From Panopea generosa (Eukaryota > Mollusca > Bivalvia > Adapedonta > Hiatellidae): 64,000 bases of DNA. This document shows, in pieces, positions 1 to 64,000 of the stretch. The position numbers and the translations under genes were made by a program. The first letter of the stretch is position 1. Each line of letters opens with the position of its first letter. The notes under the pieces are model-generated. The model was not told the DNA's origin. It did no database searches and was given only the letters and a program-made list of their open reading frames with translations. Location: contig CM055907.1 in assembly GCA_029582155.1 (NCBI GenBank), positions 34,870,492-34,934,491 of the forward strand. Reading direction: 5' to 3'.

Positions 1-76
1 TTGACAGATTTCTTTCGAAAAGGGAATGCGGATACAGTGACGACATGTTATAAATATTTTAACAGTCTTTTATTTT

Positions 77-252
77 GTGGTGTAATATATCATCGTTTAC
101 ACAATTAAGTTAAAGAACAGCCATTTTCTCTGTTTTATGTTATCCTTGTTATAGTGGTGTCATTGTGGTGTAATATATCATCGTTTACACAATTGAGTTA
201 AAGAACAGCCATTTTCTCTGTTTTATGTTATCCTTCTTATAGTGGTGTCATT
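77..252. repeat. Two-copy 88-bp tandem repeat
   Basis: The 88-bp unit starting GTGGTGTAATATATCATCG occurs at 77-164 and again at 165-252 with only a few differences by eye. A third start is visible at 253 but diverges after about 10 bases. No coding potential is seen. Confidence 0.9.
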
Positions 253-1499
253 GTGGTGTATGTGTCGTGTTTTTTTATCACTTTCGTGTCTGTGGCGTTA
301 ACATATATGTCCCATCCTGATGTCAATGCCGTTATGTAATCTGGGCCATTTAGGTGTTTATATTGTTATGTTGTCAAACACCAAAACAATTCCTTTGTAT
401 CATTAATGAGTACTGTCGGACGCTTTATATCATCTTTACCAAGACTAGATTATATTTCATTGTTGTAAACTGACATGTTTGTATATTGCATAGCTACTCA
501 TCAACGATTGTTGCAAATTGATTTAAATGTATATAGATGCAATTTAAAAGTTGTTTTATCCAAAGTATATCACGATATAAAACTATATACCATAAAAATC
601 AATATGCATACGTTTGTTTCAACAAATTGAATTCCATTTGTCATCAGTTACAACCATTTTGTTTCTCATTTTCTAGTTTTTGTGTAATTTGAAATTGTTA
701 TATTATTTATGAAACACTAAATCTTTCACAGTTAACATATCAAGTATATTCTGCTTACGCACATTTCTATCAATCCTATTTTCCAACCTTTCATTCAACC
801 AAGTAAAATAATAAAGTAACATATTTAGCTGATATTATCTTCTTTACAGTAGCTTTTTATATATATGTCATATTATTACGCCGTCTTGTAAGTCGACTTT
901 AAATCAATATATATCGCAAACAAGTCCGGAGAGTGCTATGCCAAGTACAGCATCAAGTTCATTTGCTCAACATTTTGTATATATGTTATGTTTTGATGTT
1001 TTTGTAATTTATAAACAGTCTTGGTATTGGCATAATGCTCACAATTTACTATGAGCGATATCAACATAAATGAAAAAGAAAAGTGTGAATTTTTTCAAAT
1101 ACCAACTATTGACCCACTTTGTATATTTGTCAAGCATAACTGTCTTTATTTTCAATCAATATCATACGAGAAAGAACGAAAGCTTAGACATAAAGGAAGT
1201 TTACTGTGCATTAGTAAATGCAACATAGAAAATATTTCATTTTATCATTCTTGATCCTAGAAAAAATACCTTGCCAGGAACTGTCACGTCTCACGAAACA
1301 GTTGAATTCTGTTGTTTGTTCTATATAAAATAAGGGATTGCCACTGTTAACAAATTCCACATAGAAATATATTTTTCATAGCAGGAATGTATCCACATAT
1401 AAAATGCACACTAACTTGTATGTTGACCAGCTTGTTTTTAAAGACAGTGCAGTGACATCCTAAGACTGTTTATTTTTAAACGATGTCCTCAAATGTTCA
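253..1499. other. AT-rich stretch with no recognised feature
   Basis: Only short, low-complexity reading frames are present, for example 67 codons at 1051-1254, with no motif or codon pattern that suggests a gene. No tRNA-like fold or clear repeat was seen. Confidence 0.5.
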
Positions 1500-1690
1500 T
1501 AAAACATGCATCTGTTAAAATCCTATGCAATTCACATTTTGAATACCAGTAATGTCTTATTGCAGTATATGCTATACCAGCTTTTGCTTTAATCATCTGC
1601 AGCATGAAGTAACAGACCCTATAAACTATATTTCAATCCAAATAACATAGGACCTTTTTAAGTGCATGGATGATTGATGTTAAAGTGGCA
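1500..1690. repeat. Diverged repeat paralogous to 62.30-62.48 kb
   Basis: The phrase TACCAGTAATGTCTTATTGC near 1545 continues through 'gcagtatatgct', 'ttttgcttta', 'atctgcagca' and 'ggacntttttaag'. The same phrases occur in order at 62,340-62,450. Identity is moderate, so this is an old copy. It may be a dispersed repeat or a flank of the large duplication described below. Confidence 0.7.
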
Positions 1691-2826
1691 AAAAAGGTAT
1701 CGCAACTGTGAAGTGAGAAATTGTTGTTCAGAAATTTAACATTGCCTTATCAAAGTAACCCCTCAACCATAAAGACGGTCCAGAACACATATAGGATTTA
1801 AAAGGCTGAGATGTTATTTTTTATTTCTGGTTAATTTCTGATATCTGGTATTGTATACATCTTGTGGAATAATTATCGTGCTTGAAAAGAATGTAAAGAA
1901 CGATATACCAAATAAATTATTTCTTGTTATTTCACAATACAGTTTTATTGGAACCACTTATTGCAATCACCAGGAATGCCCCTTTCTAGATGAAATCACT
2001 GTTAAAATGGAATACATTTATGGATATTAACAATTACTTTATGTAAACAGAATGGAATTCATTTCTCTTAGAGAGATTAAAACTTATTATTCAACGAACT
2101 CTTCTGTTAACAGCAGCTTGTTACAAAACACCACCAGAAAGTGGATATATATAATTTTATGCATAATGAACTATAGTCATAACATACCTGCGTATTTATC
2201 GTTACATTTGGTACAGTTACAACCATTAGTTAGTCGAATATTTGAATATATGTTTGACTGATATGATGACTTGAGTTACATAAGGAGAATAGTCACTTAA
2301 CCAATGACCATATTGAATATAACAAAATACTATCGTTAAAAAACGACAATACACATTCAGAAATTAATATTTATAAATATATACAAAGTAATGACTGTTT
2401 TTTAGCGCAAAAAACAAACTTGTGTGATAGATTGACACGTAAACCCTTCACAACTTTTAATATTGGAGTTTTCTTACTTTTTAATTGTTCATTTTTAAAT
2501 AAAAACATAAACACACCGTGACGGTGATTTAAATAATAATCTTATATGACGTAAGGGCTTATATAACGTAAGCGAATGCTAGATATCGATGCCAAATACA
2601 TCAATATTTAAGCTGTGTAAACCAAAAGCAATATACATGTATGCTTTATTATAATTAGGCTTGTACATGAAGCTTCTCTTAACATCTTATAATGTACAAT
2701 TTCTAAAGAATAAATTCGTGAAACATTGTACACATGTAAGTCTTTGCGAAGTGGGGACACACGAGAGGCATTCCTCCAGGTATACTTTTTGCATACTTAC
2801 TACCCTTCGGAGTAATTCAGTTGAGT
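1691..2826. other. AT-rich stretch with no recognised feature
   Basis: No coding region, RNA fold or tandem repeat is evident. The 69-codon frame at 2052-2261 has no recognisable motif and the composition of the surrounding DNA. Confidence 0.5.
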
Positions 2827-3535
2827 TTGTCTGACCCTCCTTGTCAGGAGACTAACCATTTCAAATCATTACACGAAACTGTACACATGAGGTGGAATAA
2901 TGTGCTGCAGCGAAATAACTCGTGATAACCTTCTGACGAAATAACATTCTTTTATTTTGTAATTTTCGGTATAGACGTCTGACCCTCCTTAGCCGGAGCA
3001 TTACTGTAAAATGTAACTTTCGGTTTTGAAGACTGACCCTCTTTAGCCGAAGCATTACTTTCGGTATCTATATAAATACGTCTGACCCTCCTTAGCCGGA
3101 GCATTACAGTCAAATGTAACTTTCAGTATAGACACTTGACTCTCCTTAGCCGGAGCATTTCTTTCGGTATAGACGTCTGACCCACCTTAGGAATGGGAAT
3201 GACCGAATCTAATGTTGAGAGAGCTTGTGGCCAGAACCTTTTGCCTTAAATTGTATTTGACTAATATGCATTATAAATATTGTAATATGTGTTTATTTGG
3301 CAATAAAATATGTTTAAACTTAATCCTCCTTACCCGCATCATTACTTTCAAATGTAAACTTCAGTATAGAAGTCTGACCCTCCTTAGCCGCATCATTACT
3401 TTCAAATGTAAATTTCAGTATAGACGTCTGACCCTCCTTAGCTGGAGCATTACTTTCAAATGTAAATTTCAGTATAGACGTCTGACCCGCCTTAGCTGGA
3501 CCGTTACTTTCAAATGTAACTTTCGGTGGTAATTG
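2827..3535. repeat. ~54-bp minisatellite (GTCTGACCCTCCTTAGCCGG unit)
   Basis: The unit begins GTCTGACCCTCCTTAGCCGG and continues through 'agcattactttcaaatgtaa' and 'ctttcggtatagac'. About nine to ten units are present, some truncated (for example near 3131 and 3175). The period is 54 bp, which is 18 codons, so both strands stay open as repetitive frames. These are not genes. The array is interrupted at about 3178-3330 by a different repeat. Confidence 0.9.
3178..3330. repeat. Dispersed repeat inside the minisatellite, paralogous to 51.11-51.26 kb
   Basis: The run around 'aatctaatgttgagagagct', 'tgtggcc' and 'aataaaatatgtttaaac' resembles 51,113-51,260 ('aatttaatgttagaagaatt', 'tgtggccc', 'ataaaatatgtttcaac'), including the 'ctgaccca' left edge. 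It is an unclassified short dispersed repeat that interrupts the 54-bp array. Confidence 0.6.
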
Positions 3536-3544
3536 AACAGAACG

Positions 3545-4560
3545 TTTGACACATGTTAAACTCAATGTTAAATGTTTTCGGTACCGGGGTTAGTATCGGT
3601 CAACAGACGGAAGCGCATCAGAGAAGTGGCAATACTTTCTAGGAACGATCTTTGTGTCAAAACAGGATAAGTAAGCTTTGACATTCGCCACTCGGTCACA
3701 GTGCATTCAGCGCAGTCTATGAACTGAAATATTAATTATGTATAGTATTTCCAATGATGGTGTATTTTTCACTGTTTTTTTATTAGACGCAAACTTGAAA
3801 TTTGAGCAATTCCGACAAGTGCGCCTGTGGATTGCTGATAGGAATTTCCCCCGTGTCAAATAAAGTTTAAACGACAAAATGTAATGGTACATGTAGTTGT
3901 TCTATGGAATATTGTTATTGCGATCGAATACATAGGGTTACTGATTGACACGTGTAGTGTAAGTTTAATCCATACAGGAGCTTTTTTATATTTCACTGAG
4001 CTGACAGGACTTCTGATAAATAGTTCTATCCTTACAGAAAACGTACACACGGCAAAACAAACATTACACGTGTGGCATTTATTATTTTTCTCTTTTAAAC
4101 GTAATTATCCAACTCACATCTTCAAAGCAAGTGCGCTGCTTGTTTTATTTTTTTTTATAACGAGACCATTGTCGATCTCTACAGAATATCTGTGTGTCTT
4201 CGTGTTTTAACTGAACGTGATTTTAATATTATAGAAGTTTCACCGTAATGTCTGTGTTTATGCGCCGGAAATAAGCAGAAAGGTGTGCATAAGAAAAAAC
4301 TAACAAAAACACTTTAAAACTTCCATTTTGATTCTTCTAATTAAAATACATAATTTTCCAATTGGAAATTTACAGTTAAAATGTCGAATTTATAATAAAC
4401 CTTTTAACTTAAATATAAACTTTCCAGTTGGGGTATTTAAACAACCTTTTAAACTAAAACCTTCAAATGCATAGTAATTAAGTTTCAAACAAATATGATT
4501 AAAGAAATCTGTTGAAGTTTACTTTTTTTATGTCTTGTGAGTGATAAAATGTACCAGTAT
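3545..4560. other. AT-rich stretch with no recognised feature
   Basis: The open frames here (for example 108 codons at 3884-4210) overlap on both strands, are rich in L, F and I as expected of AT-rich noise, and lack domains. Nothing else was recognised. Confidence 0.45.
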
Positions 4561-4569
4561 ATGATGTTT

Positions 4570-5515
4570 TTGTTCAGCCCGGTGAATGGGTATCTATACT
4601 AGTCTAAGATTTAGTTAAGCCTGGTGAATGATAAACTATACCAGTCTGATGGATTTAAGTCAAATCCGGTCAGTGATAAACTATACTTATAAGCCTGAGG
4701 TGTTTTAGTTCAGCTCGGTGAATGCTAAACTATACCAGACTGAGACGGATTAGTTCAGCCCGATAAATGATAAAATATGCCAGTCTATGATCTTTTAGTT
4801 TAGCCCGGTTAATGATACACTATACCAGTCTGAGAGGATTTAGTTCAGCCCGGTTAATGATACACTATACCAGTCTGAGACGATTAAGTTCAGCCCGGTG
4901 AATGACAAATTTTGCCAGTCACTGTCTGAGAAGATTTAGTTCTTTCCGGTGAATGGTAATCTATACCAGTCTTGAGAAGTTTTAGTTCAGCCCGGTGAAT
5001 GATTATATATACTAGTCTGAGAAGAGGTTTTGTTCCGCATGGTGAATGGTAAACTAAACCAGTCTGTTGTTGTAGTTCAGCTCGGGGAATGATAAACTAT
5101 ACCAGTTTGAAAAGATTTTGTTCAGTCCATTGAAAGATAAACAATACAAGTTTGGGGCGTATTAGCTTAGCATGGTAAATAGTAACCTATACAAGTCTGA
5201 GATTTTTTTATTCAGCTCATCGAATGATAAATACTACATGTCTGAGGTGTTATAGTTTAAACTAGTGAGTAACAATCTATACAAGTCTGAGAAGTTTTTA
5301 TTTAGTTCGTTGAATAATAAGTGTGAGGTGTTTTGGTTTAGCCGGGTGAATAACAATCTATACATCTGAGAAGTTTTTATTCAGCTCGTTGAATGCTAAA
5401 CAATAGTCCGAGGTGTATTAGCTCAGCCTGGTGAATTATTTCATCATGGTGAAAGATAAACTATACCAGTCTGAGGTGTTTTCGTTCATCCAGGTGAATG
5501 ATAAACTATACCAGT
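4570..5515. repeat. Degenerate ~45-bp minisatellite, about 22 units
   Basis: The core phrase 'cagcccggtgaatgataaac' followed by 'tataccagtctgag' recurs about every 42-50 bp, from about 4576 ('agcccggtgaatgg') to about 5500. I counted roughly 22 cores, many with substitutions and small indels. The array is therefore old and no longer homogenised. Confidence 0.9.
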
Positions 5516-5652
5516 CTAAGGAGTATTGCTACAGACGATGAGCATGTTATAGAACTAGATGTCTGATCATGAAAATCAACGAAACAACCACCTAATTAAC
5601 TAATATGAATATGATTTAATTGTATTTCTTTGAGACAACACATGTTTACATA

Positions 5653-5850
5653 TTTGTAAAGTGTGAGCAGTACCAAGATTACCTTACATCAACACATTTT
5701 CTATTACTCACAGTTCCATTTGTAAAGTGTGAGCAGTACTGAGATTACCTTACATCAACACATTTTCTATTATTCACAGTTCTATTTGTAAAGTGTGAGC
5801 AGTACTGAGATTATCTTACATCAACACATTTTCTATTATTCACAGTTCCA
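5653..5850. repeat. Three-copy 66-bp tandem repeat
   Basis: The unit TTTGTAAAGTGTGAGCAGTA starts at 5653, 5719 and 5785, an exact 66-bp period. Each copy ends in 'ttctattattcacagttc' with one or two changes. The high identity implies recent expansion. Confidence 0.92.
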
Positions 5851-5859
5851 TTTAAAGTT

Positions 5860-7400
5860 AATCAGTCCAATGTTGCAATGCAAAAAATTCAATCTTTGAC
5901 GCAGTAGTACATTCTGTGTAGGATGAAATCAATACGCACGCGCCGATATAACGACATTACATGAAAATAGTGTACAATTACTTGGTAACTTCGCACGAAG
6001 GCGCTTTAATTCTGGTAAAAACGTCAGACAGCGAGTACACTTTGTTTTCTTCTATCTTATCACATTAAAGTAATGGTATAAAAGACATTATAAATCACAT
6101 ATGTATTTTTGACGAACGCGCTTCCATGAAACTATACCTGCAAATTCGTAGCGGTTTATATCACAATTATGAGTTATTCAAAGATAAACAAGGAATGGAG
6201 TTTTTTGAAATCAAGTATATATTATGGGAATTATATCCACTTGAATTTAAGTCAAGTGCTCATATACACTGTTCGTATTTTGTTATCATTTTGAAGGAGA
6301 AGTTAAAGCCTGAAATTAGGGGTTATAGTAAAACACATGGCATTTTCAATACAAACCTTCTCAAACTATATCTTTTCTAAATTGTGTGAGATACATTGGT
6401 TATCTATTGTATCTCCAGCGATGGTGTACAGGTGATACAAGACGGACATTAAAGATGGACAATTTGGCGTCAAAAATGATCCTCACACAGACATGTAACT
6501 TAAGTCGACTGTTAAAACTGCAAATGTATGTGGTACACAACTGCATCAAAGAAGATGCTAGATATGCATTGTAAGATCTTTCTTATATAGTTGGCGGCAT
6601 CTTGTCGGCAGCTGTACGCGAACTTCTGGCTAAACATCTAAAGAAAAAACAAATTTGTGGTAGATGGGCACCACGTCTTTTAAATGATTTCCAAAAGCCC
6701 ACGGGTGTATAAAAAGAATCAAAAACTGCTTTATTGTTACAGAAGTAAAACTCAAATTTGTGAGCTGATTGTTGATTACTTAACAGGATGTTTTTATTTT
6801 GAGCCCGAATGTCGGGTTGATAATAATCAATGGACGAAAAAAGGCCAAAGAAAGACAAACTTTAGAGAGTTGCCTTAAAGGTACTCAACTCGATATTTCA
6901 ATTCTAGCGGTCCTGTCATTCTAATTCCTGTCCCAAATGGTCGATCGATTAATGGTAACATTTATAAATATTCTGTCTTAAAATGTCAAACAGGTATACA
7001 AAAAACAAGCAACTGGTTTGCGAGGCATATAATAATACAGCTTCTAACAAGAGTCAAATTATCGAAAAAACATCTTGAACAAGAAATGGTCGTGCAACTA
7101 TCACACCCACCACACTATTAGGACATGGGTCTTTGTGGTTTATTTCTGTTTCCTCAAATGAAAACATGTTGTTTGACATGCGTTATACCACAAATGCGCT
7201 CTTGATTCCGCCAATGCAGTGTATGCGTTGTATAATAGTTGAAGACTCTTCTGCTGTTTTTCTGCTATTCAGTTTTCATTTGGAAAAGAGCGTTTTGGCC
7301 AGTAGACAGAACTTTGAAAGGTTACACTAGATACTTACTATATTGAAACCCTTTGTTTCCTTATATATTTATTCTGTGTTTAGGGATATAAGCTGTCTTG
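5860..7400. other. Stretch with short frames only
   Basis: Short frames at 6126-6380, 6386-6574 and 6684-6878 have no recognisable motif, no paralogue in the window and no splice context I could support. The 3' part lies directly upstream of a reverse-transcriptase remnant, so some of it may be unrecognised LINE sequence. Confidence 0.4.
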
Positions 7401-7620
7401 ATAAGAAACCGTCCAAACATAACAGATATAAAGATAGGGACAAAATAACATTTAATTTCGCAATATGCAGATGACACAACGCTTATATTAGATGGATCTG
7501 AAAAATCACTACGATGCACATTAAATGATTAAAAAACTCAAGCGAAAATCTCCGGTCTTTATATAAATATGGACAAAACTTAAGTAATCTTGACTGGCAA
7601 AATAACAAAAGCAAAACAAA
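7401..7620 (+). pseudogene. L1-like LINE reverse-transcriptase fragment
   Basis: Translated from 7401 this reads IRNRPNITDIKIGTK, a stop, then HLISQYADDTTLILDGSEKS at 7452-7511. Further stops follow before KTQAKISGLYINMDKT. The QYADD block carries the reverse-transcriptase catalytic Asp pair. The following 'SGL.iN..KT' is the pattern that comes after it in L1/Tx1-type non-LTR retrotransposons. At least three in-frame stops lie in 220 bp, and neither endonuclease nor the rest of the RT is visible nearby, so this is a short dead remnant. The family assignment rests on motif recall, not on a search. Confidence 0.8.
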
Positions 7621-9610
7621 CTATATATATATCATATTATCAAAACTACAAAAAAAACAAAAACAATTCAAACATATTAAAATAATAACATGTTATCTTT
7701 GTTTGTATAATATTTAAGTATAATTGCCAAATTAAAAAATCCTATATCTCCATTTTTATACATGGAAAAGTATTTAACAAATGTAACTTTTGTTCAATAA
7801 AATTGCAATAAGGTACCTGTTTATATAACTTTTATGACAATATTTGATTTCTCTTATCAATATCAATATATTGTAATTTACCAAACATAGTTAATGCAAA
7901 ATTAATCTAGATTATTAATCTGCAATAAAGAACAACACCTATGCAGACAGATTGAGGTAAAGGAATAGAGAAAAAGAAAAACGTTCTGTATTCAAAAATG
8001 AACCAATAGTGTGTTCATACTATAACAATAATTTGAAATATATGTAACAATTGTATGACTATATGCATATTTTAATGTAATATTTAATCGTGCTTTGAGG
8101 AATGACAACTGTGACCCTCTCGAACCTATTACAGAGTGAATAGATGGATCACCAGTTGGTGGTTGTAATTAAAAAAAAACAAAAAACAAAAAAACATACT
8201 ATTATTTTTATAAGCATATGGACACTATCTCAAAGTTTCTGTTTGTCCGTCGTTTTTTAATTAGAATGTAGAACCGACCCATATATGTAAATATGAATAT
8301 AAAACTCAATTTATTGGATAAAAAAGTCATTTTGGATCCCAATTTCACACTAATTAGCTTAACAGGCGACTGTTTCAAGAAAATGAACATACAACGTCTC
8401 ACATCACTATTACTTTTCCCAGAGGACCCAATTGTTTTATTCAAGTCATAAACACTGTGAAAAATATTTGCAGCGTGTGTCAGGGCTCAATTTCTTCACT
8501 GGTTCAAGATATGCAATTCCAAACAATAAAAACTTGACTGGGCCATTTTCAATTCAATGGCCATGTGAAACATATTGATTCCCAGAGCAACACTTTGCTA
8601 ACAATGCGATTCAACCTATCACTTTTTAAATGACACAGAATTAGCTAGAAGTCTGGTATATGTATCAGCATAATATTTTCAGTGGTGAATTTTAAAATAT
8701 CGACTATTTTACACTTGGCTATGAATAAATAAAGCCCTGAAAAAAAAGAAGAAATAAGAACATATGTTTTACTTCTACCTCCTTCACTTTTGATATAACA
8801 GTAGCGTCCAAAAGCAACCTTGAAATTTAGATTAGATTACTTTGCAAAAACACTGCATCTGCTGCTTGATCCATTATATAACAATACGATATGAAACGCA
8901 AAAAAGTAACTGTGACGCAAAGGGATATTTTGTGGCAAAATCAGCGAGAAGAATGTGTTAGAGTGAATATTTCGGTTGGAATCTTACCATTTTTAAACAC
9001 AACTATATATGTGATTTACTGACAAGGGCGACAGGTTAGTATGAGAGGTCAGTGAGATACCCGACCCAATTATATATACGAGAAGGTCAAGTGACATATA
9101 TCATGACATATGTTTACCCCATAGTTGTAGTCAATTTACGCTCAGTTTGCGCTTCGTCTACATTTTGTTTGTGCGTTGTTTTTTACTCAATTTAGGCTCA
9201 ATTCGCATTCAGTTCATGCCTGCACATCTGAATAAATGCATTCAGAAATGCAGACAGCTTCCATTCATCGTTCGTCGACGCGTTAAATGATAATCGCAAT
9301 ATCTCGAAATGTTGTCTAAATGCATTTACTTTTCATCCAAAAACAAATTCTAGTTAAAAGCGTATGGTGATGCTATTTGCATCATTACTGCAACTAATAT
9401 TCATTTGTTTATTTATTCAAATTTACATACATGTATATCAACATTAGTTTTGTATCGTTGGATATAATATGCAAAGGCAGTGCATATTATGCATTAAGGC
9501 ACTTGGATTTTATCAAATATGTGAACTGGCAAAAGATAATATAGTCATGTAGGCAATATTAAATTACCTTTCCTGCCTAAACATCCACAATTCATAGCAC
9601 TCTGAACTTG
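7621..9610. other. AT-rich stretch with no recognised feature
   Basis: The sequence contains A-rich runs (for example 8168-8194) and no supported gene. The 78-codon minus-strand frame at 8208-8444 has no recognisable domain. Confidence 0.45.
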
Positions 9611-9611
9611 C

Positions 9612-9785
9612 AACGATTGTTTTTGCTTTCTGTTGAAACAAACCAAATAACAAGCCAGGGTGTGTCAATGCTAAGTAACGGTCGAAGGCGTACATGTAGG
9701 CCATTCCCACTGATAACTTGACCCTTCCTGTATATATTTTCCATTATCTATGGTATGAATATCTAACCTAAAATTAAACAAATCA
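9612..9785 (-). other. Short open frame with a DRY-like motif, probably a dispersed repeat
   Basis: On the minus strand one frame of about 57 codons reads SVGMAYMYAFDRYLALTHPG, which superficially looks like transmembrane helix 3 and the DRY motif of a rhodopsin-class receptor. The adjacent frame reads QEGSSYQWEWPTCTPSTVT before a stop, a phrase I associate from memory with repetitive DNA in mollusc assemblies. There is no flanking receptor sequence, no second transmembrane segment and a stop on both sides. I favour a repeat fragment over a receptor exon. Confidence 0.35.
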
Positions 9786-9789
9786 GCTT

Positions 9790-10366
9790 ATTAATAAAGA
9801 AAATTAGGATGAAGTAAGGCAGCCAGCCTTTGCTGACGTTTGCATGATGTGAAACATAATTCATATATGGATATTTAATTAATCAAGTCTGTTTGAATTA
9901 TCTTACTTTACACGCCATCAATCTTAAACTAATGTTATTTATATCTTAGAAAACGAAAATCGTTAATCTTATTTAAAATATCTTTAAGTTCTAACGAATC
10001 TATCTGAATTTGTATGGCGTGTGTCTTGTACTTCCATAAAATAACATTTAATATGTTTTCAGAACGAGTACGAAAAGATAACTGCATTGCTTAATGCATA
10101 TTACAATTGTACAATAACTCAGTTTAATATAATGGATAGAACGACTACCAGTTTAATTGCAAAAGAGTAGTGAAATAATGGTAATCTAAAACTTAAGAAA
10201 CGTCAAGAACTGATATGCATTGTAACTTGACTGATCATGTTCAATTTGGCTGCTTAGTTTTGTAAGGAGTTTTAATGGGACATTCGAAATTTAAAAGCAC
10301 AGGTCTGGCAGACAGATTGATAATTTAGATAGCGGGATACATTAAGATCCACTTTGCCGTAAGTGT
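9790..10366. other. Stretch with no recognised feature
   Basis: No coding, RNA or tandem-repeat signal was seen up to the start of the 58-bp array. Confidence 0.45.
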
Positions 10367-10888
10367 GGAGATTGGCGTGTCTTACAGAGCAACACTTGAT
10401 ATAACTGCCACCGTGAGCATCTGTGGAGATTGGCGTGTCTTACAGAGCAACACTTGATATAATTGCCACCGTGAGCATCTGTGGAGATCGGCGTGTCTTA
10501 CAGAGCAACACTTGATATAATTGCCACCGTGAGCATCTGTGGAGATTGGCGTGTCTTACAGAGCAACACTTGATATAACTGCCACCGTGAGCATCTGTGG
10601 AGATCGGCGTGTCTTACAGAGCAACACTTGATATAATTGCCACCGTGAGCATCTGTGGAGATTGGCGTGTCTTACAGAGCAACACTTGATATAATTTCCA
10701 CCGTGAGCATCTGTGGAGATTGGCGTGTCTTACAGAGCAACACTTGATATAACTGCCACCGTGAGCATCTGTGGAGATTGGCGTGTCTTACAGAGCAACA
10801 CTTGATATAACTGCCACCGTGAGCATCTGTGGAGATTGGTGTGTCTTACAGAGCAACACTTGATATAACTGCCACCGTGAGCATCTGT
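10367..10888. repeat. 58-bp satellite-like array, nine near-identical units
   Basis: The unit starting GGAGATTGGCGTGTCTTACA and ending 'gtgagcatctgt' repeats every 58 bp from 10,367, giving exactly nine units. Units differ only at a few sites, such as ttgg/tcgg and aactgcc/aattgcc. Some variants alternate between neighbours, which suggests recent multi-unit expansion. There is no counterpart in copy B of the segmental duplication, which begins about 400 bp downstream. Confidence 0.97.
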
Positions 10889-12286
10889 GACTGAATGGTC
10901 CGCTATAAAAAATTATTTTATGAAATATTTATTTGACTTATTAAGTAGCAACCGAGTTGCCAACGTGCCATTTATAACATGTTTCACAGAGATAGGATGG
11001 TTGTTCGCAAATAATCGTCTCCATTTATATATATTATCATCATTCATTTTTTCATTTTCATCCCCTGAAGAAGGAATAATATATATATTCCGAAAGTGCT
11101 CGGGTTTTTCAAATAATTTTAAAGAATTCAGTATTGTTTGGGTGTATTAATTAATTTTTATTAATTACTTTAATTTCTTTCCCATATATATATTCATCGT
11201 ATATATATTTATATATACAGAGAAGGGACTTTAATCGCTAAGACAGAAAGCGTTTTGTCATGTACCAGTACAAAAACCAACTAGTCCGGCAAATGCCAGA
11301 CAGTTATTTGAAATTACCAGACAATATTTCAAATCGAAACTAAACTTCAGAGTGAATTTAACATTTGAATGTTACCGACTGTCCAACAATGTTTCCATTA
11401 CATTTAGTGTTACATGGAATTTTATTCTAGATGAATACAGTGTGTCTGTTATTGTTAATGGATCTTAAGTTCTTGTTATCTGTCTGTGGTATTTATCAGT
11501 TTTACTTTTCAAATGTCATTCCGTTGACAAAGTTTATTATATTGTTATGCGTTTACGTTTACAGTTACGGAAGCCATATTGGCTAAAAGTGCTTACTGAC
11601 ACGCTTGCAGTGGTTAACGAAACATGACAACAAAGGAAGATTACACTATAGAATTCAACATAAAAATGTCTCAGTACATTTCCGCCCAATGACTCTTTCA
11701 AAATGACTTTTAACATTATATTTTTAAGATACAAATTAAAAATATTTTTGAAAGAAACCAGCATATTAGCAGATGTATTGTTTCACTGCATATAAATTAT
11801 ACTCTCCTTGGCAACCCACGACATAGTCGTATGAAAAATGTAAGAAATTTATTTATAGACAAAAACTCAATAATTCGATACGGCGATACAATACTGTGAA
11901 TCATGCAGTTGTATTGCGATAAAAAAAACTGCATATTAATTGAATTTGCATCCAAAATCATGCTTTAAGAATGTGTCATACCCATTTGCAATGGCTATGA
12001 TTTGTATCATTTCTATCTGACACATTGTCTGGTTACTACTGCGCCATTATGAACTCTGCAATTTATTCTATCAAATAATACAAATGTAGACCTCAAAGAC
12101 ATATTTTTAAAGGTTACTTTATTAAACGTGTAGTACTATTGACTTGTTTTTCAGTGAAATATTAAAGTCTAAGATATTTAGCTGAATTGTATCACTACTT
12201 TGTTGTACCTCGTCTAGCTACTGTTTGTGCACATATAATTCATGTTTCAATTCAATCATTTAATGGTGCACCAAAACAATTTTTGA

Positions 12287-12490
12287 ATGAGGTTTAACGT
12301 CATTTTCAACACATTTCCGGTTATATATGGCATTTCCAGTTTTATTTGTGGAGGTAGACCACAAGTAACTGCAAAAACTTTCTTACATAAAGTTTATGGA
12401 GCGAGCGGGGCTCGATCCTACGAACTTGGTGGTGAGAGATAAGTGACGTCAGTGATCACGAGATGGCGCCTTAGGCAACTCGACCACGGC
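12287..12490 (-). mobile_element. tRNA-derived SINE (Ser/Leu-like head)
   Basis: On the minus strand the sequence starts with GTGGTCGAGTTGCCTAAGGC, which fits a class-II-tRNA A box. It reaches a B-box-like GGATCGAGCC about 70 nt later. The body after the head shares 'atatggcatttccagt' and 'taacgtcattt' with the second copy at 19.72-19.94 kb. The spacing between boxes fits a tRNA-Ser or -Leu with a long variable arm. It lies in a ~1.07-kb stretch (12,035-13,100) absent from copy B, so it arrived after the duplication or was lost from copy B. Confidence 0.75.
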
Positions 12491-13129
12491 AGACACTTCC
12501 AATAAACCCATGTATGTTTCCAGTGAATCCGTTTATGCATATATAACCCAGATTGGCTTTAGTACATGCTAAACTATAAAACAAAACGATTTTTACGGGG
12601 GGTGGGGGGATCCTCAACAATATCATCAAAATGATAACAACACACTTTCATAAATCGTATTTTACAAGTCAACGTAGATAATCCTTCATAGATAGACAAT
12701 GACTGTTGTTCTTACTAAGTCTATAAAAAGTTAATCCGGTGTTTATATGATATATTACAGAAACATCGTTTTTAACAAATTGATAATCGTAATTAATATC
12801 ATTGATCTGCATTTTTTTTTAAATGATATATCTCTGCATAGACAAAACATTAGTTCCTTTGATTAAAACCTATCTAACATTGATATAAATTTGATTATGA
12901 TTGTAATAAATTACAAATATTAAAAGGAGTGAGAACGAAAACTACTGCTGACACAATGCCTAATTTTCCTCGTTTGCTCATTCTAATTTTAAATGAACTT
13001 CGTCACTGTGATCAGAAGTTCAATGTTACTAAGTGTATCAATACACACACAATGCCAACATTATGTATTAAAATGCATTCCATCTTACATATGTATGATT
13101 ATTATCAATTATTTTATTATACACAAAGA

Positions 13130-14810
13130 GTCCCATAAGAAATTCGTTTCACCATTTTTATTTCTGATTCTAATTTACAACAGCAATATCGAATAAAGTA
13201 ATGATTAAAACAAACTATTTAACAGTGTGTTAATTGTATTCAAGTTTGATATGTAGGCAATGTCTTTATTTTATTTCTGTAATATTAATGTATACACTAT
13301 TTGTGTTAAACTGCATTAAATTGTTTTGATTTACAAGGTTTAATGCGAGTTGTTTTTTTAATATAGCCGCCTTCCTAATGGTGTTTGATAATTGATAGAG
13401 CCATTACTGCCAGATTGGTGACTCCAGCTGTGTAACAAATATCTATTTTAATAAACAATTACTTTAATAATAAACTTCTGTTTGAAATATTAGTTTGTTA
13501 ACCATATTCCCGGTGTAATTATTTACACTAAGATCTTTATATTGTATATAATGAATCATTTCCAATGCGAATATTACTGGCATGTTATGCCTGTGGTGAT
13601 ATAAAAGTCGTACAACCTGAAAGAAAATTAACTGCACTTAGCCACACTGTGAAAGAAACTGTACTTTGAATTTGAAATTGGTATTTTGGTTATTTTAATT
13701 CATATTTCAGCTTAACGTGAACTATTCATCACACAATGTCACGATTGTCACTACTTCATTGTGTCACGATGTGTCTTTAGTAAGTGAATGACAGCTGTGC
13801 AACCATAGTAAAGTATAAAGAAAACGGTTTTACATAGTCAATTTTACAACGTATTCAAATGTTTTTGAAAAATAAGATAAAACATGAAATGTGCATGACT
13901 CTTTTAGAAATTAATGTCTTTTATTTATCCCATTGCATTGATATAATTACGATTTAATTGTGAGAAAAAAGTCCCTTCTTAGTAAATCTATAGCCAAGTA
14001 ATACAAAAAAGTAAACTCAGCTGCAGATAAATGCGTTAGATTAAAATAATTTAATTGGACAATTTCTGTTTCAAACATTTGGACCCGGGTATATTTCCTA
14101 CACAATTTCTTTATTTTTAATAATTCAAATGACATGTAATATTGTTACATAGACGATTATGTATTGATATATTAGATGAACAGATTCCCCTCGCTTCACA
14201 TTTTTTTCTTTACATAACCGCATTTAAGTTATTGAATACGGAGGAAATTTTACAGACGGGTCTTGGCACGCCGTTACTTTTTATATAAATGTGTTAAAAT
14301 GCTCGATTGAGATCAATACGTCTTATTGATTTAATAAACAATATCTGTTTATATCAAAAGAGTTTGTCTCTATAACGAACATTTCTCTCCCAATTTGGTC
14401 CGTTAAACATCAAAATTGGGAAAGCCATATTTGAGCACGTTGATTCATGGAAGTTTGAATGAGGTCACTGTTCAGTAAGCGTTCAATTGCTACTAGTTGT
14501 GGGACAGACATAGAATTCTGTTTTCAATAGGGGTTAATAGACGTGATTCCGGATATATCAGGTTCTGTGATTCACCAATTTTCAGAAGAGTACAGTTTCT
14601 CCGGCGCTCGATTGTACTTACCAACTATGTTATACTCGTTGCGTTATTAATTTTAAGATAACCATTTGGGGTTTTAGGACGGTCATTGACAGTGCATTGA
14701 CGTTACACCAAAGAAGTAATTGCTGATAAACTTAAAACAAGAATACAAGGGAAATATAGACCAAAATGCATTGGAGTGAATGCCTGTTTCAACAAGTCAT
14801 CAGACTTGAA
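13130..14810. other. Best-preserved core of duplication copy A, no gene seen
   Basis: This block aligns almost collinearly to 54,600-56,290, with substitutions scattered over all positions and small indels that would break any shared frame. The pattern is that of neutral duplicated DNA rather than a conserved exon or RNA. Short frames here (for example 13,947-14,135) are not preserved in copy B. Confidence 0.6.
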
Positions 14811-15274
14811 GTCGTCATTTTTTTGTCGAATACAATATAACTTAAAGGATGAAGGTTATAATATAAAAGTAAGTTTTAAGTAGTTTGCATCAACAAGCTT
14901 TTAGTTTTATTGTATAACGGATAAAAGTTACAAACTCACCCCGACAGGACCGAGGTAATATGTTCTGTGACGTGCGAACTATAAATAACGTGACGTACAA
15001 AATATATATATACGACGCAAATTATATGACTAAAACCGACAACGGTGTATTAAATTAAGATTATTATTCGTATATATATTTTTTCCCATTCGTATGAAAA
15101 GTTGTACTTTGAGATAACTGTTTTCATTGGAACTCTGGAACGAGGCGTTTCAGTCAATACAAAAGTCCAAGAAATCCCAAACACCAGCAACACTGAAAGG
15201 GGGTGGGGGTGCATTTTACAAAACATTATATAGACCTGCGGGGAAACATTTTATTGTTATTTTCGTGATTGTCA

Positions 15275-16228
15275 ATAACGTACTGTGGAGCACATGGTTC
15301 AGTGGTAGATCACCGGACCCAGGATATGATAGTCGTGAGTTCGGTCCTCCCCCCCCCCCCCCCCCCCCACCCCGGCAGTGTGTGTTGTTCTTGAGCAAAA
15401 CACTTTTTCCGCATAATAATGATAATTATAATAACTGTTTTTATTTACAGAGGATTACACATTTAGTTATAAACTAATCTTCTATGAGGCCCTCTATTAT
15501 TTACAATACATGTATTAAATATCCAAACAATTTAATAGGTAAAATATCAAATGTAAAAAATGTTATACGACTGGTCACACATACATAAATCAGTATAAAG
15601 AGAAATAATGAAAGCAACACCTAACCAGACTTACACACATGCATGCACACACGCACACTTACATGCCAGCACTCACAAACACACAAACATAAACATAAAC
15701 ATGCCTACACTACAATTTCATGCTCATTTGTAAGCTGATCACACAATAATTATGAAAATAGTTAAGAAAATTTAATTGTTTCAGGTGATTTGGAAGATTA
15801 TTCCAAATGATATGACCTAAAAAACTCTGTTTAAACATTTCTTTATATGGTCTAGGCGTAACAAAATCCTAAACTGAAATGTGTCGTAGTGTCGGTAAAT
15901 TATCATTTTGACCTCTTGACTTAAACATTTCCTGTATATATACTAGTGTTAAATCATTTCAAATTTCATACATGATTTTGGCTTTTCTTAGAAAAACTCT
16001 TTCATAAATATATATTATTTTCAATTCTTCCTTACATTATATGGAATCTTCATTATCACAGTCAAAAAATCTTACAAGCCCTTTTTTGAAGACGAAATAC
16101 TCTATAAAGATTGATGTGAGAAGTAACACCAAAAATAGGGTTAGTACAAATTCTACTCAGAAAGAGTTTATTTGTATATTTAGTTGTTATAACAATCGAA
16201 GTAAAATAAGTAAGTCTAAAATAAAATG
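15275..16228 (+). mobile_element. tRNA-derived SINE split by a LINE insertion
   Basis: The 5' part (15,275-15,413) has a tRNA-like A box ('catggttcagtggtagatca'), a B box ('gagttcggtcc') that runs into a C-rich run at 15,348-15,373, and the tail-body phrase 'ttgagcaaaacactttttcc'. The 3' part (16,134-16,228) resumes with 'ctactcagaaagagttta' and 'gtaaaataagtaagtctaaa'. Copy B at 56,325-56,548 is the same SINE without the break. The 720 bp between the halves is LINE sequence on the other strand. Confidence 0.88.
15414..16133 (-). mobile_element. 5'-truncated LINE 3' end inserted in the SINE
   Basis: Read on the minus strand, the insert encodes broken pieces of a non-LTR retrotransposon C-terminus. 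Visible runs are RKAKIMYEI, then FVTPRPYKEMFKQSF, then IIWNNLPNHLKQLNFLNYF. The 'R.....F..S....WN.LP..lk' arrangement is typical of the C-terminal end of L2/CR1-like elements. The 3' tail at the SINE junction is a degenerate (ATT)n-like run ('ataatgataattataataac' on the + strand). Copy B is the empty site. Target duplication is at most three or four bases and unclear. Confidence 0.8.
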
Positions 16229-16754
16229 AAACATTTCTTGTAAGTTTTCTTAAGCATACTAGAGTCACCTACTTGGGTCATAAATATAAACAGCGTTGCA
16301 CATTGCCCGTTAATTGCAAAGTGTTGTGTTATTTAATTTTTAAAAGAAATAAGTTAAGAAAATATAAATGACGAACAAACACATCAGTTGACAAATACTG
16401 CAACATTACCTTGCGTGAGACAGTGTTTATTTTGATTATTTTGTTAATGATACATCACGACAATTACAATGTTTATCACAAAATCACAAATTAATGGCAA
16501 AATAATATCATTATTTCAATGTTTGAATATTGATGTCTGTAACTGCAGAAAATTCTTTTGTTTCAAACCTTGACTTAACTATACACAATGCTTGCAACAG
16601 AAAAAATACTTTTGTAACAACTGTAAAATTTTACTGCAAATATAATACTATCTGATAAAATTATCCCTTTCACACTCAGAATGTGTCCAAGAATCGGTTT
16701 TATTGAGTCTGCTTATGAGAGATAATGAACTGAACACTTTACTTTACTAGCTTT

Positions 16755-17185
16755 AGTATATACTTACGCGCCTTAGTATTTGTTCAAGCCCCTCAGTACT
16801 GGTACACGCCCATCAAAATTGGTTCACGCCCCTTAGTACTGGTTCACATCCATTAGAATTGGTTCACACCACTAAGAATTTGTTCACATCCCTTGTAATT
16901 GGTTACCCCCGTAGTAGTGGTTTACAACCCATGGTTTTGGTTCACTCCAATGAGTATTGGTTCACGCCTTTTAGTATTGGATCACGCCCCCTTAGTATTA
17001 GTATACGTCCTTAGTATAAGTTAACACCCAATAGTATTGGTTCACACCACTTGGTATCGGATCAAGCACCTTAGTATCGGTTCACGCCCGTTAGTGTTGG
17101 TATACGCCCCTTAGTATAGGTTCGCGCCCTTTAGTATAGGTTTAAGCCCTTTAGTATTGGTACAAGCCTCTTAGTAATGGTTTAA
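16755..17185. repeat. ~20-bp minisatellite, copy A
   Basis: The unit is roughly 'ccccttagtattggttcacg'. About 21 units, most carrying substitutions, lie here, and the paralogous array is at 57,015-57,465. Arrays start and stop at matching flanks in both copies, so the array predates the duplication. Individual units no longer correspond one to one by eye. Confidence 0.93.
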
Positions 17186-17769
17186 GAATTGTTCTCCTTT
17201 TTTACATCCACCACACAGAACATTTTTGTTGTCAATCAAATCAGAAAGCAGATGCATTTATTACCGGAAATGTAATCAGATCAATGGATTCTATCTGTCA
17301 GAGAGAAAAACATGGATGCGGTTATGGAAGAGTGATGTTAGTTGGTGTCGACGATGATTTGTTATGGTTTTGAATTCAAACCCAGTTCGGTCAAATAACT
17401 TAATATCTTAAATCAAAGTACTTAAAGTACAAAAGGCTGGGCACACAACGTTTAATCAAATGATAAAGTTAATGGCGGAACATAATAAACATGTAAGCAT
17501 ATTGATGGAAAGTTATCAAGAAGAATTGTACCGCCATTTTCCATTAACATTTAAATTAAGTTTTTTCTTAATACCAATATCAAAATATTGTATGAAATAT
17601 TTTAGTCATAAATTTCCAAAAATAAGAGGATGAACAATTGCTTTAAGTATTTAGATGATGTTCTTTAATTGCCAATTATATAATACACTTGATATCTACA
17701 CCAAAGATTGTTTCCGAAAACAAGTCATATTAAATGTTTAAAATGGTGTTTCTAAATATCAGAGTTGTT

Positions 17770-18230
17770 TTAATATACTGAGCAATTCCGAGTAAAATAA
17801 ATTGTCATTTGATTTAAGCAGTTCCATAACCTTGTATATGGACGCTCTTTGAAAAACATGTTTATTTATATACGTCTTTCTAAAATCTCTTTAGCAGTTA
17901 CATATGCAAGTACAATTATATATTATCTTCCACCTCAGTCGAGTTACAACACGGACAATATCCCTCGTTTCTTTGAACATGACTACTTGCAAAACGACCT
18001 GTTTGAATTCTGAGAGTATGCGCCGATAATTTAATTCTAGTAACAAACAATCTTAAATCGTTTTGATGAATATCTAAATACTGATTATATGCAAAACCAC
18101 TTTTGAAATATTTATACTCTTCTAATAACATGACTACTGTTAACTGAGCCATACCATTCTTTGATAAAACAATTACTAACGAGTTTTTTAAATATACAAG
18201 TAAATGCTTTTTTTATCAAAAGATCATCTG
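17770..18230 (-). pseudogene. LINE C-terminal zinc-knuckle fragment
   Basis: The minus strand reads KYFKSGFAYNQYLDI, then LRLFVTRIKLSAHTLRIQTG, then RNEGYCPCCNSTEVEDN. After a frame change it continues RKTYINKHVFQRASIYKVME. Upstream in another frame is CFIKEWYGSVNSSHV. This succession ('f...W...vn.S', 'R...H.L.I..GR', 'C..C....iED', 'RK.YI......S.YK...LL') is the post-RT C-terminal region of non-LTR retrotransposons, with a CCxC-type knuckle. At least two frameshifts are present. It lies in a part of copy A with no counterpart in copy B. Confidence 0.85.
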
Positions 18231-18239
18231 TAAATAAGT

Positions 18240-19213
18240 AAGACACTCATACTCAATTAATAGTTTCGTAACAATGAAAACCCATTTTTTACACCTTTTT
18301 GCACAATCACTTTAACTTTGTTGGTATAATTTGCGTATAATGATATTGTCAGTATTAATAATTTGACACCAATATTTAACAAGGTTACATATCTCGATTA
18401 GTGTACTAACTTAGCACCTTGTTTTAAAATATATATTTCGTTGCTTTTAACCTCTTCTTCAGTGTTCTTTTATACATTATATAAATATGTGTTTATTTTT
18501 ATTTTTTTGTTAATATTATATTTCTATCTTATCAAACACAGTTCAAACTACGTGGAGTAGTCCAAGACACAATAAACACATTACACAATGCAGTCGAGAA
18601 CAATACGTAAAGCACTATCTGCCTGCGCGTATATTGGTATCTCTCCTACTTGAAGATATGTCAGCTTTGACCTAATTCCCAAATATACGGAAGAAGAGTG
18701 TCGTTAATAAATGAAACTATATTTTATGAACTTTTTTATGAAGAAATTAATTTACAACTCAAGTAAGATAAACAATAATAGTATTTGTTATTGTTTACTG
18801 TTGTGTTAATATCATATAAACTGCTTACTTCTTTGTATTGAATTAATGTTACAGTACATTTGTCATGTTCATATGGGTAAAGAGTGAGCGTCAACTTTTT
18901 GCTGGTGACCAGTTTAACCTCCCAATCATATTGTCCGCCAGTTACTAAAACTGACTTGATTATTAAACGATCGTGTGTGACCGTTGAAGGTTATGATGGT
19001 TGTTGTTGAATGTGCCTTCCAGGTGGCATGCAGGGTACAGTTCAAATGACCAGTCATATTCTAAATAGCCAATCAAATGGCTCGTATGGTTCGTACAAAC
19101 TTTTCAGGGAATAATGGTGGCTTGATTGAGCTGTTTACGAACTAAAAACCCAATGGATTATTTTCGAGGTGGTGCAAGAATGTATATAATCAGGTATCTT
19201 TTACTGGAGAGAA

Positions 19214-19249
<36 letters not shown>

Positions 19250-19717
19250 CAATCGGTCTGTCGCTAGCTAACTGCAATCTGTTGCTAGAGTTAAAAGTAC
19301 TATTTGTAAAGCACGTGTTTGTTTTAATTTGCCATAGTAGTATACTGTATCTTGGTGCAATCGTCTTCAAATTTGATTTTATTTTATATTTAAAAAGTTA
19401 TGAAAGATAAAATAGCACGTGTGTTGTTAATACTTCGCATGACTTGCTGCCCAATTTATATCAAAGAAAAATATCTACCTTTATTAAGATTATAATAATT
19501 AATTTGAACTCGATTGCGGAGAAAGAAAACAATCTTTATAGAACCAGTATCGAAAAACGATAAAATATCTATAAAAAGAACCGAATATATAGCTTATTTT
19601 AACTTAGGCATCAAAATACCATCGTGATATATAAAAATAATGCAATTAAATACATGTATCTTCAAATAATAGTACAATGTGTTAGTGAGAGTGTATACCT
19701 TTTAAAATAGATTTTTA
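18240..19717. other. Copy-A-specific stretch with a GA-rich microsatellite
   Basis: This stretch has no counterpart in copy B. A purine microsatellite (GA/GAAA) lies at about 19,208-19,250. It makes low-complexity frames on both strands (K/R/E on +, L/S/F on -) that are not genes. Nothing else was recognised. Confidence 0.6.
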
Positions 19718-19935
19718 TGGGTTTTAACGTCATTTCCAACCCATAAAAGGTTATATTTGGCATATCCAGTTTGACTGAAAGTGGAAGAAATCAGGATGAA
19801 TCTGAATAGAACCACCATCCTTCCGCAAGTAGTTAGCAATTTGTTTTGGTGCGAGCAAGGCTCGAACCAACGATCCCCCAAGGTGATAAGTAAGTGCACA
19901 TTAAACGACAATATCTCAGACCACCGGTCGCGGAA
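19718..19935 (-). mobile_element. tRNA-derived SINE, second copy of the 12.3-kb family
   Basis: On the minus strand a degenerate A box near 'accggtggtctgag' is followed by a clear B box GTTGGTTCGAGCCTTGC. The body then carries 'ggatatgccaaatataacc' and 'tggaaatgacgttaaaaccc', shared with the SINE at 12,287-12,490. Copy B at 58,028 has only the flank ('ccaccaggcggcggaaatcc'), consistent with insertion in copy A. Confidence 0.75.
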
Positions 19936-19999
19936 ATCTCCTTTAAAGAAAATGAATCTAATACGTAAAATAGAAAATGTCAAGAGATAAAAATCACCT

Positions 20000-21384
20000 T
20001 ATTTCAGACAATTTTAACATAGAAAAACGGTTTGTGTCAAATCAGGTAGAGAAAGAAAGGGTGATTTAGAACACGTCCCGTACAGCTAACTATTATGCAT
20101 GCAGATGACATTTCCATTCCTATTGAAATATTTGAAACTAAAATGGTTTTAATTATGTTAAGGCAAAGGACCAATTTGAATAAAGATGCCAAACTGAGAT
20201 TTTCCTCTACTAAATATGTAAATTTCTTATTAAATATTAACTGTTTATATATTAAATAACCACACATAGTTGAAGTTGGGCAAAAAAAACGTTTACTCAT
20301 TGGTAAAGATAACATACAAACTAATCAATGTAAATAAAGTTTTGAATTTCAAAAAAATGCGTTGATGGAGATATTTGGCGAAAATCAGATTCTCTTTATT
20401 CATTGCACAAAAAACAACTGACATATCATGCAGTTTACATGCAGTAAAAATAGTTGTAACAAACACATGTACTATACTAACGATGTCACGGACGTTTAAA
20501 ATAAACGGTCTTGCACGGAAAGAATTGTCAAATGCAGAGCTACCTTGGATACATCGGAGGTGATATTATATGAGTTATATGTAACGTCAACTGTAGGTAA
20601 ACATATGAGCAAAACAATAACATAACGTCTTTTCATCCATAATCAAAATCGATTTGTGTAATAATTCAAAAGATATTTGGCGTAACTGTTTGAAAATGGA
20701 GATACCACAATATGGTATTCCAGTTTACATAGTTCAAGGAAGCATTAGGATTTATATTAAATTTGCAGAGCAGATATCTGTATCGTGTAATTGAACAGTT
20801 TCTCATTGAAGTAATCATGTTATTCCTCGAAATAGCATTCACAAAGCCATTTGTTGATTAGTATTGTAATTACAACTGAATTGATATCCCCAGCATTACA
20901 ACAAAATATATCACTTAATAAAGCCATCTGTATTAAAGTGTTTTGATTGAAAAACTGTATGATTGTTAACCCATGTGAACCTGATTGTTAAGATAAATAT
21001 TGTCGTGAAGAGTTCTTAAATTGGCATCTTGAAGATTATATCCTAGAGGAATATTGCAACAATAACAGTTTATCTTATAATAGAATATTAAGATAATCTA
21101 CAAGTAGGAGCTTCCAGGAAATTTTAATAACACCATCGAGCTACTCATTGGTTTACTGTTCATGATTAAGCCAATATTAGTTTTATGTCACATTGCATAC
21201 ATCTAATTAAATGGGTTTTTTTAAAGGTCATTTTAAACAATTTTAGTGTTATAGAAACATTGATATATAAACGTTCAAGTTTTATTGCATTTACTATACG
21301 AGTTTGCAAAATATATTCTGCGAGGGTTTGCCAAGAGTTGAATGAGTTATATAATAAAAAAGCGTGAATGTAAGAATTATTTTT
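20000..21384. other. Duplication copy A, block paired with 58.05-59.46 kb
   Basis: The alignment is good throughout. A frame ending MSRTFKINGLARKELSNAEL (20,375-20,563) has a paralogue ending MSRTFIIKGLTRKEWSKAEL (58,400-58,675). Most differences between the two change the amino acid, which argues against a conserved protein. Confidence 0.6.
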
Positions 21385-21575
21385 ATCTCAGGAAGGTGAT
21401 ATATATTTCCAACGTCACATCTATAGGCAATTCGAATATATTGGGCATTTTAGTTTCCATCAGTCATATTATGGCTTTTTATTATACAAAACCGAGGTAT
21501 TTTCGTTTGGGTCAGTCGGAAAGTAGCTTGACACCTGCCGCAAAAAGGCCGAGAGGTACACAGGTAAAAATGCCA

Positions 21576-22130
21576 CGCATGTTAAAGTATGTTTAACGTA
21601 CGTGCCAAAACATACGTTTACATATAAATAGTACCATGCGCGTTTAACATACGTTTCTGACCATACGTTTAACGTATGTTAAACATATGTTTAACGTACG
21701 TGCCAAAACATACGTTTACATATAAATAGTACCACGCGCGTTTAACATATATTTCTGGCCATACGTTTAATGTATATTAAACATATGTTTAACATACGGT
21801 CAAAATGTATGTTATTCATAGGAATAGTACCACGCATGTTAAACATATGTTTAACGTTCGTTTAACATATGTAACAATACGTACGTTATTCATATAAATA
21901 GTACCACGCATGTCAAACATATGTTTCACATAGGTTAAACATATGTTTCAATACGTATGTTTTTCATGAAAATAGTACAACGCACGTGTAACTAACGTTT
22001 GAGTACATATGTTTTTCTTGGAAATAGTACCATGCACGTTTTACAAACGTTTAAATATGTATGTTTTCATGAAAATATTACCATGTATATTTAACATAGG
22101 TTCTAATGTATGCTTTAAAGATATGAAAAC
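21576..22130. repeat. Left subterminal palindromic array
   Basis: Units of roughly 80-100 bp begin 'atagtaccacgcgcgtttaa' and contain dense copies of 'gtttaacatacg' and its complement. The perfect 18-bp palindrome GTTAAACATATGTTTAAC is one example (about 21,678-21,695). About seven units are recognisable and they decay with distance from the end. The right end of the 26-kb element has a related but differently built array, so these look like subterminal binding-site repeats. Confidence 0.88.
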
Positions 22131-22345
22131 TCATGTTTAACATTAGATCAATCGGTAACTTTAACAAACTTGAGAAGCTTGATGTAAGAATGCTTGAAGC
22201 GTTCTTACTTATTTTGGTGAAAATCTCCCCAGGGATATAAGAGATATCGCTTATAGAAATCGTTGACAGACAGATGGACAAAAAGTGATAAAAATTATAG
22301 CTCATTTAAAGCCTTTGGCAAGGTGAGCTTATAAGGCATAAAATG
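22131..22345. mobile_element. Fragment of a bivalve-type non-autonomous repeat with end hairpin
   Basis: The run 'tgacagacagatggacaaaa' followed by 'agtgataaaaattatagctca' and then the inverted pair AGCTCA...TGAGCT (about 22,298-22,328) resembles the ends of abundant non-autonomous repeats I recall from bivalve genomes. No protein is encoded. The family name cannot be fixed without a library search. Confidence 0.5.
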
Positions 22346-23204
22346 CCATACAAACAAATTATGAAAAAGGTATGACAGTAACTTAATATTTCAAAAATAT
22401 TACAAATCTATACAATCTATTTGTACATCTATCTGATGTACTCATTTATTTTTTACTTCCCTCCATGAATCCTTTTAAAATTTGTTTAAAGTCTAATAAC
22501 TATCAAATAAATCTGTTTATCATTGTACTTAATGGGACAGACATCATTATTCATTATTTTGTAAATACTGTGTCTTTCATTGCATGCTCTAGACAAAAAC
22601 TACCATAGATAGCAAAGGTGAAAGATTGAAAGACAAATAAAATAATACGACTGACACAAGCTGATCACATAATAACTCAAGAGCTTTTGTCTCATGAGAG
22701 CGAATAATAATGAACAATGAAATAAATTTAAGAACGTTTATATCAATCATGATGAAAAAGCAGATTTCTTTCATTAACATACTAAATTTTTTAAATCAGT
22801 CACAGTAATTGTTGTCTTTCAACAGGAGCGTCACAATGTTGTTAGACTGCATTTTCCATTTTGTAAATACTTCCTTCTCATAACATATGTAGCAAATAAT
22901 CTGTAAACTCTATTTAATTTCTCCATTATCATAGCAATATCAGTCGGGACAACAGCACATTTTCCGAAAAGTTCATGTGTATAATTGACATCTCATCAGC
23001 ATGTAATTTGGAACTGCAGTGTATGTTTTTGTCACTTGTTGTCTTCAGGTTTAAGGGATATAACTGTACCATCTATTTCCAGGTTTACTTTTCTTCCAAC
23101 TGAGCTATATTATTCCATGTCTCACTTCTCAGCAATGTTCCATACCAGTTTGTCACTGGAAAATAAATAATTATGCATGTGTACACATTACATATAATAT
23201 ATAC
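22346..23204. other. Stretch with no recognised feature
   Basis: AT-rich sequence with several short frames on both strands and no motif, fold or repeat that I can support. Confidence 0.45.
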
Positions 23205-23640
23205 AAGAGGCCCATGGGCTCTAATTCACCTGATTATCAAAAAAAAACATTCGCATAAGTGTATTCAGTTGGAAGAAATAACGTTTTTTGTCAATTTCTC
23301 ATAAATATAGATTTAGTAAAGGAGGCCCCACCCCAGAGCCAAACCGTAATACTCAGGGGCATGAAATTCACAAATTTTATAAAAGACTTATAGCCGTCAA
23401 AAATTATGATCACAATTTGTTTCCGAGTGCTTCCTATAATAGTAAAAGATTCTTAAAGTCTCCCTTGAATTTGACTGTTTTGGCCCCGCTCCTAAGACCT
23501 CATGGGGGTGGGGACCATGAAAAACACATAGGTATTCACCGTCATGTCAGCAACAACAAATCACACCAAAATGCATTCACATAAGTCTATTCAGTCATAA
23601 GAAATAAAGTTTTTTTGTTATTTTCTCTTCTGTAGTACAT
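23205..23640. mobile_element. Bivalve-type dispersed repeat with internal direct repeats
   Basis: It begins 'acaagaggcccatgggctct', a phrase I associate with high-copy bivalve repeats. Two direct copies of 'cattcgcataagtgtattcag' and the following 'gaaataa.gtttttt' lie at about 23,249 and 23,572, roughly 323 bp apart. They bracket a body with 'ggccccaccccagagccaaa'. There is no coding capacity beyond a 98-codon frame that spans the repeat and has no domain. Confidence 0.55.
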
Positions 23641-24169
23641 ATTATAGAATATTGTTTGCGTTATTAAAATAATTGATAAAAAGTGCAGTGTTACTTGTTT
23701 TTTTAATTTGTTTTAAAAATAACTTTACTTATAATTAGGAGCTGGTTTTGGTAAGTGTACGTAGTGGCTAGCTACAGCACGACGCATATCAAAAATAAAA
23801 AGCTGAATGAACCGTTACATTGGTTTCCACGGTGATTATTTCACGCAGCTTCCAGTACTTGCGACATTTCCGGTTCGATCAAGCATTTTTATATAATGAA
23901 AAAATTATTCAGTAAAGCGGAAATATAATGTCAGTCATTAAAATGTACACATTTTGATAAAGTATGTTATAAATAATACACAAATAAACTTGAAATAGTT
24001 CCCTATTAATGAATAAACGGAGAAAATACATGGTGTAGCTGACATGGTGGGTGGGGTATGCATATATGTAAAGGCATATTGAATTTTTTTTTTAAATAAG
24101 TGCGATTCTTACGGTAGTAAAAACCCTGGACCGATTTGCATTTTGGAATTTTAGAAGGCCTGTTCTGTA
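23641..24169. other. Stretch with no recognised feature
   Basis: No gene, RNA or repeat was recognised between the two neighbouring dispersed repeats. Confidence 0.4.
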
Positions 24170-24790
24170 CCTATCATCAATTCAATGTAAATATAAAAAA
24201 AGAAACTAAAATTATTATATGGAAATAAAATGTATGAATGAACAAGGTGCCCAAGAGAGCCTGAATTGCTCTAATGGCAACAAATGGACAGATGTACATT
24301 TCAGAGAAAATGTTTTTTTGTAAGTTTTGCTTCAACAAATCTTTCAGGAGACCACCATACAATGCTATACGTAAAATATTGTAGCCTCGAGCTTTCAGAG
24401 AAAATGTCTTAAATGTGCCTATATAAGCCTTGTTGTGGGGGCATTTGTGGTCGAATCATGCTGGTTCAAGACCTTGTCCAAGATATTTTGATTATATATA
24501 TCAGTTAAACTGCTGTGCAAGTTTTGTTAAAATTCAATGAAAAATGAAGGTGCTATCGCGTCTACAACATTTTCCCTATGTAAAACAGTGACCCCTGTGG
24601 CAGCCTCAAATTTCACTCCACCAGACTTAAACAAATCTTTTAGGGAACATCCATTCAATGCTACATGTAAAATATGTAAGGTCGAAGACTAAATGAAGGT
24701 GCTATCATGTTTAAAAGAAAAAGGTTAACGGACGACAGAAAATTTATCAGGACATAAGCCCTGTTGGCCTTTGACCAGTAGAAACCAGGG
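24170..24790. mobile_element. Dispersed non-autonomous repeat with two internal half-units
   Basis: The phrase 'caacaaatctttcaggagac' with 'caatgctatacgtaaaatat' (24,330-24,380) recurs as 'aacaaatcttttagggaaca' with 'caatgctacatgtaaaatat' (24,630-24,675), about 300 bp apart. The right edge 'ggttaacggacgacag' followed by 'ggacataagccctg' resembles the terminal part of the common bivalve repeats noted at 22.2 kb. It is non-coding. Confidence 0.55.
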
Positions 24791-26645
24791 TTGTCAAAAT
24801 GTTTCAAAGAATTAGTACTAAATTAAGAAGTAGCAGTATCCAACTTGTGAGTACCACCAGCAAAAAACAAGGACCAATGGCGCAAGTGGGAGGTAGAATA
24901 CGAGAGGGGTGGGCCAAGTGGCCTCCGTCATGGAAAATTTTGAAATTTAGATTGCAGGAGATGGCTTTTCAGCCATTCTGAGCTATATTCCAATCTAAAA
25001 TTATGAATGACTTTTCACTGTTTTTTTTACATGAAAACGTCAGCAAGGTCAGAAATATAACTTCTGAAAAAGGGCATACACAAAACAAGACGTATTGGCG
25101 ATTTGAAACATATATGGGACATCATGTTGTAGATTGTAATCCCCTCTCCCACCCGCCTCCCCTCACACACAATAAACCCTGAGAATCCGATAAATCACTG
25201 ACAACATGAGATAACAGACAAAGCGTTCCATTTTGAAGTGTCCATCTAGCAAAAGGGACACAACTCAGACATTGATTATCTGATTTGACTTATTAAAGAT
25301 ATCAGTTTGATATATTACTCAGTTAACATACAGTCCTAGCTAAGGTAAACATCATGCAAAAATATTGACTTCTACCAGTTCTCAAACTGAACAACAATAA
25401 ATTAAATACCTATCTATCCAGATGATATAGCTCAATGTTTTAAATAAAATGGAGATATTTAAGATGCAAATTTGTTAAAGAATTCAATACTGTATTTCAT
25501 TGATAATACCAGGAATATTAATCAATACGGTAATTTTCCCTACCTTTTTCAAAGACATTTTCACTGGTGAGGCATACCAGATTTTGGCCCATTACAGCTA
25601 GATTACCAGGTCCATATAGACTTTGGGGGTCTTTTAAGATCTCTTCCTTTGTAAAACGCCTCCAGTTCTAGTGCAAGCTGTTAAAGCTGAAACAACAGAT
25701 AATTTGTATACTACATGTATAGCAAAGTGTTCACTTTATATGACTGTTTACAGTTGATGATAACTTATTAAGCATTCAATCTAGAGAATAGTTTATAAAC
25801 TTTGATACAACATTTTAAGACAGTTTGTCAGAAAAAATCACAAAAATTAAATTGAGGCTAAATGAATATAGTAAAGCAGTGTTTTATCCAGCTCCAACTT
25901 TTTGGGGTCATTGATGACCCACTGACTAAAAATCTGGGGGTCATTTTCAAAATCTGGGGTCATCATTAACCAGTTTTAAACTTAATCAACTTGAATAAAT
26001 AGAGGTGAAAATGACATATTTTACTTCAACAGTTTACTTCCTATTTCACACAAATGTCAAAATCAAAATTCCAACTGAAATAAACAACTTCAAAACACTT
26101 TAACTTCCAAACGAATGTTTCACTTCTGGCCCAACAAGTTACAACACCTGAAACTAGTTGTCTTTTCCTTCCCAACGACAGTTTTTATGATCGTGGTCAT
26201 CAACTTTCCAAATGTCATGGCCTCAGATCGATCACCATGGCCCTTACTAGTTATAATGAAAAACACTATAATTATTTCAACATCTTATATTTCAGCTGAG
26301 CTTCATGTTTACCATTACTAAGCATTATACTCTTTGGAAAACAAACTTTATTCTTTTCTTTTTCCCATAACCATTTTTTTTCTGGTTCATAGCTAGACTC
26401 ATTTTAGAGTAATGTTACCTTAATATTATTACATTTTAATGGTAACTTTACAAAAATAAGTTTTTCAAAATAAATATAATTTTCTAAAAGTTTATTTTCT
26501 TTTTTCTATAACCCTTTAAACGTCCGTTAAAGAAACATAAACGGCGTAAAAACATGGACCGGCCTATGTTTAAACTGGTATTAAAATGTTGCCCATGCTC
26601 GTCTCGATTACCTTATAGAAAACAAAATAAAAAGGTTTTCAGATC
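24791..26645. other. Stretch of unclear content before the foldback element
   Basis: This contains one possible small exon (separate entry). A GGGGTCAT-rich run lies at 25,900-25,985, and a run near 24,900-24,980 ('aagtggcctccgtcatggaa') looks like a transcribed repeat. Nothing here amounts to a gene model. Confidence 0.4.
25544..25667 (-). CDS. Possible single exon of unknown protein
   Basis: On the minus strand 41 codons read NWRRFTKEEILKDPQSLYGP, then GNLAVMGQNLVCLTSENVFEK. Residue use is balanced, unlike the noise frames nearby. A GT donor follows directly (GAAAAAG|GTAGGG). An AG precedes the first Asn codon, but that acceptor has a weak pyrimidine tract. A better acceptor 'ctgttgtttcag' lies 19 bp upstream, and using it would bring an in-frame stop. 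No neighbouring exon was found and I do not recognise the protein. It could be a real exon, a processed fragment or a piece of a transposon. Confidence 0.28.
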
Positions 26646-27435
26646 GAGGGCTCAGCGCAATACTATTGTAACTTTGTTTTTTCCAAAAATCTTTTTTTTT
26701 TGCTTAAATAACTATAGTTTAACAATGTGCATCTTATGTGGTCCAGATATTTTAAATAATTTTGAAGATATTCACTTTTGGTGAAAATATTGTATCTCAA
26801 ATTCATGTATTCTTTAGGGCAAAACTATTGTAACTTGAATTTAAATTTAATTAAACCGATTTATCATACATAACCACACTTTTATTTAGTCCAAGAATAT
26901 TGTAATACAAATTTCAAATGATAGTTGAGGAAAATCTTTCAAGGTTTTGAAGAAATACAGGTATAGATACTTTTTTTTACTAAATTTTAGAAACATTTTA
27001 ATTTGATAAAAAAGTAATTTAAGTCAGATGAGTATGTTAAATGTTTTATTGATTTGGACATAAGTGACAATAAAGTGGATGATTAATATAGTTATTGTGC
27101 TATAAATGAACCATTTGTTGATATTTTGTTAAAAAATCTGATTATTAAAACTTGCAGTGAATTTTTGGGTTTGCATTTTTTTTAATAAAACGGCATCTAA
27201 TCTCACAATATTACTCAACACACTTTTAATTTATACCAATTATAACTTTACTAAACCAATATATCTCTTTTGAATACTTCCAGAATGAGATATGAACTAA
27301 TACACTCAGTATTATTCTGTTTAATATATCAGTACTAGAAGTCAACAGTATTTAATTATTTTAAAATGGCTGTTAACTTAGAACCAAAACAATATATTTA
27401 AGATATTGATAAACATTATTATACCCATTGAATAA
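26646..27435 (+). repeat. Left long terminal inverted repeat of the foldback element
   Basis: It pairs with the reverse complement of 31,015-32,119. Shared phrases include 'caatgtgcatctt', 'attcacttttggtgaaaat', 'actattgtaacttgaat', 'aaccacacttttatttagtc', 'accaatatatctcttttgaa' and 'ggatacagagtgtacag'. The motif 'aactattgtaact' occurs at the tip and again near 26,825, a candidate subterminal binding site. Confidence 0.9.
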
Positions 27436-27439
27436 AGCA

Positions 27440-29698
27440 CAATGTAGGTTGTGGGGTTGGAATGGGGTATGGTGGATACAGAGTGTACAGTGGATAGATG
27501 AGATAGTGAAGTGGATCTATAGGGTACAGCAGTTCCTGGTAGTGTGGTTGGTATGATGGATCAGGAAGGTACATCAGGGTGCTATAGTTGGTATGACGGA
27601 TGCAGAGGGTACAGCTGGTACTGTTATTGGTATTGTGGGTGTAAAAAGTACAGCTGGTAGTATAGCGGGTATAATGGGTGTATAGGGTACAACTGGTAGC
27701 ATAGTTGGTATAGTGGGTGTTGAGGGTACAGCTGGTAGTGTAGTTGGTATGCTAGGTGAATAGGGTATGACAGGTAACTAAGTTGGTATGGTGGGTGTAT
27801 AGGGTGTGGCTGGTAGCATAGTTGGTATAGTGGGTGTAGAAGGTAGAGCTGGTAGCGTAGTTGGTATGATGGGTGTAGAGGGTATGGCTCGTAGCATAAT
27901 TGGTATAGTGGCTGTGGATAGTACAATTGGTAGTATAGTTGGTATAGTGGGTGTTGAGGGTACATCTAGTAGTGTAATTGGTATATTGGGTGAAGAGGGT
28001 ATGACAGGTAACATAGTTGGTATGGTGGTTGTGGATGGTACAACTGGTAGCATAGTTGGTATGGTGGGTGTTGAGAGTACAGCTGGAAATGTAGTTGGTA
28101 TGTGGGTGTTGATGGTACAGCTGGTAGTTAGTTGGTATGGTAGGTGAAGAGAGTACAGCTGGTAGTGTAGATGGTATCATGGGTGTACGCAGTACAGCTG
28201 GTAGTGTAGTCGATATGGTATGTGTAGAGGGTACAGCTGGTAGTGTTGTTGGTATAGTCGGTATAGAGGTTACAGTAGGTAGTATAGTTGGTATGTTGGG
28301 TGTAGAGGGTACAGCTGGTAGCGTTGTTGGTGTTGTGAGTGTAGAAGGTAGTGCAGTTGCTATTGTGGATGAAGCGGGTACGGCTGGTAGTGTAGTTGGT
28401 ATGGTGAATAGCAAAGATGGTTTAACGGGTGTGGATGGTACAACTGGAAGCATATTTGGTATGGTGGGTGTTGAGGATACAGCTGGTAATGTAGTTGTTA
28501 TAACGGGTAAAGAGAGTACAGCTGGCAGTGTAGATGGTATCATAGTTGTATATACAGTACAGCTGGTAGTTTAGTTGATATGGTTGGTGAAGAGGGTACA
28601 ACTGGTAGTGTTGTTGGTATAATGTGTGTAGAGGTTATAGCTTGTAGCGTTGTTGGTGTTGTGAGTGTAGATGGTACAACTGGTAATGAACTTGGTACTA
28701 TGGGTGTTGAGGGTACAACAGGTAGTGTTGTTGGTATAGTGGGTGTGGAGTATACGACTGGTAACATTGTTGATAGTTGATATTGTTGATGAAAAGGGTA
28801 CAGCTGGTAATGTTGTTGGTATAGTCAGTGTAGAGTGTTTGGCTGGTAGCGTAGTTTTTATGGAGGGTGTAGAGGGTATGGCTGGTAGCATAGTTTTTAT
28901 AGTGGGTGTAGATGGTACAACTGGTAATGTAGTTGGTATTGTGGGTGAAGAGCGTACATCTGGTTGTGTAGATGATATCATGGGCATAAACAGTACAGCT
29001 GGTAGTATAGTTGGTATGGTGGGTGTTGAGGGTACAGCTGATAGTGTAGTTGGTATTGTGGGTGAAGAGGGTACATCTGGTTGTGTTGATGATATCTTGG
29101 GCATAAATAGTACAGCTGGTAGTATAGTTGGTATGGTGGATGTAGAGGATACAGCTGGTTGTATAGTTAGTATAGTGAGTGTAAATGGTAGACTGGTAGC
29201 ATAGTTGGTATAGTGGGTGAATAAGGTACAGCTGGTAGTGTAGTTGGTATTGTGAGTATAGATGGTATAGCTGGTAGTGCAGTTTGTATTCTTGGTGAAG
29301 AGGGTACAGCTAGTAGTGTAGTTGGTAATGTGAGTATAAAGGGGAAAGCTGGCAGTGTAGTTGGTATTGTGAGTATAAAAGGAACAGATGGTAGTGTAGT
29401 TGGTAAAGTGAGTTTAAGGGGTACAGCTTGTGGTGTAGTGGATATGGTGGGTATTGATATTAAAGCTAGTAGTGTAGTTGGTATGGAGGTTGTAAAGGGT
29501 ACATCTGGTAGTAATAACTGGTATTGTGGGTGTAAAGGGAACAATGAGTGATTAAGATGGTTGATATGGTATAGTGGATGTAGTAAGTAAAGTGAGTAGT
29601 TATAATGGTATGGTGGATGCAGAGTGGACATTGATTAGTGGTGTTGGTATAATGAATGTAATGGTTGCAATGAGTAGTGATGTTGATATTAAGATGGT
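27440..29698 (+). repeat. 39-bp minisatellite, left arm
   Basis: The unit is about GGTACAGCTGGTAGTGTAGT followed by 'tggtatagtgggtgtagag', 39 bp. Roughly 58 units fit the span. Because 39 is 13 codons, frames on both strands stay open for long runs (GTAGSVVGIVGVE on +, TIPTTLPAVPSTP on -). Degenerate units and frame-shifting indels show that no frame is maintained, so no protein is called. The outermost and innermost units are the most diverged. Confidence 0.95.
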
Positions 29699-29711
29699 AG
29701 TGAGTAGTTGA

Positions 29712-31005
29712 ATTACTACACTACTAGCTGTTCCCTTTACACTCACATTACCAACTGCACTACCAGCTGTACCCTCCATACTCACAATACCAACTACACT
29801 ACCAGCTGTACCCTTTATTCTTACATTAACAACTACTCTACCAAATGTACTCTCCACACCCATAATACAAACTACACTACCAGCTATACCCTCCATACTC
29901 ATAATACCACCTACACTTCAAACTGTACCCTCCACACCCAGAATACATACAACACTACCAGTTGTACCCACTTCATCCACAATACCAACTACACTACCAG
30001 CTGTACCTGCTTCATCCACAATACCAACTACACTACCAGCTGTACCCGCTTCATTCACAATACCAACTGCACTAGCAGCCGTACCATCTACACTCACAAC
30101 ACCAACAACGCTACCAGCTGTACCCTTTACACCCACCTTACCAATTATACTACCTACTGTAACCTCTACACCCACTATACCAACAACGCTACCAGCTGTA
30201 CCCTCTACATCCACAATTACGACTACACTACCAGCTTTACTACCTACACCAATAATGCCATCTGCACTACCAGCTGTATTCTCTTCACCTACCGTACCAA
30301 CTACACTACCAGCTGTACCCTCAACACCCACAATGCCATCTACATTACCAGCTTTCCCATCAACACCCACCATACCAACTATGTTACATGTCATACCCTC
30401 TTCACCTACCATATCAACTACACTACCAGCTACCATACCAACTTTGCTTCCAGTTGTATTATACACACCCACTATACCAATTACACTACCAGCAATACCC
30501 TCTACACCTACCATACCAACTGCATTACCAGCTGTACACTCTACACCCACCATACCAACTACACTACCAGCTGTACCCTCAACACCCACCATACCAACTA
30601 TGTTACAGTTATACCATCCACACCCACCATACCAGCAATGCCACCACATGTACCCTCTACATCCACCATACCCACTACACTACCAGATGAACCCTCTACA
30701 TCCACACTACCAACTATAGTACCAGATGTACCCTCTACACCCATTATACCCGCTATACTACCAGCTGTACCTTCTACACCCACCATACCATCTACAGTAC
30801 CAGCTGTATCCTCTACACCCTACATACCAAATACAACACTCTGATGTACCCTCCTGATCCATCTTACCAACTACACTACCAGCAGCTGTACCTTCGACAC
30901 CCACCATACCAACTACACTACCAACAGCTGCTGTACCCTCTAGATCCACTTTACCATTTCAACTATCCGCTGTACACTCTGTATCCGCCATACCCCATAC
31001 CAACC
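29712..31005 (-). repeat. 39-bp minisatellite, right arm (inverted)
   Basis: The same 39-bp unit is on the opposite strand, reading 'accagctgtaccctctacac' on +. About 33 units are present, so this arm is shorter than the left one. The longest frame, 378 codons at 29,708-30,844, is repetitive throughout and switches repeat phase part-way along, as expected of indels between units. Confidence 0.95.
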
Positions 31006-31014
31006 CCACTAACC

Positions 31015-32119
31015 ACATTGTGCTAATTTATTCAATTGGTATAATTAAAAGTTAACTCTGATAAACCAAAGTTTATCGAAATCTAAAATTGTTTTGGCTC
31101 TTTAAAAGCCATTTTAAAATAATTAGATAATGTTGACTTCTAGTACTGATATATTGAAAAGAATAATACTGAGTTTACCAGGTAATTAGAATTATATCTC
31201 ATTCTGGAAGTATTCAAAAGAGATATATTGGTTAAGTAAAGTTATAATTGGTATAAATTATAAATGTGTTGAGTGTTATTGTTGGACGGCCTTTTTATTA
31301 AAAAAAATGCAAACCAAAAATTTCACTGTAAAGTTTGATAATCAGAATTTTTTACAAAATGTCAACAAATGGTTCTTTTATAGCACAATAACTATATCAA
31401 TCTTCGATTTCATTGTCACTAATGTCCATATCAATAAAACATTTAACATACTCATCAGACTAAAATTACATTTTATGCAAATAAAATGTTTTCAAAGATT
31501 AAGTAAGTAAAAAAAAAACAAACAAAAAAAGTCTCCTTACCTGTATTTCTTCAGAATTTTGAAAGATTTTCCTGAACTTTCATTTGAAACATGTATTGCA
31601 ATATTCATGGACTAAATAAAAGTGTGGTTATACATGATAACTGGGTTTAATAAATTTCAATTCAAGTTACAATTGTTTTACACCGATATAAATAAAGGTT
31701 TCCAAGATATTATTTGGTGCAAAACTATTGTAACTCAAGTTACAATAGTTCTGCGCTAAAGAATTAGTGTATTTGAGATTCATTATTTTCACCAAAAGTG
31801 AATACAGTGTTTAAGCAGTCACCTCTATTAAGCAGTCACCTGTCTTAAACAACCATGTTTTTCTATTTCACATTTCTATGCTTTCAGAGCATATTAATAT
31901 TAACCTGTATTTAGCAACAACCTGTCTTAAAAGGCCACATTTACTCTTTCCCTTGGCTGGCTGCTTAAAACAGGTTTGATTGTATCTTCAAAATAATTTA
32001 AAATATTAGGACCAAATTTTAACACAAGATGCACATTGTAAAACTAGAGTAATTTATGCAAAAAAAACGATTTTTGGAGAAAAAAAACGGAGTTACAATT
32101 AGTGTTGCGCTGAGCCCTC
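31015..32119 (-). repeat. Right long terminal inverted repeat of the foldback element
   Basis: This is the inverted match to 26,646-27,435. It is longer because of a 178-bp insertion (31,805-31,982) and an extra stretch at about 31,680-31,757 that repeats the 'aactattgtaactcaagtta' motif. The tip is TTGCGCTGAGCCCTC. Confidence 0.9.
31805..31982. mobile_element. 178-bp TA-flanked MITE in the right foldback arm
   Basis: The left arm of the foldback element is an exact empty site. Its complement reads 'gtgaaTAtcttc', while the right arm reads 'gtgaaTA', then CAGTGTTTAAGCAGTC..., then ...GGTTTGATTG, then 'TAtcttc'. Ends are loose inverted repeats sharing 'ttaagcag', and CAGT/CAAT ends with TA duplication fit a Tc1/mariner-type MITE. 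Internal repeats of 'taagcagtcacct' are visible. Confidence 0.85.
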
Positions 32120-33817
32120 AATATATTCTAAGGAGGTAAGTTATCAAAATATTTATGGATAGTTGAAAATTTACCTTAAAACACTATTCCCAAATTATGG
32201 TCACTAAAACCCCTCATCTTTTGTACCCAAAATTTAAAATTTGAAATGTCTTCGTCTGCTTTTGTTGAACATACAAAGTAACAGTGGGTGGGTAAGGTTT
32301 ATTAATAGGGGATTTATCACCGGCGCAGAGCGCCGGTGAAAATCACCGGAACGGCATTGTACACGCGTCCGTTAAATTACAAGTGATGCTTATTTATTTT
32401 TTGTATTTCCGGTTTATGCACTGGTGTGTCAAGGACTGTTACCCGTACAACTGAAATGGTTGGTTCTCACGGTTAGTAAAAAATGGTGCAGGACGGCAAC
32501 CAAAATATGAACTACAGGAGTTAGCTCCCTTGATAAAAAAAGTGCACGTTTGGCTAAACCAAATAACTTGCTCTTTCCATACTTCAAAAAGTAGTCCGAT
32601 AAGTATATGAAGAAATGTTACGGTAATACGCATTATTACGTTACATACACGATGTTTTTTTTATGATTTAACAATATATATGTATATACAAGTCATGTAT
32701 ACTTATTGAAAGTAATTGATAAATAACAGTTTCGAATCTGCCATCCGAACAACATGACTCCAGCTGAAGGACACCAGCCAACATATTGTTGTCTAGGATC
32801 TTAGTACAATTATACGTAGATAAGGCTGATACACTTGTTATTTTTCCCGCTACGATAGGTGTAGTTTTTAATCAGTTATTGTAGATGCACGGTCTTGGAA
32901 GTATTGCCACTTACAAATAATGCCTCATGGACAAGTAGTTTTCGTTACAGATCGTGACACCGTGACAGTTGTGTTGACATATCTGTAGGTGTAACCCCAC
33001 CATTGATTTCTGTTCTTTATTCTATAGTAAATAATAAAAGTTTGAAGGCTTGTCATTCATAGAGGGTCCCAAATGAAAGAAGTGAAACCTACATTTTACT
33101 GTTTGTCAACCTCTGCACTATCAAAATATGATGAGAAAAGTAGGGGTCATGTGTCATATAAGAGATTTTTTTTCTGCTCAGTGTGTACACTGGTGACAAA
33201 GTGAAAGTAGACTTCCGAAATCATGAATTCATACCCCAATTTCCAAGCATCATTTTTTTCTTCTAAATTCACAATTCAAACATGACAATGCTATCAAAAT
33301 GTTCAAAATACATCAATAATGCCATTCAAATAAAAAAATGAGCATTAAAAATAGGAAAATGCATTTTTAAAGAAGAAGAATTGAGGATTATTTACAACCG
33401 CCATTATGCGACTACCCCACGGAAGCACTTCCTTTTTGCAATGGTGGCACTATGCCTGTATGAGACGTAATTAACACCGACAAAAAAAGATGTCTTTAGT
33501 CAGTCAGTCTATGATTGTTTACACTCGCAGCTTTGCTCAAGGTATTTTGTCGTCTACATATACAATGTTAATTTTTGGAAGTATAAGAACCAATACTGTA
33601 TTTATAACATGACTTGCCTTGTTGTTTCAAATAATTTTCTCTGCTAAAATTGATAAGGTAGTCTAGTTGTTAGCAGGGGTATTTTTATATTTGTTAGTAT
33701 GGGGTAAATCATGTCGCCGTTGTAAGGATACATTATTGCTTCAGGATCCAGGGGTCTCCAGTTTCATTCCCGGTTGGGTTTCATCACAGTGCCTTATTCG
33801 GGTAAGTAAATGAAAGT

Positions 33818-34170
33818 GTAGTGAATGTACATAGGTCACTTACAACATGTTAAGCTAACTATTATAGCGTCGTTGTTGAAGTGCACTGACTGTATTGGAA
33901 GTTAAGCAATGAAGTACAGGGTTTAGTACTCAGATGGGTGACCGCTGTCACTTTAATGGCGTCGAGCCTGTGTCTGCACAATCTCTCTTTCCTTGGGATG
34001 GGACTCGATATAGCCAGGAACTGGCCACAGGCTGTGCAGCTGAGGGCTTATAAGCCCTAAAGGTTAAAGAGGGGAGGACTGTAGTGAATGTATATAGGTC
34101 ACTTACAACAGACTTACTGTTAAGCTAGCTTTTGTAGCGACATGGTTGAAGTGCACTGACTGTAACTACC
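33818..34170 (+). mobile_element. 5S-rRNA-derived SINE, dimeric (copy 1)
   Basis: GGAAGTTAAGC at 33,897 followed by TTAGTACTCAGATGGGTGAC (33,923-33,942) matches the internal control region (A box, intermediate element, C box) of eukaryotic 5S rRNA, at the correct spacing. The 5' third of 5S is replaced by unrelated sequence, so this is not a 5S gene. The unit is 263 bp. A second, truncated unit starts at 34,081 ('gtagtgaatgtatataggtc') and stops at a C-rich run at 34,172. 5S-headed SINEs (SINE3) are known in fish and other animals. Confidence 0.82.
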
Positions 34171-34446
34171 CCCCCCCCCATCCCCCCCATCCCCAATAAA
34201 AAAAATTGTTGTTAATTCAATATATTCTAGGTCTTTGCCTACAAGTCCTTTCTCTCAGAGTCTGTCCATATCTTTTAAAAGGATTTTCAGATTGGATGCA
34301 AATTAATAAAGTCCCCTACCTACCTACCTACCCACCTCCTATCTGGTATGGGTTGGAAATGGCAAACAAACAATTTTTTAAGGGTGATCTTAGTTATCAC
34401 ATATTCAGATAATATAATGTACACTTGGTTTGTGGTGTCGGGGTAC

Positions 34447-34515
34447 ATCTCTATAGTGTAAGCTAGCACACTTTTCTGTTTGAAAAGAGCTCCAGGTTCA
34501 AGTCCTGGTGGGGAT
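34447..34515 (+). tRNA. tRNA-like fold, Asn(GTT)-type anticodon, probably a SINE head or pseudogene (copy 1)
   Basis: A 69-nt cloverleaf can be drawn. The acceptor ATCTCTA pairs with TGGGGAT with two G-U pairs, and the D arm GTG/CAC is short. The anticodon arm CTTTT/AAAAG has loop CTGTTTG (anticodon GTT), and the T arm is CCAGG/CCTGG with loop TTCAAGT. The outer flanks GGTGTC and GACACC also pair. A short D stem, a 4-nt variable loop and T at position 37 argue against a functional tRNA. Copy 2 at 37,223-37,291 keeps the same sequence. Confidence 0.5.
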
Positions 34516-35332
34516 TTTGACACCGTTACGAAGTTGTACAAACTAAAAACTCCATTATATTTGTCAAAATTTAAATAAAAGTGTAATAGATGGTGTAAAT
34601 ACAATGTCAACCTTTCTTTACCAAGACTGTACACATGAGTGCCCATAGCCAATTGACATAGGTAATAATTATATAGATAAGACAATACAATTGGTATGGG
34701 CTTAAAGCTATATGATGCTAATAGAATGGGGCAACTAGAACTATTACCTGAATACAGCCAGGTTGGACTCAAAACCAGTCTCAAAATGTTACAATCATGT
34801 AGTAATGAAAGTAAGTAAAACAGAAGGGAGGAAGCTAACAGAGAAATACCACAAGTTCTGTTTGTTTACACTAACTGAGACATATACATTAAATCACTGA
34901 CAATATACTGATTCAACCGATTTTGAAAAAATAAGTTTTACTGTATACCACTTAAAAAGACTGTTACACTGATATATAATTAATGAAACACATAAAAAAT
35001 ATTTGGTTGCAATTTATTCCCTAAACAAAAATAGATTTGACACAAAAATAGCACCTCTGCACAAGTAAGTCCATTTGTATCCCGTTATATACCCTTGGTA
35101 ACTGAGGTTACTTGTTACATGTCTTTGGTATCCTAGAAAAAAACATTTATGCTAAATAATTTTTCACATTGTAGTTCAAATTAGAAATATAAATAAATGT
35201 CTCTATCCCTGGTTACCCGTTATCCTTCTTTGTCTTTTGACACTCTAGATTACTACAGCAAATATATATCATCAAAATTTAAGAATTACTAAAAAACATG
35301 TCTTTATTTCTGGTTACTTGGTTATCCTTCTT

Positions 35333-35545
35333 TGTGCGGAACGTGTGGTCCAGTGGTACAGCACCAAACCCATGATCAGAGGGTCGTGGGTTCAATCCTC
35401 CGGCATGGCTATGTGTGGTGTCCTTGAGCAAGACACATTCCTGCATATGCTTAATACTGGTTCTAACAAGGAAGTCTCTGAGCGTGATTTGTCTAAGATG
35501 TAAGAACTTGTGTGATACAATCGAAGTAAAAATAGATAAGTTTAA
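35333..35545 (+). mobile_element. tRNA-derived SINE (copy 1)
   Basis: The A box lies in 'gtggtccagtggtacagcac' and the B box is GGGTTCAATCC. The body has 'ccttgagcaagacacattcc' and 'aatactggttctaacaagga', and the 3' part is 'gatacaatcgaagtaaaaat'. It is the same family as the elements at 15,275 and 56,325, though in a different subfamily. Confidence 0.85.
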
Positions 35546-36601
35546 ACAAATCCTTCCTTATCTTTGGTAACTGATGGTTACGACAGCAAATATTCAACAT
35601 CCAAGCAAGGACCTACATAGATTTTATATACTTCTTTGAGCGGACTTGCACATGGACTTACAAACAGACTTACATATTTTGGCCATATATGAAACGCTAA
35701 AAATGCTATATTTTCTATTAAACTTTATGGCAATTTATTATTTTGATAGTTATAAATCATATCCAGACACACTGCTATTAAATAATCTACATATACAGTG
35801 ACTGAAATTGATAAATCCCCTTTTAGGCAGTGCCTTATTTTATAGGGGATTTATCACCGGCGCAGAGCGCCGGTGAAAATCACCAGAACGGCATTGTACA
35901 CGCGTCCGTTAAATTACAAGTGATGCTTATTTATTTTTTGTATTTCCGGTTTATACACTGGTGAGTCAAGGACTGTAACCCTTACAACTTAAATGGTTGG
36001 TTCTCACGGTTATTAAAAAATGGTGCAGGACGGCAACCAAAATATGAACTAGAGGAGTTAGCTCCCTTGACAAAAAAAGTGCACGTTTGGCTAAACCAAA
36101 TAACTTACTCTTTCCATACTTCAAAAAGTAGTCCGATAAGTATACGAAGAAATGTTACGGTTATACGCATTATTACGTTACATACACGATGTTTTTTATG
36201 ATTTAACAATATATATGTATATACAAGTCATGTATACTTATTGAAAGTAATTGATAAATAACAGTTTCGAATCTGCCATCCGAACAACATGACCCCAGCC
36301 GAAGGACGCCAGCCAACATATTGTTGTCTAGGATCTTAGTACAATTATACGTAGGTAAGGCTGATACACTTGTTATTTTTCCCGCTACGATAGGTGTAGT
36401 TTTTAATCAAATATTGTAGATGCACGGTCTTGGAAATATTGCCACTTACAAATAATGCCTCGTGGACAAGTAGTTTTCGTTACAGATCGTGACACCGTGA
36501 CAGTTGTGTTGACATATCTGTATGAGACGTAATTAACACCGACAAAAAATGATGTCTTTAGTCAGTCAGTCAGTGCCTTATTCGGGTAAGTAAATGAAAG
36601 T

Positions 36602-36950
36602 GTAGTGAATGTACATAGGTCACTTACAACATGTTAAGCTAGCTATTATAGCGTCATTGTTAAAGTACACTGACTGTATTGGAAGTTCAGCAATGAAGTA
36701 CAGGGTTAGTACTCAGATGGGTGACGGCTGTCACTTTAATGGCGTCGAGCCTGTGTCTGCACAATCTCTCTTTCCTTGGGATGGGACTCGATATAGCCAG
36801 GAACTGGTAACAGGCTGTGCAGCTGAGGGCTTATAAGCCCTAAAGGTTAAAGAGGGGAGGAGTGTAGTGAATGTATATAGGTCACTTACAACAGCCTTAC
36901 TGTTAAGCTAGCTTTTGTAGCTACATGGTTGAAGTGCACTGACTGTAACT
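36602..36950 (+). mobile_element. 5S-rRNA-derived SINE, dimeric (copy 2)
   Basis: This is the counterpart of 33,818-34,170. The 5S internal-promoter match runs from GGAAGTTCAGC (36,681) to ACTCAGATGGGTGACGGCTG (36,711-36,730), with a few more mismatches to 5S than copy 1. The second partial unit starts at 36,864 and again ends in a C-rich run. Confidence 0.8.
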
Positions 36951-37222
36951 TCCCCCCCCCCCCCTCCCATCCCCAATAAAAAATATTGTTGTTCATTCAA
37001 TATATTCTAGGTCTTTGCCTACAAGTCCTTTCTCTCAGAATCTGTCCATATCCTTTAAAAGGATTTTCAGATTGGATGCAAATTAAAAAAGTCCCCTACC
37101 TACCTACCCACCTCCTATCTGGTATGGGTTGGAAATGGCAAACAAACAATTTTTTAAGGGTGATCTTAGTTATCACATATTCAGATAATATAATGTACAC
37201 TTGGATTGTGGTGTCGGGGTAC

Positions 37223-37291
37223 ATCTCTATAGTGTAAGCTAGCACACTTTTCTGTTTGAAAAGAGCTCCAGGTTCAAGTCCTGGTGGGGAT
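37223..37291 (+). tRNA. tRNA-like fold, copy 2
   Basis: Sequence and fold are the same as at 34,447-34,515, including the CTGTTTG anticodon loop and CCAGG/CCTGG T arm. The same doubts about function apply. Confidence 0.48.
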
Positions 37292-38116
37292 CTTGACACC
37301 CTTACGAAGTTGTACAAACTAAAAACTCCATTATATTTGTCAAAATTTAAATAAAAGTGTAATAGATGGTGTAAATACAATGTCAACCTTTCTTTACCAA
37401 GACTGTACACATGAGTGCCCATAGCCAATTGACATAGGTAATAATTATATAGATAAGACAATACAATTGGTATGGGCTTAAAGCTATATGATGCTAATAG
37501 AATGGGGCAACTAGAACTATTACCTGAATACATATAGACAACCAGGTTGGACTCAAAACCAGTCTCAAAATGTTACAATCATGTAGTAATGAAAGTAAGT
37601 AAAACAGAAGAGAGGAAGCTAACAGAGAAATACCACAAGTTCTGTTTGTTTACAATAACTGAGACATATACATTAAATCACTGACAATATACTGATTCAA
37701 TCGAATTTGAAAAAATAAGTATTACTGTATACCACTTAAAAAGACTGTTACACTGATATATAATTAATGAAACACATAAAAAATATTTGGTTGCAATTTA
37801 TTCCCTAAACAAAAATAGATTTGACACAAAAGTAGCACCTCTGCACAAGTAAGTCCATTTGTATCCCGTTATATACCTTTGGTAACTGAGGTTACTTGTT
37901 ATATGTCTTTGGTATCCTAGAAAAAAACATCTATGCTAAATAATTTTTCACATTGTAGTTCAAATTAGAAATATAAATAAATGTCTCTATCCCTGGTTAA
38001 TCGTTATCCTTCTTTGTCTTTTGGTACTCTAGATTACTACAGCAAATATATAACATCAAAATTTAAGAATTACTAAAAAACATGTCTTTATTTCTGGTTA
38101 CTTGGTTATCCTTCTT

Positions 38117-38325
38117 TGTGCGGAACGTGTGGTCCAGTGGTAGAGCACCACACCCATGATCAGAGGGTCGTGGGTTCAATCCTCCGCCATGGCTATGTGT
38201 GGTGTCCTTGAGCATGACACATTACCGCATATGCTTAATACTGGTTCTAACCAGGAAGTCTTTGAGCGTGATTTGTCTTAGATGTAAGAACTTGTGTGAT
38301 ACAATCGAAGTAAAAATAGATAAGT
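38117..38325 (+). mobile_element. tRNA-derived SINE (copy 2)
   Basis: This is the counterpart of 35,333-35,545. The A box ('gtggtccagtggtagagcac') is closer to a functional tRNA than in copy 1, and the B box is GGGTTCAATCC. The body phrase is 'ccttgagcatgacacattac'. Confidence 0.85.
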
Positions 38326-38627
38326 TTAAACAAATCCTTCCTTATCTTTGGTAACTGATGGTTACGACAGCAAATATTCAACATCCAAGCAAGGACCTAC
38401 ATAGATTCTTTATACTTCTTTGAGCGGACTTGCACATGGACTTACAAACAGACTTACATATTTTGGCCATATATGAAACGATAAAAATGCTATATTTTCT
38501 ATTAAACTTTATGGCAATTTATTATTTTGATAGTAATAAATCTTATCCTGACACACTGATATTAAATAATCTACATATACAGTGACTGAAATTGATAAAT
38601 CCCCTTTTAGGCAGTGCCTTATTTCAT

Positions 38628-39039
38628 ATTATTACTTACCGCTAAATATCATTAAAAACGACGAATATTGTTAAATTTGTCAGATTTTAAACTCATAAAA
38701 CGTGTTCTCTGTGCGTTCACAACAAGGGAAGTAACTCTAGCACACAAATCAATATTCGTCCTAAAGATGTTCACCCTGTTTTTTTTTAGAAAAAAAAATA
38801 TTGTTGTAGTAAAAATAATAGAAAATATATATGAAAACTTTACAAATGATTTACATTTAGTCTTAAAATAACTAAACATACCTATACATTCTTGTACTTA
38901 CTTTGTTTTTCTTTAAAGGCGAGTGACTTCATCATAAAAAAACCCGCAAATGATCTTTGTTCAAATGTTCAGATTTTTCAGTTTTACATATTTAGCTGCT
39001 TTACGGTTTATTTACTCTAAGTAAGCCAGTGCCGACCTT
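38628..39039. other. Stretch with no recognised feature
   Basis: A short AT-rich spacer between the tandem element and the LINE flank. The 67-codon and 75-codon frames on opposite strands overlap and show no domain. Confidence 0.5.
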
Positions 39040-39283
39040 TACCTTGAAAAATACCAGGAAACAGGAAACTTGGAGGTTGATTGACAATTTTTAATCTGTG
39101 GAACCATATAGGCCTATCTCTGACAAAAGTAATTAAAGGATTCAAATAAACATTTTATTGCATAGTGTGTATTAGTGAACCGATGTGAATACACGTTTGG
39201 TAGAGGTGAAAATGGGATAATGCAAAACCGAAAGTACAATCGTGTAAAGAAGTCACAGGGCCATGATAATCAGGTAGATATAC
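39040..39283. repeat. 244-bp direct repeat, left of the LINE
   Basis: It starts TACCTTGAAAAATACCAGGA and ends 'atcaggtagatatac'. It is identical to 42,845-43,088 except for one base (g at 39,232-39,236 where the right copy has t). The length is the same on both sides. The LINE body starts at the next base. It may be an exceptionally long target-site duplication. Confidence 0.95.
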
Positions 39284-42200
39284 ACTAAATGATTATGTTC
39301 AAACTATAGAAACATTCAGTGAACGCATAGCTGCTATAAAGATTTCATTTAAAACTTGCAATCTGTACGTCATTCAAGTATACTTACCATGTTCTAGTGA
39401 AAAGATAGACATTTTTAAATCGGAAGTAGATAGAGTGAACGACATACTATCTGTGATAGACAATGGCGATAAAACTATTCTAATGGGTGACTTTAATGCT
39501 AAATTTCTTGGAAATAAAACGTCCATAATATCGAAAACACGAGATAAATATATTCGATCACTCTCCGAAATGAATAACCTAATAGTGTTAACAGGAACTG
39601 ATATGTGCAATGGCCCAAATTACTCATTTATCCCAGGGGTAAATATGTCACCAAGTCTGATCGATCATGTACTGGTTGATGAATCTCTGATCTTTTGTGT
39701 ACGTGAGTGTTATATTGAAGAAGAAGCTCCACTAAATGTTTCTCGTCACCTGCCTATATTTATGCAAATACAGGTTGATGTAGATACTGACAATGCTTTT
39801 GTTACATCTGAACAATTTACAAAACACTGTTTCAACTGGTCATCGAACGTACAAAGGGAAATGTACAGATCACAGGTTAAAAAAAGCTTGGAAAACACAT
39901 CCTTTAACTTTGAAAATGTTAATGATTCGTATGAGAAAATTATCGCTTGTTTACAAAATAGCGCAGAAATCAGTATCAAAAAGAGAAAATTTAAGAAATA
40001 TCTTAAACCATACTGGTCACCAGTGGTAGAAAACTTACATAAATCCATGGTTACGTCACGTATCGAATGGTTAAAAAATGACCGGCCGAGAATTGGAGAA
40101 ATTTACAAAAAATATAAAAATCAAAAACGTATATTCAGACATGAACTGAGACTTGCAGGAAGGCTGTTTGATCGAGAAGAATACGAAAGAATTGATAAGT
40201 TGGCAGAACTAGATCATAAGGGTTTCTGGAAAGTGATCAAAGCGAAACGAAAAAACAAAGGAAATGCAAAAAATGGCAGTGAAATAATATTTAAAGATAA
40301 ACTTGAAAAAAATCCAGAAAGAATACTAGACGGCTGGCGAGATTATTTTAACGATCTTTATGCATTTTCTTGCGATACACATTTTGATGAAACTTTTAAA
40401 ACAAAAGTGGAAAAGGAACTCGAGTCTAAAATCGACTTAAACGAAAACAACTATCTATCAAGTTGCTTAATAAAACCATTAAACCCGAAAGAGTTGTTAA
40501 AAATAGTACAAAACTTACCAAATGGGAAAAGTGCCTCCAGCGATAACATTACATATGAACACATAAAACACGGAGGTGAAATACTGGTGAACTACATAAC
40601 AAGTTTATTTAACAGCATTTTAAGGCATGAAAAAGTACCATTATCATTTAAAAACGGTATAACCATAACTTTACATAAAGGTAGTGGAAAATCAAAAACA
40701 GACCCAAACAATTATAGGGCTATATCCTTACTTCCAGTGATCTCAAAAATCTTTGAAAAATTAATTTTGACAAGAATCGAAGGTAACACGAATCTACAAA
40801 CCAAATTACACTCACTACAACATGGATTTCAAAAGGGAAAAAGCAGTAAAATGGTCTCTTTTCTCTACCAAGAGGCAATCAATTACACTTACGAACGTTA
40901 TCAAGTTATGTATTCATGCTTTATGGACGCTATGAAAGCGTTCGACCGTACATGGATCTCCGGGGTTCTCTACAAACTGTATCACCTCGGAATATGTGGT
41001 AAAGCATTGCGCATATTTAACGACATGTTACGTGGAGGGTCAAGTCGTGTGTATGCCTGTGGGCATTTGTCATCTCGATTCCAAATCCACCAGGGAACCA
41101 GACAAGGAAGCATTTGGTCCCCGTTCTTATATACCGTTCTCATTGACGAACTTCTACATACTCTCGAGGCTTCAAACCACGGACTGAAAATAAACTCCGT
41201 GTCTCTCTGCGCACCTACACAAGCAGATGATATTGTTCTGATGTCATTGTCGAAAAACGGACTTAATGAACTAATAAAAATTTGCAGCACTTACGCAAAC
41301 AAATGGCGTTATTCGTATAATGCCTCAAAATGTGCTGTACTTATACATAATCAGAAACAACGTCATCGGCCGGAAGACAATACTCTGTGTTATGCAAATC
41401 AACCACTTCCAGTCGTCAAAGAATACAAACATCTTGGAATAATCCAGAATAACAGACGGAACTCCCCTGCAAATGTAGATATGGTGCGTCAAACTACGCG
41501 GGGATCGCTGTTCTCGTTAATAAACTGCGGTATCCATAGTAATGGCGTCAACCCTATAACGGCAGCAAAACTTTACACGTCCATTGTCCTACCACGAGCT
41601 CTATTTGGTTGTGAACTATGGAATGATATAACAAAAACTAACATGTCTCACTTAGAAGCTACTCACCATTTCTGTCTAAAACGCATCCAGAACCTACCCC
41701 ATCTTACCCGCTCAGACATGGTCACCGGTTTACTTTGGTTCACGTCATTAGAAGCATACATAGACTTACAAAAGTTATCGTTCCTTGGTACGATTTGTAG
41801 ACTTAAAGCAACAGACATTACGCTCCAGCTATTTCTCAATAGACTTTACCAATGCAAAAACATGTGTACAAAACGAAACAATGGCTTTATAAACGATATC
41901 CTACAAATACTCAGAAAATACAAACTGGAACAATATATCGAGCAATTCATGTTATCAACAACATTTCCTGCAAAAGAACCATGGAAAAGTGTTTGTAAAA
42001 AAACAATAATAAACTTCGAAGAACAGCATTGGTTATTACGAATTAACGCAAACGATGATTGCTTCCGGTTTCGAAGGGTCCACAATAAACTATCTCCTGG
42101 AACAGTCTGGCTAACTGCATTAGAGAATCCGTCTTCCATCGAGTCCATGACATTCTTAGCCAAATTATGCTGTGCACCAAAACCAAACCAAATAAAGAAC

Positions 42201-42844
42201 TGTTTAACATGCAAGGCACAATATACAGATGAACTGTTTCATAAAGTTTTTGATTGTAGCAGTAATAAACATCAGTCCACGAGGATGGCGTACTGGAACT
42301 CTCTCAATATTCAGTTTCCAAGTGATCTATGCTCATTTCTACGGAACAGTACCAAAGACATTCAATTACTATTCTTGATTGGATATGTAGATATACTTTT
42401 ATCTTCACTGTTAACAGTAAAGCAAATCTCAGAATTTATGAACTTTAATGCTGCTTTCCTGAGATCAATATACGCTTGTTAATAAACGCACGTCTATATG
42501 ATTTACATGTAGAGACTGATATTAAAATGAATTAAGACCTGAAACAAGATATACACACTTTAAACATTTTCATGTTTCGTTTCGGTGAAATAACCTAAAT
42601 GTGCATATAAATCATTCAAACTAGAGTCCTACAACAAGACAACAGATTTAAATAATTTACTTTAATTCACGAATAAAGACAGTTATTTATATCTACATCG
42701 ATGATAAAACCATAGACTTTGTAAATATTAACTATTATTTTGTAATTCACAATGTGATCATAGTATTTATATTGTAATATTATATGTATAAAATCCAAAT
42801 GTTTGTAAAATCTCCAGAAATGGGGGAATAAAAGTTGATAATAA
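39284..42844 (+). mobile_element. Young 5'-truncated non-LTR retrotransposon (LINE)
   Basis: The body starts part-way through the endonuclease domain, so the N-terminal half of the endonuclease and any ORF1 are missing. The rest is a single open frame to 42,482, then about 360 bp of AT-rich 3' UTR ending 'gttgataataa', a short microsatellite-like tail without poly(A). It sits precisely between the two 244-bp direct repeats. Near-identical flanks plus an unbroken frame point to a recent insertion. Confidence 0.9.
39285..42482 (+). CDS. LINE endonuclease (partial) plus reverse transcriptase
   Basis: The frame is open from 39,270 with no native start, and the first GTG that fits is at 39,435. 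Numbering from there, the C-terminal half of the AP-type endonuclease shows GDFNA (18-22), LIDHVLV (about 76) and SRHLPI (about 101). A linker leads to the RT: NGKSASSDNITYEH, NYRAISLLPVISKIFEKL, HGFQKGKSSK, FMDAMKAFDRTW (catalytic Asp498), QGTRQGSIWSP and TQADDIVLMS (Asp598-Asp599). The C-terminus has a knuckle CLTCKAQYTDELFHKVFDC from Cys923. QADD replaces the usual FADD/YADD, though the Asp pair is kept. No stop or frameshift was seen. It would replicate RNA by target-primed reverse transcription, but the truncated endonuclease makes this copy non-autonomous. Clade not fixed. Confidence 0.93.
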   Translation, partial: LNDYVQTIETFSERIAAIKISFKTCNLYVIQVYLPCSSEKIDIFKSEVDRVNDILSVIDNGDKTILMGDFNAKFLGNKTSIISKTRDKYIRSLSEMNNLIVLTGTDMCNGPNYSFIPGVNMSPSLIDHVLVDESLIFCVRECYIEEEAPLNVSRHLPIFMQIQVDVDTDNAFVTSEQFTKHCFNWSSNVQREMYRSQVKKSLENTSFNFENVNDSYEKIIACLQNSAEISIKKRKFKKYLKPYWSPVVENLHKSMVTSRIEWLKNDRPRIGEIYKKYKNQKRIFRHELRLAGRLFDREEYERIDKLAELDHKGFWKVIKAKRKNKGNAKNGSEIIFKDKLEKNPERILDGWRDYFNDLYAFSCDTHFDETFKTKVEKELESKIDLNENNYLSSCLIKPLNPKELLKIVQNLPNGKSASSDNITYEHIKHGGEILVNYITSLFNSILRHEKVPLSFKNGITITLHKGSGKSKTDPNNYRAISLLPVISKIFEKLILTRIEGNTNLQTKLHSLQHGFQKGKSSKMVSFLYQEAINYTYERYQVMYSCFMDAMKAFDRTWISGVLYKLYHLGICGKALRIFNDMLRGGSSRVYACGHLSSRFQIHQGTRQGSIWSPFLYTVLIDELLHTLEASNHGLKINSVSLCAPTQADDIVLMSLSKNGLNELIKICSTYANKWRYSYNASKCAVLIHNQKQRHRPEDNTLCYANQPLPVVKEYKHLGIIQNNRRNSPANVDMVRQTTRGSLFSLINCGIHSNGVNPITAAKLYTSIVLPRALFGCELWNDITKTNMSHLEATHHFCLKRIQNLPHLTRSDMVTGLLWFTSLEAYIDLQKLSFLGTICRLKATDITLQLFLNRLYQCKNMCTKRNNGFINDILQILRKYKLEQYIEQFMLSTTFPAKEPWKSVCKKTIINFEEQHWLLRINANDDCFRFRRVHNKLSPGTVWLTALENPSSIESMTFLAKLCCAPKPNQIKNCLTCKAQYTDELFHKVFDCSSNKHQSTRMAYWNSLNIQFPSDLCSFLRNSTKDIQLLFLIGYVDILLSSLLTVKQISEFMNFNAAFLRSIYAC

Positions 42845-43088
42845 TACCTTGAAAAATACCAGGAAACAGGAAACTTGGAGGTTGATTGACAATTTTTAAT
42901 CTGTGGAACCATATAGGCCTATCTCTGACAAAAGTAATTAAAGGATTCAAATAAACATTTTATTGCATAGTGTGTATTAGTGAACCGATGTGAATACACG
43001 TTTGGTAGAGGTGAAAATGGGATAATGCAAAACCGAAATTACAATCGTGTAAAGAAGTCACAGGGCCATGATAATCAGGTAGATATAC
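42845..43088. repeat. 244-bp direct repeat, right of the LINE
   Basis: This is the partner of 39,040-39,283 with one mismatch in 244 bases. Sequence beyond 43,088 ('tgtttattattttaattc') has no match left of 39,040, so the duplicated block is sharply bounded on both sides. Confidence 0.95.
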
Positions 43089-43689
43089 TGTTTATTATTT
43101 TAATTCTTAATTATTTCTTTAATAAAGATATTTACAATTTTGGTTAATTAATTATTATTTTGTATTGATTTATATGCAAACAAAATTATAGAAGCAGGTA
43201 ATACTTGACATTTAGATATATTTTTTAATTCAAATGATCTTCATTGAGGCCCTCTATTTAACAAAAGGAAATAAAAGATGACATTATATTTGACAGCTTC
43301 ACATTAAAACAGATCTAGTCATTTACATAAAATTAAGAATATTTTATACTTTATTTCAGTTGTGAAGCTGTTTCAACGTCAGCAATGTGAAGTATGAAGA
43401 GGAGGACTAATTAAATATTGGATATGATACACTTCATTAATTTGAAACTACCTAGATGGTGCCTACTTGGATGATTATTATATTGTGGATATACTACAGA
43501 AGAAAAACAATAAAATATTTGGAAAATATTGCTGGTTCCTTTTATATCTGGTGTCAGCTGTGATAATTTATCAGTTATACATGTAAATGAATTAATTCAT
43601 TTGAATTAAACATATGTATGACACACTTATGTTTACATATGGTTTTGTTAACATATATGAATAATATGTAAAACGATTTTTTTTTAAAT
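43089..43689. other. AT-rich stretch with no recognised gene
   Basis: The phrase 'tgaggccctctatt' at 43,247 also occurs in the LINE tail at 15,486, so part of this may be an old LINE 3' end. Nothing else was recognised. Confidence 0.4.
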
Positions 43690-44104
43690 TAGCCTCTACC
43701 TGTTTTAGTGATATTCCCGAAAACAGTATGTCCTAAGTGTTGTTTTTTAGATTTTAGCGCAATAATTATACAGGATTTTTTAACATATTTTAAACATATG
43801 AATCGAAACGCATATGACAAACGTACGTTTCACATGCGTTCAACATATGTTGATGTAAACGTATGTTTTACATATGTTTTTGATTGTCAGACATGTATTT
43901 ATGATCCTCGTACTTCAATTAGACCCTGCCTCTGGCTCTACTAGTGATATTTCCAAAAATAGTGAGTGCCATGTGCTGTGGATCATTTTAGTGCAATAAT
44001 TATATATTCATTTAAACATATTAATTGAATCAAGTATGACAAACGTACGTTTAACATGCGTTTAACATATGTTTCTGTAAACGTATGTACATAAATTACA
44101 TAAC
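43690..44104. repeat. Right subterminal array of the 26-kb element, inner part
   Basis: Two units of about 240 bp are present. Each starts near 'cctctacctgttttagtgat' / 'gcctctggctctactagtga', passes 'ttagngcaataattata', and ends in a run of 'acaaacgtacgtttaacatg', 'cgtttaacatatgtt' and 'gtaaacgtatgt'. The motif set matches the left array, but the unit is longer and has its own spacer. The array is cut off at about 44,104 by a minus-strand LINE and resumes at 47,605. Confidence 0.82.
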
Positions 44105-44479
44105 TTGTAACTTTATTTATTTGTATCAAGGCCACCGGCCCATACACAATACAATAATAAACTAATATAAACACTGCATAGAAGTGTGCACATGTGATAT
44201 AAATATGTCAGTTACTAATATATTTATACACACATTCCATATATATATATACATACATATTCAATAACCTAACTAGATACCTTGTATGTGTGAATTTCTC
44301 AATGTGAATGCATAATGTATAAACATTGCTAAATTGTGTACAATATTTTCATTTCTACTAGACATTAATATTAAACTTGCTCAAGGACGGGGATTCAAAA
44401 TATTTCTTTGGCAGATATTTTCAGCATTATATATAATGGACAAACTAGAAGAAAGTGGTTTTCTGTTTCAATAAGTAAA

Positions 44480-44944
44480 TCACAGAATATGCAATAACGC
44501 ATTTCTCTTGGAATATTCACAGTCCCCCATAACTGCGGCATTACAAGATCTAAATGGTGCATTCATATATCTTTTACTTGCATAAATATGTACACGTTCA
44601 ACGCAATCACGTTGTTGTAGACCCCACAGTTCAGCACCATACATTAACACAGGACAAACTTTTGTATCAAATATTTTAAAAAATGTTGAAGAAGGCGTAG
44701 GTAGTAAATTATTCACACCTTTTAGAACAGATATTAGAACCCGTTTAGCTTTATTCGCAATATTTTCAGACATTTTATAAAGTGGTAGTTTACTTGTAAA
44801 TAGCAAACCAACATAGGAAAAAGCGTTTACTGTTTCTAATTGATGATTATCATTAAACCATTTTTCACGCCTAGCTAACAGACCACCGTTTTTAAACACA
44901 ACAAGTGTTGGTTTTCCTACATTTACATCCAACAACCAGTCCAA
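44480..44944 (-). pseudogene. Decayed LINE: post-RT C-terminal region
   Basis: It reads DWLLDVNVGKPTLVVFKNGG, then FNDNHQLETVNAFSYVGLLFT, then a stretch with VCPVLMYGAELWG. These are the 'v.n..Kt.v..F' motif after the catalytic block, the 'f.YlG..ft' motif, and the 'v.p...YG.e.W' motif of LINE RT thumb and C-terminal regions. The downstream zinc knuckle is not seen and the frame ends at 44,480. Confidence 0.88.
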
Positions 44945-44968
44945 ACACTACTGATGGAGATAATTTAG

Positions 44969-45490
44969 TTATTGCTGTAAACCGCTAACAGTATCGGCAA
45001 TTAATGCTACATCGTCAGCAAAAAGTAATGAAAAGATTTCAGTGATCTCAGGACATAATTGTATGCCATATGTTCCACTGTTAGCAACAGTTGCATTTAA
45101 TTCATTTATAAAAATTGTAAATAATATAGGGCTTAACTTGCAGACTTGTCTAAGTCCAAGTGGATAATTAAAATACTTTGTAAAGGTTGATCCGATTCTT
45201 ACTCTAGGTTTTACGGATCGATAAATACTTTTTATGGACTGAAATAGATGGCCTTTAATTCCAATTTGTTGTAACACTGTATACAATTTAGATCTATTAA
45301 CAGAGTAAAACGCTTTTTTAAAGTCTACGAACGCCACATAAAGAGGTTTATGTTTCTTACACAAATATTTGTTAATCAAGGAATACAAAACAAAGCCATT
45401 ATCAACGGTCGAATAGCCGGAACGAAAACCTGCCTGCGACTCGGTTATTTTATCAAAAGCGTTAATAAAAAACGTAACCCGCTTAGTCAA
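44969..45490 (-). pseudogene. Decayed LINE: reverse transcriptase, catalytic half
   Basis: Motifs in order are ESQAGFRSGYSTVDNGFVLY, then YVAFVDFKKAFYSVNRSKLY (first catalytic Asp), then GLRQVCKLSPILFTIFINEL, then LLFADDVALIADTVSGLQ (FADD catalytic pair). All catalytic Asp are present. GLRQVCKLSP has lost the usual G-x-x-L spacing (normally Q-G-x-x-L-S-P) in one residue. Confidence 0.92.
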
Positions 45491-45505
45491 TATACTAATG
45501 TATAG

Positions 45506-46290
45506 TTAACTAAAGATATTTATAAGAGATATGCCTCTGTAACTGTCTGGATCATTTATATGCCTCTTTTTATGTACCGGGACAATTATACATTTTGTCC
45601 ATGAAGCTGGAAATTCTCCAGATCTATAGATTCTATTAAACAGTTTTCGAATAAATGGTAACAAAATATTAATACCATGAATAAAATGTTCTGCAACAAA
45701 ATTACCACTTGCGGATTTTTTTTGGTCTATACCCTTTACTGCATTAACAATTTCGTCATCTGTGATGTCACTGTTAAACAGAATTACTTCAAAATCATCT
45801 AGGTCAAGATTTACTTCGCTATCGTCTTCTATGGTTGCATCACCATCACTATTAAAAACTTGTTTAAAATGATTGAACCACTGAGATGAAGAAATAGTTG
45901 GGACTTGACACTGAACCTGTGTATATAACTTTAAATTCTTCCAAAACATCTTTGGATTTTTTACCGATGATTCCAGTTTATTTAAGAAAGCATCATGATA
46001 AGTCTTTTTCTTACGTTTACATAAATATTTATACTATTTACGACCGTACAAATATAAATTCAGATTACACGCTAATTGGCTACGTCGCCATTTGCGAAGC
46101 AGTTTATTTTGTTTAGTTTTAAGAGATCTGCATTCACTGTCAAACCATTTCTTTGACGACCGTTTTTTAGAGTCACCCTTTAAATATTGAAATCGTTCAC
46201 TACAAGTTAAAATAGTTGACTCAAATGTATCAACAATATCTTCAATTTCAACATTTTCATCATCTATTTTATTAATAATATTATCAAATA
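45506..46290 (-). pseudogene. Decayed LINE: linker and N-terminal RT
   Basis: Upstream of the main frame the same reading carries SKKWFDSECRSLKTKQNKLL, then a stop, then YHDAFLNKLESSVKNPKMFW. It then runs into WFNHFKQVFNSDGD, DDEIVNAVKGIDQKKSASGN and DPDSYRGISLINIFS. These are the 'WfD.eC' linker, 'f..kl....' and RT motifs 0-2 of CR1-type elements. At least one stop (about 46,030) interrupts. Confidence 0.88.
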
Positions 46291-46296
46291 TTCCAT

Positions 46297-47200
46297 CTAG
46301 TACATTTTCATATAGAACAGTTTTAAATCTTCAGCACAATTACTATCAAAACAATATTTTGTGGACGACTGTTTAGTCAAGGGCACATCAGATACCTGCT
46401 CAACATTTTTTATAACAGCCCTACATAAAGATAATAAAACAGGCAAGTGACCACTGTCTGACCTGGTCTGTATTTCAAAATCAATGACACTATCAAATAT
46501 GTTTCTGGTAGCAATAAAATAATCTACAGTACTACATCCATGTATACTGATATATGTAAAGCCACCGTAAAATTTATCAGACCCTAATCTACCATTCATG
46601 ATAAGAAGGGAATATTCTTTACATAGAGTTATTAAATCTCTATCAAATTTGTTAATTGTATTATCTTGGTTATACCTCTTATTACAATGGTTATCATCAA
46701 ATATATCCACATACTCTTAAAATTCAGGAATGTTGTCATTAATAGAAACAGTTTCATCAAGATCACCTGTCCGGGCGTTTAAATACCCACATTACAATAT
46801 ATTTACTATTTCCAAGTAAGCTTTCCAAACACTGAATTCCCTTTTGACTCAGATCTCCATAAATTGGAGAGCTTTCGGGTGGCAAATATAAACACATCAG
46901 TATAAAATTTGTTTGCATATTTACAATACTTTTATCAAATTCAAGTATAACACCGAATTCAAAATCATCAATGATTCTAGAGACGACATTTGAAAAGCAA
47001 TTGTTAACAAAAATTATAACACCACCCATATTTCGACAACCTGCTCGTGACCTTTTAGCTAAACATACAAAATTTAAAAACTGTTAAGTCGTTTATCCAA
47101 GTTTCTACAAAACATATGATATCATGCTGTCTCAAATAATCAATAAACTCTGTATCATCGAGTTTGTCAGTTCAACCGTTAATGTTCCAGGTTAGTATTT
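46297..47200 (-). pseudogene. Decayed LINE: AP endonuclease
   Basis: The N-terminal motif WNINGL (near 47,180) and HDIICFVETWI are in different frames. GGVIIFVNN, MCLYLPPESSPIYG, then a downstream frame with FYGGFTYIS, STVDYFIA and SDSGHLPVLLSL follow. The order matches a full-length AP-like endonuclease (N-I-N-G, E-T-W, Y-x-P, S-x-x-D-Y, S-D-H-x-P), with the usual SDH changed to SDSGH. At least two frameshifts and several stops are present. Confidence 0.88.
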
Positions 47201-47406
47201 ATAGTTTAGAATGTGATGGGCGTTGGCCATTGTCCTATTCAACATCAATTTCGATCTCTATACCCCTGTTCATGTCGTCATTTGCAGTTGCATGCTCATA
47301 TTGTTTAATTTTCTTCTTTTATACACCCTTGATTTGACTTCTTTGTCAGACTTATTATCATCCTTGGCAGTAATTATCTCTTATTTCTCATTTTTAAATA
47401 GCCATA

Positions 47407-47604
47407 TTAGCCTCGCCTTTTCAGTTTATTTAATTCTTGGTTGATCTGGTTGTGACTGGCCAAGCCTTTTGCATACAAAACCACATCCGCGCTATAGTCT
47501 CCACCTGTATATGCGGTATCCATAATTTCTGATTTTATTTTCGATTTTAATAACTCATCAGATTCATTTTCAGATTCGGTAAGTCCAAACACTCTCAAAT
47601 TGTT
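47407..47604 (-). pseudogene. Decayed LINE: ORF1 C-terminal piece
   Basis: The sequence reads NLRVFGLTESENESDELLKS then KIKSEI, and ends near ASHNQINQELNKLKRRG. The 'n.R.fGl.E......e......i' pattern is that of ORF1 proteins of CR1/L1-type LINEs. Sequence on the 5' side is the palindromic array, so the element is truncated here. Confidence 0.7.
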
Positions 47605-47752
47605 TTATGTTTAACGTGCGTTTCTGATTATCATATGTTTCTTTACGTATGTTAAACGTATGTTTTGAAACGTATGTTAACCAAAACGCATGTTAAACAC
47701 CCGTTCAACGTATGTTTAACATATGGTGGACAAAACATATGTTAAACATACT
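47605..47752. repeat. Right subterminal array of the 26-kb element, outer part
   Basis: Dense copies of 'cgtatgttaaacgtatgttt', 'gttaaacacccgttcaacg' and 'catatgttaaacatac' run up to the inverted end. It is the continuation of the array at 43,690-44,104, separated by the decayed LINE. Confidence 0.85.
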
Positions 47753-47773
47753 TGGCATTTTTACCTCAGTGTA

Positions 47774-49030
47774 ACGTCAGCACCATGCGAATTATCGGAA
47801 GCTTTTTATTCACCAGGCTTATATAAGAAATTGTCATTGGTGTATTACACTAATGCGCCGTAAAGTATGTGATAAGTTTTACTTTTACAAGTTCTAAAAT
47901 TGTCATCACTTCCCAAATACGACTTTTTTCTGAAATGAAATTAAACTATACACCGCAGTATAATATAGAATCTCAAGAAGCAATAGAAAATTTATGTCAC
48001 CGGTTATGAAAAGTAATTTTTATAGCGAAATATGAAACATTTTTAGGACGTAAATGAGTAACAGATTGATTTAAATAAAATGTTATTTATTTTAAATGAA
48101 AATGCACTTTTCCGAGGGATTTTACAACTATAGTTTTAGTTGTATAATAATTCCTATTGGTCAGAAATAATAAAAGTACATATGATTAATTGTATAACGA
48201 AATGCAAATATGTTAGAAGATATTTAGTTTTGTAAATTAAAGTTTAAACCACTGATAATACAATAAACACCTACCAACTATACAACAGTTTACCTTTAAA
48301 GGGCCGATTGTCATTTCCCAAAGATTATTTATTGTAATCCTTCGATCGTTTACAATGTAGATACTCATTTCTGTGTATGAATAACAATCAAAAGAGTAAA
48401 TCAAGAAGTTGGTTAACATTTGTATATGAAGCGTGAAACGCATTTTTAATAAAACATTTTTTCGAAGCCAGTGCATCTCTGTTCTCAGATAATAATTTCA
48501 ATTATAACGTTCTTTATCAATAAATTACCATCATATATTGAATAAAGAATTCGCAGAAATCAATAATTCAGGATTTAATGATACCGACCCCGGTATTAAA
48601 ATAAAGCGTGGATCCGCTCTTGAGCAATTTTACGTCATCAATGGCGATATGCATATAAGCTAACGTTATTATAAATACACCTACATGTATAAAATGTGGT
48701 GAATGATTGAAAAGTGAATTTTGTTCATCAGTTTTAATTGATTAATTGTAATAAAAAAACAATTTAACTGTTGTTTTAGGTAACACAAATGGAACCTGAG
48801 TGGCCAATTTGCACGAGAGCGGTAAAAATGTTTCGTTTGAACTATTGGCTGAGAACCGGGTTAAACCGGTTTTGATAAAATAAATCGTCCAATAAATTTT
48901 ACTTCACAGTTTTGTTTAATTTTCAACAATCAGATTGAAAAATGTATAATGATACAGATATATAATTACAGCAAATGTTCTCGAACAAACTATTTGGACG
49001 TTCGAAAGTGAACAATACCTCCGATAGAAA
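47774..49030. repeat. Segmental duplication, copy A (right part)
   Basis: It matches 61,054-62,265 with anchors 'accatgcgaattatcgg', 'cactaatgcgccgtaaa', 'caccggttatgaaaagtaa', 'ccggtattaa' and 'cagcaaatg.tct.caacaaa'. In copy B this segment directly follows the equivalent of 21,520-21,556. Copy A is therefore one locus split by the 26-kb insertion. Confidence 0.85.
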
Positions 49031-49689
49031 GATATTAATCTCAAAAACAAATCATATGCACGTCAACAGGAAAAAGCGTAATTGATACATATATCTTAAC
49101 TAATTCTGATAATTGCATTGTATCAACACAACCATACATAAGAAAACAGGGATCGCTGTTTTGGAACGTTAATAAGCAGAATCGTCGCTCGGAAATGAGC
49201 ATGGTTGCAATAAGCTCTCCAGTAGCAGTTTTGCTACCGAGCGTTTCAAGGTGGACAACTACTTATGATGTCATTCTTACTTGGGAAGATGTGCTTGGTT
49301 TAGTAGTCGCGTTTCGAAGCTTTGCAGGATTGAGTTTATTTCAACAGTTACAACTTTCAAAACCGATGAAATAATTCCACATTTAAGTTCCTATTCGCCG
49401 ATGTTTCGGATTTAGTTGGGAGATATAAACCAGCCAGCTTTGACCTTTTTTCGGTACTTTGTAATATTTTATATTTGTAAAAAAGCTTATTCATTTCGTA
49501 TTCATTTATCTAATAAGCCAAGCAAGTCCTGTATTGTGTATTATTCATTGGGGGTTAATATCGAGATATATCAGGTTCTGGAAGAGAAAAATCAATTTCA
49601 TCGTTCAAATTTAACATCAATGTACCCAAAAAGCTTGGAAACGAACCTCATCATCAGTTTTCACTTTCATGTTTATTGTTCGACAATTG
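49031..49689. other. Spacer between duplication copies
   Basis: No gene was recognised. The phrase 'gatatatcaggttctg' near 49,565 also occurs at 14,553 and, diverged, at 56,050, so part of this is a further copy of duplicated DNA. Confidence 0.45.
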
Positions 49690-51112
49690 CCTGAAATTAG
49701 TTTAATATTATCAGACAATATTTCATATTGAAACTAAACTTCAGAGTGAATTTCACCTTTGAATGTTACCGACTATCCAACAATCTGTCGATTACTCAAA
49801 GTGATACATAGAATTTTATTCAAGATGAATGCATTGTGTCTGCCATTGTTAATGGATCTTAAGTTTCTGTTTTCTGTCTGGGATATTGATCAGTTTTACT
49901 TTTCAAATGTCATTCCATTGAAAACGTTCATTTTATTGTTATACGTTTACGTTTACAGTTACGAAAGCCATATTGGCTAAAAGGGCTTACTGACACGCTT
50001 GCAGTGGTTAACCAAACAAGACAACATAGCGAGAGATTTTAAACGAGTCAACATAAAAATGTCTCAAGAAGTCATGGTTGTAAACATTGCACTGCCACAC
50101 ACACAACTAAGTATTTAAGTGTTTGGGGTTAAGAATAAGTAATTATTTTGAACGCTTAGTTGAAAAAATATGAGACTAAAAAATTATTTGATGTGGCTAA
50201 AACATTTTTCTGTTGCGTGGCTAAAATAAGCCATACAAATAAACAGCTGGGCGCGTAAAAAACACTTAAGTACCTATTGATAAGAATGTTTGTTCTTGCT
50301 GTTATGCAGCGCCGGTGTAACATTAAATTTTCACTTTTCAACCGTTGAGTGATCAATTTCCAATATTGAAAACTGACTCCGACCGTTATTTAATGACCCA
50401 CCAACATGTGAAAAATTGACTCTCGTTAAAATCTGATCACCAACAGTTTGAAACTGACCGAAAAGTCGGGCGGACACATTTCAACATTGTTAATTTGGAT
50501 GTTCTGATCGATTAAAAGTGTGAATTATAACTGTCATTGTTGGTATACGATATATATATATATATATATATACATATGGCTGTAATGCTAAAGATACGTT
50601 GTTTTATTGGTGATTACACTTGTGGTATCGGAATGGTGTTTGTTTGAATTGCCTTTCGTTTGTGTGATTGTTGTTTCACAAGTTAAGAATGTGATGAAGC
50701 ATTCCTACATCAACTCTCTCTCTTTATCTCTCTCTCTCCGTCTCTCTTTCTCTTTGTTACCTGGGCATCTAGGTCATACGTTCGGTTAAAACTTTGCATG
50801 CAATTTACTACCATGCAACTATAACATTAACCACCTACTTGATTGACTTGAAGCTTCAGGGTTATCAAATAATCAAACTGATTAACTCTTGGTTGATTTT
50901 AATGCAAATTATGGCCATTGTTCGACTAATTAAAGCTTTCCGTCGACTTTATATCATCTCAGTAACTTCTTATGCGATTGCTTTAAAACTACACTAACGC
51001 CCTCGTGTTATTAAACATAGTCTCCCAGCTATTTCCCATACCTATGGTGGTTATTTTGACAACAATAATCCCGTTTTCTGCATTTATATATTTTTCACCA
51101 TTAACACAAATC

Positions 51113-51260
51113 TGACCCACGGAGAGGGGCGAATTTAATGTTAGAAGAATTTGTGGCCCAACTCAATTTCTACATTATAAATAAACATAAAATAAACATA
51201 AAATATGTTTCAACCACAAACAAACATCTTGGTTAAACTCCTTTCCTCACTTAAAACGTT
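51113..51260. repeat. Dispersed repeat paralogous to 3.18-3.33 kb
   Basis: It shares 'tctgacccac', 'aatttaatgttagaagaatt', 'tgtggccc' and 'ataaaatatgttt' with 3178-3330. Its class is unknown. Confidence 0.55.
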
Positions 51261-52235
51261 TAATAACTCATAAACAGGTATAGAACCCAAACTTAATAAC
51301 ACGTGTGTGTGAAAAGCGCATAATATAACAGGTCTTTAGTATCAATTGACACTTGGCAGTGCAAATAGTCCAGCTCCCTGTCTTATGGACATCTCATGTC
51401 TTGTTTTTCAACCAATACCGTCCTATTTTCGATGCAAGTCATTAACTTCTTTTGTATTTTAATAGCATAAACATAAACGAGAATACAGATTGCACATCGC
51501 TGTTAAATGGAGTTGCCTTGCATTATATAATGGTATGATATAATTAAATGGAATTTAGTCAATATTAGTTTATAAAGGAATTGTTTGTTTTTTTGTTTTG
51601 ATCACTTACTGCTAAGACAACTATTTGTTGTCATAGCAACCGATTGTAACGACCATGGATCCTTATATAATCAAGCGACCTTTCGCCATCATGAACCTCT
51701 TGTTTAAAGTCAAAATCACGACAAACTAGGTATCTAACCCTTAAAATCTACATGGGACACTGCAGATGCAATGCAATATTACGAAGAGTTTAGATTATTA
51801 TCTAGAATTTATGAAGAAAAAATAACTCAGGAAGGCTGGGCACATATTTTCTATTTAAAGGTCATATTGACTTCTCAAGAGTTTCGGACAAGTGTTGATG
51901 GGAAGAGAATTTGAATTTAAACTTTTTTTCTCTGGCCTTAAAACCTACAATCCCACAAAGTTTAAGGACGATATAACAACTTCTATAAATGTTGATAATA
52001 TTTTAATAAGGCCTGGGTTATCTTTAACCAAAAGTTAATACACTTACATAAATGATATCTGGTATTTAAATTTTAGTAATTTTAAGACTTAGGATAAAGA
52101 TAACAAAGAGTTAAAATTAAACCAACGTTTATACACTTGGCTGCTGAAGTCAAACAATTCCACAGTTAAACAGTCGGGGGAAATGAAATAGCATTTTACC
52201 TATTTCCGACTTGTACTTCTAACTGTAAATGCGTA

Positions 52236-52440
52236 CCAACCTGGGTAGCGCAATGGTAGCGTTCATGCTTGTCAATTTAGAGGTCTCGGGTTCGATTCCC
52301 GACCGACAAGTTCTTTGTGACAAAATGGTCGCGGTCTCTATTTAAATAGAGGAAGTTGCCAGTAACTTGCAAATATCGGTTAGAACTGAATTCCTCGAAA
52401 ACCGTTAGGACTCCTGACCGCCATTACTTATTTGTAGTTT
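52236..52440 (+). mobile_element. tRNA-derived SINE or degenerate tRNA head
   Basis: A-box-like 'gggtagcgcaatggtagcg' is followed by a perfect T arm, TCGGG-TTCGATT-CCCGA (about 52,286-52,302). The region between cannot form an anticodon stem, and the acceptor strands do not pair, so this is not a working tRNA. The downstream body with 'ctctatttaaatagaggaag' (self-complementary) and 'ctcgaaaaccgttaggactc' fits a SINE. Confidence 0.65.
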
Positions 52441-53239
52441 TTTTTTAATTCGCCGGCGGAAAACATTAATTTGATTAAACCATACAAGTTGTTGATAGAG
52501 TTGGTTTAATATATACATATACATTTCTGTTACTTCAATGACAATTTTTAGTTTATTACAAACAAAAATAAACATAGTAAACAAAGTAAAATCCCCGATA
52601 TTAGCCCTTCTATATAAAAATAAGGTTATAAAGAATCCGGTTATAAGGAATTATCAGGCATGTTTTTCGTTAAATATCTTGAAATTAATGAATATACTAT
52701 TTTAAGTTTATATATTCAAAATGTTACTGTAGCTGGCAATATACTAAGTACATTATCCAAGGACAAAACAGTTACTGTACAGTTTGATGTAGTTTAAGAA
52801 AATGGGATTACAGTCAGTGTTCGGCAAAGTCTTCCTCGTCACAGAGAATAAAACATTAGGTGTAGCTGCGAGATACATGAAACACTATACATGGCACACT
52901 AAATATGACCTTCACCCCCACCCACCCCACGAACACACACATACACTCAGATGTAGCTACGCGAAGGCACTGCAGAAAAATAAAAGTCCCTAAGTAATTA
53001 ATATATCTTTTACATAGAAAAATACACACAAAGCCCCTGATAATGCACCATTAGTCATTTACATTTTAAAACAATTATGGTAGAGTACCTTAAAGCCCCC
53101 ATAAAAAATTATAGACCTGCAGGTTTACTTTGACCAATCTAGGTCACTGTCACACACATACCACCTACCCAAATTTGCAGAAGTGTAGAGGGACACTCTC
53201 CGCCACGTCTTGTCTCGTAGTACTGGAAGAGCAACTAGA

Positions 53240-53560
53240 TTAAGATTTACTTTTTAATACATCTTACAGTTAGTCTTTAGTTTATTGTGTGTCTGCGTGT
53301 ACGTTTTATTAATAATAGCGTTTTAAAGTAAAACGAAATATTGGAGTAAATAATAAACATACTCCTCCCCCGTAAAAATCTCTAGAATGCCTGAGTTGAT
53401 CTTTTACGTTTTGACTCACAATGTACTTAGTTTGCTACTCGTTTGAGATTCGCTTTTGAATACATCTTGGTGTGCGTGCATGCGTGCGCGCGTGTGTTTA
53501 AACAATAACGCTTAAATGTAAAACAAAAACATTAAACAACTATATATTCTAAGAAATGAG
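53240..53560. repeat. Imperfect ~200-bp tandem duplication
   Basis: 'taatacatcttacagttagt...gtgtgtctgcgtgta...aataatagcgttttaaagtaaaac' recurs about 210 bp later as 'aatacatcttggtgtgcgtg...aacaataacgcttaaatgtaaaac'. The second copy holds a GT/GC microsatellite at about 53,470-53,498. Confidence 0.6.
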
Positions 53561-54599
53561 TAGAATTATGCTGTTAAGTTTTTAAGATATAAAACATTCA
53601 AGTTTCCGAGCGGTTCCCCGTATCCCAATAGCGGTAGTAGAGTAGAGTTACCGTCATCAGCTGTAGAGGGATAGCCTTCTCACACACTACCCCAGGCTGC
53701 CTCTTCGCAATAATTGAAGTACTCTTACGCTCATTAAAGTATCGTTTACTTACAAAATACTTATCATTACGTTAAGTTACTAAAAAAAGCAAGTTGTTCA
53801 TTTTAAAAGAGATTTTATTAATTGAAATAAAAACAGTATCTGGCATTTTTGTGTGTAATGAATGACTAAATAATGTCGATTGAAAAGCTTACCATTGCTT
53901 ATGTTTATTGTTGCAACATCGGTCAAGTGATGTTTTGCTTATATTTAACAAACCGTTAAAAAAGGACCCCATATCTGATCAAAATCTAACATTGATCAGT
54001 TTTCAACGACTGTTTTGATCAGAATTTAATGTTGAAATGTGACCTGGGTCAATTTTCAACATTGAAAAATAACCCTTGGGGTCATTTTTCAACGAGGTCA
54101 AAAATTACGTCCATAAATTTTTCCAACGTTTAATTGCATATAATTGCTCTTGAGTTAACCCCGACATGGGTCTAACTATTTAGCCATAGTTCACTGAAAT
54201 GTATTGGTTCTTCTAACTAATGCATACATAAATGTGATGCAAATCTACCATATCACTGTACAAACGATTCATTATTTGTTTTTGTCATTGTAAAGCTAAA
54301 TGCAAAAACAAAGACTAATGGTTACTTAAACGTTAGACTATACATCTGTCATTTAACTGAATATATGTTTTTACGTATCACATGTTAAATTACCAATGAT
54401 CTTTAAGTACAATTGTCTATGTTGTACAGTTGTATTACGATAAAAACTGCCTTATTGAATTTGCTTCCAAACATCATGCTTTAAAGATGTGTCATACCCA
54501 TTTGCAATTACTTTGATCTGCATCATATCTATCTGACACATTGTGTATTATGTATTATATTAATTCTAACTTACTTATGTAAGATTATTATTTATTATT

Positions 54600-56290
54600 A
54601 TAAATATCTAGTCCCTTATGAAAGGCGTTTTACCATCAAATTATTTTTGATCCTAATTTACAACAGCAATATCAATTAATAAAAAAAAAATTGTTCCACA
54701 GTGTGTTTATTGTCTTTAAGTTTAATATGTAGGCAATATATTTATTTCCTATCTGTAATGTATACAGTATTTGTGTTAAATAGAATTTAATTCATATGAT
54801 TTAAAATATTAAATGTCAGTTATTTCTGAATATAGCCTTCCTAACGGTGTTTAATAATTGATATAGCCATTACTGCCAGATTGGTGCTTCCAGCTGTGTA
54901 GCAAATATCTATCTTAAAATACAATTACGTTAATAACAAACTTCTGTTTGAAATATTAGTTTGTTAACCTAATTCCGAGTGTAATTATTTACACTAAGAT
55001 CTTTATATTGCATCTAATGAATCATTTCCCAGGCGAATATTACTGGCATGTTATGCCTGTGGTGATATTAAAGTCGTACAATCTGAAAATTAACTGCACT
55101 TAGCCACACTGTGAAAGAAACTGTAGTTTGAATTTGAAGTTGGAATTTTGGTTATTTTAATAAATGTTTTGAAGTTGCTTAGCGTGAACTATTTATCCAG
55201 GACCCAGTCCATGTGAACTTATAAATAAACATTGTTTACATTGACACGATGTCAGGATGTCACAAAATCACATTGTCACGATTGTCACGACGTCGTTGTG
55301 TCACGATGTGTCTTTAGTAAGCGAATGACCGTTATGCAACCGTGTTAAAGTATAAAAAACGGTTTTACATCGTCAATTGAACGTTTTTTTTATTTACAAT
55401 TTAATGAAATGTATTCAAAAGTTCTTGAAAAAAACTTAAACCTTAAATGTTCATTTAATGATCTAAATATGACACTTTCAAAAAAATATGTTTTTTAATA
55501 AGTCCCTTCTTAGAAAATCTATAACCAAGCTATACAAAAAAGTAAACTCAGCTGCAGGCAAATGCGTTCAATTGAAATAATTTAGTTGGAACAATTTCTG
55601 TTTCAATTATTTGGTATATTTCCTACACAATTTTGTTATTTTCAATAATTTGAATGACATGTAAAATTGTTACATCGACGATTAAGTATTGATATCTTTA
55701 GATGTACTGATTCTGCACGTTGCACAATTTTATATCATTATAATCGCATTTGAGTTTTTGAATAAGAAGGCAATTTTACAGACGGGTCTTGGCACGGCGT
55801 TACTCTTTTTAGAATATGCGTTAAATGTCCGATTGAGATCAATACGTCTTATTGATTTAATAAACAATATCTGCTTATATCTGAAGAGTTAATCTGCAGA
55901 ACGAACCTTGCTCTCCCAGTTGGGTCCGCTTTATGAACATATTTGAGCACGTTGAGAGGGCAGCTGTTTCAAGTTTGAACGACGTCACTGTTTAGTAAGC
56001 GTTCAATTGCTATACATTTTGGGACAGGCATATAATTAATAGACGTGATTCGGGATATGTCAGGTTTTGGGAGTGACTATTTTTCAGAAAAGTACAGTTT
56101 TTTCCTGCGCTCGAATGTACTTACCAACTGTGTTATACTCGCTGCGATTTTTGGGTTTTAGGACGGTAATTGACATTGCATTGACGTTTCACCAAAGGAA
56201 TAATTGCTGCTAAACTTAAAACAAGAATACAGGGGAACTATAGACAAAAAAATCCATTTGAGTGAATGCCTGTTTCAACAAAGTGGGGGG
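54600..56290. other. Best-preserved core of duplication copy B, no gene seen
   Basis: It aligns to 13,130-14,810. Substitutions and indels fall without a three-base rhythm. No conserved frame or RNA-like fold was found. Confidence 0.55.
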
Positions 56291-56324
56291 AAAAATTATG
56301 TAATTATTTTCGTGATTGTCAATT

Positions 56325-56548
56325 ACGTACTGTGGAGCACGTGGTCCAGTGGTAGAGCACCGGACCTAGGATCGGATGGTCGTGGGTTCGATCTTCCCCC
56401 ACTGTTACATGTATGTATGTTGCCTTGAGCAAAACACTTTTTCCGTATAGGCTTAGTATAAGTTCTACTCAGAAAGAGTTTATGTGTTTATCAAGTTGCA
56501 ATAACTTGTTTCGCAATCGGAGTAAAATAAGTCAGTCCAAAATAAAAT
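56325..56548 (+). mobile_element. tRNA-derived SINE, uninterrupted copy
   Basis: The A box is in 'gtggtccagtggtagagcac' and the B box is GGGTTCGATC. The body phrase is 'ttgagcaaaacactttttcc', then 'aagttctactcagaaagagt', and the 3' part is 'cggagtaaaataagtcagtc'. It is orthologous in the duplication to the split SINE at 15,275-16,228 and acts as the empty site for the LINE there. The ~40-bp poly-C in copy A is only a short C run here. Confidence 0.88.
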
Positions 56549-57014
56549 GACACATTTCTTGTTAGTTTTCTTAAGCAAACAAGAGTCATCTACTTGGGTC
56601 ATAAATGTAAATAGCATTGCAGTTTGCCCGTTTATTGAGAAATATTTATTTTTAGAGAAATAAGCTAAGAACAAACACATCAACTGACAAATACTGCAAC
56701 ATTACCTTGCGTGAGATAGAGTTTTATGTTGATTATTTTGTTAATGAAACATTACGACAATCACAATGTTTATCATGCAAAATCACAAAATAATGGAAAA
56801 ATAATGTCATTATTTCACTGTTTCAATATTGATGTCTGCAACTGCAGAAAATTATTTTGTTTCAAACTTGACTTAACTACATATAACGCTTGCAGCAAAA
56901 ACATTACTTTTGTCACAACTGTAAATGCAAATATAATACTTTCTGATGAAATTACCCCTTCAACATTGAGTCTGCCTATGAGAGATAATGAAATGAACAT
57001 TTTATCTCACGAGC

Positions 57015-57465
57015 TTTAGTATAGACTTACGCGCCTTAGTATTGGTTCACTCCCCTCAGTATTGGTACACGCCCATCAAAATTGGTCCACGTCCCTTAGT
57101 ATTGGTTCACAACTCTAAGTATATGCTCACATCACTTGTAATTGGTTCATCCCCTTAGTATTGGTTTACAACCATAAGTATTGTTTCACTCCCATTAGAA
57201 TTGTTTCACGCTTTTAAGTATTGGATCACGCCCCCTTAGTATTAGTATATGCCCTTTAATATTGGTTCACGCCCCTTAACATTGGTATATGTCCCTTAGT
57301 ATAGATTTACACCCATAAGTATTGGTTCACGCCCCTTAGTATTGGTAAACGCCCCTTAGTATCGGTTCACAACCTTTAGTATTGGTATATGCAACTTAAT
57401 CTGGTTAACGCCCTTTAGTGTTAGTTCAAGCCCCTTAATATTGGTTGGAGCTTCTTAGTAAAGGT
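57015..57465. repeat. ~20-bp minisatellite, copy B
   Basis: This is the counterpart of 16,755-17,185 with the unit 'cccttagtattggttcacgc'. The array length is similar. Unit order and variants differ from copy A, showing independent drift since the duplication. Confidence 0.93.
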
Positions 57466-59476
57466 TTAAAAATTAGTCTCATTTTTTACATCCGCCAAAC
57501 AGCACATATTTGTTGTCAATAAAATGTGAAAAGCAGACGAATTTATTAACGGAAATGTAACCAGATCAGTCGATTCTATCTGTCAGAGAGAAAAAAAGAT
57601 GGATTCGTTTATGGACGAGTGATCTTTGTTGTTGTCGACGATGATTTATTAAGGTTTTGAGTTCAAGCCCAGTCCGTTCAAACAATTTAATAATAACTTA
57701 AATCAAAGTATTTGAAGTACTGAAGGCTTGGCACACAACGTTAAAGTAGAAATCAAATGATAAAGTTAATAACATAATAAACATGCAAGCATATTGATGA
57801 AAAGTGATCAACAACAATTAACTATTAACAAACCGCTATTTTTTGTATGGGTACAAAATACAAACAAAAACGTGATAATATGTTATTGTTACTGTCTTTT
57901 ATTTAAACTGTTTAACCGTAAAATAATATTTCACTTCCGACTCTAAGATAATAAATATATGTATATATTTCAAAAGAAGTTTAATTTCAAAGTTAAATGT
58001 TATATTTAAGACAATGAAAGCAACTTATACCACCAGGCGGCGGAAATCCTCTTTAAAGAAATAAATCTAATTCGTAAAATGGAAAATGTCAAGAGTTTAA
58101 TCAACTTATTTTAGACCATATAAACATAGGATAACGGTTTGTGTCAAATCAGGTATAGAAAGAAAAGGACTTTTAGATCAAGTCCCGTACAACAATTATG
58201 CATGCAGATGACATTTCCATTCCCATTGAAATATTTGAAATTCAAATGGTTTTAATTATGTAAAGGCAAAGGACCGGTTTGAATAAATATTTCAAACTGA
58301 GATTTTCCTTTACTAAAAATGTAAATTTCTCTAAATATTACTTGAACTCTTTGTACTAAATGACCACATAACGTTGAAGTTGGATCAACCATTTATTCAT
58401 TGGTAAAGAAACCATGCAAACTAATCAATGTAAATGAAGTTATAGAATTTGAAATACTTGAGTTGATGGAGATTTTTGGTGAAATTGGGACAAAATTCTC
58501 TATATTCAATACAAAAAAAACAACAACAATTTACATACCGTCCAGTTTACATGCAGTCAAGATACTTATAACAAACACATGTATTATACTAACGATGTCA
58601 CGGACATTTATAATAAAAGGACTAACACGGAAAGAATGGTCAAAGGCAGAGCTACCTTGGATACATCTGAGGTGATATTGTATCTGAGTTATATGTAACG
58701 TGAACTATTGGTAAACATATGAGTAAAACAGTAATATAGCGTCTTTCCATCCATAATTTAAATTGCTATGTGAAATAATTTAAAAGATATTTGACATTAC
58801 TGCTTTAAATTGGAGATACCACATTATGCTGTTGCAGTTCGAATAGTCAAATAAAGCATTAGGATTTATATTCAATTTGTAGTGTAAATGTCTGTATCGT
58901 GTGATTGAACAGTTTCTCATTAAAGTAATCGTATTGTTTCTGGAAATAGCATTCACAACGCCATTTGTTGATTAAAATTGTAATTACAACGGAATTGATA
59001 TCCCCAGAATTGCAACAAAATATATCTCTTAATACAATCATATGTAACACGCAGTATTCAAATTTTCTGTTAAAAAAACTGTTTGAGAGTTTCTCTAATA
59101 GAACCTGATTGTTAGTATAATTCTTGCCGTAGATTGCATCCTAGTGGAGTATTGCAAGAATCTTATAAAATAACAAAACAACCTCCAAATAGGAGATTCC
59201 AAGAAATATTAATTACACCATCGAGTTACTCATTGATTCAATGTTCATGATTAAGCTTATATCAATGTTATGTCACATTGCATTTCTCTAATTACATGGT
59301 TATCTTTCAGAGTCTCTTTAAACAACTTCATTACTATCGCAACACGGTGTCTATGAGAGAGATATATGAGCGTCAGGTTGTTGGTGAAATTACTTAATGA
59401 GTTGGCAAGGAGTTGCCAAACGATGAATTAATTATATAATAAATAAACACGAATGTAAGAATTCTTCTCATCACAT

Positions 59477-61015
59477 ACCTAAAAAACAAGAGCTGTCGGA
59501 GGGACAGCATGCTCGACCATTTCAATAATGTTCTGAAACAACAGCTTTTAAGGAAATAAGTACCAAATGGAAAACAATTGAAATATAACGCATGGGTGGT
59601 AAAATTAAGCTTTACTTATTATATAATGTTTTTCTGTTTCTAAATTAGCAAAATAATTCAACAACAATATTTATTATCAAATGTTTTGTATTTTTGAAAA
59701 CAACAAAGTTAATGGATGGCTCATATTGCCTAAATATTATTTAAACAATTTAGTTACAATTGTCATTTAAAAATTGCTTTATATATTCATTAACCATTGC
59801 TAAAAAAATAGGTGTGTCACATAACTAAAGGCACAACATGTACGTATAACTTCGCTAAATACTACAATTGTAATTAGAATAATATAAGTTGATCAAGCAT
59901 ATTAAGAAATACTAATTAAACATTACCTGAAATAATACCAACAATAATTTAAAATATAGTGTAAACTATAGTTGAGATAATCTTCCGTTTCAAGAGTAGT
60001 TTGTCAATGTTTTCCATATGCGATATATGCACTACATTCAAGTATATGATAATATAACATTTTCCTATACAATATATGCACTAACTTCACATCAACGGGC
60101 AATATATCGGTACCAATTCGTAAAATGTATATATAATCGAAATAATATTGTACAAATATGCACAGTTTATCACAACTGGATACCCTTTTATGAAAATGAT
60201 TTTTTGTTTTTTAAAATAGTCAATAATTATAATTGGGTGGACCAATTTTGCTCTCAGGGTCATGGTTCTGAATTAATTTGAGGGAGGACCACAACACTAT
60301 TTTTTAAAACAACTAAGTTCAAAGTCTTGTACCTGTACTACAAACTTTAACCTGCTAAAAAGCTCTAGCAAGATGTCTAAGTCTAAAAGTTCAATAATTC
60401 TGCCAAAATGCAATAAAGAGATATGTTTTTTGTCTGTGTGGTTCTTGTATTTTTGCATTCCGGTGATGATGCTGAACACATATGTGAAATTTCATTCATA
60501 TCCAATGAATGGTTAGTACATAGATATTTTACCTGATAAAAAACTTTTAACTGAAAAATAAAGTTCAAAATGGCAATAACTCTGCCAAAATTCAACCAAG
60601 AGTTATGGTTCCTGACTATGTGTTCCATTGATGATGTTGAACACACATATGCAGTTTCGTTCATATTAAATGAGTGGTTGCATAGATATCGTACCTGATA
60701 ATTAACTTTAACCTAAAAATTAAGTCTAAAAGGTCCGTATCTTTGCCAAAATGCAACCAGGATATATGATTCTTGTTTTGTTGATGCTGAGCACACAATG
60801 TCATATGAAGTTCCTTTCATATCCAAGGGGTGGTTGCAAAGATATTTTACCTGATAACAAACTTTAACCTGAAACATTGAGTAAAAAAGGGCCATAACTG
60901 TGCTAAAATGCAACCAAGAGTTATGGTTCTTGTCTTTGTGTATATCATTGATGATGCTAAACACACATGTGAAGTTTTATTCTTAACCAATGAATGGTTG
61001 CATAGGTATTTTAGA
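59477..61015. mobile_element. Copy-B-specific dispersed element ending in ~170-bp tandem repeats
   Basis: It begins 'acaagagctgtcggagggac' followed by 'agcatgctcgaccatttc', a phrase I associate with common bivalve repeats. The middle is AT-rich and non-coding. The last 0.7 kb is a four-unit array (separate entry). Copy A has about 120 bp of unrelated sequence at the matching place (21,385-21,505). Confidence 0.6.
60340..61010. repeat. ~170-bp tandem repeat, four degenerate units
   Basis: Each unit contains 'tttgccaaaatgcaaccaag', 'agttatggttcttg', 'ttgatgatgctgaacacaca', 'atatccaatgaatggttgca' and 'gatattttacctgataa'. Units start near 60,395, 60,575, 60,735 and 60,890. Unit length and wording resemble 160-170-bp repeats known to be widespread in bivalves, but I cannot confirm identity without a search. 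Minus-strand frames over it are repeat artefacts. Confidence 0.88.
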
Positions 61016-61030
61016 GGTCGGAAAGTAGCT

Positions 61031-62265
61031 CGACACCTTACCTAAGATGCTGAGAGGTAAAGACACCACCATGCGAATAATCGAATATTTTTTGTACACC
61101 AGGCTAATAGAAATTGGCATTGGCGTAAATACACTAATGCGCCGTAAATTGTGATAAGTTCCGTTTATAAAAGTTTTACAAGTGTCATCACGCCTCAGAT
61201 ACGACTCTCATCACGCCTCATATACTACTCTCATCACGCTTCAGATACGACACTCATCACGCCTCATATACGACTCTCATCACGCTTCAGATACGACACT
61301 CATCACGCCTCATATACTACTCTCATCACGCTTCAGATACGACTCTCATCACGCTTCATATACTACTCTCATCACGCTTCAGATACGACTCTCATCACGC
61401 CTCATATACTACTCTCATCACGCTTCAGATACGACTCTCTTTCTGTAATAAAAGAAAACTGTAGAATACAGTATGCTGTAGTTTTTTCCAGAAGCAATAC
61501 AAAATGAATATCACCGGTTATTGAAACAAACATTTTATAGCGAAATATTATTATAATCATTTGTCAGACCGTATTTGGTTTTGTTACTATAGCTTTAGAT
61601 GTAGAATAATTGCACCTATTCTCATAGGTCTAGAATAAAAAGTACATATAATTAATTTGATAACTAAAAAAAATGTTAAAAGAGATTTCCCTTTTGTAAA
61701 TTAAGTTTAAACGACTGACAATAAACAACTATACAACAGTCTACTTTTCAAGACCCAATTGCCATTTTCCGAGGATGAATAATCCAAAGTCTGTATCTCT
61801 GTTCTCCTAGCAATAAATTGCCTTCATACATTAAATAAAGAATTCCCTGACATAAGTTATTCAGAGTTTAATGACACCGACTCCGGTATTAATAAAAATT
61901 ATCGCTTTTGAACCAAACGTCATCAACGTCAATACGTGTATAGTTTGATGTTTATCAATTGTTGAGAATGGTTAAAAAGTGGATTTGGTGCATCAGTTTT
62001 AATTTACGAAATGGAACACATTATTTGACTGGTTTTTTTTCAGGTAACGGATAGACTATTTGCATGAGAGCGGTAAAGACCTTTTGTTTAAACTATTGAC
62101 TTAAGATAAAACTGGTTTTGGCCAGGAAAAAAGGTCCAATAGTTTATTTTACTTGATTGGTTTTGATCAGTTTTCAACTAATCAGATTGAAGAATTCATG
62201 ATATAGACATGTAATAACAGCAAATGATCTCCAACAAAGAAACTAATTGGACGTCTTCAGGTGAA
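61031..62265. repeat. Segmental duplication, copy B (right part), containing the uninterrupted TA site
   Basis: The TA site at about 61,050 is followed by sequence matching 47,774-49,030. It gives the pre-insertion state for the 26-kb element: 'gctgagaggTAaagacacca'. Confidence 0.85.
61185..61440. repeat. 23-bp array with alternating variants (46-bp higher-order unit)
   Basis: 'tcatcacgcctcagatacga' plus 'ctc' repeats every 23 bp, eleven times. Most units alternate between a 'cagatacgac' form and a 'catatactac' form, giving a 46-bp higher-order period. It is absent from the matching place in copy A (about 47,890-47,910 has a single 'catcacttcccaaatacgac'), so it expanded after the duplication. 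Confidence 0.93.
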
Positions 62266-62299
62266 TATCCAAAACCTTCGATATAAAAACTATTCACTG

Positions 62300-62480
62300 T
62301 TATTCATCTGTTAAATTCCTATAAAAGGCACGTTTTTAATACCAGTAATATATCTTATTGCAGTATATGCTTTGCCAGATTTTGCTTTACTTATCTGCAG
62401 CAAGAAATTACAATCACTGTGAACCACGTAGGACTTTTTTAAGCGCAAGAATTATGTTACCGTGGACAATTGGGGTGCAG
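62300..62480. repeat. Diverged repeat paralogous to 1.50-1.69 kb
   Basis: Shared phrases are 'taccagtaatatatcttatt', 'gcagtatatgctttgccag', 'tttgcttta', 'atctgcagca' and 'ggactttttt'. It directly follows duplication copy B, while its partner lies 10 kb before copy A. It could be a third duplication edge or an independent dispersed repeat. Confidence 0.65.
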
Positions 62481-62669
62481 CTGTGTGGTGAGATATATTA
62501 ACAGCATTGCTAATTGTGATGTTCACATGTTATGCCGTCGGGCTTTATGGTGGTATCCATGCAAAGCAAAAACAAACGTTTAAAACATTGTCACAGTGCA
62601 ACACATGTCGTAGATACCTGCTCTGATAACATAGCCTGAACTGGCAAATCATATGATATGCATGTATTG

Positions 62670-62830
62670 TAGGCGGCTAAAGCTAGAGGTTGCCGGTTCA
62701 ATCACCAGCTAGACCCATTGGCCTCTCAAAAATCAACTCTCAATTCTCTCTACCTGAAAAGCGGACTTCATATTGGCTCTGAGTTTAATTCGAAATAGGG
62801 CTAAGATAAATAAGTGTAACATAAATCATA
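62670..62830 (+). mobile_element. SINE-like fragment with B box
   Basis: A B-box-like GCCGGTTCAATCACC (about 62,689) is followed by 'tgaaaagcggacttcatatt' and 'ggctctgagtttaattcga'. No A box is clear at the expected spacing, so this is at most a degenerate tRNA-derived SINE. Confidence 0.4.
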
Positions 62831-62839
62831 CTACTTCAT

Positions 62840-64000
62840 CTTATTTAAATACTGGTCGGTACAATTAGTCTTAAAATTTGCCATCATCCTGGCCATCACG
62901 GTGTCTACATACACCATGTGTTGCTTGTCAGTTTTACGCGATCCAACATAACAAATCAACAGTTTGCATTTCAAGCTATCCAGAAAAGTGTTCTTTTTAT
63001 TTACGCTACGTTTGCGAAGAGGTCGAACCTGCTTACGACTACGTCTGACCCAAGCAGTACGACGTGACTTAAGTATCCAAAGAAATCTATGAAATGTTGT
63101 ATTGTATCTCCAGATTCAAATTAGTCACCAAAAATGGAAAAGTCCGCTAACTACCTGTAGTCATATGTGTTCTATACTACGTCAGGCTTTTTGGATGTTA
63201 ATATATTGTGTGTTTTTTTCTTATAAAAACTGTACTTTGACACACGATTGTCGTTCGAAGATGTAGTCTATTTTTACATATTATTTAGACTGTTTTCTCA
63301 ATTATATCTAAGTAAAACAGCTTTCCCTAACCAACTACGAGGAACTGGAGAAATGATATCTGTAAGTTATATAGTTGACCTGAAAAAGCAGGCGCACAAT
63401 TTTTGTAGACAAAATTTAGTACATTGTAAACTACTTAGAAAAAAAGCTTGTTCAAGCTCTGATATGATTAACTGTTCACAATTCAATTATCAATCTTTTG
63501 GGTACCGTTACTCGTGACATTACTGTGCAAGTCGTTGTTCCTTCTCTATTTACTTAGCTGAAACGTCTAGACATGTTCTTCAATCATATAAACCTCACAT
63601 CAAATGGTAAGCATTACTAAAGCGGTTATACTATCAGCTTGAAAATGGAGTCAAGTGAGTGTGCAAAAATGAATAAATGAGATAATTAAACTATCACCTA
63701 CAACCAAACAAGCATTGAACAATTTATGAGAACTAAACATTCAACAGTTCAAGAACAAATGTGCCAGATCATTACCCTAGTTTAGCTTATTGTTAAAGGC
63801 GAAAACATTTATTGTTACAGAAATCAAGATATCCACATTTGGAGAAGTCAATGCCATAACCATATTCTGTATAAAGAAATAATATTCAATTCTATTTTAT
63901 AGGTTAATTTATTTTGAATATGCTATATTCATACTATAACATAAACAATAAAACTCATCCACAGTTCAATTTAAACAAAACAGCATGTAATACGGTACTT
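62840..64000. other. Stretch with no recognised feature
   Basis: The 89-codon frame at 63,248-63,517 has no recognisable motif, no strong start context and an upstream stop. No repeat or RNA was supported. Confidence 0.4.

Follow-up and report, generated by a model that had tools for sequence, protein, structure and literature searches.

In the genome of the bivalve Panopea generosa, a stretch of 64,000 nucleotides on contig CM055907.1 (hereafter the window) contains a 26-kb block that is bounded by TA on both sides and ends in inverted repeats, which raises the question of whether a giant transposon entered this locus as one unit or a smaller element grew after its arrival. We favor the latter explanation and assign a probability of roughly four in five to the block being a non-autonomous, TA-inserting cut-and-paste DNA transposon, originally about 7 kb long and enlarged by later insertions.

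Insertion borders and the empty site

The window contains a diverged tandem duplication, with copy A extending from approximately 11.3 to 49 kb and copy B from approximately 49.7 to 62.3 kb. Identity between the copies is 75–77% in the three longest blocks and 85% in a 392-bp block, and three blocks to the right of the insertion align at 68–78%. Protein-level comparison of A and B revealed, in our judgement, no clear gene among the 25 best rows, and no gene was found when four translated frames of the flank stretches were searched against Pfam. The insertion and its empty counterpart are defined by the following features:

21557–21558, left TA target-site duplication (border read and joined-flank alignment to copy B)
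21559–47771, complete insertion of 26,213 bp (supported by the empty site in B)
47772–47773, right TA target-site duplication (border read and joined-flank alignment to copy B)
61058–61059, uninterrupted TA in the paralogous copy B (A flanks joined at one TA align here)

The 26-kb block is a genuine insertion at a TA site. Its exact span, 21559–47771, begins with CAC and ends with GTG, and a single TA lies on each side. The left border at 21551–21575 reads GAGAGGTA followed by CACAGGTAAAAATGCCA, and the right border, from 47753, reads TGGCATTTTTACCTCAGTG followed by TAACGTCAGC. Once the flanks of copy A are joined at one TA, a gap-free alignment to copy B covers 18 bp on the left side of the junction and about 49 bp on its right side, with 52 of 67 positions identical; the next best unrelated place in the window reaches 34/67, leaving aside a 56/67 match that presumably represents the right flank of A itself. 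The BLAST piece spanning the junction extends over positions 1457–1651 of the joined sequence, in which the junction is at 1500, with 78.6% identity (E 1.6e-39). The left 18 bp alone match copy B at 14 of 18 positions, the best score outside 21.0–22.0 kb (runner-up 13), and this left-side evidence for the empty site is weak when taken by itself. Homology near the site is short on this side because slightly farther to the left copy B carries about 1.5 kb (59.5–61.0 kb) with no counterpart in the compared 1.5-kb flank of A. Both the TA-flanked insertion and the paralogous empty site had been proposed in an earlier sequence-only reading, and both are borne out by the exact borders and by the uninterrupted TA in copy B.

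The tandem duplication alone does not tell the ancestral state, and precise excision might instead have removed the element from copy B, or a deletion there might mimic an empty site. We consider this very unlikely, as copy B has one TA without a footprint and the insert in copy A is bordered by TA to the left and to the right.

Inverted ends and subterminal arrays

Comparison of the two ends and a search for their shared motif identified five features:

21559–21575, plus strand, left terminal inverted repeat CACAGGTAAAAATGCCA, without the TG of the right end (end comparison)
47753–47771, minus strand, right terminal inverted repeat CACTGAGGTAAAAATGCCA (end comparison)
21576–22150, plus strand, left subterminal array with 22 motif matches and higher-order repeats of 98, 74, and 52 bp
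43601–44088, minus strand, right subterminal array, inner part, with 10 motif matches
47606–47752, minus strand, right subterminal array, outer part, with 9 motif matches

The ends are inverted with respect to each other: the right end comprises the 19 bp of CACTGAGGTAAAAATGCCA, and the left is identical except for a 2-bp gap where TG is absent. The 14-mer AGGTAAAAATGCCA occurs exactly at only two places in the window, namely the two ends in inverted orientation. With up to two mismatches it yields three matches, which is not unusual given a shuffle mean of 1.13 and 12 of 100 shuffles reaching three. The subterminal regions are also related. Local alignment of the left region with the inverted right region scores 67, compared with a maximum of 35 among 200 two-base-block shuffles, which upholds the sequence-only claim that the inverted ends carry related arrays.

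The array motif, AACRTAYGTT, is a self-complementary 10-mer present at both ends. Matches were counted across the window with at most one mismatch, and 41 of the 57 fall within three short blocks (22 in 21584–22093, 10 in 43609–44080, and 9 in 47613–47734). By comparison, 60 first-order Markov simulations gave a mean of 19.5 matches and never more than four within 600 bp. The commonest spacing inside the arrays is 11 bp (12 of the 35 spacings under 60 bp), and the array makes up about 0.6 kb at either end of the element. On the right, it continues at 43.6–44.1 kb, with a minus-strand LINE, designated LINE-B, separating its two parts, an interruption that adds to the earlier reading; the right array looks short because LINE-B splits off the block at 43.6–44.1 kb.

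Searches beyond the window addressed the ends themselves. The 22-base end pattern had no match in viral contigs. A looser end pattern matched five bacterial loci among prokaryote genomes, with motif counts of 1, 1, 2, 1, and 0 per approximately 8 kb; these loci lack the array and were dismissed as chance matches. A literature search with four end strings, as literal strings only, gave no match. Combining CACTGAGG with transposon terms retrieved PMC2872659 and PMC6946643, of which the former concerns TTAA-flanked coral MITEs in which CACTGAGG sits in a different context.

LINEs inside the insertion

Two LINEs, one of them accompanied by a duplicated repeat, lie within the block:

39284–42844, plus strand, LINE-A, open reading frame with endonuclease and reverse transcriptase (RVT_1, E 1.5e-24)
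42845–43088, plus strand, second copy of a 244-bp direct repeat, 243/244 identical to the first
44089–47605, minus strand, LINE-B, within the right array (RVT_1, E 9.3e-24)

LINE-B is flanked by TATGT at 44084–44088 and 47606–47610, a possible but weak candidate for its target duplication. Of 2000 random junction pairs put through the same offset search, 597 shared a 5-mer, and because chance 5-mers are this frequent, the nesting of LINE-B rests on the interrupted array and not on TATGT. LINE-A, which is probably truncated at its 5′ end, lies between direct repeats at 39040–39283 and 42845–43088 that are identical at 243 of 244 positions. We read these repeats as a putative, unusually long target-site duplication, and LINE-A looks young because they are near-identical. 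LINE duplications above 20 bp are classed as long in PMC4245944, an excerpt of which makes no mention of hundreds of base pairs.

Foldback and tandem unit

Two further blocks occupy much of the interior:

26646–32119, foldback of 5.5 kb, its inverted arms rich in a 39-bp minisatellite and its ends reading GAGGGCTCAGCGCAA
32305–38628, tandem pair of a 3.5-kb unit with AGGGGATTTATCA inverted ends on each

The outer ends of the foldback, GAGGGCTCAGCGCAA, are identical, and its arms consist largely of the diverged 39-bp minisatellite in inverted orientation. The right arm contains a 178-bp TA-flanked insert (31805–31982) that is absent from the left arm; it constitutes a second empty-site case in the window and resembles a TA-inserting MITE. 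The tandem unit copies are arranged head-to-tail and share 96.7% identity across 2,066 bp; segments of 473 and 278 bp are missing from the second. Foldback and tandem units each carry inverted ends of their own, and both blocks are probably nested insertions.

Several smaller repeats were also observed in this region. ARAGORN identified tRNA-Asn (GTT) in both tandem unit copies (34447–34516 and 37223–37292), possibly reflecting a tRNA-derived SINE. The segment 33840–33960 resembles, by eye, part of 5S rRNA, and it may be a 5S-derived SINE; Rfam at gathering thresholds returned no match across the window, this segment included. A repeat of about 190 bp, which looks tRNA-SINE-like by eye, occurs at 70–72% identity in the tandem units (35345–35531 and 38129–38315) and in copy B (56341–56527).

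Presumed base element and coding content

The remaining interior is assigned to the presumed base element:

22151–26645, non-coding interior, presumed base element, which may contain further unrecognised repeats (Pfam-negative)
38629–39283, presumed base element, including the first 244-bp repeat copy at 39040–39283
43089–43600, presumed base element interior (Pfam-negative in six frames of 42480–44100)

The sequence-only reading had judged the insertion far above the usual size even after removal of nested DNA, a claim that the analysis does not support. Subtracting both LINEs and the extra repeat copy (7.3 kb) leaves 18.9 kb, and subtracting all four blocks (19.1 kb) leaves about 7.1 kb, a size that depends on the proposed nesting of the foldback and tandem unit and would otherwise be 18.9 kb.

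Pfam searches with E values up to 1 returned no match in six frames of 22100–26699 and 32121–35850, and no transposase domain in six frames of 38600–39290 and 42480–44100. In LINE-B the searches covered the minus strand, and in LINE-A one frame. From this coding content the element is read, although not proved, to be non-autonomous. The present copy is probably immobile, because the parts searched contain no transposase gene and its left tip is two bases short.

Proposed history and competing explanations

In the history that we propose, the element would have landed in copy A at a TA after the locus had been tandemly duplicated. A transposase encoded elsewhere would have excised the element after binding to its ends and palindromic arrays, and would then have inserted it at the TA. 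Two LINEs, and most likely also the foldback and the tandem pair of another terminal-inverted-repeat element, would then have inserted inside, so that nested insertions expanded an element of about 7 kb to 26 kb. We infer the order of insertion followed by growth because the array is interrupted and the LINE-A repeats are near-identical; this small-insertion-first order is simple but not proved.

An opposing explanation holds that the 26 kb, entirely or for the most part, was mobilised as a single unit, a giant non-autonomous transposon that already included some of the blocks described here as nested. A single TA-flanked event at the empty site is consistent with such a unit, as is the observation that no clear target duplication was seen at the borders of the foldback and tandem unit. 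The interruption of the right array by LINE-B and the young appearance of LINE-A nevertheless argue for later growth, as do the separate inverted ends of the foldback and tandem units, and we regard the giant element as very unlikely. A particular form of it, in which a TA-inserting non-autonomous transposon of 19–26 kb carried the foldback and tandem blocks as cargo and its palindromic arrays allowed the transposase of a small element to move it, appears more improbable still.

Very unlikely, too, is the suggestion of the sequence-only reading that two short inverted elements with ends of their own mobilised the DNA between them. The arrays are inverted and each is sized like a small element, and weak plus-strand matches to the terminal repeat occur at 26001 (11/19) and at 22176, 22331, 25916, 39201, and 43006 (10/19 each). 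Such scores are not confined to the block, however: among the best 15 non-overlapping matches, the 13 that are not the ends score 9–11/19, and because seven of these 13 sit outside the insertion, this range is background. Where the left array borders the interior, none of the best 15 faces inward (minus strand), and AGGTAAAAATGCCA has no exact copy in the window away from the two tips. Only the two ends exceed background, and the composite was rejected for want of inner-facing terminal repeats above that level.

The locus illustrates clearly how nested insertions can make a modest TA-inserting element resemble a giant transposon, since a single window shows the empty site as well as the interrupted array. 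Arrays of a self-complementary 10-bp motif, most commonly 11 bp apart, would be useful for family assignment. Were the same interior retained in other copies, it would be possible to test how large a TA-inserting transposon can become.

Comparison with known transposon superfamilies

Non-autonomous Tc1/mariner elements have a TA duplication and CA...TG termini, and subterminal repeats are typical of plant CACTA elements. The TA target-site duplication of the Tc1/mariner (IS630) type is present here, and so are the short-repeat subterminal arrays at both ends that we associate, by analogy with plant CACTA, with the EnSpm/CACTA type (CMCT). The frames searched with Pfam yielded neither a DDE/D transposase (Tc1/mariner) nor a CMCT-type one bearing C(2)C and H(3-4)H motifs. 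The element resembles non-autonomous Tc1/mariner elements in its TA duplication, its CA...TG tips, and the lack of any coding capacity found, and differs from them in its long subterminal palindrome arrays.

The excerpted text of PMC12730594 describes CMCT lineages as having mostly CA..TG termini and 2–5 bp duplications, both of which are observed here, and reports that ESTA and PHISTA duplicate TA in fungi; the ESTA described there is fungal, unlike the present element. Among animal TRC elements, 2-bp direct repeats are reported for 7 of 14 SmTRC1 copies in the relevant part of PMC1636069, where CCC is proposed as the possible tip of animal TRC elements, and an excerpt of PMC4298943 deals with CACTA elements of the TRC type that have CCC tips and 2-bp duplications; the tip here is CAC, in contrast to the CCC suggested in PMC1636069. 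As for size, a 20.5-kb CACTA element is in print, according to the title of PMC2613891.

The element further differs from the EnSpm/CACTA type in that the parts searched contain no EnSpm-type transposase. A TA duplication combined with CA..TG tips is compatible with Tc1/mariner and with an EnSpm-like superfamily alike, and these characters do not separate the two. The long arrays, by analogy with plant CACTA elements, would lean toward the EnSpm side.
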